64,000 bases of DNA from Astropecten irregularis (lineage: Eukaryota; Echinodermata; Asteroidea; Paxillosida; Astropectinidae): the NCBI GenBank assembly GCA_963971285.1, contig OZ020251.1:7440001-7504000 (forward strand). The letters run 5' to 3'. The position numbers and the translations under genes were made by a program. The stretch's first letter is position 1. Every line of letters starts with the position of its first letter. Of the stretch, positions 1 to 64,000 are shown in pieces. The notes beneath the pieces were generated by a model, which did no database searches, had not been told where the DNA came from, and saw nothing but the letters and a program-made list of their open reading frames with translations.

Positions 1-300
1 ATTAAAAAGACACGTGTAATTTTGTTTTTCCTCAGTCTGCCCCAGAAATGAGTAGCCAGATTTCAAAGATCGTTTTCAAATATTGGATTTGACAGCGCGC
101 TGCCATATAATAATACACATACAGTGTAGAACGTCATAACATGATATATAAATAATTACAGATTTCGCTATGCAGGGCGACTTCAGGTTCAAAAATTCAG
201 ATCTATGATCTAGACTGAAAATAAAAAGACACATGTAATTTTGTTTTTCCTGAGTTTGCCCCAGAAATGAGCGGGCAGATTTCAAAGATCGTGTTCAAAA

Positions 301-891
301 TATAGGATTTGACCGCGGGCTCTGCCATATAATGATACACGAAGGTGGAAACTAGACCCATCTTACTGACTATTATAAACATAATCCAGAACCATTTCAT
401 GCCACAACTCATTTTTTTCCACGCAGGCTCTATGGGCTTGCCTATAAGCGTGGCATGAGCCAGTCGTCTGGCATAGTCAGTGAATTATGGTCAAGATCCC
501 AGCCTTCGTAATATGGTTTGTACACGGGCTCATTGCTAAAGCGCGTTAGGATTTTTTTAGGGGGGAGGTGAAATGTTTTCACTTGATTTCAGCCATTTTT
601 TAGGTGATCGGTTTATGATTTTATGTTTTACTGCATGCTTAGAGTGGGACGTTTGTGCGAAGGACGAAATAAAAAATCGTGAAAAAAATAATTCTAACGG
701 CCCAATAAGTGGGACTGCAGTAACCTCAAACTATTAGTCGTATGACCTATGAATGATGCCTTGCAGCCCTAACTAGGATATGAAGGGGGTACGATCGATC
801 CTCGGGCATCGTAAAATCGACACTTTAGTGTGAACCACTTACACTATTTCATTGAGTTTAGTTATTCTAAATATAACACTCGTACAGTGTT
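301..891 (+). repeat. Long (L) satellite unit, copy 1
   Basis: This monomer carries the ~565-bp insert. The insert runs from after the CCATATAATGATACAC segment to the CACTCGTACAGTGTT segment, where ordinary monomer sequence resumes. It is the most diverged L copy: it reads GAAGGTGGAAACTAG, TTTTCACTTGATTTCAGCC and CACTCGTACAG where the other copies agree on different bases. The G run before CGATCGATCC is 5 long. Confidence 0.9.
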
Positions 892-3270
892 GAGCGTAAT
901 AACATGATATATAAATCATTACAGATTTTGCTTCGCAGGGGGACTTCAGGATTAGAAAGTAAGATCTCTGATCTAGACTGAAAATAAAAAGACAAGTGCA
1001 AATGGAATTTTCCTCAGTTTGCCCCATAAATGAGCAGCCAGATTTCAAAGATCGTGTTCAAAATATAGAATTAGACTGCGTAGGGCCTACTGCCACATAA
1101 AATACACATACCGTGTAGAACGTAATAAAATGATATAATAAATCATTACAGATTTCGCTACGCAGAGCGACTTCATGTTCTGCAATTCAGATCTATGACC
1201 TAGACTGAAAATAAAAAGAAACGTGTTATTTTGTTTTTCCCTGAGTTTGCCCCAGAAATGAGCAGTCAGAGTTCAAAGATCGTTTTCAAAATATTGGATT
1301 TGACAGCGTGCTGCCAAATATAATACACATACAATCTCAACCGGTATTGCATGATTTGTAAAACATTACAGATTTCGCTAAAAAGGGCGACTTCAGGCTC
1401 AAAAATTCAGATCTATGATCTACACTGAGAATAAAAAGACACGTGTAATTTTGTTTTTCCTGAGATCTGCCGAAGAAATGAGCAGCCAGATTTCAAAGAT
1501 CGTGTTCAAAATGAGGAATTAGACCACGCGCTGTCATATATAATGCACATACAGTGTAGAACGTCATAACATGATATATAAATCATTACAGATTTCGCTA
1601 TGCAGGGCGACTTCAGGCTCAAAATATCACATCTATGATCTACACTGAAAATAAACAGACAAGTGAAATTTAGTTTTTCCTGAGTTTGACCCAGAAATGA
1701 GCAGTCAGAGTTCAAAGATCGTGTTCAAAATGAGGAATTAGACTCTGCGTGCTGCCATATATAATACACATACAGTCTCAACCGGTATTGCATGATTACT
1801 TAAACATTACAGATTTCGCTATGCAGGGCGACTTCAGGCTCAAAAATTCAGATCTATGATCTAGACTGAAAATAAAAAGACACGTGAAATTTTGTTTTCC
1901 CTGAGTTTGCCCGAGAAATGAGCACTCAGAGTTCAAAGATCGTGTTCAAAATAAAGAATTTGACCGCGCGCTGTCATATTATAATGCACATACAGTGAAT
2001 AACGTCATAACATGATATATAAATCATTACAGATTTCGCTATGCAGGGCGACTTCAGGTTCAAAAATTCAGATCTATGATCTACACTGAAAATAAAAAGA
2101 CACGTGAAATTTAGTTTTTCCTGAGTTTGCCCCAGAAATGAGCAGGCAGATTTCAAAGATCGTTTTCAAAATGAAGAATTTGACCGCGCGCTGTCATATA
2201 TAATGCACATACAGTGTAGAACGTCATAACATGATATATAAATCATTACAGATTTCGCTATGCAGGGCGACTTCAGGCTAAAAAAATCAGATCTATGATC
2301 TAGACTGAAAATAAAAAGACATGTGAAATTTAGTTTTCCCTGAGTTTGCCCCAGAAATGAGCAGGCAGATTTCAAAGATCGTTTTCAAAATAAAGAATTT
2401 GACCGCGCGCTGTCATATATAATGCACATACAGTGTAGAACGCCATAACATGATATATAAATCATTACAGATTTCGCTATGCAGGGCGACTTCAGGCTCA
2501 AAAAATCACATCTATGATCTACACTGAAAATAAACAGACAAGTGAAATTTAGTTTTTCCTGAGTTTGACCCAGAAATGAGCAGTCAGAGTTCAAAGATCG
2601 TGTTCAAAATGAGGAATTAGACTCTGCGTGCTGCCATATATAATACACATACAGTCTAAACCGGTATTGCATGATTACTTAAACATTACAGATTTCGCTA
2701 TGCAGGGCGACTTCAGGCTCAAAAATTCAGATCTATGATCTAGACTGAAAATAAAAAGACACGTGAAATTTTGTTTTCCCTGAGTTTGCCCGAGAAATGA
2801 GCACTCAGAGTTCAAAGATCGTGTTCAAAATAAGGAAATAGACTGTGCGTGCTGCCATATATAATACACATACAATCTCAACCGGTATTGCATGATGTGT
2901 AAAACATTAGAGATTTCGCTATGCAGGGCGACTTCAGGCTCAAAAATTCAGATCTATGATCTAGACTGAAAATAAAAAGACACGTGTAATTTTGTTTTTC
3001 CTGAGATCTGCCCAAGAAATGAGCAGCCCGATTTCAAAGATCGTTTTCAAAATAAAGAATTTGACAGCGCGCTGTCATATATAATGCACATACAGTGTAG
3101 AACGTCATAACATGATATATAAATCATTACAGATTTCGCTATGCACTGCGACTTCAGGTTCAAAAATTCAGATCTATGATCTACACTGAAAATAAAAAGA
3201 CACGTGAAATTTTGTTTTTCCTGAGTTTGCCCCAGAAATGAGCAGGCAGATGTCAAAGATCGTGTTCAAA

Positions 3271-3856
3271 ATATAGGATTTGACCGCTGGCTCTGCCATA
3301 TAATGATACACAAACTTATGCACTATGGTGGGAACTAGACCGCATCTTACTGACTATGACAAACATAATCCAGGACCATTTCATGTCACTACTCATTTTT
3401 TTCCACGCAGGCTCTATGGGCTTGCCTGTAAGCGTGGCATGGGCCAGTCGTCTGGCATAGTCAGTGACATACGGTCAAGATCCCAGCCTTCGTAATACGG
3501 TTTGTACACGGAATCATTGCTAAAGCGCGTTAGGATTTTTTTAGGGGGGAGGTGGAATGTTTTCGCTGGATTTCAGACAATGTTTAGGTGATCGGTTTAT
3601 GATTTTATGTTTTACTGCATTGCTTAGCGTGGGACGTTACAGATTTCGCTACGCAAAGCGACTTCAGGTTCAGCAATTCAGATCTATGACCTACACTGAA
3701 TTGAAAATAAAAAGAAACGCCCTACGAAGAAGCCCTACGTAGGATACGATGGGGGTACGATCGATCCTCGGGCTTCGTGAAATCGACCCTTAAGTGTGAA
3801 TCACTTATAATATTTCATTGAGTTTAGTATTCTAAATATAACACTCATACAGTGTT
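3271..3856 (+). repeat. Long (L) satellite unit, copy 2, chimeric
   Basis: The L unit starts and ends normally. From about 3,640 to 3,720 its central part is replaced by ordinary monomer sequence (CAGATTTCGCTACGCAAAGC through TTGAAAATAAAAAGAAACGC). The segment normally found there (GTGCGAAGGACGAAATAAAA through the ATGATGCCTTGCAG region) is missing. The switch happens at GGGACGTTA, next to a similar ATTACAG/GTTACAG context. It looks like gene conversion or template switching. Confidence 0.9.
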
Positions 3857-4471
3857 GAGCGTAATAACATGATATATAAATCATTACAGATTTCGCCACG
3901 CAGAGCGACTTCAGGTTCAGCAATTCAGATCTATGACCTACACTGAATTGAAAATAAAAAGACACGTGTAATTTTGTTTTTCCTGAGTTTGCCCGAGAAA
4001 TGAGCAGGCAGATTTCAAAGATCGTTTTCAAAATAAAGAATTTGACCGCGCGCTGTCATATATAATGCACATACAGTGTAGAACGTCATAACATGATATA
4101 TAAATCATTACAGATTTCGCTATGCAGGGCGACTTCAGGCTCAAAAATTCAGATCTATGATCTACACTGAAAATAAAAAGACACGTGAAATTTTGTTTTT
4201 CCTGAGTTTGCCCCAGAAATTAGCAGCCAGATTTCAAAGATCGTTTTCAAAATAAAGAATTTGACCGCGCGCTGTCATATTATAATGCACATACAGTGTA
4301 GAACGTCATAACATGATATATAAATCATTACAGATTTCGCTATGCAGGGCGACTTCAGGCTCAAAAAAGCAGATCTATGATCTACACTGAAAATAAAAAG
4401 ACACGTGAAATTTTGTTTTTCCTGAGTTTCCCCCAGAAATGAGCAGGCAGATGTCAAAGATCGTGTTCAAA

Positions 4472-5078
4472 ATATAGGATTTGACCGCGGGCTCTGCCAT
4501 ATAATGATACACAAACTTATGCACGATGGTGGGAACTAGACCGCATCTTACTGACTATGACAAACATAATCCAGGACCATTTCATGTCACAACTCATTTT
4601 TTTCCACGCAGGCTCTATGGGCTTGCCTGTTAGCGTGGCATGGGCCAGTCGTCTGGCATAGTCAGTGACATATGGTCAAGATCCCAGCCTTCGTAATATG
4701 GTTTGTACACGGGATCATTGCTAAAGCGCGTTAGGATTTTTTTAGGGGGAGGTGGAATGTTTTCGCTGGATTTCAGACAATGTTTAGGTGATCGGTTTAT
4801 GATTTTATGTTTTACTGCATTGCTTAGCGTGGGAAGTTAGTGCGAAGGACGAAATAAAAAATCGTGAAAAAAATAATTCTAACGGCCCAATAAGTGGGAC
4901 TGCAGTAACCTCAATTAAACTATTAGTCGTATGACCTATGAATGATGCCTTGCAGCCCTACGTAGGATACGAGGGGGGACGATCGATCCTCGGGCTTCGT
5001 GAAATCGACCCTTTAGAGTGAATCACTTATAATATTTCATTGAGTTTAGTATTCTAAATATAACACTCATACAGTGTT
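4472..5078 (+). repeat. Long (L) satellite unit, copy 3
   Basis: Full-length L unit with a 6-G run. The following monomers (5,079-5,300) have the diverged GCAATTGGAATTTTCCTC and GCGTAGGGCCTACTGCC variants. Those variants also occur after copy 1 and in the inverted piece at 47.2 kb. Confidence 0.9.
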
Positions 5079-6128
5079 GAGCGTAATAACATGATATTTA
5101 ATCATTACAGGTTTTGCTTCGCAGGGGGAATTTAGGATTATAAATTAAGATCTCTGATCTAGACTGACAAAAAAAGAAAAGTGCAATTGGAATTTTCCTC
5201 GGTTTGCCCCATAAATGAGCAGCCAGATTTCAAAGATCGTTTTCAAAATATAGAATTAGACTGCGTAGGGCCTACTGCCACATATAATACACATACCGTG
5301 TAGAACGTAATAACATGATATAATAAATCATTACAGATTTTGCTACGCAGAGCGACTTCATGTTCTGCAATTCAGATCTATGACCTAGACTGAAAATAAA
5401 AAGACACGTGTTATTTTGTTTTTCCCTGAATTTGCCCGAGAAATGAGCAGGAAGATTTCAAAGATCGTTTTCAAAATATTGGATTTGACAGCGTGCTGCC
5501 AAATATAATACACATACAATCTCAACCGGTATTGCATGATTTGTAAAACATTACAGATTTCGCTAAAAAGGGCGACTTCAGGCTCAAAAATTAAGATCTA
5601 TGATCTAGACTGAAAATAAAAAGACAAGTGTAATTTTGTTTTTCCTGAGTCTGCCCAAGAAATGAGCAGCCAGATTTCAAAGATCGTTTTCAAAATAAAG
5701 AATTTGACCGCGCGCTGTCATATTATAATGCACATACAGTGAAGAACGTCATAACATGATATATAAATCATTACAGATTTCGCTATGCAGGGCGACTTCA
5801 GGTTCAAAAATTCAGATCTATGATCTACACTGAAAATAAAAAGACACGTGAAATTTAGTTTTTCCTGAGCTTGCCCCAGAAATGAGCAGGCAGATTTCAA
5901 AGATAGTGTTCAAAATAAAGAATTTGACCGCGCGCTGTCATATATAATGCACATACAGTGTAGAACGTCATAACATGATATATAAATCATTACAGATTTC
6001 GCTATGCAGGGCGACTTCAGGCTCAAAAAATCAGATCTATGATCTACACTGAAAATAAAAAGACACGTGAAATTTAGTTTTTCCTGAGTTTGCCCCAGAA
6101 ATGAGCAGGCAGATTTCAAAGATCGTTT

Positions 6129-7010
6129 TCAAAATAAAGAATTTGACCGCGCGCTGTCATATATAATGCACATACAGTGTAGAACGTCATAACATGATAT
6201 ATAAATCATTACAGATTTCGCTATGCAGGGCGACTTCAGGCTCAAAAAATCAGATCTATGATCTACACTGAAAATAAAAAGACACGTGAAATTTTGTTTT
6301 CCCTGAGTTTGCCCGAGAAATGAGCACTCAGAGTTCAAAGATCGTGTACAAAATAAGGAAATAGACTGTGCATGCTGCCATATATAATACACATACAATC
6401 TCAACCGGTATTGCATGATGTGTAAAACATTACAGATTTCGCTATGCAGGGCGACTTCAGGCTCAAAAATTCAGATCTATGATCTAGACTGAAAAAAAAA
6501 AGACACGTGTAATTTTGTTTTTCCTGAGATCTGCCCAAGAAATGAGCATCCCGATTTCAAAGATCGTTTTCAAAATAAAGAATTTGGCCGCGCGCTGTCA
6601 TATATAATGCACATACAGTGTAGAACGTCATAACATGATATATAAATCATTACAGATTTCGCTATGCAGGGCGACTTCAGGCTCAAAAAATCAGATCTAT
6701 GATCTACACTGAAAATAAAAAGACACGTGAAATTTTGTTTTCCCTGAGTTTGCCCGAGAAATGAGCACTCAGAGTTCAAAGATCGTGTACAAAATAAGGA
6801 AATAGACTGTGCGTGCTGCCATATATAATACACATACAATCTCAACCGGTATTGCATGATGTGTAAAACATTACAGATTTCGCTATGCAGGGCGACTTCA
6901 GGCTCAAAAATTCAGATCTATGATCTAGACTGAAAATAAAAAGACACGTGTAATTTTGTTTTTCCTGAGATCTGCCCAAGAAATGAGCAGCCAGATTTCA
7001 AAGATCGTTT
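6129..7010 (+). repeat. Dimeric higher-order repeat, period 441 bp
   Basis: Two successive A+B dimers are almost identical at an offset of 441 bp. Shared rare variants include GATCGTGTACAAAATAAGG and CACTCAGAGTTCAAAG. This is one of the few places in the older left part where a recent local duplication is evident. Confidence 0.8.
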
Positions 7011-7676
7011 TCAAAATAAAGAGTTTGACTGCGCGCTGTCATATATAATGCACATACAGTGTAGAACGTCATAACATGATATATAAATCATTACAGATTT
7101 CGCTATGCAGTGCGACTTCAGGTTCAAAAATTCAGATCTATGATCTAGACTGAAAATAAAAAGACACGTGAAATTTTGTTTTTCCTGAGTTTGCCCCAGA
7201 AATGAGCAGTCAGAGTTCAAAGATCGTGTTCAAAATAAGGAATTAGACTGTGCGTGCTGCCATATATAATACACATACAGTCTCAACCGGTATTGCATGA
7301 TTTGTAAAACATTACAGATTTCGCTATGCAGGGCGACTTCAGGCTCAAAAATTCAGATCTATGATCTAGACTGAAAATGAAAAGACACGTGAAATTTTGT
7401 TTTCCCTGAGTTTGCCCAAGAAATGAGCAGTCAGAGTTCAAAGATCGTGTTCAAAATAAGGAAATAGACTGTGCGTGCTGCCATATATAATACACATACA
7501 ATCTCAACCGGTATTGCATGATTTGTAAAACATTACATATTTCGCTATGCAGGGCGACTTCAGGCTCAAAAATTCAGATCTTTGATCTAGACTGAAAATA
7601 AAAAGACACGTGAAATTTTGTTTTTCCTGAGTCTGCCCCAGAAATGAGCAGGCAGATGTCAAAGATCGTGTTCAAA

Positions 7677-8285
7677 ATATAGGATTTGACCGCGGGCTCT
7701 GCCATATAATGATACACAAACTTATGCACGATGGTGGGAACTAGACCGCATCTTACTGACTATGACAAACATAATCCAGGACCATTTCATGTCACAACTC
7801 ATTTTTTTCCACGCAGGCTCTATGGGCTTGCCTATAAGCTTGGCATGGGCCAGTCGTCTGGCATAGTCAGTGACATATGGTCAAGATCCCAGCCTTCGTA
7901 ATATGGTTTGTACACGGGCTCATTGCTAAAGCGCGTTAGGATTTTTTTAGGGGGGAGGTGAAATGTTTTTCGCTGGATTTCAGACAATGTTTAGGTGATC
8001 GGTTTATGATTTTATTTTTACTGCATTGCTTAGCGTGGGACGTAAGTGCGAAGGACGAAATTAAAAATCGTGAAAAAAATAATTCTAACGGCCCAATAAG
8101 TGGGACTGCAATAACCTCAATTAAACTATTACTCGTATGACCTATGAATGATGCCTTGCAGCCCTACGTAGGATACGAGGGGGGGACGATCGATCCTCGG
8201 GCTTCGTGAAATCGACCCTTTAGAGTGAATCACTTATAATATTTCATTGAGTTTAGTATTCTAAATATAACACTCATACAGTGTT
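7677..8285 (+). repeat. Long (L) satellite unit, copy 4
   Basis: Full-length L unit with a 7-G run. It carries the variants GAAATGTTTTTCGCTGG, GGGACGTAAGTGCG and CAGTGTTGTGCG, shared only with copies 5 and 7. These variants open a 60-codon plus-strand frame that is closed in most other copies, which I do not regard as a gene. Confidence 0.92.
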
Positions 8286-9837
8286 GTGCGTAATAACATG
8301 ATATATAAATCATTTACAGATTTCGCTAGGCAGAGCGACTTCAGGTTCAGCAATTCAGATTTATGACCTACACTGAATTGAAAATAAAAAGACTGGTGTA
8401 ATTTTGTTTTTCCTGAGTTTGCCCGAGAAATGAGCAGGCAGATTTCAAAGATTGTTTTCAAAATAAAGAATTTGACCGCGCGCTGTCATATATAATGCAC
8501 ATACAGTGTAGAACGTCATAACATGATATATAAATCATTACAGATTTCGCTATGCAGGGCGACTTCAGGTTCAAAAATTCAGATCTATGATCTACACTGA
8601 AAATAAAAAGACACGTGAAATTTTGTTTTTCCTGAGTTTGCCCCAGAAATGAGCAGCAAGATTTCAAAGATCGTTTTCAAAATAAAGAATTAGACTGTGC
8701 GTGCTGCCATATATAATACACATACAGTCTCAACCGGTATTGCATGATTTGTAAAACATTACAGATTTCGCTATGCAGGGCGACTTCAGGCTCAAAAATT
8801 GAGATCTATGATCTACACTGAAAATAAAAAGACACGTGAAATTTTGTTTCTCCTGAGTTTGCCCCAGAAATGAGCAGTCAGAGTTCAAAGATCGTGTTCA
8901 AAATAAGGAATTAGACTGTGCATGCTGCCATATATAATACACATACAGTCTCAACCGGTATTGCATGATTTGTAAAACATTACAGATTTCGCTATGCAGG
9001 GCGACTTCAGGCTCAAAAATTCAGATCTATGATATAGACTGAAAATAAAAAGACACGTGTAATTTTGTTTTTCCTGAGATCTGCCCAAGAAATGAGCAGC
9101 CCGATTTCAAAGATCGTCTTCAAAATAAAGAATTTGACCGCGCGCTGTCATATATAATGCACATACAGTGTAGAACGTCATAACATGATATATAAATCAT
9201 TACAGATTTCGCTATGCAGTGCGACTTCAGGTTAAAAAATTCAGATCTATGATCTACACTGAAAATAACAAGACACGTGTTATTTTGTTTTTCCCTGAGA
9301 TTGCCCGAGAAATGAGCAGGACGATTTCAAAGATCGTTTTCAAAATATTGGATTTGACAGCGTGCTGCCATATATAATACACATACAATCTCAACCGGTA
9401 TTGCATGATTTTTAAAACATTACAGATTTCGCTAAACAGGGCGACTTCAGGCTCAAAAATTCAGATCTATGATTTAGACTGAAAATAAAAAGACAAGTGT
9501 AATTTTGTTTTTCCTGAGTCTGCCCAAGAAATGAGCAGCCAGATTTCAAAGATCGTTTTCAAAATAAAGAATTTGACCGCGCGCTGTCATATTATAATGC
9601 ACATACAGTGTAGAACGTTATAACATGATATATAAATCATTACAGATTTCGCTATGCAGGGCGACTTCAGGCTCAAAAAATCAGATCTATGATCTACACT
9701 GAAAATAAAAAGACACGTGAAATTTTGTTTTTCCTGAGTTTTCCCCAGAAATGAGCAGTCAGAGTTCAAAGATCGTGTTCAAAATAAGGAAATAGACTGT
9801 GCGTGCTGCCATATATAATACACATACAGTCTCAACC

Positions 9838-10983
9838 GGTATTGCATGATTTGGAAAACATTACAGATTTCGCTATGCAGGGAGACTTCAGGTTAAAAAA
9901 TTCAGATCTATGATCTACACTGAAAATAAAAAGACACGTGAAATTTTGTTTTTCCTGCGTTTGCCTCAGAAATGAGTAGGCAGATTTCAAAGATAGTTTT
10001 CAAAATAAAGAATTTGACCGCGCGCTGTCATATATAATGCACATACAGTGTAGAACGTCATAACATGATATATAAATCATTACAGATTTCGCAATGCAGG
10101 GCGACTGCAGGTTCAAAAATTAGGATCTGTGATCTACACTGAAAATAAAAAGACACGTGAAATTTTGTTTTCCCTGAGTTTGCCCCAGAAATGAGCAGTC
10201 AGAGTTCAAAGATCGTGTTCAAAATAAGGAAATAGACTGTGCGTGCTGTCATATATAATACACATACAGTCTCAACCGGTATTGCATGATTTGTAAAACA
10301 TTACAGATTTCGCTATGCAGGGCGACTTCAGGCTCAAAAATTCAGATCTATGATCTAGACTGAAAATAAAAAGACACGTGAAATTTTGTTTTCCCTGAGT
10401 TTGCCCGAGAAATGAGCAGTCAGAGTTCAAAGATCGTGTTCAAAATAAGGAAATAGACTGTGCGTGCTGTCATATATAATACACATACAGTCTCAACCGG
10501 TATTGCATGATTTGTAAAACATTACAGATTTCGCTATGCAGGGTGACCTCAGGCTCAAAAATTCAGATCTATGATCTACACTGAAAATTGCATGCGGTAT
10601 TGCATGATTTGGAAAACATTACAGATTTCGCTATGCAGGGAGACTTCAGGTTAAAAAATTCAGATCTATGATCTACACTGAAAATAAAAAGACACGTGAA
10701 ATTTTGTTTTTCCTGCGTTTGCCTCAGAAATGAGTAGGCAGATTTCAAAGATAGTTTTCAAAATAAAGAATTTGACCGCGCGCTGTCATATATAATGCAC
10801 ATACAGTGTAGAACGTCATAACATGATATATAAATCATTACAGATTTCGCAATGCAGGGCGACTGCAGGTTCAAAAATTAGGATCTGTGATCTACACTGA
10901 AAATAAAAAGACACGTGAAATTTTGTTTTCCCTGAGTTTGCCCCAGAAATGAGCAGTCAGAGTTCAAAGATCGTGTTCAAAAT
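9838..10983 (+). repeat. Duplicated two-monomer block with truncated junction monomer
   Basis: The segment 9,838-10,223 recurs at 10,596-10,981 (offset 758 bp) with the same rare variants: GATTTGGAAAACATT, CAGGGAGACTTCAGG, GCGACTGCAGG and TAGGATCTGTGATC. The second copy begins at an abnormal junction near 10,588-10,595. There the monomer breaks off after CACTGAAAAT and continues with TGCATGCGGTATTGC, skipping most of a monomer. Confidence 0.85.
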
Positions 10984-13630
10984 AAGGAAAAACACTATGC
11001 GTGCTGCCATATATAATACACATACAATCTCAACCGGTATTGCATGATTTGTAAAACATTACAGATTTCGCTATGCAGGGCGACTTCAGGCTCAAAAATT
11101 CAGATCTATGATCTAGACTGAAAATAAAAAGACACGTGAAATTTTGTTTTCCCTGAGTTTGCCCGAGAAATGAGCAGTCAGAGTTCAAAGATCGTGTTCA
11201 AAATAAGGAAATAGACTGTGCGTGCTGTCATATATAATGCACATACAATCTCAACCGGTATTGCACGATTTGTAAAACATTACAGATTTCGCTATGCAGG
11301 GTGACCTCAGGCTCAAAAATTCAGATCTATGATCTACACTGAAAATAAAAAGACACGTGAAAATTTTTTTTTCCTGAGTTTGCCCCAGAAATGAGCAGTC
11401 AGAGTTCAAAGATCGTGTCCAAAATAAGGAATTTGACCGCGCGCTGTCCTATATAATGCACATACAGTGTAGAACGTCATAACATGATATATAAATCATT
11501 ACAGATTTCGCTATGCAGTGCGACTTCAGGTTCAAAAATTCAGATCTATGATCTACACTGAAAATAAAAAGACACGTGTAATTTTGTTTTTCCTGAGATA
11601 TGCCCAAGAAATGAGCAGCCCGATTTCAAAGATCGTTTTCAAAATAAAGAATTTGACCGCGCGCTGTCATATATAATGCACATACAGTGTAGAACGTCAT
11701 AACATGATATATAAATCATTACAGATTTCGCTATGCAGGGCGACCTCAGGCTCCAAAATTCAGATCTATGATCTACACTGAAAATAAAAAGACACGTGAA
11801 ATTTTGTTTTTCCTGAGTTTGCCCCAGAAATGAGCAGTCAGAGTTCAAAGATCGTGTCCAAAATAAGGAAATAGACTGTGCGTGCTGTCATATAAAATAC
11901 ACATACAGTCTCAACCGGTATTGCATGATTTGTAAAACATTACAGATTTCGCTATGTAGGGCGACTTCAGGCTCAAAAATTCAGATCTATGATCTAGACT
12001 GAAAATAAAAAGACACGTGAAATTTTGTTTTTCCTGAGTTTGCCCCAGAAATGAGCAGTCAGAGTTCAAAGATCGTGTCCAAAATAAGGAAATAGACTGT
12101 GCGTGCTGTCATATAAAATACACATACAGTCTCAACCGGTATTGCATGATTTGTAAAACATTACAGATTTCGCTATGCAGGGCGACCTCAGGCTCAAAAA
12201 TTCAGATCTATGATCTACACGGAAAATAAAAAGACACGTGAAATTTTGTTTTTCCTGAGTTTGCCCCAGAAATGAGCAGTCAGAGTTCAAAGATCGTGTC
12301 AAAAATAAGGAATTAGACTGTGCGTGCTGCCATATATAATACACATACAGTCTCAACCGGTATTGCATGATTTGTAAAACATTACAGATTTCGCTATGCA
12401 GGGCGACTTCAGGCTCAAAAATTCAGATCTATGATCTAGACTGAAAATAAAAAGACACGTGTAAATTTGTTTTTCCTGAGATATGCCCAAGAAATGAGCA
12501 GCCCGATTTCAAAGATCGTTTTCAAAATAAAGAATTTGACCGCGCGCTGTCATATATAATGCACATACAGTGTAGAACGTCATAACATGATATATAAATC
12601 ATTACAGATTTCGCTATGCAGTGCGACTTCAGGTTCAAAAATTCAGATCTATGATCTACACTGAAAATAGAAAGACACGTGAAATTTTGTTTTTCCTGAG
12701 TTTGCCCCAGAAATGAGTAGGCAGATGTCAAAGATCGTGTTCAAAATAAGGAATTAGACTGTGCGTGCTGCCATATATAATACACATACAGTCTCAACCG
12801 GAATTGCATGATTTGTAAAACATTACAGATTTCGCTATGCAGGGCGACTTCAGGCTCAAAAATTCAGATCTAAAATCTAGACTGAAAATAAAAAGACACG
12901 TGAAATTTTGTTTTCCCTGAGTTTGCCCGAGAAATGAGCAGTCAGATTTCAAAGATCGTGTTCAAAATAAGGAAATAGACTGTGCGTGCTGCCATATATA
13001 ATACACATACAGTCTCAACCGGTATTGCATGATTTGTAAACAAATACAGATTTCGCTATGCAGGGCAACTTCAGGCTCAAAAATTCAGATCTATGATCTA
13101 GACTGAAAATAAAAAGACAAGTGTGATTTTGTTTTTCCTGAGATCTGCCCAAGAAATGAGCAGCCCGATTTCAAAGATCGTGTTCAAAATAAGGAAAAAG
13201 ACTGTGCGTGCTGCCATATATAATACACATACAATCTCAACCGGTATTGCATGATTTGTAAAACATTACAGATTTCGCTATGCAGGGCGACTTCAGGCTC
13301 AAAAATTCAGATCTATGATCTACACTGAAAATAAAAAGACACGTGAAATTTTGTTTTTCCTGAGTTTGCCCCAGAAATGAGCAGTCAGAGTTCAAAGATC
13401 GTGTTCAAAATAAGGAAAAAGACTGTGCGTGCTGCCATATATAATACACATACAATCTCAACCGGTATTGCATGATTTGTAAAACATTACAGATTTCGCT
13501 ATGCAGTGCGACTTTAGGCTCAAAAATTCAGATCTATGATCTTGACTGAAAATAAAAAGACACGTGAAATTTTGTTTTTCCTGAGTCTGCCCCAGAAATG
13601 AGCAGGCAGATGTCAAAGATCGTGTTCAAA

Positions 13631-14239
13631 ATATAGGATTTGACCGCGGGCTCTGCCATATAATGATACACAAACTTATGCACGATGGTGGGAACTAGAC
13701 CGCATCTTACTGACTATGACAAACATAATCCAGGACCATTTCATGTCACAACTCATTTTTTTCCACGCAGGCTCTATGGGCTTGCCTATAAGCTTGGCAT
13801 GGGCCAGTCGTCTGGCATAGTCAGTGACATATGGTCAAGATCCCAGCCTTTGTAATATGGTTTGTACACGGGCTCATTGCTAAAGCGCGTTAGGATTTTT
13901 TTAGGGGGGAGGTGAAATGTTTTTCGCTGGATTTCAGACAATGTTTAGGTGATCGGTTTATGATTTTATTTTTACTGCATTGCTTAGCGTGGGACGTAAG
14001 TGCGAAGGACGAAATTAAAAATCGTGAAAAAAATAATTCTAACGGCCCAATAAGTGGGACTGCAATAACCTCAATTAAACTATTACTCGTATGACCTATG
14101 AATGATGCCTTGCAGCCCTACGTAGGATACGAGGGGGGGACGATCGATCCTCGGGCTTCGTGAAATCGACCCTTTAGAGTGAATCACTTATAATATTTCA
14201 TTGAGTTTAGTATTCTAAATATAACACTCATACAGTGTT
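13631..14239 (+). repeat. Long (L) satellite unit, copy 5
   Basis: Nearly identical to copies 4 and 7, including GGGACGTAAGTGCG and CAGTGTTGTGCG. The hairpin arm reads GCTTGG instead of GCGTGG. The G run is 7. A close common origin with copies 4 and 7 is evident. Confidence 0.92.
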
Positions 14240-16175
14240 GTGCGTAATAACATGATATATAAATCATTTACAGATTTCGCTAGGCAGAGCGACTTCAGGT
14301 TCAGCAATTCAGATTTATGACCTACACTGAATTGAAAATAAAAAGACTCGTGTAATTTTGTTTTTCCTGAGTTTGCCCGAGAAATGAGCAGGCAGATTTC
14401 AAAGATTGTTTTCAAAATAAAGAATTTGACCGCGCGCTGTCATATATAATGCACATACAGTGTAGAACGTCATAACATGATATATAAATCATTACAGATT
14501 TCGCTATGCAGTGCGACTTCAAGTTCAAAAATTCAGATCTATGATCTACACTGAAAATAAAAAGACACGTGAATTTTTTTTTTTTTGAGTTTGCCCAAGA
14601 AATGAGCAGCCAGATTTCAAAGATCGTTTTCAAAATAAGGAATTTGACCGCGCGCTGTCATATATAATGCACATACAGTGTAGAACGTCATAACATGATA
14701 TATAAATCATTACAGATTTCGCTATGCAGTGCGACTTCAGGTTCAAAAATTCAGATCTATGATCTACACTGAAAATAAAAAGACACGTGAAATTTTGTTT
14801 TTCCTGAGTTTGCCCCAGAAATGAGCAGGCAGATGTCAAAGATCGTGTTCAAAATAAGGAATTATACTGTGCGTGCTGCCATATATAATACACATACAAT
14901 CTCAACCGGTATTGCATGATTTGTAAAACATTACAGATTTCGCTATGCAGGGCGACTTCAGGCTCAAAAATTCAGATCTATGATCTAGACTGAAAATAAA
15001 AAGACACGTGAAATTTTGTTTTCCCTGAGTTTGCCCGAGAAATGAGCAGTCAGAGTTCAAAGATCGTGTTCAAAATAAGGAAATAGACTGTGCGTGCTGT
15101 CATATATAATACACATACAGTCTCAACCGGTATTGCATGATTTGTAAAACATTACAGATTTCGCTATGCAGGGCGACTTCAGGCTCAAAAATTCAGATCT
15201 ATGATCTAGACTGAAAATAAAAAGACACGTGAAATTTTATTTTCCCTGAGTTTTCCCCAGAAGTGAGCAGTCAGAGTTCAAAGATCGTGTTCAAAATAAG
15301 GAAATAGACTGTGCGTGCTGTCATATATAATGCACATACAATCTCAACCGGTATTGCATGATTTGTAAAACATTACAGATTTCGCTATGCAGGGCGACCT
15401 CAGGCTCAAAAATTCAGATCTATGATCTACACTGAAAATAAAAAGACACGTGAAATTTTGTTTTTCCTGAGTTTGCCCCAGAAATGAGCAGTCAGAGTTC
15501 AAAGATCGTGTCCAAAATAAGGAATTTGACCGCGCGCTGTCATATATAATGCACATACAGTGTAGAACGTCATAACATCATAAATAAATCATTACAGATT
15601 TCGCTATGCAGTGCGACTTCAGGTTCAAAAATTCAGATCTATGATCTACACTGAAAATAAAAATACACGTGTAATTTTGTTTTTCCTGAGATATGCCCAA
15701 GAAATGAGCAGCCCGATTTCAAAGATCGTTTTCAAAATAAAGAATTTGACCGCGCGCTGTCATATATAATGCACATACAGTGTAGAACGTCATAACATGA
15801 TATATAAATCATTACAGATTTCGCTATGCAGGGCGACCTCAGACTCAAAAATTCAGATCTATGGTCTACACTGAAAATAAAAAGACACGTGAAATTTTTT
15901 TTTTTCCTGAGTTTGCCCCAGAAATGAGCAGTCAGAGTTCAAAGATCGTGTCCAAAATAAGGAATTTGACCGCGCGCTGTCATATATAATGCACATACAG
16001 TGTAGAACGTCATAACATGATATATAAATCATTACAGATTTCGCTATGCAGTGCGACTTCAGATTCAAAAATTCAGATCTATGATCTACACTGAAAATAA
16101 AAAGACACGTGAAATTTTGTTTTTCCTGAGTCTGCCCCAGAAATGAGCAGGCAGATGTGAAAGATCGTGTTCAAA

Positions 16176-16790
16176 ATATAGGATTTGACCGCGGGCTCTG
16201 CCATATAATGATACACAAACTTATGCACGATGGTGGGAACTAGACCGCATCTTAATGACTATGACAAACATAATCCAGGACCATTTCATGTCACAACTCA
16301 TTTTTTTCCACGCAGGCTCTATGGGCTTGCCTATAAGCGTGGCATGGGCCAGTCGTCTGGCATAGTCAGTAACATATGGTCAAGATCCCAGCCTTCGTAA
16401 TATGGTTTGTACACGTGCTCATTGCTATAGCGCGTTAGGATTTTTTTAGGGGGGAGGTGGAATGTTTTTCGTTGGATTTCAGACAATGTTTAGGTGATCG
16501 GTTTATGATTTTATGTTTTACTGCATTGCTTAGCGTGGGACGTTAGTGCGAAGGACGAAATAAAAAATCGTGAAAAAAGTAATTTTAACTGCCCAATAAG
16601 TGGGACTGCAGTAACCTCAATTAAACTAATAGTCGTATGACCTATGAATGTTGCCTTGCAGCCCTAAGTAGGATACGAAGGGGGGGGGGGACGATCGATC
16701 CTCGGGCTTCGTGAAATCGACCCTTTAGAGTGAATCACTTATAATATTTCATTGAGTTTAGTATTCTAAATATAATACTCATACAGTGTT
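16176..16790 (+). repeat. Long (L) satellite unit, copy 6
   Basis: Full-length L unit with an 11-G run preceded by CGAA. It has private variants such as AAAAAAGTAATTTTAACTGC and ACACGTGCTCATTGC. Confidence 0.92.
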
Positions 16791-17642
16791 GAGCGTAATA
16801 ACATGATATATAAATCATTACAGATTTCGCCACGCAGAGCGACTTCAGGTTCAGCAATTCAGATCTATGACCTACACTGAATTGAAAATAAAAAGACTCG
16901 TGTAATTTTGTTTTTCCTGAGTTTGCCCGAGAAATGAGCAGGCAGTTTTCAAAGATCCTTTTCAAAATAAAGAATTTGATCGCGCGCTGTCATATATAAT
17001 GCACATACAGTGTAGAACGTCATAACATGATATATAAATCATTACAGATTTCGCTATGCAGGGCGACTTCAGGCTCAAAAATTCAGATCTATGATCTACA
17101 CTGAAAATAAAAAGACACGTGAAATTTTGTTTTTCCTGAGTTTGCCCCAGAAATGAGCAGTCAGAGTTCAAAGATCGTGTTCAAAATAAGGAATTAGACT
17201 GTGCGTGCTGCCATATATAATATACATACAGTCTCAACCGGTATTGCATGATTAGTAAAACATTACAGATTTCGCTATGCAGGGCGACTTCAGGCTCAAA
17301 AATTTCAGGCTCAAAAATTCAGATCTATGATCTACACTGAAAATAAAAAGACACGTGAAATTTTGTTTTTCCTGAGTTTGCCCCAGAAATGAGCAGTCAG
17401 AGTTCAAAGATCGTGTTCAAAATAAGGAAAAAGACTGTGCGTGCTGCCATATATAATACACATACAATCTCAACCGGTATTGCATGATTTGTAAAACATT
17501 ACAGATTTCGCTATGCAGTGCGACTTCAGGTTCAAAAATTCAGATCTATGATCTTGACTGAAAATAAAAAGACACGTGAAATTTTGTTTTTCCTGAGTCT
17601 GCCCCAGAAATGAGCAGGCAGATGTCAAAGATCGTGTTCAAA

Positions 17643-18251
17643 ATATAGGATTTGACCGCGGGCTCTGCCATATAATGATACACAAACTTATGCACGATGG
17701 TGGGAACTAGACCGCATCTTACTGACTATGACAAACATAATCCAGGACCATTTCATGTCACAACTCATTTTTTTCCACGCAGGCTCTATGGGCTTGCCTA
17801 TAAGCTTGGCATGGGCCAGTCGTCTGGCATAGTCAGTGACATATGGTCAAGATCCCAGCCTTCGTAATATGGTTTGTACACGGGCTCATTGCTAAAGCGC
17901 GTTAGGATTTTTTTAGGGGGGAGGTGAAATGTTTTTCGCTGGATTTCAGACAATGTTTAGGTGATCGGTTTATGATTTTATTTTTACTGCATTGCTTAGC
18001 GTGGGACGTAAGTGCGAAGGACGAAATTAAAAATCGTGAAAAAAATAATTCTAACGGCCCAATAAGTGGGACTGCAATAACCTCAATTAAACTATTACTC
18101 GTATGACCTATGAATGATGCCTTGCAGCCCTACGTAGGATACGAGGGGGGGACGATCGATCCTCGGGCTTCGTGAAATCGACCCTTTAGAGTGAATCACT
18201 TATAATATTTCATTGAGTTTAGTATTCTAAATATAACACTCATACAGTGTT
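17643..18251 (+). repeat. Long (L) satellite unit, copy 7
   Basis: Member of the copy 4/5/7 group, with a 7-G run. The sequence following it matches the sequence following copy 4 for well over 1 kb at an offset of 9,966 bp, including the rare GACTGGTGTAATTTTG variant. Confidence 0.92.
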
Positions 18252-19699
18252 GTGCGTAATAACATGATATATAAATCATTTACAGATTTCGCTAGGCAGA
18301 GCGACTTCAGGTTCAGCAATTCAGATTTATGACCTACACTGAATTGAAAATAAAAAGACTGGTGTAATTTTGTTTTTCCTGAGTTTGCCCGAGAAATGAG
18401 CAGGCAGATTTCAAAGATTGTTTTCAAAATAAAGAATTTGACCGCGCGCTGTCATATATAATGCACATACAGTGTAGAACGTCATAACATGATATATAAA
18501 TCATTACAGATTTCGCTATGCAGGGCGACTTCAGGTTCAAAAATTCAGATCTATGATCTACACTGAAAATAAAAAGACACGTGAAATTTTGTTTTTCCTG
18601 AGTTTGCCCCAGAAATGAGCAGCAAGATTTCAAAGATCGTTTTCAAAATAAAGAATTAGACTGTGCGTGCTGCCATATATAATACACATACAGTCTCAAC
18701 CGGTATTGCATGATTTGTAAAACATTACAGATTTCGCTATGCAGGGCGACTTCAGGCTCAAAAATTGAGATCTATGATCTACACTGAAAATAAAAAGACA
18801 CGTGAAATTTTGTTTCTCCTGAGTTTGCCCCAGAAATGAGCAGTCAGAGTTCAAAGATCGTGTTCAAAATAAGGAATTAGACTGTGCATGCTGCCATATA
18901 TAATACACATACAGTCTCAACCGGTATTGCATGATTTGTAAAACATTACAGATTTCGCTATGCAGGGCGACTTCAGGCTCAAAAATTCAGATCTATGATA
19001 TAGACTGAAAATAAAAAGACACGTGTAATTTTGTTTTTCCTGAGATCTGCCCAAGAAATGAGCAGCCCGATTTCAAAGATCGTCTTCAAAATAAAGAATT
19101 TGACCGCGCGCTGTCATATATAATGCACATACAGTGTAGAACGTCATAACATGATATATAAATCATTACAGATTTCGCTATGCAGGGCGACTTCAGGTTC
19201 AACAATTCAGATCTATGATCTACACTGAAAATAAAAAGACACGTGAAATTTTGTTTTTCCTGAGTTTGCCCCAGAAATGAGCAGTCAGAGTTCAAGGATC
19301 GTGTTCAAAATAAGGAATTAGACTGTGCGTGCTGCCATATATAATACACATACAATCTCAACCGGTATTGCATGATTTGTAAAACATTACAGATTTCGCT
19401 ATGCAGGGCGACTTCAGGCTCAAAAATTCAGATCTATGATCTACACTGAAAATAAAAAGACACGTGAAATTTAGTTTTTCCTGAGTTTGCCCCAGAAATG
19501 AGCAGTCAGAGTTCAAAGATCGTGTTCAAAATAAGGAATTAGACTGTGCGTGCTGCCATATATAATACACATACAGTCTCAACCGGTATTGCATGATTTG
19601 TAAAACATTACAGATTTCGCTATGCAGGGCGACTTCAGGCTCAAAAATTCAGATCTATGATATAGACTGAAAATAAAAAGACACGTGTAATTTTGTTTT

Positions 19700-22600
19700 T
19701 CCTGAGATCTGCCCAAGAAATGAGCAGCCAGATTTCAAAGATCGTTTTCAAAATAAAGAATTTGACCGCACGCTGTCATATATAATGCACATACAGTGTA
19801 GAACGTCATAACATGATATATAAATCATTACAGATTTCGCTATGCAGTGCGACTTCAGGTTCAAAAATTCAGATCTATGATCTACACTGAAAATAAACAG
19901 ACACGTGACATTTTGTTTTTCTGAGTTTGCCCCAGAAATGAGCAGGCAGATGTCAAAGATCGTGTTCAAAATAAGGAATTAGACTGTGCGTGCTGCCATA
20001 TATAATACACATACAGTCTCAACCGGTATTGCATGATTTGTAAAAAAATACAGATTTCGCTATGCAGGGCGACTTCAGGCTCAAAAATTCAGATCTATGA
20101 TCTAGACTGAAAATAAAAAGACACGTGTAATTTTGTTTTTCCTGAGATCTGCCCAAGAAATGAGCAGCCAGATTTCAAAGATCGTTTTCAAAATAAAGAA
20201 TTTGACCGCGCGCTGTCATATATAATGCACATACAGTGTAGAACGTCATAACATGATATATAAATCATTACAGATTTCGCTATGCAGTGCGACTTCAGGT
20301 TCAAAAATTCAGATCTATGATCTACACTGAAAATAAAAAGACACGTGAAATTTTGTTTTTCCTGAGTTTGCCCCAGAAATGAGCAGGCAGATGTCAAAGA
20401 TCGTGTTCAAAATAAGGAATTAGACTGTGCGTGCTGCCATATGTAATATACATACAGTCTCAACCGGTATTGCATGATTTGTAAAACATTACAGATTTCG
20501 CTATGCAGGGCGACTTCAGGCTCAAAAATTCAGATCTATGATCTAGACTGAAAATAAAAAGACACGTGAAATTTTGTTTTCCCTGAGTTTGCCCGAGAAA
20601 TGAGCAGTCAAAGTTCAAAGATCGTGTTCAAAATAAGGAAATAGACTGTGCGTGCTGCCATATATAATACACATACAATCTCAACCGGTATTGCATGATT
20701 TGTAAAACATTACAGATTTCGCTATGCAGGGCGACTTCAGGTTCAAAAATTCAGATCTATGATCTACACTGAAAATAAAAAGACACGTGAAATTTTGTTT
20801 TTCCTGAGTTTGCCCCAGAAATGAGCAGTCAGAGTTCAAAGATCGTGTTCAAAATAAGGAATTAGACTGTGCGTGCTGCCATATATAATACACATAGAGT
20901 CTCAACCGGTATTGCATGATTTGTAAAACATTACAGATTTCGCTATGCAGGGCGACTTCAGGCTCAAAAGTTCAGATCTATGATATAGACTGAAAATAAA
21001 AAGACACGTGTAATTTTGTTTTTCCTGAGATCTGCCCAAGAAATGAGCAGCCAGATTTCAAAGATCGTTTTCAAAATAAAGAATTTGACCGCACGCTGTC
21101 ATATATAATGCACATACAGTGTAGAACGTCATAACATGATATATAAATCATTACAGATTTCGCTATGCAGGGCGACTTCATGATAAAAAAAATCAGATTT
21201 ATGATCTACACTGAAAATAAAAAGACACGTGAAATTTTGTTTTTCCTGAGTTTGCCCCAGAAATGAGCAGTCAGAGTTCAAAGATCGTGTTCAAAATAAG
21301 GAATTAGACTGTGCGTGCTGCCATATATAATACACATACAGTCTCAACCGGTATTGCATGATTTGTAAAACATTACAGATTTCGCTATGCAGGGCGACTT
21401 CAGGCTCAAAAATTCAGATCTATGATATAGACTGAAAATAAAAAGACACGTGTAATTTTGTTTTTCCTGAGATCTGCCCAAGAAATGAGCAGCCAGATTT
21501 CAAAGATCGTTTTCAAAATAAAGAATTTGACCGCACGCTGTCATATATAATGCACATACAGTGTAGAACGTCATAACATGATATATAAATCATTACAGAT
21601 TTCGCTATACAGTGCGACTTCAGGTTCAAAAATTCAGATCTATGATCTACACTGAAAATAAAAAGACACGTGAAATTTTGTTTTTCTGAGTTTGCCCCAG
21701 AAATGAGCAGGCAGATGTCAAAGATCGTGTTCAAAATAAGGAATTAGACTGTGCGTGCTGCCATATATAATACACATACAGTCTCAACCGGTATTGCATG
21801 ATTTGTAAAAAATTACAGATTTCGCTATGCAGGGCGACTTCAGGCTAAAAAATTCAGATCTATGATCTAGACTGAAAATAAAAAGACACGTGTAATTTTG
21901 TTTTTCCTGAGATCTGCCCAAGAAATGAGCAGCCCGATTTCAAAGATCGTTTTCAAAATAAAGAATTTGACCGCGCGCTGTCATATATAATGCACATACA
22001 GTGTAGAACGTCATAACATGATATATAAATCATTACAGATTTCGCTATGCAGTGCGACTTCAGGTTCAAAAATTCAGATCTATGATCTACACTGAAAATA
22101 AAAAGACAAGTGAAATTTTGTTTTTCCTGAGTTTGCCCCAGAAATGAGCAGTCAGAGTTCAAAGATCGTGTTCAAAATAAGGAATTAGACTGTGCGTGCT
22201 GCCATATATAATACACATACAATCTCAACCTGTATTGCATGATTTGTAAAACATTACAGATTTCGCTATGCAGGGCGACTTCAGGCTCAAAAATTCAGAT
22301 CTATGATCTACACTGAAAATAAAAAGACACGTGAAATTTTGTTTTTCCTGAGTTTGCCCCAGAAATGAGCAGTCAGAGTTCAAAGATCGTGTTCAAAATA
22401 AGGAATTAGACTGTGCGTGCTGCCATATATAATGAGCATAGAGTTTCAACCGGTATTGCATGATTTGTAAAACATTACAGATTTCGCTATGCAGGGCGAC
22501 TTCAGGCTCAAAAATTCAGATCTATGATCTACACTGAAAATAAAAAGACACGTGAAATTTTGTTTTTCCTGAGTTTGCCCCAGAAATGAGCAGTCAGAGT

Positions 22601-23050
22601 TCAAAGATCGTGTTCAAAATAAGGAATTAGACTGTGCGTGCTGCCATATATAATACACATACAGTCTCAACCGGTATTGCATGATTTGTAAAACATTACA
22701 GATTTCGCTATGCAGGGCGACTTCAGGTTCAAAAATTCAGATCTATGATATAGACTGAAAATAAAAAGACACGTGTAATTTTGTTTTTCCTGAGATCTGC
22801 CCAAGAAATGAGCAGCCAGATTTCAAAGATCGTTTTCAAAATAAAGAATTTGACCGCGCGCTTTCATATATAATGCACATACAGTGTAGAACGTCATAAC
22901 ATGATATATAAATCATTACAGATTTCGCTATGCAGTGCGACTTCAGGTTCAAAAATTCAGATCTATTATCTACACTGAAAATAAAAAGACACGTGAAATT
23001 TTGTTTTTCCTGAGTTTGCCCCAGAAATGAGCAGGCAGATGTCAAAGATC
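19700..23050 (+). repeat. Eight-monomer higher-order repeat, period ~1,765 bp
   Basis: Distinctive monomers at about 19,748-19,969 and 20,188-20,397 recur at 21,513-21,734 and 21,953-22,162, both at an offset of 1,765 bp. They share TTTGTTTTTCTGAGTTTG (one C lost) and GACCGCACGCTGTC. Eight ordinary monomers of about 220.6 bp account for the period. Confidence 0.75.
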
Positions 23051-23280
23051 GTGTTCAAAATAAGGAATTAGACTGTGCGTGCTGCCATATGTAATATACA
23101 TACAGTCTCAACCGGTATTGCATGATTTGTAAAACATTACAGATTTCGCTATGCAGGGCGACTTCAGGTTCAAAAATTCAGATCTATGATCTACACTGAA
23201 AATAAAAAGACACGTGAAATTTTGTTTTTCCTGAGTTTGCCCCAGAAATGAGCAGGCAGATGTCAAAGGTCGTGTTCAAA

Positions 23281-23895
23281 ATATAGGATTTGACCGCGGG
23301 CTCTGCCATATAATGATACACAAATTTATGCACGAAGGTGGGAACTAGACCGCATCTTACTGACTATGACAAACATAATCCAGGACCATTTCATGTCACA
23401 ACTCATTTTTTTCCACGCAGGCTCTATGGGCTTGCCTATAAGCGTGGCATGGGCCAGTCGTCTGGCATAGTCAGTGACATATGGTCAAGATCCCAGCCTT
23501 CGTAATATGGTTTGTACACGGGCTCATTGCTAAAGCGCGTTAGGATTTTTTTAGGGGGGAGGTGGAATGTTTTCGCTGGATTTCAGACAATGTTTAGGTG
23601 ATCGGTTTATGATTTTAGGTTTTACTGCATTGCTTAGCGTGGGACGTTAGTGCGAAGGACGAAAAAAAAAATCGTGAAAAAAATAATTCTAACGGCCCAA
23701 TAAGTGGGACTGCAGTAACCTCAATTAAACTATTAGTCGTATGACCTATGAATGATGCCTTGCAGCCCTAAGTAGGATACGGGGGGGGGGGGGGGACGAT
23801 CGATCCTCGGTCTTCGTGAAATCGACCCTTTAGAGTGAATCACTTATTATATTTCATTGAGTTTAGTATTCTAAATATAACACTCATACAGTGTT
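23281..23895 (+). repeat. Long (L) satellite unit, copy 8
   Basis: Full-length L unit with the longest G run before CGATCGATCC (15 G). It has ATTTTAGGTTTTACTGC and the CTCGGTCTTCGTG variant, which it shares with copy 11. Confidence 0.92.
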
Positions 23896-24733
23896 GAGCG
23901 TAATAACATGATATATAAATCATTACAGATTTCGCCACGCAGAGCGACTTCAGGTTCAGCAATTCAGATCTATGACCTACACTGAATTGAAAATAAAAAG
24001 ACACGTGTAATTTTGTTTTTCCTGAGTTTGCCAGAGAAATGAGCAGGCAGATTTCAAAGATCGTTTTCAAAATAAGGAATTAGACTGTGCGTGCTGCCAT
24101 ATATAAAATACATAGAGTCTCAACCGGTATTGCATGATTTGTAAAACATTACAGATTTCGCTATGCAGGGCGACTTCAGGCTCAAAAATTCAGATCTATG
24201 ATCTACACTGAAAATAAAAAGACACGTGAAATTTTGTTTTTCCTGAGTTTGCCCCAGAAATGAGCAGTCAGAGTTCAAAGATCGTGTTCAAAATAAGGAA
24301 TTAGACTGTGCGTGCTGCCATATATAATACACATACAGTCTCAACCGGTATTGCATGATTTGTAAAACATTACAGATTTCGCTATGCAGGGCGACTTCAG
24401 GCTCAAAAATTCAGATCTATGATATAGACTGAAAATAAAAAGACACGTGTAATTTTGTTTTTCCTGAGATCTGCCCAAGAAATGAGCAGCCAGATTTCAA
24501 AGATCGTTTTCAAAATAAAGAATTTGACCGCGCGCTGTCATATATAATGCACATACAGTGTAGAACGTCATAACATGATATATAAATCATTACAGATTTC
24601 GCTATGCAGGGCGACTTCAGGTTCAAAAATTCAGATCTATGATCTACACTGAAAATAAAAAGACACGTGAAATTTTGTTTTTCCTGAGTTTGCCCCAGAA
24701 ATGAGCAGGCAGATGTCAAAGATCGTGTTCAAA

Positions 24734-25348
24734 ATATAGGATTTGACCGCGGGCTCTGCCATATAATGATACACAAACTTATGCACGATGGTGGGAACTA
24801 GACCGCATCTTACTGACTATGACAAACATAATCCAGGACCATTTCATGTCACAACTCATTTTTTTTCCACGCAGGCTCTATGGGCTTGCCTATAAGCGTG
24901 GCATGGGCCAGTCGTCTGGCATAGTCAGTGACATATGGTCAAGATCCTAGCCTTCGTAATATGGTTTGTACACGGGCTCATTGCTAAAGCGCGTTAGGAT
25001 TTTTTTAGGGGGGAGGTGGAATGTTTTCGCTGGATTTCAGACAATGTTTAGGTGATCGGTTTATGATTTTATGTTTTACTGCATTGCTTAGCGTGGGACG
25101 TTAGTGCGAAGGACGAAATAAAAAATCGTGAAAAAAAAAATTCTAACGGCCCAATAAGTAGGACTGCAGTAACCTCAATTAAACTTTTAGTCGTATGACC
25201 TATGAATGATGCCTTGCAGCCCTAAGTAGGATACGGGGGGGGGGGGGGACGATCGATCCTCGGTCTTCGTGAAATCGACCCTTTAGAGTGAATCACTTAT
25301 TATATTTCATTGAGTTTAGTATTCTAAATATAACACTCATACAGTGTT
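24734..25348 (+). repeat. Long (L) satellite unit, copy 9
   Basis: Full-length L unit with a 14-G run and the AATAAGTAGGACTGC and CTTTTAGTCG variants, shared with copies 10, 12 and 13. The monomer that follows has the short GTCATATTGCACATAC variant (4-bp loss). Confidence 0.92.
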
Positions 25349-26399
25349 GAGCGTAATAACATGATATATAAATCATTACAGATTTCGCCACGCAGAGCGA
25401 CTTCAGGTTCAGCAATTCAGATCTATGACGTACACTGAATTGAAAATAAAAAGACACGTGTAATTTTGTTTTTCCTGAGTTTGCCCGAGATGAGCAGGCA
25501 GATTTCAAAGATCGTTTTCAAAATAAAGAATTTGACCGCGCGCTGTCATATTGCACATACAGTGTAGAACGTCATAACATGATATATAAATCATTACAGA
25601 TTTCGCTATGCAGGGCGACTTCAGGCTAAAAAAATCAGATTGATGATCTACACTGAAAATAAAAAGACACGTGAAATTTTGTTTTTCCTGAGTTTGCCCC
25701 AGAAATGAGCAGTCAGAGTTCAAAGATCGTGTTCAAAATAAGGAATTAGACTGTGCGTGCTGCCATATATAATACACATAGAGTCTCAACCGGTATTGCA
25801 TGATTTGTAAAACATTACAGATTTCGCTATGCAGGGCGACTTCAGGCTCAAAAATTCAGATCTATGATATAGACTGAAAATAAAAAGACACGTGAAATTT
25901 AGTTTTTCCTGAGTTTGCCCCAGAAATGAGCAGTCAGAGTTCAAAGATCGTGTTCAAAATAAGGAATTAGACTGTGCGTGCTGCCATATATAATACACAT
26001 ACAGTCTCAACCGGTATTGTATGATTTGTAAAATATTACAGATTTCGCTATGCAGGGCGACTTCAGGCTCAAAAATTCAGATCTATGATATAGACTGAAA
26101 ATAAAAAGACACGTGTAATTTTGTTTTTCCTGAGATCTGCCCAAGAAATGAGCAGCCAGATTTCAAAGATCGTTTTCAAAATAAAGAATTTGACCGCGCG
26201 CTGTCATATATAATGCACATAAAGTGTAGAACGTCATAACATGATATATAAATCATTACAGATTTCGCTATGCAGGGTGACTTCAGGTTCAAACATTCAG
26301 ATCTATGATCTACACTGAAAATAAAAAGACACGTGAAATTTAGTTTTTCCTGAGTTTGCCCCAGAAATGAGCAGGCAGATGTCAAAGATCGTGTTCAAA

Positions 26400-27008
26400 A
26401 TATAGGATTTGACCGCGGGCTCTGCCATATAATGATACACAAACTTATGCACGATGGTGGGAACTAGACCGCATCTTACTGACTATGACAAACATAATCC
26501 AGGACCATTTCATGTCACAACTCATTTTTTTCCACGCAGGCTCTATGGGCTTGCCTATAAGCGTGGCATGGGCCAGTCGTCTGGCATAGTCAGTGACATA
26601 TGGTCAAGATCCTAGCCTTCGTAATATGGTTTGTACACGGGCTCATTGCTAAAGCGCGTTAGGATTTTTTTAGGGGGGAGGTGGAATGTTTTCGCTGGAT
26701 TTCAGACAATGTTTAGGTGATCGGTTTATGATTTTATGTTTTACTGCATTGCTTAGCGTGGGACGTTAGTGCGAAGGACGAAATAAAAAATCGTGAAAAA
26801 AATAATTCTAACGGCCCAATAAGTAGGACTGCAGTAACCTCAATTAAACTTTTAGTCGTATGACCTATGAATGATGCCTTGCAGCCCTAAGTAGGATACG
26901 GGGGGGGGACGATCGATCCTCGGTCTTCGTGAAATCGACCCTTTAGAGTGAATCACTTATTATATTTCATTGAGTTTAGTATTCTAAATATAACACTCAT
27001 ACAGTGTT
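26400..27008 (+). repeat. Long (L) satellite unit, copy 10
   Basis: Full-length L unit with a 9-G run. It belongs to the AATAAGTAGGACTGC group. It starts 2,104 bp before copy 11. Confidence 0.92.
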
Positions 27009-28503
27009 GAGCGTAATAACATGATATATAAATCATTACAGATTTCGCCACGCAGAGCGACTTCAGGTTCAGCAATTCAGATCTATGACCTACACTGAAT
27101 TGAAAATAAAAAGACACGTGTAATTTTGTTTTTCCTGAGTTTGCCCGAGAAATGAGCAGGCAGATTTCAAAGATCGTTTTCAAAATAAAGAATTTGACCG
27201 CGCGCTGTCATATTGCACATACAGTGTAGAACGTCATAACATGATATATAAATCATTACAGATTTCGCTATGCAGGGCGACTTCAGGCTAAAAAAATCAG
27301 ATTTATGATCTACACTGAAAATAAAAAGACACGTGAAATTTTGTTTTTCCTGAGTTTGCCCCAGAAATGAGCAGTCAGAGTTCAAAGATCGTGTTCAAAA
27401 TAAGGAATTAGACTGTGCGTGCTGCCATATATAATACACATAGAGTCTCAACCGGTATTGCATGATTTGTAAAACATTACAGATTTCGCTATGCAGGGCG
27501 ACTTCAGGCTCAAAAATTCAGATCTATGATCTACACTGAAAATAAAAAGACAAGTGAAATTTAGTTTTTCCTGAGTTTGCCCCAGAAATGAGCAGTCAGA
27601 GTTCAAAGATCGTGTTCAAAATAAGGAATTAGACTGTGCGTGCTGCCATATATAATACACATACAGTCTCAACCGGTATTGTATGATTTGTAAAATATTA
27701 CAGATTTCGCTATGCAGGGCGACTTCAGGCTCAAAAATTCAGATCTATGATATAGACTGAAATTAAAAAGACACGTGTAATTTTGTTTTTCCTGAGATCT
27801 GCCCAAGAAATGAGCAGCCCGATTTCAAAGATCGTTTTCAAAATAAAGAATTTGACCGCGCGCTGTCATATATAATGCACATACAGTGTAGAACGTCATA
27901 ACATGATATATAAATCATTACAGATTTCGCTATGCAGTGCGACTTCAGGTTCAAAAATTCAGATCTATTATCTACACTGAAAATAAAAAGACACGTGAAA
28001 TTTTGTTTTTCCTGAGTTTGCCCCAGAAATGAGCAGGCAGATGTCAAAGATCGTGTTCAAAATAAGGAATTAGACTGTGCGTGCTGCCATATGTAATATA
28101 CATACAGTCTCAACCGGTATTGCATGATTTGTAAAACATTACAGATTTCGCTATGCAGGGCGACTTCAGGCTAAAAAATTCAGATCTATGATCTAGACTG
28201 AAAATAAAAAGACACGTGAAATTTTGTTTTCCCTGAGTTTGCCCGAGAAATGAGCAGTCAAAGTTCAAAGATCGTGTTCAAAATAAGGAAATAGACGGTG
28301 CGTGCTGCCATATATAATACACATACAATCTCAACCGGTATTGCATGATTTGTAAAACATTACAGATTTCGCTATGCAGGGCGACTTCAGGTTCAAAAAT
28401 TCAGATCTATGATCTACACTGAAAATAAAAAGACACGTGAAATTTTGTTTTTCCTGAGTTTGCCCCAGAAATGAGCAGGCAGATGTCAAAGGTCGTGTTC
28501 AAA

Positions 28504-29113
28504 ATATAGGATTTGACCGCGGGCTCTGCCATATAATGATACACAAATTTATGCACGAAGGTGGGAACTAGACCGCATCTTACTGACTATGAAAAACATA
28601 ATCCAGGACCATTTCATGTCACAACTCATTTTTTTCCACGCAGGCTCTATGGGCTTGCCTATAAGCGTGGCATGGGCCAGTCGTCTGGCATAGTCAGTGA
28701 CATATGGTCAAGATCCCAGCCTTCGTAATATGGTTTGTACACGGGCTCATTGCTAAAGCGCGTTAGGATTTTTTTAGGGGGGAGGTGGAATGTTTTCGCT
28801 GGATTTCAGACAATGTTTAGGTGATCGGTTTATGATTTTAGGTTTTACTGCATTGCTTAGCGTGGGACGTTAATGCGAAGGACGAAAAAAAAATCGTGAA
28901 AAAAATAATTCTAACGGCCCAATAAGTGGGACTGCAGTAACCTCAATTAAACTATTAGTCGTATGACCTATGAATGATGCCTTGCAGCCCTAAGTAGGAT
29001 ACGGGGGGGGGGGACGATCGATCCTCGGTCTTCGTGAAATCGACCCTTTAGAGTGAATCACTTATTATATTTCATTGAGTTTAGTATTCTAAATATAACA
29101 CTCATACAGTGTT
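28504..29113 (+). repeat. Long (L) satellite unit, copy 11
   Basis: Full-length L unit with an 11-G run. It is closest to copy 8: both have CACAAATTTATGCACGAAGG and ATTTTAGGTTTTACTGC. It starts 2,104 bp before copy 12. Confidence 0.92.
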
Positions 29114-30607
29114 GAGCGTAATAACATGATATATAAATCATTACAGATTTCGCCACGCAGAGCGACTTCAGGTTCAGCAATTCAGATCTATGACCTACAC
29201 TGAATTGAAAATAAAAAGACACGTGTAATTTTGTTTTTCCTGAGTTTGCCCGAGAAATGAGCAGGCAGATTTCAAAGATCGTTTTCAAAATAAAGAATTT
29301 GACCGCGCGCTGTCATATTGCACATACAGTGTAGAACGTCATAACATGATATATAAATCATTAAAGATTTCGCTATGCAGGGCGACTTCAGGCTAAAAAA
29401 ATCAGATTGATGATCTACACTGAAAATAAAAAGACACGTGAAATTTTGTTTTTCCTGAGTTTGCCCCAGAAATGAGCAGTCAGAGTTCAAAGATCGTGTT
29501 CAAAATAAGGAATTAGACTGTGCGTGCTGCCATATATAATACACATAGAGTCTCAACCGGTATTGCATGATTTGTAAAACATTACAGATTTCGCTATGCA
29601 GGGCGACTTCAGGCTCAAAAATTCAGATCTATGATCTACACTGAAAATAAAAAGACACGTGAAATTTTGTTTTTCCTGAGTTTGCCCCAGAAATGAGCAG
29701 TCAGAGTTCAAAGATCGTGTTCAAAATAAGGAATTAGACTGTGCGTGCTGCCATATATAATACACATACAGTCTCAACCGGTATTGCATGACTTATAAAA
29801 CATTACAGATTTCGCTATGCAGGGCGACTTCAGGCTCAAAAATTCAGATCTATGATATAGACTGAAAATAAAAAGACACGTGTAATTTTGTTTTTCCTGA
29901 GATCTGCCCAAGAAATGAGCAGCCCGATTTCAAAGATCGTTTTCAAAATAAAGAATTTGACCGCGCGCTGTCATATATAATGCACATACAGTGTAGAACG
30001 TCATAACATGATATATAAATCATTACAGATTTCGCTATGCAGGGCGACTTCAGGCTCAAAAATTCAGATCTATGATCTACACTGAAAATAAAAAGACACG
30101 TGAAATTTTGTTTTTCCTGAGTTTGCCCCAGAAATGAGCAGTCAGAGTTCAAAGATCGTGTTCAAAATAAGGAATTAGACTGTGCGTGCTGCCATCTATA
30201 ATACACATACAGTCTCAACCGGTATTGCATGATTTATAAAACATTACAGATTTCGCTATGCAGGGCGACTTCAGGCTCAAAAATTCAGATCTATGATATA
30301 GACTGAAAATAAAAAGACACGTGTAATTTTGTTTTTCCTGAGATCTGCCCAAGAAATGAGCAGCCAGATTTCAAAGATCGTTTTCAAAATAAAGAATTTG
30401 ACCGCGCGCTGTCATATATAATGCACATACAGTGTAGAACGTCATAACATGATATATAAATCATTACAGATTTCGCTATGCAGGGCGACTTCAGGTTCAA
30501 AAATTCAGATCTATGATCTACACTGAAAATAAAAAGACACGTGAAATTTAGTTTTTCCTGAGTTTGCCCCAGAAATGAGCAGGCAGATGTCAAAGATCGT
30601 GTTCAAA

Positions 30608-31217
30608 ATATAGGATTTGACCGCGGGCTCTGCCATATAATGATACACAAACTTATGCACGATGGTGGGAACTAGACCGCATCTTACTGACTATGACAAA
30701 CATAATCCAGGACCATTTCATGTCACAACTCATTTTTTTCCACGCAGGCTCTATGGGCTTGCCTATAAGCGTGGCATGGGCCAGTCGTCTGGCATAGTCA
30801 GTGACATATGGTCAAGATCCTAGCCTTCGTAATATGGTTTGTACACGGGCTCATTGCTAAAGCGCGTTAGGATTTTTTTAGGGGGGAGGTGGAATGTTTT
30901 CGCTGGATTTCAGACAATGTTTAGGTGATCGGTTTATGATTTTATGTTTTACTGCATTGCATAGCGTGGGACGTTAGTGCGAAGGACGAAATAAAAAATC
31001 GTGAAAAAAATAATTCTAACGGCCCAATAAGTAGGACTGCAGTAACCTCAATTAAACTTTTAGTCGTATGACCTATGAATGATGCCTTGCAGCCCTAAGT
31101 AGGATACGGGGGGGGGGACGATCGATCCTCGGTCTTTGTGAAATCGACCCTTTAGAGTGAATCACTTATTATATTTCATTGAGTTTAGTATTCTAAATAT
31201 AACACTCATACAGTGTT
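30608..31217 (+). repeat. Long (L) satellite unit, copy 12
   Basis: Full-length L unit with a 10-G run, of the AATAAGTAGGACTGC group. It has private changes GCATTGCATAGCG and GGTCTTTGTG. Confidence 0.92.
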
Positions 31218-33371
31218 GAGCGTAATAACATGATATATAAATCATTACAGATTTCGCCACGCAGAGCGACTTCAGGTTCAGCAATTCAGATCTATGACCT
31301 ACACTGAATTGAAAATAAAAAGACACGTGTAATTTTGTTTTTCCTGAGTTTGCCCGAGAAATGAGCAGGCAGATTTCAAAGATCGTTTTAAAAATAAAGA
31401 ATTTGACCGCGCGCTGTCATATATAATGCACATACAGTGTAGAACGTCATAACATGATATATAAATCAATACAGATTTCGCTATGCAGGGCGACTTCAGG
31501 CTCAAAAATTCAGATCTATGATCTACACTGAAAATAAAAAGACACGTGAAACTTTGTTTTTCCTGAGTTTGCCCCAGAAATGAGCAGTCAGAGTTCAAAG
31601 ATCGTGTTCAAAATAAGGAATTAGACTGTGCGTGCTGCCATATATAATACACATACAGTCTCAACCGGTATTGTATGATTTGTAAGATATTACAGATTTC
31701 GCTATGCAGGGCGACTTCAGGCTCAAAAATTCAGATCTATGATATAGACTGAAAATAAAAAGACACGTGTAATTTTGTTTTTCCTGAGATCTGCCCAAGA
31801 AATGAGCAGCCCGATTTCAAAGATCGTTTTCAAAATAAAGAATTTGACCGCGCGCTGTCATATATAATGCACATACAGTGTAGAACGTCATAACATGATA
31901 TATAAATCATTACAGATTTCGCTATGCAGGGCGACTTCAGGTTCAAAAATTCAGATCTATGATCTACACTGAAAGTAAAAAGACACGTGTAATTTTGTTT
32001 TTCCTGAGTTTGCCCGAGAAATGAGCAGGCAGATTTCAAAGATCGTTTTCAAAATAAAGAATTTGACCGCGCGCTGTCATATTGCACATACAGTGTAGAA
32101 CGTCATAACATGATATATAAATTATTACAGATTTCGCTATGCAGGGCGACTTCAGGCTAAAAAAATCAGATTGATGATCTACACTGAAAATAAAAAGACA
32201 CGTGAAATTTTGTTTTTCCTGAGTTTGCCCCAGAAATGAGCAGTCAGAGTTCAAAGATCGTGTTCAAAATAAGGAATTAGACTGTGCGTGCTGCCATATA
32301 TAATACACATAGAGTCTCAACCGGTATTGCATGATTTGTAAAACATTACAGATTTCGCTATGCAGGGCGACTTCAGGCTCAAAAATTCAGATCTATGATC
32401 TACACTGAAAATAAAAAGACACGTGAAATTTTGTTTTTCCTGAGTTTGCCCCAGAAATGAGCAGTCAGAGTTCAAAGATCGTGTTCAAAATAAGGAATTA
32501 GACTGTGCGTGCTGCCATATATAATACACATACAGTCTCAACCGGTATTGTATGATTTGTAAAATATTACAGATTTCGCTATGCAGGGCGACTTCAGGCT
32601 CAAAAATTCAGATCTATGATATAGACTGAAAATAAAAAGACACGTGTAATTTTGTTTTTCCTGAGATCTGCCCAAGAAATGAGCAGCCCGATTTCAAAGA
32701 TCGTTTTCAAAATAAAGAATTTGACCGCGCGCTGTCATATATAATGCACATACAGTGTAGAACGTCATAACATGATATATAAATCATTACAGATTTCGCT
32801 ATGCAGGGCGACTTCAGGCTCAAAAATTCAGATCTATGATCTACACTGAAAATAAAAAGACACGTGAAATTGTGTTTTTCCTGAGTTTGCCCCAGAAATG
32901 AGCAGTCAGAGTTCAAAGATCGTGTTCAAAATAAGGAAATAGACTGTGCGTGCTGCCATATATAATACACATACAGTCTCAACCGGTATTGCATGATTTA
33001 TAAAACATTACAGATTTCGCTATGCAGGGCGACTTCAGGCTCAAAAATTCAGATCTATGATATGGACTGAAAATAAAAAGACACGTGTAATTTTGTTTTT
33101 CCTGAGATCTGCCCAAGAAATGAGCAGCCAGATTTCAAAGATCGTTTTCAAAATAAAGAATTTGACCGCGCGCTGTCATATATAATGCATATACAGTGTA
33201 GAACGTCATAACATGATATATAAATCATTACAGATTTCGCTATGCAGGGCGACTTCAGGTTCAAAAATTCAGATCTATGATCTACACTGAAAATAAAAAG
33301 ACACGTGAAATTTAGTTTTTCCTGAGTTTGCCCCAGAAATGAGCAGGCAGATGTCAAAGATCGTGTTCAAA

Positions 33372-33981
33372 ATATAGGATTTGACCGCGGGCTTTGCCAT
33401 ATAATGATACACAAACTTATGCACGATGGTGGGAACTAGACCGCATCTTACTGACTATGACAAACATAATCCAGGACCATTTCATGTCACAACTCATTTT
33501 TTTCCACGCAGGCTCTATGGGCTTGCCTATAAGCGTGGCATGGGCCAGTCGTCTGGCATAGTCAGTGACATATGGTCAAGATCCTAGCCTTCGTAATATG
33601 GTTTGTACACGGGCTCATTGCTAAAGCGCGTTAGGATTTTTTTAGGGGGGAGGTGGAATGTTTTCGCTGGATTTCAGCCAATGTTTAGGTGATCGGTTTA
33701 TGATTTTATGTTTTACTGCATTGCTTAGCGTGGGACGTTAGTGCGAAGGACGAAATAAAAAATCGTGAAAAAAATAATTCTAACGGCCCAATAAGTAGGA
33801 CTGCAGTAACCTCAATTAAACTTTTAGTCGTATGACCTATGAATGATGCCTTGCAGCCCTAAGTAGGATACGGGGGGTGGGACGATCGATCCTCGGTCTT
33901 CGTGAAATCGACCCTTTAGAGTGAATCACTTATTATATTTCATTGAGTTTAGTATTCTAAATATAACACTCATACAGTGTT
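33372..33981 (+). repeat. Long (L) satellite unit, copy 13
   Basis: Full-length L unit of the AATAAGTAGGACTGC group. The G run is interrupted (6 G, T, 3 G). It is the last L unit before a 6.4-kb stretch with none. Confidence 0.92.
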
Positions 33982-34539
33982 GAGCGTAATAACATGATAT
34001 ATAAATCATTACAGATTTCGCCACGCAGAGCGACTTCAGGTTCAGCAATTCAGATCTATGACCTACACTGAATTGAAAATAAAAAGACACGTGTAATTTT
34101 GTTTTTCCTGAGTTTGCCCGAGAAATGAGCAGGCAGATTTCAAAGATCGTTTTCAAAATAAAGAATTTGACCGCGCGCTGTCATATTGCATATACAGTGT
34201 AGAACGTCATAACATGATATATAAATCATTACAGATTTCGCTATGCAGGGCGACTTCAGGCTAAAAAAATCAGATTTATGATCTACACTGAAAATAAAAA
34301 GACACGTGAAATTTTGTTTTTCCTGAGTTTGCCCCAGAAATGAGCAGTCAGAGTTCAAAGATCGTGTTCAAAATAAGGAATTAGACTGTGCGTGCTGCCA
34401 TATATAATACACATAGAGTCTCAACCGGTATTGCATGATTTGTAAAACATTACAGATTTCGCTATGCAGGGCGACTTCAGGCTCAAAAATTCAGATCTAT
34501 GATCTACACTGAAAATAAAAAGACACGTGTAATTTTGTT

Positions 34540-37500
34540 TTTCCTGAGATCTGCCAAAAGAAATGAGCAGCCAGATTTCAAAGATCGTTTTCAAAATAAA
34601 GAATTTGACCGCGCGCTGTCATATATAATGCACATACAGTGTAGAACCTCATAACATGATATATAAATCATTACAGATTTCGCTATGCAGGGCGACTTCA
34701 GGTTCAAAAATTCAGATCTATGATCTACACTGAATTGAAAATAAAAAGACACGTGTAATTTTGTTTTTCCTGAGTTTGCCCGAGAAATGAGCAGGCAGAT
34801 TTCAAAGATCGTTTTCAAAATAAGGAATTAGACTGTGCGTGCTGCCATATATAAAATACATAGAGTCTCAACCGGTATTGCATGATTTGTAAAACATTAC
34901 AGATTTCGCTATGCAGGGCGACTTCAGGCTCAAAAATTCAGATCTATGATATAGACTGAAAATAAAAAGACACGTGTAATTTTGTTTTTTCCTGAGATCT
35001 GCCTAAGAAATGAGCAGCCAGATTTCAAAGATCGTTTTCAAAATAAAGAATTTGACCGCGCGCTGTCATATATAATGCACATACAGTGTAGAACGTCATA
35101 AAAAGATATATAAATCATTACAGATTTCGCTATGCAGGGCGACTTCAGGCTAAATAAATCAGATTTATGATCTACACTGAAAATAAAAAGACACGTGAAA
35201 TTTTGTTTTTCCTGAGTTTGCCCCAGAAATGAGCAGTCAGAGTTCAAAGATCGTGTTCAAAATAAGGAATTAGACTGTGCGTGCTGCCATATATAATACA
35301 CATAGAGTCTCAACCGGTATTGCATGATTTGTAAAACATTACAGATTTCGCTATGCAGGGCGACTTCAGGCTCAAAAATTCAGATCTATGATCTACACTG
35401 AAAATAAAAAGACATGTGAAATTTTGTTTTTCCTGAGTTTGCCCCAGAAATGAGCAGTCAGAGTTCAAAGATCGTGTTCAAAATAAGGAATTAGACTGTG
35501 CGTGCTGCCATATATAATACACATACAGTCTCAACCGGTATTGTATGATTTGTAAAATATTACAGATTTCGCTATGCAGGGCGACTTCAGGCTCAAAAAT
35601 TCAGATCTATGATCTACACTGAATTGAAAATAAAAAGACACGTGTAATTTTGTTTTTCCTGAGTTTGCCCGAGAAATGAGCAGGCAGATTTCAAAGATCG
35701 TTTTCAAAATAAGGAATTAGACTGTGCGTGCTGCCATATATAAAATACATAGAGTCTCAACCGGTATTGCATGATTTGTAAAACATTACAGATTTCGCTA
35801 TGCAGGGCGACTTCAGGCTCAAAAATTCAGATCTATGATATAGACTGAAAATAAAAAGACACGTGTAATTTTGTTTTTTCCTGAGATCTGCCTAAGAAAT
35901 GAGCAGCCAGATTTCAAAGATCGTTTTCAAAATAAAGAATTTGACCGCGCGCTGTCATATATAATGCACATACAGTGTAGAACGTCATAACAAGATATAT
36001 AAATCATTACAGATTTCGCTATGCAGGGCGACTTCAGGCTAAATAAATCAGATTTATGATCTACACTGAAAATAAAAAGACACGTGAAATTTTGTTTTTC
36101 CTGAGTTTGCCCCAGAAATGAGCAGTCAGAGTTCAAAGATCGTGTTCAAAATAAGGAATTAGACTGTGCGTGCTGCCATATATAATACACATAGAGTCTC
36201 AACCGGTATTGCATGATTTGTAAAACATTACAGATTTCGCTATGCAGGGCGACTTCAGGCTCAAAAATTCAGATCTATGATCTACACTGAAAATAAAAAG
36301 ACATGTGAAATTTTGTTTTTCCTGAGTTTGCCCCAGAAATGAGCAGTCAGAGTTCAAAGATCGTGTTCAAAATAAGGAATTAGACTGTGCGTGCTGCCAT
36401 ATATAATACACATACAGTCTCAACCGGTATTGTATGATTTGTAAAATATTACAGATTTCGCTATGCAGGGCGACTTCAGGCTCAAAAATTCAGATCTATG
36501 ATCTACACTGAATTGAAAATAAAAAGACACGTGTAATTTTGTTTTTCCTGAGTTTGCCCGAGAAATGAGCAGGCAGATTTCAAAGATCGTTTTCAAAATA
36601 AGGAATTAGACTGTGCGTGCTGCCATATATAAAATACATAGAGTCTCAACCGGTATTGCATGATTTGTAAAACATTACAGATTTCGCTATGCAGGGCGAC
36701 TTCAGGCTCAAAAATTCAGATCTATGATATAGACTGAAAATAAAAAGACACGTGTAATTTTGTTTTTTCCTGAGATCTGCCTAAGAAATGAGCAGCCAGA
36801 TTTCAAAGATCGTTTTCAAAATAAAGAATTTGACCGCGCGCTGTCATATATAATGCACATACAGTGTAGAACGTCATAACAAGATATATAAATCATTACA
36901 GATTTCGCTATGCAGGGCGACTTCAGGCTAAATAAATCAGATTTATGATCTACACTGAAAATAAAAAGACACGTGAAATTTTGTTTTTCCTGAGTTTGCC
37001 CCAGAAATGAGCAGTCAGAGTTCAAAGATCGTGTTCAAAATAAGGAATTAGACTGTGCGTGCTGCCATATATAATACACATAGAGTCTCAACCGGTATTG
37101 CATGATATATAAATCATTACAGATTTCGCTATGCAGGGCGACTTCAGGCTAAAAAAATCAGATTTATGATCTACACTGAAAATAAAAAGACACGTGAAAT
37201 TTAGTTTTTCCTGAGTTTGCCCCATAAATGAGCAGTCTGAGTTCAAAGATCGTGTTCAAAATAAGGAATTAGACTGTGCGTGCTGCCATATATAATACAC
37301 ATAGAGTCTCAACCGGTATTGCATGATTTGTAAAACATTACAGATTTCGCTAAGCAGGGCGACTTCAGGCTCAAAAATTCAGATCTATGATCTACACTGA
37401 AAATAAAAAGACACGTGTAATTTTGTTTTTCCTGAGATCTGCCAAAAGAAATGAGCAGCCAGATTTCAAAGATCGTTTTCAAAATAAAGAATTTGACCGC

Positions 37501-39700
37501 GCGCTGTCATATATAATGCACATACAGTGTAGAACCTCATAACATGATATATAAATCATTACAGATTTCGCTATGCAGGGCGACTTCAGGTTCAAAAATT
37601 CAGATCTATGATCTACACTGAATTGAAAATAAAAAGACACGTGAAATTTTGTTTTTCCTGAGTTTGCCCCAGAAATGAGCAGTCAGAGTTCAAAGATCGT
37701 GTTCAAAATAAGGAATTAGACTGTGCGTGCTGCCATATATAATACACATAGAGTCTCAACCGGTATTGCATGATTTGTAAAACATTACAGATTTCGCTAT
37801 GCAGGGCGACTTCAGGCTCAAAAATTCAGATCTATGATCTACACTGAAAATAAAAAGACACGTGTAATTTTGTTTTTCCTGAGATCTGCCAAAAGAAATG
37901 AGCAGCCAGATTTCAAAGATCGTTTTCAAAATAAAGAATTTGACCGCGCGCTGTCATATATAATGCACATACAGTGTAGAACCTCATAACATGATATATA
38001 AATCATTACAGATTTCGCTATGCAGGGCGACTTCAGGTTCAAAAATTCAGATCTATGATCTACACTGAATTGAAAATAAAAAGACACGTGTAATTTTGTT
38101 TTTCCTGAGTTTGCCCGAGAAATGAGCAGGCAGATTTCAAAGATCGTTTTCAAAATAAGGAATTAGACTGTGCGTGCTGCCATATATAAAATACATAGAG
38201 TCTCAACCGGTATTGCATGATTTGTAAAACATTACAGATTTCGCTATGCAGGGCGACTTCAGGCTCAAAAATTCAGATCTATGATATAGACTGAAAATAA
38301 AAAGACACGTGTAATTTTGTTTTTTCCTGAGATATGCCTAAGAAATGAGCAGCCAGATTTCAAAGATCGTTTTCAAAATAAAGAATTTGACCGCGCGCTG
38401 TCATATATAATGCACATACAGTGTAGAACGTCATAACAAGATATATAAATCATTACAGATTTCGCTATGCAGGGCGACTTCAGGCTAAATAAATCAGATT
38501 TATGATCTACACTGAAAATAAAAAGACACGTGAAATTTTGTTTTTCCTGAGTTTGCCCCAGAAATGAGCAGTCAGAGTTCAAAGATCGTGTTCAAAATAA
38601 GGAATTAGACTGTGCGTGCTGCCATATATAATACACATAGAGTCTCAACCGGTATTGCATGATTTGTAAAACATTACAGATTTCGCTATGCAGGGCGACT
38701 TCAGGCTCAAAAATTCAGATCTATGATCTACACTGAAAATAAAAAGACACGTGAAATTTTGTTTTTCCTGAGTTTGCCCCAGAAATGAGCAGTCAGAGTT
38801 CAAAGATCGTGTTCAAAATAAGGAATTAGACTGTGCGTGCTGCCATATATAATACACATACAGTCTCAACCGGTATTGTATGATTTGTAAAATATTACAG
38901 ATTTCGCTATGCAGGGCGACTTCAGGCTCAAAAATTCAGATCTATGATCTACACTGAATTGAAAATAAAAAGACACGTGTAATTTTGTTTTTCCTGAGTT
39001 TGCCCGAGAAATGAGCAGGCAGATTTCAAAGATCGTTTTCAAAATAAGGAATTAGACTGTGCGTGCTGCCATATATAAAATACATAGAGTCTCAACCGGT
39101 ATTGCATGATTTGTAAAACATTACAGATTTCGCTATGCAGGGCGACTTCAGGCTCAAAAATTCAGATCTATGATATAGACTGAAAATAAAAAGACACGTG
39201 TAATTTTGTTTTTTCCTGAGATCTGCCTAAGAAATGAGCAGCCAGATTTCAAAGATCGTTTTCAAAATAAAGAATTTGACCGCGCGCTGTCATATATAAT
39301 GCACATACAGTGTAGAACGTCATAACAAGATATATAAATCATTACAGATTTCGCTATGCAGGGCGACTTCAGGCTAAATAAATCAGATTTATGATCTACA
39401 CTGAAAATAAAAAGACACGTGAAATTTTGTTTTTCCTGAGTTTGCCCCAGAAATGAGCAGTCAGAGTTCAAAGATCGTGTTCAAAATAAGGAATTAGACT
39501 GTGCGTGCTGCCATATATAATACACATAGAGTCTCAACCGGTATTGCATGATTTGTAAAACATTACAGATTTCGCTATGCAGGGCGACTTCAGGCTCAAA
39601 AATTCAGATCTATGATCTACACTGAAAATAAAAAGACACGTGAAATTTTGTTTTTCCTGAGTTTGCCCCAGAAATGAGCAGTCAGAGTTCAAAGATCGTT
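34540..39700 (+). repeat. Recent four-monomer higher-order repeat, period 889 bp, in two tracts 3,335 bp apart
   Basis: A marked monomer with CATAACAAGATATATAAATC and GGCTAAATAAATCAGATTTA starts at about 35,038, 35,927 and 36,816, and again at 38,373 and 39,262. The steps are 889 bp within each tract and 3,335 bp between tracts. Differences between copies are very few, for example AAAAAG versus AACAAG at the first copy. This is the most homogenised and presumably youngest part of the array. It contains no L unit. Confidence 0.88.
37085..37135 (+). repeat. A/B chimeric monomer (recombination junction)
   Basis: A type-B start (CTCAACCGGTATTGCATGAT) runs directly into a type-A continuation (ATATAAATCATTACAG). 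The join is at the shared CATGAT near 37,101. It marks a crossover between subfamilies inside the 889-bp tract. Confidence 0.8.
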
Positions 39701-40371
39701 TTCAAAATAAAGAATTTGACCGCGCGCTGTCATATATAATGCACATACAGTGTAGAACGTCATAACATGATATATAAATCATTACAGATTTCACTATGCA
39801 GGGCGACTTCAGGCTCAAAAAATCAGATTCATGATCTACACTGAAAATAAAAAGACACGTGAAATTTTGTTTTTCCTGAGTTTGCCCCAGAAATGAGCAG
39901 TCAGAGTTCAAAGATCGTGTTCAAAATAAGGAATTAGACTGTGCGTGCTGCCATATATAATACACATACAGTCTCAACCGGTATTGTATGATTTGTAAAA
40001 TATTACAGATTTCGCTATGCAGGGCGACTTCAGGCTCAAAAATTCAGATCTATGATCTACACTGAATTGAAAATAAAAAGACACGTGTAATTTTGTTTTT
40101 CCTGAGATCTGCCCAAGAAATGAGCAGCCCGATTTCAAAGATCGTTTTCAAAATAAAGAATTTGACCGCGCGCTGTCATATATAATGCACATACAGTGTA
40201 GAACGTCATAACATGATATATAAATCATTACAGATTTCGCTATGCAGGGCGACTTCAGGTTCAAAAATTCAGATCTATGATCTACACTGAAAATAAAAAG
40301 ACACGTGAAATTTTGTTTTTCCTGAGTTTGCCCCAGAAATGAGCAGGCAGATGTCAAAGATCGTGTTCAAA

Positions 40372-40995
40372 ATATAGGATTTGACCGCGGGCTCTGCCAT
40401 ATAATGATACACAAACTTATGCACGATGGTGGGAACTAGACCGCATCCTACTGACTATGACAAACATAATCCAGGACCATTTCATGTCACAACTCATTTT
40501 TTTCCACGCGGGCTCTATGGCCTTGCCTATAAGCGTGGCATGGGCCAGTCGTCTGGCATAGTCAGTGACATATGGTCAAGACCCCAGCCTTCGTAATATG
40601 GTTTGTACACGGGCTCATTGCTAAAGCGCGTTAGGATTTTTTAAGGGGGGGGGGGGGGTGGAATGTTTTCGCTGGATTTCAGACAATGTTTAGGTGATCG
40701 GTTTATGATTTTATGTTTTACTGCATTGCTTAGCGTCGGACGTTAGTGCGAAGGACGAAATAAAAAATCATGAAAAAAATAATTCTAACGGCCCAATAAG
40801 TGAGACTGCAGTAACCTCAATTAAACTATTAGTCGTATGACCTATGAATGATGCCTTGCAGCACTACGTAGGATACGAGGGAGGGGGGGGGGGGGACGAT
40901 GGATCCTCGGGCTTCGTGAAATCGACCCTTTAGAGTGAATCACTTTTAATATTTCATTGAGTTTAGTATTCTAAATATAACACTCATACAGTGTT
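40372..40995 (+). repeat. Long (L) satellite unit, copy 14
   Basis: Full-length L unit in which both G tracts are expanded. The tract after GGATTTTTTAA is 14 G, against about 6 in other copies. The tract before CGATGGATCC is 13 G. Private changes include CGCATCCTACTG and CGCGGGCTC. Confidence 0.92.
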
Positions 40996-41831
40996 GAGCG
41001 TAATAACATGATATATAAATCATTACAGATTTCGCCACGCAGAGCGACTTCAGGTTCAGCAATTCAGATCTATGACCTACACTGAATTGAAAATAAAAAG
41101 ACACGTGTAATTTTGTTTTTCCTGAGTTTGCCCGAGAAATGAGCAGGCAGATTTCAAAGATCGTTTTCAAAATAAAGAATTTGACCGCGCGCTGTCATAT
41201 ATAATGCACATACAGTGTATAACGTCATAACATGATATATAAATCATTACAGATTTCGCTATGCAGGGCGACTTCAGGCTAAAAAAATCAGATTGATGAT
41301 CTACACTGAAAATAAAAAGACACGTGAAATTTTGTTTTTCCTGAGTTTGCCCGAGAAATGAGCAGGCAGATTTCAAAGATCGTTTTCAAAATAAAGAATT
41401 TGACCGCGCGCTGTCATATATAATGCACATACAGTGTAGAACGTCATAACATGATATATAAATCATTACAGATTTCACTATGCAGGGCGACTTCAGGCTC
41501 AAAAAATCAGATTCATGATCTACACTGAAAATAAAAAGACACGTGTAATTTTGTTTTTCCTGAGATCTGCCCAAGAAATGAGCAGCCAGATTTCAAATAT
41601 CGTGTTCAAAATAAGGAATTAGACTGTGCGTGCTGCCATATATAATACACATAGAGTCTCAACCGGTATTGCATGATTTGTAAAACATTACAGATTTCGC
41701 TATGCAGGGCGACTTCAGGCTCAAAAATTCAGATCTATGATCTACACTGAAAATAAAAAGACACGTGAAATTTTGTTTTTCCTGAGTTTGCCCCAGAAAT
41801 GAGCGGGCAGATGTCAAAGATCGTGTTCAAA

Positions 41832-42448
41832 ATATAGGATTTGACCGCGGGCTCTGCCATATAATGATACACAAACTTATGCACGAAGGTGGGAACTAGA
41901 CCGCATCTTACTGACTATGACAAACATAATCCAGGACCATTTCATGTCACAACTCATTTTTTTCCCACGCAGGCTCTATGGGCTTGCCTATAAGCGTGGC
42001 ATGGGCCAGTCGTCTGGCATAGTCAGTGACATATGGTCAAGATCCCAGCCTTCGTAATATGGTTTGTACACGGGCTCATTGCTAAAGCGCGTTAGGATTT
42101 TGTTAGGGGGGAGGTGGAATGTTTTCGCTGGATTTCAGACAATGTTTAGGTGATCGGTTTATGATTTTATGTTTTACTGCATTGCTTAGCGTGGGACGTT
42201 AGTGCGAAGAACGAAATAAAAAATCGTGAAAAAAATAATTCTAACGGCCCAATAAGTGGGACTGCAGTAACCTCAATTAAACTATTAGTCGTATGACCTA
42301 TGAATGATGCCTTGCAGCCCTACGTAGGATACGAGGGAGGGGGGGGGGACGATCGATCCTCGGGCTTCGTGAAATCGACCCTTTAGAGTGAATCACTTAT
42401 AATATTTCATTGAGTTTAGTATTCTAAATATAACACTCATACAGTGTT
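41832..42448 (+). repeat. Long (L) satellite unit, copy 15
   Basis: Full-length L unit with GAGGGA plus a 10-G run, the TAGGATTTTGTTAGG variant and GCGAAGAACG. It is nearly identical to copy 16, which starts 1,898 bp downstream. Confidence 0.92.
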
Positions 42449-43729
42449 GAGCGTAATAACATGATATATAAATCATTACAGATTTCGCCACGCAGAGCGA
42501 CTTCAGGTTCAGCAATTCAGATCTATGACCTACACTGAATTGAAAATAAAAGGACTCGTGTAATTTTGTTTTTCCTGAGCTTGCCCGAGAAATGAGCAGG
42601 CAGATTTCAAAGATCGTTTTCAAAATAAAGAATTTGACTGTGCGTGCTGCCATATATAAAACACATAGAGTGTCAACCGGTATTGCATGATTTGTAAAAC
42701 ATTACAGATTTCGCTATGCAGGGCGACTTCAGGCTAAAAAAATCAGATTTATGATCTACACTGAAAATAAAAAGACACGTGAAATTTTGTTTTTCCTGAG
42801 TTTGCCCCAGAAATGAGCAGTCAGAGTTCAAAGATCGTGTTCAAAATAAGGAATTAGACTGTGCGTGCTGCCATATATAAAACACATAGAGTCTCAACCG
42901 GTATTGCATGATTTGTAAAACATTACAGATTTCGCTATGGAAGGCGACTTCAGGCTCAACAAATCAGATCTATGATCTACACTGAAAATAAAAAGACACG
43001 TGAAATTTTGTTTTTCCTGAGTTTGCCCCAGAAATGAGCAGTCAGAGTTCATAGATCGTGTTCAAAATAAGGAATTAGACTGTGCGTGCTGCCATAAATA
43101 ATACACATAGAGTCTCAACCGGTATTGCATGATTTGTAAAACATTACAGATTTCGCTATGCAGGGCGACTTCAGGCTCAAAAATTCAGATCTATGATATA
43201 GACTGAAAATAAAAAGTAACTTGTAATTTTGTTTTTCCTGAGATCTGCCCAAGAAATGAGCAGCCAGATTTCAAAGATCGTTTTCAAAATAAAGAATTTG
43301 ACCGCGCGCTGTCATATATAATGCACATACAGTGTAGAACGTCATAACATGATATATAAATCATTACAGATTTCACTATGCAGGGCGACTTCAGGCTCAA
43401 AAAATCAGATTCATGATCTACACTGAAAATAAAAAGACACGTGTAATTTTGTTTTTCCTGAGATCTGCCCAAGAAATGAGCAGCCATATTTCAAATATCG
43501 TGTTCAAAATAAGGAATTAGACTGTGCGTGCTGCCATATATAATACACATAGAGTCTCAACCGGTATTGCATGATTTGTAAAACATTACAGATTTCGCTA
43601 TGCAGGGCGACTTCAGGCTCAAAAATTCAGATCTATGATCTACACTGAAAATAAAAAGACACGTGAAATTTTGTTTTTCCTGAGTTTGCCCCAGAAATGA
43701 GCGGGCAGATGTCAAAGATCGTGTTCAAA

Positions 43730-44347
43730 ATATAGGATTTGACCGCGGGCTCTGCCATATAATGATACACAAACTTATGCACGAAGGTGGGAACTAGACC
43801 GCATCTTACTGACTATGACAAACATAATCCAGGACCATTTCATGTCACAACTCATTTTTTTCCCACGCAGGCTCTATGGGCTTGCCTATAAGCGTGGCAT
43901 GGGCCAGTCGTCTGGCATAGTCAGTGACATATGGTCAAGATCCCAGCCTTCGTAATATGGTTTGTACACGGGCTCATTGCTAAAGCGCGTTAGGATTTTG
44001 TTAGGGGGGAGGTGGAATGTTTTCGCTGGATTTCAGACAATGTTTAGGTGATCGGTTTATGATTTTATGTTTTACTGCATTGCTTAGCGTGGGACGTTAG
44101 TGCGAAGAACGAAATAAAAAATCGTGAAAAAAATAATTCTAACGGCCCAATAAGTGGGACTGCAGTAACCTCAATTAAACTATTAGTCGTATGACCTATG
44201 AATGATGCCTTGCAGCCCTACGTAGGATACGAGGGAGGGGGGGGGGGACGATCGATCCTCGGGCTTCGTGAAATCGACCCTTTAGAGTGAATCACTTATA
44301 ATATTTCATTGAGTTTAGTATTCTAAATATAACACTCATACAGTGTT
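43730..44347 (+). repeat. Long (L) satellite unit, copy 16
   Basis: Near-twin of copy 15, sharing GGATTTTGTTAGG and GCGAAGAACG, with an 11-G run. Copy 17 starts 1,898 bp downstream. Confidence 0.92.
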
Positions 44348-45627
44348 GAGCGTAATAACATGATATATAAATCATTACAGATTTCGCCACGCAGAGCGAC
44401 TTCAGGTTCAGCAATTCAGATCTATGACCTACACTGAATTGAAAATAAAAGGACTCGTGTAATTTTGTTTTTACTGAGCTTGCCCGAGAAATGAGCAGGC
44501 AGATTTCAAAGATCGTTTTCAAAATAAAGAATTTGACTGTGCGTGCTGCCATAAATAAAACACATAGAGTGTCAACCGGTATTGCATGATTTGTAAAACA
44601 TTACAGATTTCGCTATGCAGGGCGACTTCAGGCTAAAAAAATCAGATTTATGATCTACACTGAAAATAAAAAGACACGTGAAATTTTGTTTTTCCTGAGT
44701 TTGCCCCAGAAATGAGCAGTCAGAGTTCAAAGATCGTGTTCAAAATAAGGAATTAGACTGTGCGTGCTGCCATATATAAAACACATAGAGTCTCAACCGG
44801 TATTGCATGATTTGTAAAACATTACAGATTTCGCTATGGAAGGCGACTTCAGGCTCAACAAATCAGATCTATGATCTACACTGAAAATAAAAAGACACGT
44901 GAAATTTTGTTTTTCCTGAGTTTGCCCCAGAAATGAGCAGTCAGAGTTCATAGATCGTGTTCAAAATAAGGAATTAGACTGTGCGTGCTGCCATAAATAA
45001 TACACATAGAGTCTCAACCGGTATTGCATGATTTGTAAAACATTACAGATTTCGCTATGCAGGGCGACTTCAGGCTCAAAAATTCAGATCTATGATCTAC
45101 ACTGAAAATAAAAAGACACGTGAAACTTTGTTTTTCCTGAGTTTGCCCCAGAAATGAGCAGTCAGAGTTCAAAGATCGTGTTCAAAATAAGGAATTAGAC
45201 TGTGCGTGCTGCCATATATAATACACATACAGTCTCAACCGGTATTGCATGATTTGTAAAACATTACAGATTTCGCTATGCAGGGCGACTTCAGGCTCAA
45301 AAATTCAGATCTATGATATAGACTGAAAATAAAAAGTAACGTGTAATTTTGTTTTTCCTGAGATCTGCCCAAGAAATGAGCAGCCAGATTTCAAAGATCG
45401 TTTTCAAAATAAAGAATTTGACCGCGCGCTGTCATATATAATGCACATACAGTGTAGAACGTCATAACATGATATATAAATCATTACAGATTTCGCTATG
45501 CAGGGCGACTTCAGGTTCAAAAATTCAGATCTATGATCTACACTGAAAATAAAAAAACACGTGAAATTTTGTTTTTCCTGAGTTTGCCCCAGAAATGAGC
45601 AGGCAGATGTCAAAGATCGTGTTCAAA

Positions 45628-46244
45628 ATATAGGATTTGACCGCGGGCTCTGCCATATAATGATACACAAACTTATGCACGATGGTGGGAATTAGACCGC
45701 ATCTTACTGACTATGACAAACATAATCCAGGACCATTTCATGTCACAACTCATTTTTTTTCCACGCAGGCTCTATGGGCTTGCCTATAAGCGTGGCATGG
45801 GCCAGTCGTCTGGCATAGTCAGTGACATATGGTCAAGATCCCAGCCTTCGTAATACGGTTTGTACACGGGCTCATTGCTAAAGCGCGTTAGGATTTTTTT
45901 AGGGGGGAGGTGGAATGTTTTCGCTGGATTTCAGACAATGTTTAGGTGATCGGTTTATGATTTCATGTTTTACTGCATTGCTTAGCGTGGGACGTTAGTG
46001 CGAAGGACGAAATAAAAAATCGTGAAAAAAATAATTCTAACGGCCCAATAAGTGGGACTGCAGTAACCTCAATTAAACTATTAGTCGTATGACCTATGAA
46101 TGATGCCTTGCAGCCCTACGTAGGATACGAGGGAGGGGGGGGGGACGATCGATCCTCGGGCTTCGTGAAATCGACCCTTTAGAGTGAATCACTTATAATA
46201 TTTCATTGAGTTTAGTATTCTAAATATAACACTCATACAGTGTT
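45628..46244 (+). repeat. Long (L) satellite unit, copy 17
   Basis: Last complete L unit on the plus strand, with a 10-G run. It keeps the common GGATTTTTTTAGG form rather than the GTTAGG of copies 15 and 16. Only about four ordinary monomers separate it from the array edge. Confidence 0.92.
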
Positions 46245-47095
46245 GAGCGTAATAACATGATATATAAATCATTACAGATTTCGCCACGCAGAGCGACTTC
46301 AGGTTCAACAATTCAGATCTATGACCTACACTGAATTGAAAATAAAAGGACACGTGTAATTTTGTTTTTCCTGAGTTTGCCCGAGAAATGAGCAGGCAGA
46401 TTTCAAAGATCGTTTTCAAAATAAAGAATTTGACCGCGCGCTGTCATATATAATGCACATACAGTGTATAACGTCATAACATGATATATAAATCATTACA
46501 GATTTCGCTATGCAGGGCGACTTCAGGCTCAAAAAATCAGATTTATGATCTACACTGAAAACAAAAAGACACGTGAAATTTTGTTTTTCCTGAGTTTGCC
46601 CCAGAAATGAGCAGTCAGAGTTCAAAGATCGTGTTCAAAATAAGGAATTAGACTGTGCGTGCTGCCATATATAAAACACATAGAGTCTCAACCGGTATTG
46701 CATGATTTGTAAAACATTACAGATTTCGCTATGCAGGGCGACTTCAGGCTCAAAAATTCAGATCTATGATCTACACTGAAAATAAAAAGACATGTGAAAT
46801 TTTGTTTTTCCTGAGTTTGCCCCAGAAATGAGCAGTCAGAGTTCAAAGATCGTGTTCAAAATAAGGAATTAGACTGTGCGTGCTGCCATATATAATACAC
46901 ATAGAGTCTAAACCGGTATTGCATGATTTGTAAAACATTACAGATTTCGCTATGCAGGGCGACTTCAGGCTCAAAAATTCAGATCTATGATCTACACTGA
47001 AAATAAAAAGACACGTGTAATTTTGTTTTTCCTGAGTTTGCCCAAGAAATGGGCAGCCAGATTTCAAAGATCGTGTTTAAAATATAGAATTAGAC

Positions 47096-47162
47096 TGAGT
47101 GCTTAAATTTACTTTTTGTGATATGCGCCATATGACAACTGTTTATTAATATTATTATTATT
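47096..47162. other. Unique spacer with ATT microsatellite between array edge and inverted copy
   Basis: This is the only non-satellite DNA between the last forward monomer and the reversed piece. It holds AT-rich sequence ending in repeated ATT units (about 47,147-47,162). It would form the loop of the inverted repeat. Confidence 0.7.
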
Positions 47163-47596
47163 ATTACGTTCTACACTGTATGTGTATTATATGTGGCAGT
47201 AGGCCCAACGCAGTCTAATTCTATATTTTGAACACGATCTTTGAAATCTGGCTGCTCATTTATGGGGCAAACTGAGGAAAATTCCAATTGCACTTGTCTT
47301 TTTATTTTCAGTCTAGATCAGAGATCTTAATTTCTAATCCTGAAGTCCCCCTGCGAAGCAAAATCTGTAATGGTTTATATATCATGGTTTTACGCTCAAC
47401 ACTGTATGAGTGTTATATTTAGAATACTAAACTCAATGAAATATAATAAGTGATTCACACTAAAGGGTCGATTTCACGAAGCCCGAGGATCGATCGTAAA
47501 CCATCGTATCCTACGTAGGGCTGCAAGGCATTATTCATAGGTCATACGACTAATAGTTTAATTGAGGTTACTGCAGTCCCACTTATTGGGCCGTTA
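47163..47596 (-). repeat. Inverted partial satellite unit (monomer plus right half of an L unit)
   Basis: Read on the minus strand, this is the right half of an L insert (from TAACGGCCCAATAAGTGGG), the L right arm and the next monomer up to GAACGTAATA. It matches the plus-strand stretches near 706-1,110 and 4,878-5,308 best, sharing GCAATTGGAATTTTCCTC, GGGCCTACTGCC and AGATCTCTGATCTAGACTG. It has no poly-G run; the site reads GATGGTTTACGATCGATCC. The break within the insert is at GGGCCGTTA. Confidence 0.93.
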
Positions 47597-48221
47597 ATAC
47601 ACAGAGAACGATGCAGCATGATCTATGAATAATCACATACTATTAAGTGGGCCCATTTCAAGTTTACAAACACATATCAACGTCACATTTTGAGCAAAAA
47701 CTAGGCTATTAGTAGGCTGTTATTCTCGTCTTCGGCCATCTATCCGTGCATCCGAAAAAAATGGCATCTTCGTTACCGTCTTTATTCCATAATTTCCCTA
47801 AAAAACCCGTCTCTTTACAAAAAGTTGTTTTTATTGTCTTTATCCTTTAAAGCAACCCTTACCTTAATGGGAAAATACCGCCACTCGATTGGACTCGGGT
47901 CTCGACAGTGGGGAGTCCAATGCCACCACCTCAACCAAGAATCATCGCTGCCAAGGCTCGCTGGTGTATCCAGTTGCCGTATAGTTACTCCCTCTACACG
48001 CAGCCAACAAGACATTGCAGTTATTTAAATTCAGAGCGGTTCGCTATCCGGTACGATATGGCGGCAACAACCAAAGTAGTCAAATGCAACGAAGGCGAGT
48101 AGGTGTGTTCTTAGCCTGCAGTGGAAGTAGGGCCTATTGCCGTTCAGCATCCCATATCTTGTTACCCAAGTCTGAAAAAAGGGCGAGACCTATTATACAC
48201 CATTATCCTACAACTCTGCAA
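47597..48221. other. Intergenic, no gene recognised
   Basis: Unique-looking, moderately GC-rich DNA. Short frames overlap on both strands at about 47,815-48,102, but none has a recognisable domain or splice structure. I leave it as non-coding or a decayed element. Confidence 0.5.
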
Positions 48222-48392
48222 CCTTATACTACATGACTGTATACTACTACTTACCGCATATCGAGTAAGTCAATTGCAATAATTTTAAGCACGTCGTGAA
48301 TTTCCACCCTTATACTACATGACTGTATACTACTTACCGCATATCGAGTTAGTCAATTGCAATAATTTTAAGCACGTCGTGAATTTCCACCC
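48222..48392 (+). repeat. Tandem duplication, ~86 bp x 2
   Basis: Positions 48,222-48,307 and 48,308-48,392 are near-identical direct copies, starting CCTTATACTACATGACTG and ending CGTGAATTTCCACC. The second copy lacks one TAC triplet, and one base differs in CGAGTAAGTC/CGAGTTAGTC. The duplication looks recent. Confidence 0.9.
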
Positions 48393-49026
48393 GACTGAAC
48401 ACCGTGAATAGTGCATATACGTCTCTCTCGGCAGTAATTGCGGAAGGAATTGTAAATAAGCAAATTTATACAGACAGTGACTATAATAATGCTCATTGTT
48501 ATTACACGTATCTCTAAATGTTTTCAACAATGCAAATTCCTTTTATTGTACGTGCCGCAAATCGTCTGCGCAACGGGGGGTTTGTCCCACTGTAAAGAAA
48601 TAAGTTCATGTCTGATTCTTTCGAGATTGTCTCCCAGGCGGATATGTGTTATGTAGACAATTAATGTTGAAAGGACAACAACATCACCGGACTAAACATA
48701 ATTATAAATATCTCCAAAATGCAACTACAGATCGGCGTTTGACAGTTCTGCAAAGCAGAGTTTGAACTTTTAATATATTTCACCAGCAGATAGATTATTA
48801 TCCAGGCTTGAACTAGATGGATATTGACGCATTCAAACCAACGAATGCGCCAATTTCCCCTCACGGTAAGACGTCTTTCCGAGATGCGATATCTCAGACA
48901 GACGTCTTTTCGAGATAATTATCTCGAAGTCTCAAAAACTTGGATGGTCACTTTGAGCTTTCTCCTCTTTTTTAACATACATAACTGATTTTTAAACATG
49001 ATACAAAGGCAACGACAAAAACGTTT
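48393..49026. other. Intergenic, no gene recognised
   Basis: AT-rich DNA with only short frames on the minus strand. I see no motif, splice site pattern or domain that would support a gene. Confidence 0.5.
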
Positions 49027-49364
49027 AAAGGTAATACTTTTCATACTTTGGTTTTTGTCAAAAAAATAGAAATTCCTAGGCAAAAATATCAAGGAAAGCA
49101 CAGTAACGGTCATCTGTGAAATTTATTTCCCGTCTGGTGCCCACTTTTTGAGAAAACGGTGAAAAACGGCCACACGTATCTGTGTCCTTTATTTTTTATT
49201 TTATTTCGCTCACCGATTTTACTCTTGTCTAGATAAATACAGCATTTGAGGCAGACACAATTTAACGGTATATATGTTTCTACCATCACCATCTTTATAC
49301 CCATGCAGGTGAATTCGCAAAGATTTCTGTTTCGGTATGCTACCAAAGAATAATAGCATATTTA
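49027..49364 (-). mobile_element. MITE-like element, copy 1 (diverged)
   Basis: Read on the minus strand it aligns with the element at 51,984-52,363. Shared parts are TTCGGTATGCTACCAAAG at one end and AAAGGTAATAC...CATACTTTGG at the other, with a matching interior: a TATAAAGATGGTGATGG-like stretch, CCGTTAAATTG, and an interior GTGCCCACTTTTTGAGAAAA match. The terminal repeats are diverged. Confidence 0.65.
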
Positions 49365-49689
49365 AAGGGCATGTACGATATATTCACTCTGGACTTCCGT
49401 ATCCTCGTCCTGTTTTCCTTGAGGATTATCTCTCTCAATTCAAATATAATGTTAACAGATCTTCCTAATTGCTGTTTCTCTCTCCTTTCCTTTAGCCCTC
49501 ACCCTTGAGTGGTCCCCTTGAGCCTTGGGCAAAATTTGTAAATAAAAACAAACAAAACAAAACAACAACATTGGGTCATACCAAAACAGAAATGTTCACA
49601 GATTACGTAATTTTTACTTTACAATTTTTAACTAATTTTTTTTTTTTAATATATATCGAAAACCCACATTTTAAATAAAAAAAGGCCGG

Positions 49690-50300
49690 TGTCACCGGAG
49701 CTCGTGACAAGGGGTGTCCCACAAGCCAACGTCCTGGCCCCTTCATTACTGTTCATACTTGATATAAGTGATCTCCCTCAGGGAATTTAATCCCGTGAAG
49801 TACGTCTTTTCGCTGACGACTGCATTATATATCGTAAAGTTAAAGACCTATCCGACAGAACAACACTGCAAAATGATATCGATACTTTTCAAGTGTAGCA
49901 GGGATTCTAAATGTCAGATGAAGTTCAACATGAAGCTGGGAGTCTAAATTGCAGATGAAGTGCAACATCGACAAATGCCACGTGATGCACACCACTCACA
50001 AACGGAAGTCCCTCCATACTCAATACAATATGAATGTGAATAAGTTAAACTCTGTTACAAACCACATATCTTTGCGTCGAATTCAACAATAAAATCAACT
50101 GGGCAGATCACGTAGATTAAACCGCAACCCAAAGCCAACAAAGGTTTAGGTCTCCTACTTAGAAACCTGTACAGCCGTCGCCAAAATTGGTCTAGGCAAC
50201 TACATACAAAGCCTAGATTGGAATACTTCACCTCCGTGTGGGGCGGTACAAACAAGACCTTAAAAACAGTTATATGTTTCTTCTCATCTCTCACTCCTCT
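49690..50300 (+). pseudogene. Decayed LINE reverse transcriptase fragment
   Basis: In frame from about 49,690 the translation contains GVPQ (RT motif 4) followed by LLFILDISDLP and then RLFADDCIIYR, the FADD catalytic box of motif 5. Further on are CNIDKCHVMH, NSVTNH and, after a frameshift, VEFNNKINWADHVD. These are typical of the palm and thumb region of non-LTR retrotransposon RT (CR1, L2 or Jockey-like; the clade cannot be fixed by eye). Stops occur between GVPQ and FADD and again after it, and the frame shifts at least once. A short internal duplication (about 49,905-49,973) adds a second CAGATGAAGT-CAACAT block. It is dead and truncated at both ends. Confidence 0.85.
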
Positions 50301-51308
50301 CGATTGATATGATCTCACTTTTAGTTGGTCGAATAATACTTTTGATCTCTTCAGAAGCTACTTCATTTTCAACAGAATTGCATGTTTTCACTGCAAACCT
50401 GACTACATAATTTGTGTACGAGTCACAGCTTTACAACACGATAAAAAATAGAACAGGTTGCACAGACAACTGAAAGAGAGAAAAAAACATATTAACTACG
50501 ATGAACCGGTATCTACGACCAAGGATTTTATGAAGGATACATATTAATATATTAATATCTTTGGGGTGTTTCCCAAGAAAAAAAAAACCGAAACCGAGAT
50601 GCGTCAAATGTTTAAATTTCGCTTTGGAATAATAATTGATACATATCTGAAAAGCTTAGTTCATCATCTTTCATTTGATACTAATAATAAGATGCATACG
50701 CATGAGTGAGTTAAGACAATATGAAGCAAGAACATCAACAAGTTATTTGCAGAACGATACTTATATTTTAAAGAATCAATCACATTTTTAGAAACTACAT
50801 ATAATTCCTGGCCTTCTAATTGATACCTCAAACAGGAAAAATTAGTAAGGGGGTGACAGCGATATCTGCCTTTGGATTGAGTTTTCATGTTTTTGAATTT
50901 GTTTTTCACACCTGATCGATATTTCCGCATGAATGGATGCGGATATGGCCATATGTGCATGCAATTGACAATTAGATGTCAATTAAAAAGATAAACATGT
51001 ACGGAGATTTGAGTTTCAAACACATTTTGTAAGGGGTAAAAATATTATATAAAAAATCATTACAAAACAAATCTACAAATCTTCGTGAAAGGTATGTCAA
51101 ATTACGGCAAGTGTGAACAAAGTAGCAGTAGCAGCCATGGATTATAAAACGATATTAATGAAAATTTTCCAACAATTGGTGACAATAAAATGTGTGACAG
51201 TTGCCGATGCGTAAGCTTTCATTACAAGAACGATAATCATAATTACACAATGAAAGGGTCGGTCTTGAGCGAACAGCTTACGCGCAAACTATGCTTGCGC
51301 AATTGTGA
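50301..51308. other. Intergenic, no gene recognised
   Basis: AT-rich sequence downstream of the LINE fragment and of the minus-strand PAN/F5-8C gene. Short frames on both strands (for example 50,664-50,960 minus) have no recognisable domain. I did not find an AATAAA or ATTAAA on the minus strand close to the stop at 51,439, so the transcript end is not placed. Confidence 0.45.
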
Positions 51309-51346
51309 GCATGCGCGCGTTGTATTGCGCGTGCGTGCGCGTGCGC
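51309..51346. other. CpG-rich alternating purine-pyrimidine tract
   Basis: GCATGCGCGCGT, then after a short break GCGCGTGCGTGCGCGTGCGC (51,327-51,346), is almost perfectly alternating purine-pyrimidine in otherwise AT-rich DNA. Such DNA can adopt Z-form. It also resembles NRF-1-type GCGCATGCGC sites. It lies just downstream of the stop codon of the minus-strand gene. Confidence 0.6.
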
Positions 51347-51438
51347 TGTTGACTCAGGACCGACTCTCCAAGAGTATCCCATTGATATCACACCTTCACC
51401 GTAGCACTGCAACCACACGGTTGTAGGAATCAGTTTCT

Positions 51439-51582
51439 TTACATGTGACACCCAAGCAGCTCCAGTCGTAAAACCACCCATTGATACCAGGCAACAGGCT
51501 CAATACGTACCACAGTGGCCAGGATGCTGTGACGAAACATATTAGTCACAGCTGTGACACCGTCATCATTACCACTGAAGAC
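51439..51582 (-). CDS. Exon 4: end of F5/8 type C domain and stop
   Basis: The acceptor is TTTCCCCCAG|GTCTTC. It encodes VFSGNDDGVTAVTNMF, then ILATVVRIEPVAW and VVLRLELLGCHM, then TAA. FSGN, V-T-N-F, VRI-P-W and LR-EL-GC are the conserved C-terminal F5/8C features. The protein ends two residues after the closing Cys. Confidence 0.88.
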   Translation of the reverse strand, partial: VFSGNDDGVTAVTNMFRHSILATVVRIEPVAWYQWVVLRLELLGCHM

Positions 51583-54500
51583 CTGGGGGAAATATCAATT
51601 AGAAACCAAAAACAAGTTCATTAATCGAGTTCAGGAAAAGCGATGATAATAGGCACTACACACAGAGTAAGGTAGAGTATGTAGTTGGTACATTGTTGGG
51701 TTTTTCTCAAATAATTATACATGAACTATTACAGGGTCCCTTGTAACAGGGATAATACAGGGGCCAACTGCAGGGATATTAAATGTCATGTGTCAATATG
51801 GATAAGTTTAAATTGAGGTGAATGTCCTCCGTCCGTGACTATTGTTTAGGTCAAGACTGCCTCTAGACTGCGTGTGAACATGGTGCTTAATGCATTATGG
51901 TACGCGTTTATTTGATACCAGTATAGAGGCGTTCCAATTCAAACAAAACAAAGCAAAACAAAACAAAACAATGCACAGCAATCAAAGGTAGTATCATACT
52001 TTGGTAGCATACCGATACAGATTTGTCCACACATTTACCTATAACTTACAGGCTATAAAGATGATGATCGTAGGAACGTACCGTTTTAATTTGTGTGCCT
52101 GATATTTTATATTTATCCAGAAAAGGGTAAAACCAGCAACCAACATTATTTTTGATCTTAAAAAAAAAAAAAAAAAAAAAGAGAAAAGACTTAAGAAATA
52201 ATATGGCAATTTTTCACTGTTTTATCAAAAAGTGGGCACCGTATGGGACTGAAATTTTCAAAGGGGACTGTTGCTGTATCTGCCTTAATATTTGATATTT
52301 AATATTTGTATCTGCCATGAATCTGTAATTCGTTCACAGAAACCAAAGTATGGTATTACCTTTAAGCATACAAGAGGCATATTGACTGTGTTACCTGTTC
52401 CTTTCCGTGGGCATCCGTCACATATTCATAACCAGATGAATGGGTCGCTGTAAAGAGTACCTTGTATTTCGTCACCCACCAACGTCGATGAGCTGCTATC
52501 GCACTATCATCGCAACCTTGAGTGATGACTCCGGACACTGCAGTAGCAAACTCGAGTTCAACTTCAATCCAGTAAGAATCATTGCTGTGTAAAGACAATT
52601 AACGCAATGAAAAGTTACTATGAAGGTTGCATTTTGTAAGTTTCAGTAGGTTAAAATTTTGAAACGGATGCATGTTTCACTGCCAAACTCAATCCATCAT
52701 TTTGCACCAATCGCAGGTACACAATTGGAATACACAAGTAAGTGCCAAAACTTCACATGTTAAGAACAATTATGACGAACAAGTTAACACAGAGAAGCAT
52801 TTTGTCAATATGACAGTCTGGTTGAGATCTGTTGCACAGTAACAATTATTTTAAACCGATTAATAATTCAATAACCCAAAACTTAGCATTCTTACTTTGA
52901 AAATGGATTGACGATTGGTGGTTTTGCACTTCAACACGAAGTTTCAAATTTCATTTAAAGATGAATAATGTATTACTTTTTAATGTGTTTTTATTTTGAT
53001 CTGACACTAGGAAATAGGTAACGTAAAGTATGGTATCCATATTTCCTACTTGCAGGGTAAATTAAGTAAACCAGATACCAACCTGGCAGGTGACCAGCCA
53101 CTGTAAGCGTTGAGGCGAGCCAAAGAAGTGTCCCAGGAGCTGCTGAAAATACTCGGTGCTCTGATATGTCTATCAGGTATGGTGCCATCTTCAAGGCCCA
53201 ACGGACTCATCAGGCAAGCTAGCAGTGCCAACAAAAGATAATCGAAACTTAAATCCCAAAGAGCACACATTGTGGTCATCACAAAATGTATCCAGTGGCA
53301 TGTGACTTTTATTTCAAAACGCGAATACACCACTTTTATCATTGCATAATTGTCACACCGGATTTTACTGTGTGAAAGAAAGCATGCGATTTTTCACAGA
53401 CAGCGCCTATACCCAGAACATTAATACAAGCGGCGCAGCTAGTATTTTATCAGTAAAGGGGCACTGGGAGAGCCTTGGAATTCTGTGAGGGGGAGCCCGG
53501 GAGATTTTTTTTAAACTGATGATTTGCAAAATATGGGATTTGAGCGTGTAGTCCTTGCGGCCAGGGTCCAGGGCACGCTTAATGGCCCTCAAAGCTCAGG
53601 GTGCAACCTGAGCCTTATTTTTTGAGAATTTGTTCCAAAAAATGTATTCATTTATCTATATTATTGCTTTGTTATTTTTTTTATCCAACTCTCTTCAGCG
53701 GAAAAAATCAAACTCAAGTGGTATAGCAGAAAAAAAAATAGAAAATTTGAAATTTTTGCTAACAAAACATAGGTATACAGAGCGTATAGCTCCATGAAGG
53801 ATTATTTGGGAGCTTACCATTTCATAGGGTGAGAAATGCATGATTTTTCACAAAATTTGTCTTTCAAGTCCTCCATCGTTTTTTGTTTTTGGTAATCATA
53901 ATCCGGAAGAGTACGATAACTATACAGGAAATAAAAACAACTTCATGCAAAGTTTTTACCAAAGAATTCCTTTCTGGTGTCCTCTTCAATATGAAGCAAG
54001 ATTGATTGTGCGGAAAGAGTGCAGAACCTTGATTTTTAAGGACAATTTTGGTGTAAAAACGGAGGTGTGCCACAGAAGAGAATAAAGTCTGGTTCCCGCT
54101 CTCTTTTTGAGGGCTCTTGACCTGTTGGGTCAGGGGACCAGACCGACCGGACTAGAAAAAATAATGGCAAACGGGCTGTTTTGAATTCGCTACCGTAAGC
54201 GCGTATTTATTGTATGTTTACATTGAAATGTTGCCGACATTTCTTAAATCTAGAGTTTTAAGGAACATTTATTGGAACAGTATAAGCTATTAGGCTATTT
54301 TAATTCCTTTATAGCTATCGCACCCTACAGATATTACGCTTTCACTTTTGTTTTCATTTTGTGGGGGGCACCTGGGGTGCAAGCAGAATTTGTGGTGTTG
54401 TCTGGGGGTAGGAGGGGCCAAGCTCTTTATATATTTTGTAAGGGGATGAATACGCCCCCCCCCCCCCCCCCCCCTCCCCTGTCGTCTACGCTAGTGCCCT

Positions 54501-57372
54501 TGGAACTAACGGAGTTCCTTATTCCTTAAGGTGATTTGTACATGTACCTTTGATTAGGTTTAGGACACTCGGCAGTGTTGAAATCCATACCTTTTTACAC
54601 AAATCAGACACAGGCCATTGCTTCCAAGTTAGTGTTTAAAAACTTTCGAAATGTGTGTAATTTTCAGCATGTCTTGACAAATTGACCATTAAAAATGTTT
54701 GTCCTTAACCATGGCCAAGCGGTGTTTATAGTTTCATCATATTTCTGACTATCGGTGCTCTTTCAAGAGAGACAATGTACATTTGGGGCATTTTTCAAAA
54801 CCAAAGTTCAACGGAGAGAAGTGATTCTGTGGTTGGGGGCTTGCATTGGACTAGCATAGTCGGTTAACTGCATTGCACGGCATGTCCGTCAGCTTCAAAT
54901 TATCTATAACGCTTCTGCATGATGCAATACAACACAATGAACTGCATGGACGCGATGCAATACAGTATCATATTATCAGACACAAGCTTAATGTATATTG
55001 CACTGCGTCATAAATAGGCGAAGTAATTATTCACACGGCACAGAAGATAAATGCTCCATACAGAAAAAAAGACCTTGAGGCCCGACATCGACAACGGTTA
55101 GAGGAGCTATTGTGACCTCGATATTAATTTGATCGCTAACGATGAAGTATTGCTCAATTAACCAGCCACAGTACTCCACTGAAAACTGTAGAAAATTGGG
55201 TCTGAATCTACGAGGGGGTGATTACCGACGTCGAAACAGCGCAAAGGCACTGTATTGTTGTGGCTCTGTTAAGAATTCACTCAATTAACTCGCCACAATA
55301 CGCCATGAAGGATGAGGCAAATTATAAGGCTAACGGCTGCATATCATTAACGCAAGTGAAAACTATAATAATAATAATGTTAACAGCAACGCTAGGGCGA
55401 AAGGTCCATAGGGTCATGCACAAACGTTTTTTACCTATTTCTAAATAACATCAAATCCGATGGACTTGAAATTTAAAAAAAAAAAAGTGTTTCTTTAAAA
55501 GGTACTTGTAACGTGAGGGCGAAGTGGAAATTTCTCCCTAATTGCAGATTTCTCCCTATCGTTGACTTTTAACCCTGACGTAGGCTTTAAGAGTATAAAA
55601 GAAATGAAAAACCTCTACATCTCGGGAAAATGTGATTAGCGACGTGGCAACAGTGCAAACGCACTGTATTGTCGATGTGGCTCCGACAGTTAGTAATTGA
55701 GCAAAGGCATGTACGCTTTCGGGGCAGATTGCAGTTAGCTGCCTAATAGGTGTAAATATCTGCATGTAGGTCAATGATGATTTATATGCATTTTTGTCTG
55801 AAGGAATGCCTCACAGATTTACTTATAACGTTCAGGGTATAAAGAGGGTGCTGATAGAAACATACCGTTAAAATATTTCCGCCTGAAATGCTGTATTTTT
55901 CCAGAAATTAGTAAAACAAAGACCGACAACAGTTTTGATCTCGGGATAAGATCAAAATATTTCTATGTTTTATAAGAAATTTTGAGTCGGGTTTTCGCTA
56001 TTTTCTCGTGACTCGGATGTCTGATTGAGTTCAAACTTTTACAGGTAAATTTTTTCCTCTGACAATGTCTGAATGTTGTTCTGTGACCTTTACCAATCAT
56101 GTATTATACCTTTAAAACAATTCGGCCACACTATGAAACATTACAATCAACGAGATGTTTGGCGTGATTGGACGATTTCAAAATATAATGCGTGTATTTG
56201 ATTTGTGTATTTTTTGTAGTGTTCCATTGGAAAATTTGGCGTTGCGAAGCTGAGCTGAGGAATGATTAAAATCTGCTACAATGCGGTGACAGTATTAATA
56301 CCCACTAAAAACACCCAACCATCTTACTCTCATGTCCTTATGTCAGTGTCACCAACATATCAATCCCGAATCCCGAACTTGCACACATGTCAATCTTGTT
56401 TACCCGGTGACGTTACATAATAATATGCTTTTATACGCATTTAGGTTGAGGGCTACGTTTAGCTATACTTTCCAATATAAGTAAAACAACATTATGACAT
56501 ACACACTTAATATTGTTTATTTTGTCATGACTCTAATTCAGTCTCTGGCGCGTGGATATTCAATGCATACCAACTGCAAATTCGTAATTTCATTATACAT
56601 TTCGCGGAAATGCGACAATCTACGTTGTGTATTATTTCTAAAGAATCATGGTCTTGAGATCATAAGGAATGAGACATGTTTCATTATTGACGGAAAGGTT
56701 TTTTGTGTTGAATTTGGCTTTGCCTTTTAATCCTTAATTCATGTACCTTTTTACGCTTGTTTTGCTTTTTTTTTCAGGTATGGCGAATTTGTATACGCAC
56801 CATATCGGAACGATGTCGTTAAATTACAGATAGAAAGGAAACCCGGGAATTTAGACAAACATTTGAAATGGAATATAACGAAAAATGACTGAGCAAAATT
56901 AACCGTTCGTCCCGCAACTAATGACTAATGACTTAGTTAATGACTAATGACACATAGGTTCCTTGGTGAATAGTGAGAGGGGATGCTTACCTTCAGCTTC
57001 GGGCTCGTGGTACTCACCATCGAAGTACACACAGCCACTAACGAACATCAGATCACTCATGCTCATTGAGTAGACTGCTGCATTTAGCTCACATCGCTTT
57101 CCATCTTGGCAGAAGTTGAAAGATTTGCAGGCATCATCCTGTAGACACATCCCGGCACACGTCAGATAAGAGCCGGTGGTGCCATTGCGATAGGCACTTC
57201 CAGTTCCACGATAGACATGATCTGGCTTCGGGCCACGGTAAAACTGATGGGTGTAACCCCGTCGCAATTGTTGCTGTCTTGCCACAGGTTGATATGCAGG
57301 AATGGCAAATTCAGCCGCAGCAATAGAGGAGATGATTTTCAAAAGAGCGATGGCAACATTTACGATATCCAT
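51439..57372 (-). CDS. Secreted PAN/Apple plus F5/8 type C (discoidin) domain protein, four exons
   Basis: Joining 57,372-56,991, 53,218-53,083, 52,584-52,395 and 51,582-51,439 gives an 852-bp reading frame, predicted to encode 283 residues. Residues 1-20 are a hydrophobic signal peptide (MDIVNVAIALLKIIS...). Residues 58-118 form a six-cysteine PAN/Apple-like domain (Cys 72, 76, 82, 88, 94, 114). Residues 129-281 form one complete F5/8 type C domain bounded by the expected first and last cysteines (CLMSPLGLEDG... and ...LRLELLGC). All introns are GT-AG and the phases match (1, 2, 0). The start at 57,372 is preferred: it has A at -3 and G at +4 and begins the signal peptide. The in-frame ATG at 57,489 has a weak context and adds a non-signal extension. 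F5/8C domains typically bind phospholipids, glycans or collagen-like ligands, and PAN domains bind proteins or sugars. The exact role here is unknown. Confidence 0.8.
51583..52394 (-). other. Intron 3 of the PAN/F5-8C gene
   Basis: An 812-bp GT-AG intron. It contains A-rich CAAAA repeats (about 51,945-51,971) and the best-preserved MITE copy. The MITE's right end lies only about 32 bp from exon 3. Confidence 0.8.
51984..52363 (+). mobile_element. MITE-like element, copy 2 (intact ends)
   Basis: A 380-bp element with 22-bp terminal inverted repeats. The left end is 51,984-52,005, AAAGGTAGTATCATACTTTG and GT. The right end is 52,342-52,363, whose reverse complement is AAAGGTAATACCATACTTTG and GT (two mismatches). 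There is no coding potential. The interior includes 21 A at 52,160-52,180. No clear target duplication is visible. The superfamily is unknown. Confidence 0.82.
52395..52584 (-). CDS. Exon 3: middle of F5/8 type C domain
   Basis: The acceptor is TTTACACAG|CAATG, and the first base completes AG|C (Ser). It encodes NDSYWIEVELEFATAVSGVI and TQG, then WVTKYKVLFTAT, YEYVTDAHGKEQ. WIEVEL, GVITQG and VTKYKV are hallmark F5/8C strands. The donor is GAACAG|GTAACA, phase 0. An extra Cys follows TQG (residue 197). Confidence 0.88.
53083..53218 (-). CDS. Exon 2: start of F5/8 type C domain
   Basis: The acceptor is a pyrimidine-rich stretch ending CTGCTAG|CT, at 53,219/53,218. The CT completes the codon opened by exon 1 (G|CT, Ala). 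It encodes CLMSPLGLEDGTIPD, then HIRAPSIFSSSWDTSLARLN and YSGWSPA, the standard opening of an F5/8C domain. The donor is CCAG|GTTGGT, phase 2. The same frame continues upstream into a hydrophobic MCALWDLSFDYLLLALLAC stretch. Without exon 1 that would look like a signal peptide, so an alternative first exon starting at 53,279 or 53,270 cannot be excluded. Confidence 0.8.
54455..54474. repeat. Poly-C run
   Basis: Twenty consecutive C followed by TCCCCTG. It creates a spurious proline run in a plus-strand frame. Confidence 0.95.
55130..55700 (+). repeat. Diverged direct repeats in intron 1
   Basis: The segment at about 55,216-55,285 (GATTACCGACGTCGAAACAG then GCACTGTATTGTTGTGGCTC) recurs at 55,632-55,695 as GATTAGCGACGTGGCAACAG and GCACTGTATTGTCGATGTGG. 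The CTCAATTAAC-CGCCACA segment at 55,280 also has a partner at 55,153 (CTCAATTAACCAGCCACAG). These look like parts of a dispersed repeat family. Confidence 0.65.
55775..56113 (+). mobile_element. MITE-like element, copy 3 (diverged)
   Basis: Aligns with the 51,984 element through CACAGATTTACTTATAACGT, GGGTATAAAGA, ACATACCGTTA, TTTTTCCAGAAA and the right end ACCAATCATGTATTATACCT. The left terminal repeat is poorly preserved. Confidence 0.65.
56991..57372 (-). CDS. Exon 1: signal peptide and PAN/Apple-like domain
   Basis: Encodes residues 1-127 plus one base. Core features are TCAGMCLQDDACKSFNFC and KRCELN, ending VYFDGEYHEPEAE. The donor is GAAG|GTAAGC at 56,991/56,990, phase 1. The cysteine spacing C-x3-C-x5-C-x5-C-x5-C-x19-C, with CKSFNFC in the middle, is the PAN pattern. 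A paralogous exon end lies at 63,870-64,000. Confidence 0.82.
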
Positions 57373-57489
57373 TGTTGGGAAAGTTTCATGTAGGATTTGT
57401 ACCAAAGGATGTAAAGGCGACTGGCATTTAAAAAGCGTAAATATCGTTTCAAAACCAAACTGTCTGACCGCTGCTGCTTCTTCCAACAT

Positions 57490-57620
57490 TAACTAACAAC
57501 AATATCTTATGACCAATTTTACCTTAGTTCTATACTGTATAGAACGCACGCAGACACCGACCAATCGGAACAGTGAAGGTAAAGTCACGCCACTCTATAG
57601 CATCCATCCACGCACAATGA
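57490..57620 (-). promoter_or_regulatory. 5' flank of the PAN/F5-8C gene with a perfect palindrome and a CCAAT box
   Basis: Upstream of the gene lies a perfect palindrome, GTTCTATACTGTATAGAAC (57,527-57,545). A reversed CCAAT motif (CCAATCGG on plus, 57,561-57,568) lies further out, and a second CCAAT is at 57,513. No canonical TATA box at a clear distance is seen. The start site cannot be placed from sequence alone. Confidence 0.4.
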
Positions 57621-57794
57621 TAGCACGATGGCGTCAAGTGTAAATAACCAATCAACCTATACGAACTCTATAACCTCTTCATAATTGTTTCTCAAAATAA
57701 AATGTTCACTTCTTGTGAGTGGGAATAACTACACCACGACAAAGGAGATTGACTGGAATATTTTTAAGCCATAAAAATAAAAATAAAAATAAAA

Positions 57795-57850
57795 CTGGAG
57801 TTGGGTTCGAACTAAGTCAGACAGTCATTTCGATTCTAAAACATTCTTAG
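57795..57850 (-). mobile_element. Truncated tRNA-like SINE fragment
   Basis: On the minus strand AGTTCGAACCC resembles a pol III B box. It is followed by AACTCCAGT and an A/T-rich tail (TTTTATTTTTATTTTTATT). The CTCCAGT following the B box is shared with the fragment near 62.12 kb. No A box is visible. Confidence 0.4.
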
Positions 57851-57879
57851 AAAAGTGGATTCCTCATAATTAATATTAA

Positions 57880-58690
57880 TTAATTTCTACAGGAACTACA
57901 ACGAACTCTCTCGCGGTCATCATTGCCAGCTCGTTGGGAAAATCACAGAATGCGCGAAGTCAATAAATGCAGAAAATGCAGAAATAACTTGAGTGCATCA
58001 TATCTCAAATCAAGATTTGAAAAAGCACGCAACTCTGCTAATACTCGTGCTAAGTCAAACGGATCATTACACCTGTCCGTTGTTCCCAAGACCAATGCTG
58101 CCAGGCGTACGTTTCAGTATCTTGGGACCCTGGGATGGAACAAACTGACCACAGCCCAGAGACAGGCAAAGTCCCTTCATCAATTTAAATCCCTTCTATA
58201 GGTTAACATCTAATGCTCAATTTATATTTCTCTTTAAATTGTTCTATTTGATTTTACACCATGTTTTACATTTTTATTTTATTTTAAGATTAATTTAAAT
58301 ACCCGTTCCTACCGTTTATCTTATTTCCCAGTTTTAATTTCTTCTTGTAATTTTCGGCTTATATTGGTACATTTTTTATATTATATATATATTTTTTTAA
58401 ATTCGTATTGTTTTGTATAAACTTTGTAGTGTTAATGACATCAAATCTTTCAAATGTTTAGTATTACGCTCCATGTTTTATATTTGATAATTTTAAGAGT
58501 TTTTAAATTTTTCTTTCTTTTAATGTTTGTAGTGTTAATTTCATCTATTTTTGTATTTTATTGTTTATTCAATTCAATATTTGATAATTCTTAATACTAT
58601 TCATGTTATTTTAATTAAACCAGGGACCTTATGGAAAGCAGTTTAAAACTGATAAGGCTACCCTGTATAAACAAAACAGCAAAAAAAAAT
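57880..58690 (+). mobile_element. 5'-truncated LINE: C-terminal RT tail and 3' UTR
   Basis: The frame 57,923-58,201 ends with RRTFQYLGTLGWNKL and AKSLHQFKSLL. This is the usual last block of non-LTR retrotransposon ORF2 (a T-F-Y-x-G-x2-x-WN-L and FK-LL pattern), followed by a stop. An AT-rich 3' UTR of about 480 bp follows. It ends in a conserved-looking hairpin (58,621-58,665) and an A-rich tail. Only the 3' end inserted, as is usual for LINEs. It may belong to the same broad group as the 49.7-kb fragment, but the two do not overlap. Confidence 0.8.
58621..58665 (+). other. LINE 3' UTR stem-loop
   Basis: The outer stem is CAGGG (58,621-58,625) with CCCTG (58,661-58,665). The middle stem is CCTTAT (58,627-58,632) with ATAAGG (58,652-58,657). 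The inner stem is CAGTTT (58,639-58,644) with AAACTG (58,646-58,651). 3' hairpins of this type are recognised by the cognate RT in several LINE families. Confidence 0.7.
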
Positions 58691-59278
58691 TATTTTCTTA
58701 TCTTTTTGTTAGGCTTAAAATGTCTGTAGCTTTTTTGAGGCTTAACAATTCTGTTAACAATTTCTGCCTAAAAAACGTATGTTTTATCAAGCCAACGGTA
58801 CAGTGAGTGTTTTTACAGCAAACGGTGTTAAGCGCCTTAATCGTCACAAGGCCTGCTGGTTTCTCAGATCAAAGGTCACATGGTCTTGGTATAATAATTA
58901 ATTCTTTTAAGGCAGGTAGAAGTAAATGGGAATCAATTTTCCTCATTTTAAATTCTCCGTCTGCTTATTTACACGAAACTACATGCAAAAGCAAATTTCG
59001 TGCAGTCCTATAAGAAAAACATGAGATTCTTCAACGACGACACCATTTGCCGAAGGCCAATCAATAAAACGTGCACAGACCTAGAAATTACATGCGTGGC
59101 TTCTCGCTTGAAAAAAGAGAAATATTTTTTAATTAAGTCAACGACACGAGGCACCAAGGACACAGAGGCAGGAAATGAAACAGACAAAATGAAAGCGTGC
59201 AGCCCATGAGAAAGGCTATGGACTGCATGAAAGACAACGCCAAAATCAATTAGACATTGTGATTGTGGTAACAACCAC
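58691..59278. other. Intergenic, no gene recognised
   Basis: AT-rich DNA with overlapping short frames at about 59,000-59,274 on both strands and no domain. Nothing else is seen. Confidence 0.45.
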
Positions 59279-59280
59279 TA

Positions 59281-61339
59281 GGTGTTCGGGGTCTCATTTC
59301 GTAGTGGAACTGTTATATGAACGTATGTTGGAATATAATGTGATCAATCATCCCTCATATGATGGCATATTGAAACATATGTACACATAAACTGCGTGAC
59401 TGAACAAATACTTTGATCATGTTGATTGCTTATTTGTATTGTACATTGACTGACTGATTATAGGAAATGGCGTCACCTTTAAATATATATTATATTGTCT
59501 GGACAATAATTTAAAATATGATGTAAATATGTTGCAGTTTTATTTTGTTTGATTAAGACATATGATTTTAAAGTGACCATATCTCAACGTAAAAAAACCC
59601 TTAATTTTAGCCCAGAGATTTAGTTGCAGTGTTTATGGAACACATTGTCATTGGACAAAATGATGTTCAATACTCCGCAACCTACGTCGATAGCATTTCG
59701 ATTAAGATTTGGTGCTGGTATTTAATTATATATAATAATATTTACGGGCAAATATCACAAACAAACATCTAGTGGCCCTTGTGTCTTTTATTTCTACCGG
59801 GCCATGCTCTGATCCATAAACCAAAATTTAATTTTGTTCATCATTGTTAGGACTTTCCTCAAACAATTTGATTTATGAGGTCTGAAAGAAATAAATCTCT
59901 ACAGTTATCATTGTACATCAGTCATCAGATGTATCCTGAGTTTCTTCATCATTTGAGTCATATGTCTGTTTAAAACCTTAGCTCATAGAATGATATGCTC
60001 CCCCTTTGATTTTGTCTCTGTCATTTTCAAACATTGATAGTATAATACCCAGTTTTTCGATATTAATACCACTTGACCAGTTCATCAAGCGTGTCGACAC
60101 AAGCTTTGACAAGAGCACTACTCCCCAAATGATATTCCATGGAGTTGAACAACACCGTCCAATAATGAAAATCAATGTCAATCTTTCAGTCCGATTCTCA
60201 CGGTGAATGTGATAAAGTTAACTTTATAACAGCAGTCTCGCCTGTACATGCAACATCATCATTCAATTCACAACGTGTTTTTGCATCACAAGAGGGCGCT
60301 GTTGTAAGGACTCTATTCCAACAACAGAGAAACGATCATCGACCTTGAACGTTAGGTGTTATGCAGTTGATATATCACACATTGTATATCGCCATGACAG
60401 ACAACCAAATTTAAGTTGTAAAAATTTTAATTCATGAAATGGTTCGTATATTGTCCGGGATTACATACATTGAATCAATTTATTCCAATATTTGGAATAA
60501 ATGTTCAATCACAATGGCGTACATCACCTTTAAAATATGCAATATTGTCATGACGATAACTTCCGGTTAGTTCATCACAGACAACTCTAAGTTCCCAGAC
60601 ATCATTCTATGCGTACAATGTAAACAGTTTGCAATTTTCATCGATGCACGTCACGTGATTACTGAGTAAACAGTATTTGAATAATGACGTAAGTTCTCCT
60701 TTAAAAGAGCATAACTTCCGGTTGAATGACGTCACCACTTTCAAATTTCACAAACATATCAAGATGCATGAGAGCTTCACATCTACCAAATTTGGCGGAA
60801 AATCATTGTTTACTTTCGGATTACGTAATCACTGTATGTCTTTAATCAACCGTAGAGGGCGCTATATAGCCCGCATGACGTCATTGTTTATATTTTCTGA
60901 GAGCTCATGACCTTCTCTATGTTTTACCTAAAGGTTTTTTGTGCCCAAATCCTTACGTTTTCGAGTTATTTTGAGTCAAACTTCAACTTTCGGTGTTACC
61001 GGAAGTGGAGGTCATTTGTACACAACATTGAATATATTTATTGTTGACATTAATGTGGTGAGTAACATATAAAAATATCAAAATCGTAGGTCATGTGGTT
61101 CTCAAGTTATAGACCACCAAAGTTTTTCCTAAAAACGCGTGTAATTTGATACCCGATGACGTCATCATGACGTCAATCTTCTAAATACAACTTGGCATCA
61201 TGACCGAAGTTCCCACCAAGTTTCAAGTCAATATCTTGTAACCGTCATATAGAAGTCTTGCAGACAAGTTTGGGAAGAAAAAAAATGAAAAAAAAAAATC
61301 GAACAATTACAATAGGTGTTCGGCTTGAACCCGAACACC
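59281..61339. mobile_element. Candidate non-autonomous DNA transposon bounded by GGTGTTCGGG inverted ends
   Basis: The left end GGTGTTCGGG (59,281-59,290) and right end CCCGAACACC (61,330-61,339) are perfect 10-bp inverted repeats, each flanked by TA on the outside. The right end is also the arm of an 11-bp perfect hairpin (61,313-61,341). The interior has repeated modules: CACCTTTAAA-ATAT at 59.47 and 60.53 kb, ATAACTTCCGGTT at 60.55 and 60.71 kb, and GAGGGCGCT at 60.29 and 60.86 kb. No transposase is recognised. The true ends are uncertain because the motif itself is palindromic. Confidence 0.45.
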
Positions 61340-61341
61340 TA
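61313..61341. other. Perfect 11-bp hairpin
   Basis: TAGGTGTTCGG, a 7-base loop (CTTGAAC), then CCGAACACCTA. It follows an A-rich stretch (61,278-61,300) and probably marks the end of a mobile element. Confidence 0.85.
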
Positions 61342-62100
61342 ATAAAACGGGCACACCTAAAATTAATGCACTTGATGCAGTGAGCCAATTATCCAATAAA
61401 CACATCAATACAAAATGATAACTACAAATACAAAACTGGGAATCAGTAAATTGAAAAAAATTGGTATATCCCTAAATTTGTAATGGGGACGGGTAGGTAA
61501 CTTGCTTCATGGAAATGGTCTTGTGACCAGCATGTCTATATGATGATCTCCGTCCTCAATAAAGCCAGGGTAATGCATTACTTGAATGTATATATGGCAC
61601 AAACGTATTGCAATTAAATCAAATTGTAACACTACACATGTATAGAGGCCCTAATAGTTTTACATGTATGACACGTTGGACAAGGTAACTGCAAAGCATA
61701 TGAACCAAACCTTGTCCAGTGTAATGTGCGTACATTGTTTGCATTTTCAGATATCAGTTTTAGTTATCAAATTTGGGAACAGTGAGCATTTTACTGAAAT
61801 TCTTGTAAACTTGGTTGTAAAATCCATTTCATTCCGATGAATAATCTTAACGGCGTCAAAATGACACGTTTAAAGAGGTGATTATTGTGGTGGCATGCAT
61901 GTATGCACAGGATGCAACAAATGTATTTTAAAGGTAACTATTTGTAGCATAACAAGTTCTTCTCAAGGTGGCCGCTACCAAAAGTAAAACGTTTACATTT
62001 TTAATTCAACGTCATGTGGCTTATATTAATGTAGCACATTTCATAGGCAAATCTATGTTATTGGATCTCATATGATATACTTTTTTTCAGTCATTGAAAG
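61342..62100. other. Intergenic, no gene recognised
   Basis: AT-rich unique-looking DNA without long frames or repeats that I can identify. Confidence 0.45.
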
Positions 62101-62104
62101 GTGA

Positions 62105-62190
62105 ACAAAGACAGATTGACTGGAGGCGGGATTCGAATGCCGTACACGCGTTCTACCAAGTGAACTATCCAGACCTATGTTGGCGGTGTC
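62105..62190 (-). mobile_element. tRNA-derived SINE fragment
   Basis: On the minus strand TAGTTCACTTGG resembles a pol III A box (about 10 of 12 consensus positions) and CATTCGAATCC a B box (9 of 11). They are only about 16 nt apart, too close for a working tRNA. GCCTCCAGT follows, then a tail leading towards GAAAAAAAG. It shares TTCGAA-CC...CTCCAGT with the fragment at 57.8 kb. Confidence 0.5.
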
Positions 62191-62336
62191 TCTAAAATTA
62201 AATTATCTTTGGCACCTTCTCAAAATTCCTATCGGTTGGGTGTTTGTTCAAACCACCTTATCCGCAGTTCAGAGAAAGGAATGATCCTTTATCTTTCCAA
62301 ACTGGTTATCGATTGGGCTATAGGTTAAGTTTTCTG

Positions 62337-62520
62337 GGCCCTATTGCATAATAGTTCTTAAGTTGATTTCAACCTTGCGTAACTCCCAACACTCTTCTTA
62401 TCTTAAATAAACTTGAGATTCTTCTTATCTTCTGTTGCATAAAATAACATAAGAAGTCTAACCTTCTTATCTTGTAGATCAACTTTTCTTAACTTTTAGT
62501 CTACTCCAACCCAATGCGTA
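62337..62520. repeat. Possible MITE fragment with TTGCATAA motifs
   Basis: GGGCCCTATTGCATAATAG starts the region, and CTGTTGCATAAAATAAC lies inside it (about 62,433). Repeated CTTCTTATCTT and its near-inverse occur between them. It resembles a fragmented small inverted-repeat element, but the second end is not found. Confidence 0.35.
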
Positions 62521-63869
62521 AAGATCACAAAGTACTTATTTATTTGTGTAATCATTTGTTTATTTTATTTTTCAAAAATAGGCAAGTTTTTTTTTTCAAT
62601 TTGCAAAACCATGGTATGTGGACCTAATGCCCCTGTCAATTTGGGGGCTTCAGATGCTTGAGGTGCATTGTGGGTTTTTTTCAACGGCTTTCTGTTATTG
62701 TTATAGCTTAAGTCAGGGAAAATAAAATGATTTTTATTCATTAAGAATAATTAAGTATTATAAAATTTGACCAATTAAGTAAAATTTACCTTTAATTATT
62801 ATTATTTCAGATGGCAAGCTGGTTTTCATACAGTTTTCCTATGAAGACAAAGGTCACTGACATTCAAAGGAATAATCTCATACTTCCTTTCAAAAGCAAA
62901 AACAATTCCATGTACATTTCTATGAAAAAGTAGACCGCGATATTGTTGCCACGACAATATCACATCAAGTCACCAGCAAGCATACCGTTTATATATACCT
63001 ATTAACATGTGCCTACACCATAGGTACCCTATAGTTCCTGCTTGTTGCGAAGAATGCACGATGTTGCCATAGGCTATAATGCTCTATAATGTGCATATTA
63101 TGAATATTAACAGAAAGTGTACTTTCCCAGGTGCTTGCGTTTTTATCACAATTGCTCTGAAGTGTAAAGACCTTTGATCGAAACTGATAGAGTTTTGTTC
63201 GGAAGAGGATCCAAACTAAAGAAAACCAGCAGAGAAATTATCCTAAACCTTTACCTTCAGGTTAGAATTTCTCAATGTTCATTGTTGCGGATGTACGTTG
63301 CGGATGTGCACTGTGGAAATATTTAATTTGTACATCCGCAGCGATAAAATTACATCATTTCTGAATACTGAATAGGGGGTGGAAAGTAAAGACATGTCAA
63401 ACAGAGACACCCAGTTGCCACCTTTCAAAAAATGTATTTGTTTGAATAAAAAGAAAACTCTGAACAAGGTCATTGAACTTGGAAGTTTCGGGAGTGTACG
63501 CCCGCAACAAAAATCTTATATGTACTTTTTGCTCAAAAAATTGGTATTTTGACTCATTTTGAGCCATTACAGCCTCAAAAATGAGAAAACATGAATGTTT
63601 GATAAAAACGCATATAATGTTAAGAAACTAGATGCGTTGACCTTCAATATGATTGAAAATTAAGGTATTTTAACGATTTTTAATGTTGACCATTTTGGTT
63701 GACATAATTACGGAACTGCCCATAGCTAAAAACATACAATTTCTTTCAATTCTTTTTTTAAATGGGTATCATTTTTTGGGGGTTACACTGTAGATTGGAA
63801 AGGCGATGCATGTGTCTCGTTCAATAGCGAAGTTGGTTATTTTTTCATTATTGTGGAAATAATGCTTAC
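62521..63869. other. Intergenic or intronic, no gene recognised
   Basis: AT-rich DNA immediately 3' of the partial PAN exon on the minus strand. Its near part is therefore probably that gene's intron. I looked for an F5/8C exon here and saw none. Confidence 0.45.
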
Positions 63870-64000
63870 CTTCCGAGTACCTTGTGGTACTCCTCATCGA
63901 AGTACTGGCAGCCGCATGTGGAAAGCAGCTCGCTCATGTTTTTGGCGTCGTACACCGCCGAATTGAGCTCACAGTGCTTGGTATTTCGGCAGAAGTTGAA
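63870..64000 (-). CDS. Partial exon of a second PAN/Apple-domain gene (paralogue), cut by the window edge
   Basis: Read on the minus strand from base 64,000, it encodes FNFCRNTKHCELNSAVYDAK followed by NMSELLSTCGCQYFDEEYHK and VLG. This aligns with residues 85-126 of the gene at 57 kb through FNFC, CELN, AVY and C-YFD-EYH. The donor is GGAAG|GTAAGC at 63,870/63,869. The phase here is 2, not 1 as in the paralogue. One extra Cys (TCGC) is present. Its start and domain partners lie outside the window. Confidence 0.82.

Follow-up and report, generated by a model that had tools for sequence, protein, structure and literature searches.

The window, by which we mean the whole 64,000-bp stretch of Astropecten irregularis DNA that was analysed, opens with a satellite array on the forward strand (1..47104). 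As delimited by TRF, profile search and unit cutting, it consists of monomers of ~220 bp belonging to two types, A and B, together with 17 long, interrupted units (L units). The first-pass annotation had described more than 47 kb of uninterrupted head-to-tail repeats. The head-to-tail arrangement was borne out by a one-monomer profile, which matches from 3 to 47,104 in a single orientation except in the insides of the long units. The length also held, in that the array reaches ~47,100, with the qualification that its left edge is open and 47 kb is therefore a minimum. In addition, irregular units and diverged monomers of a third type, C, lie among the others.

Cutting at a fixed point of the monomer gave 170 units, comprising 88 of type B, 65 of type A and 17 long ones, a count that leaves out a partial unit at 1-157. 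Most short units measure 219-226 bp; the irregular ones measure 97 bp (at 10524), 236 bp (at 17265) and 158 bp (where the array is cut off on the right). TRF reported periods of ~220 and 441 bp across most of the array, so chance repeats are not an issue, and a minus-strand self-comparison revealed no inverted matches inside the array proper. This long head-to-tail run of related monomers is a real, well-preserved satellite array of a known kind.

Unit cutting and identity comparison also upheld the two ~220-bp subfamilies proposed at first pass. The consensus sequences of the two types are 87.8% identical. Units of type A share a mean identity of 0.92 and units of type B one of 0.94, against 0.84 for comparisons of A with B (152 units; the A set took in an L-unit fragment at 3639 and the C units, which lowers its figure). 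Steps between neighbouring short units are A-B in 45 cases, B-A in 40, B-B in 40 and A-A in 11, and the last two classes show that the order is not a strict dimer. The diverged type C is represented by two array units on the forward strand, at 921..1147 (mean identity to A 0.79; best match the unit at 5107, at 0.943) and 5107..5332 (mean identity to A 0.78).

Nothing in the window marks the array as a structured-RNA or ribozyme satellite, there being no Rfam match at the gathering threshold. The hammerhead core, CTGANGA, was considered and rejected: it occurs 11 times in the window, where shuffles average 29.35, and only twice within the array (29-35 and 1011-1017). No tRNA genes were found using bacterial settings. 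There are 17 stop-to-stop frames of at least 90 aa, eight of them within the array. An exact 29-base monomer string had no match in viral and prokaryote contigs, and neither this string nor six others of 16 to 20 bases was matched in the literature text searched.

The long units, their insert and the array edge

The annotation's 17 long units of 760-790 bp were all recovered, at 757-795 bp. Its description of them as a third, long monomer class was misleading, because each is an ordinary monomer carrying one common insert that is unlike the monomer. This insert, of ~555 bp, is present in all 17 L units with the same junctions, at about position 175 of 221. Its best local alignment score against the monomer was 22 on the plus strand and 23 on the minus strand, values reached by 163 and 137 of 200 shuffles, respectively, such that no similarity is detectable.

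All 17 L units lie on the forward strand and 15 contain the insert complete from end to end. The two exceptions are the first unit (158..920), which lacks 12 bp of the insert near its left end, and a rearranged unit of 757 bp (3129..3885), in which insert positions 336-449 are replaced by ~90 bp beginning like a monomer, leaving insert 1-335 and 450-555 on either side. By eye, this patch is nearest to the unit usually found 3' of L units, and it is conversion-like. The third unit (4330..5106) has an ordinary insert. The remainder are located at 7535..8315, 13489..14269, 16034..16819, 17501..18281, 23139..23924, 24592..25377, 26258..27037, 28362..29142, 30466..31246, 33230..34010, 40230..41024, 41690..42477, 43588..44376 and 45486..46273 (insert 45662-46223). 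Between successive L units there are 10, 2, 11, 24, 8, 3, 22, 3, 4, 6, 6, 9, 28, 3, 5 and 5 short monomers.

Identity of the insert to its consensus is lowest in the unit at 158 (92.8%), 98.6% in the unit at 4330 and 95.4-98.7% in the other 14 unpatched units. In a mutual comparison of 16 of the 17 units (all but the patched one at 3129), identity among the 14 that remain when 158 and 4330 are set aside averaged 98.6% in the hairpin described below and 97.5% in the tail. It is at 158 and 4330 that the L unit is followed by a C monomer; these C monomers are on average 0.75-0.84 identical, depending on the region, to the followers of the other 14.

A hairpin with arms of ~57 bp takes up the first ~200 bp of the insert; on the consensus insert the arms align with a score of 49 (the largest of 200 shuffles being 30). 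Folding was carried out for the last L unit only (45486..46273), where this MITE-like hairpin occupies the left third of the insert (45667..45863, forward strand; -70.8 kcal/mol, z -4.45, none of 200 shuffles as good). The entire insert of that unit folds barely better than chance (z -2.02, 3 of 100 shuffles), which places the structure in its first third. The hairpin has terminal inverted repeats, as MITEs do, and the 5-bp sequence TACAC, a possible target-site duplication, is found at both of its ends, partly inside the inverted repeat. No dispersed copies of it were found in the 17-kb flank of the window, and the remaining ~350 bp of the insert, past the hairpin, display no recognised feature. 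The monomer sequence to the left and right of the insert overlaps by ~12 imperfect bases, as judged by eye; this is a candidate target-site duplication, although no clean one was established.

The array ends mid-monomer near 47,100 and is followed by ~60 bases with an ATT run, beside which lies an inverted outlier on the minus strand (47161..47596) made up of insert positions 376-555 and one C-type monomer. The insert part is 94.4% identical to the insert. Among the best 15 matches listed, the whole piece is 92.3% identical to 695-1142 and 94.7% to 4880-5313, as against 84-86% for the other 13 places, a gap due chiefly to the C monomer. The piece may be what remains of an earlier array edge that became inverted, or an element copy in its own right; since it too joins the insert tail to a C monomer, this pairing may be the older one. 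Between the inverted piece and position 64,000 no further copies were found (best E 0.19 with the monomer profile and 0.6 with the L profile).

The flank contains a PAN-domain exon on the minus strand (56944-57492; Pfam E 2.9e-05), the only match above the cut-off when six flank frames were compared with Pfam, others falling below it. A PDB search with the PAN-domain frame returned only E 0.66. A stretch related to this exon is present at the window end and, by eye, there are reverse-transcriptase-like scraps; taken together, these features point to animal DNA.

Segmental copies and a possible site of exchange

Exact-match chaining revealed near-identical segments of 0.8-2.2 kb that recur at many offsets. 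One example is an exact repeat of 1,630 bp with copies 9,966 bp apart (7590-9219 and from 17556), which include sequence of the L units at 7535 and 17501, respectively. Spacings of L units are also repeated exactly: that of 2,104 bp occurs twice, in a set of three units starting at 26258, and that of 1,898 bp occurs twice, in a set starting at 41690. A region free of L units (34289..39699, forward strand) carries a local four-monomer higher-order repeat of 889 bp, together with longer offsets, in copies 99.8-99.9% identical; examples at the 889-bp offset are 34704-36217 (99.93%) and 38039-38810 (99.87%). As expected of a higher-order repeat, the 889-bp offset copies are far more alike, at 99.9%, than adjacent monomers, whose mean identity is 0.875. 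These repeats (889, 1,898 and 2,104 bp, and the exact 1,630-bp repeat) stand out as recent events. Mean monomer identity is flat with distance, at 0.875 for lag 1 and 0.874 for lag 80, which indicates that exchange was not just local and that copies moved over tens of kilobases. The unit layout, the near-identical segmental copies and the identity comparison together support the repeated unequal exchange suggested at first pass.

The two monomer types are the same in consensus over a 5' run of 78 columns, a length reached in none of 2,000 permutations, and individual units do vary within this run. Variants common to A and B at a frequency of at least 5% occur at 11 of the 25 polymorphic sites in columns 1-136 and at none of the 14 in columns 137-221 (Fisher p 0.003; the cut point was picked with the data in view). 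Diversity within each type is no smaller in columns 1-80 (A 0.05-0.08, B 0.03-0.08) than over the remaining columns (A 0.02-0.10, B 0.04-0.06), so the sharing between A and B looks like exchange and not constraint.

The association of sites with the 3' type of their own unit climbs from 0.12 in columns 1-50 to 0.79 in columns 181-221, a whole-monomer gradient that is partly circular because type was assigned by the 3' end. With near-duplicates thinned (67 of 147 units kept), the rise in columns 1-140 was not significant (rho 0.30, p 0.23). The predicted fall of association with the type of the previous unit was likewise not significant, either over all 39 sites (rho -0.06) or within columns 1-140 (rho -0.10), and association with the type of the next unit, intended as a control, rises as well (rho 0.47 for all units, 0.51 thinned). 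The pattern of shared variants makes it plausible that units exchange sequence in the 5' part, over which A and B resemble each other, and that the 3' cassettes are re-sorted in this way.

Probable origin and spread of the interrupted monomer

We think it likely that this is a non-coding satellite array in which one monomer was interrupted once and the interrupted copy was spread by unequal exchange. Directly observed are the one junction and insert common to the L units, the hairpin, the recurrence of near-identical segments, and one L unit patched with monomer sequence. One monomer would have gained, at about position 175, a composite of ~555 bp comprising a hairpin or MITE-like third and a further 350 bp, which presumably arrived by transposition. 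Unequal crossing-over or conversion, which we infer in preference to other copying processes, would then have spread the interrupted monomer and its neighbours through the array, with most crossovers probably located in the 5' stretch over which A and B resemble each other. The outcome would be the 17 L units plus several young higher-order repeats. The composite ancestor proposed at first pass fits the long unit on this account and not the array as a whole, most units being without the insert. The explanation requires no function for the organism.

Mixing short and long units in one array, which the annotation had called unusual, is indeed uncommon, yet has a precedent in the bovine 1.711a and 1.711b satellites, in which a unit was interrupted by foreign sequence and the interrupted unit amplified. 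By description, an amplified interrupted unit is common to those satellites and to our array, whereas here the interrupted units occur one at a time, dispersed among A and B monomers that have no insert. With higher-order repeats of the alpha-satellite type, as described in PMC5615363 and PMC4053949, the array has in common local multimers in near-identical copies, but its own are short-range and irregular, without sign of a centromere.

It is unlikely that the satellite was instead born from a mobile element. On that reading the insert and a C-type monomer would be the ends and core of a foldback or Helitron-like element of the non-autonomous kind, the array would have grown by expansion of its internal repeat, and 47,161-47,596 would be a dispersed copy of it. 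The inverted piece has just the 3' part of the insert and no recognised terminus at its outer end, and no CTRR end was seen by eye directly 3' of the hairpin. In favour of such an origin, a C monomer follows insert tail at three places, two of them at the L units at 158 and 4330 and the third within the inverted outlier, and there are parallels elsewhere. Tetris/TIR-220 of Drosophila virilis, as described in PMC4079207, has ~220-bp repeats within the inverted repeats of the element and gave rise to ~220-bp repeats likewise; by description the array resembles it in repeat length and in its association with an inverted-repeat element, although the hairpin of the array sits inside a monomer and contains no monomer sequence. 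In the Pacific oyster, PMC7492417 describes Cg_HINE, Helentron elements whose repeats have one flank on the left and a palindrome-containing flank on the right, and the Cg170/HindIII satellite, with monomers mostly of 140-180 bp and a longest array of 29.3 monomers. Like these, our array has tandem repeats adjoining palindromes and microsatellites, and its order of monomers, palindrome, unique segment and monomers recalls tandem Cg_HINE copies. Satellites joined one-sidedly to element parts also feature in a review (PMC12628747). Against this, the combination of a palindrome with 11-12 bp subterminal inverted repeats that characterises Helentron-associated HINEs was not found in the consensus insert, which, unlike Cg_HINE, has no subterminal inverted repeats of 10 to 12 bp above chance: outside the hairpin, a search for inverted pairs gave none of 10 bp without mismatch, none of 12 bp with one mismatch and three of 11 bp with one mismatch (shuffle mean 0.9). 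The wider proposal that interchangeable 3' cassettes (A, B, L and C) sit on a common 5' crossover block, with insert and C as the remnant of a founding mobile element, we regard as clearly doubtful.

Two other explanations bear on parts of the evidence. Selection on a protein-binding or nucleosome-phasing block, in place of exchange, might keep the 5' part of the monomer alike, as the lack of any A/B consensus difference across 78 columns would suggest; this is very unlikely given that within-type diversity there is not below that of the rest of the monomer and that the CENP-B box core is absent from the window. Assemblers can also misplace exact repeats of the kind present here, which reach 1,630 bp, and either these kilobase repeats or the inverted outlier and abrupt right edge could be artefacts of assembly. 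We consider this highly improbable, because unit-specific variants occur throughout the array (as reflected in the mean identities within A and within B) and because the inverted piece differs from its nearest relatives, to which it is 92-95% identical.

With the spread of a once-interrupted monomer as the preferred reading, the array looks like ordinary satellite evolution in a well-preserved form and not like a novel type of system, and it leaves general knowledge of satellites unchanged. If this reading is right, one contiguous assembly shows the interrupted monomer in each of 17 contexts, a patched copy and diverged relatives among them. How a single insertion spread, and where exchange takes place within a satellite monomer, would then be readable from the sequence.

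Duplication and patching within the array

A 752-bp segment of the satellite array is directly duplicated at 9837–11346 (offset 758, 98.9% identity); where its two copies join, at 10524, there is a truncated unit of 97 bp. Within the L unit at 3129, one of the long units in which a monomer is interrupted by an insert, the insert itself contains about 90 bp of monomer start (3639–3730), and this segment is a conversion-like patch. At the right edge of the array, immediately past the inverted piece of insert tail and monomer, a weak forward-oriented likeness to the monomer 3' end is found at 47595–47632, which is not significant (E 1.9).

Repeats in the flank

The sequence to the right of the array carries a tandem duplication with a period of ~83 bp (48219–48392, ~95% identity) and a dispersed repeat present in three diverged copies (49025–49355, 51992–52365 and 55784–55941), which share 65–74% identity. 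The first two copies are mutually inverted and flank reverse-transcriptase-like scraps recognised by eye; they may represent long arms belonging to an element that has since decayed.

PAN-domain exon

An exon with a PAN domain lies at 56944–57492 on the minus strand. The stretch at the window end (63862–64000) shows 70% similarity to this exon, and the two perhaps represent a small gene family.
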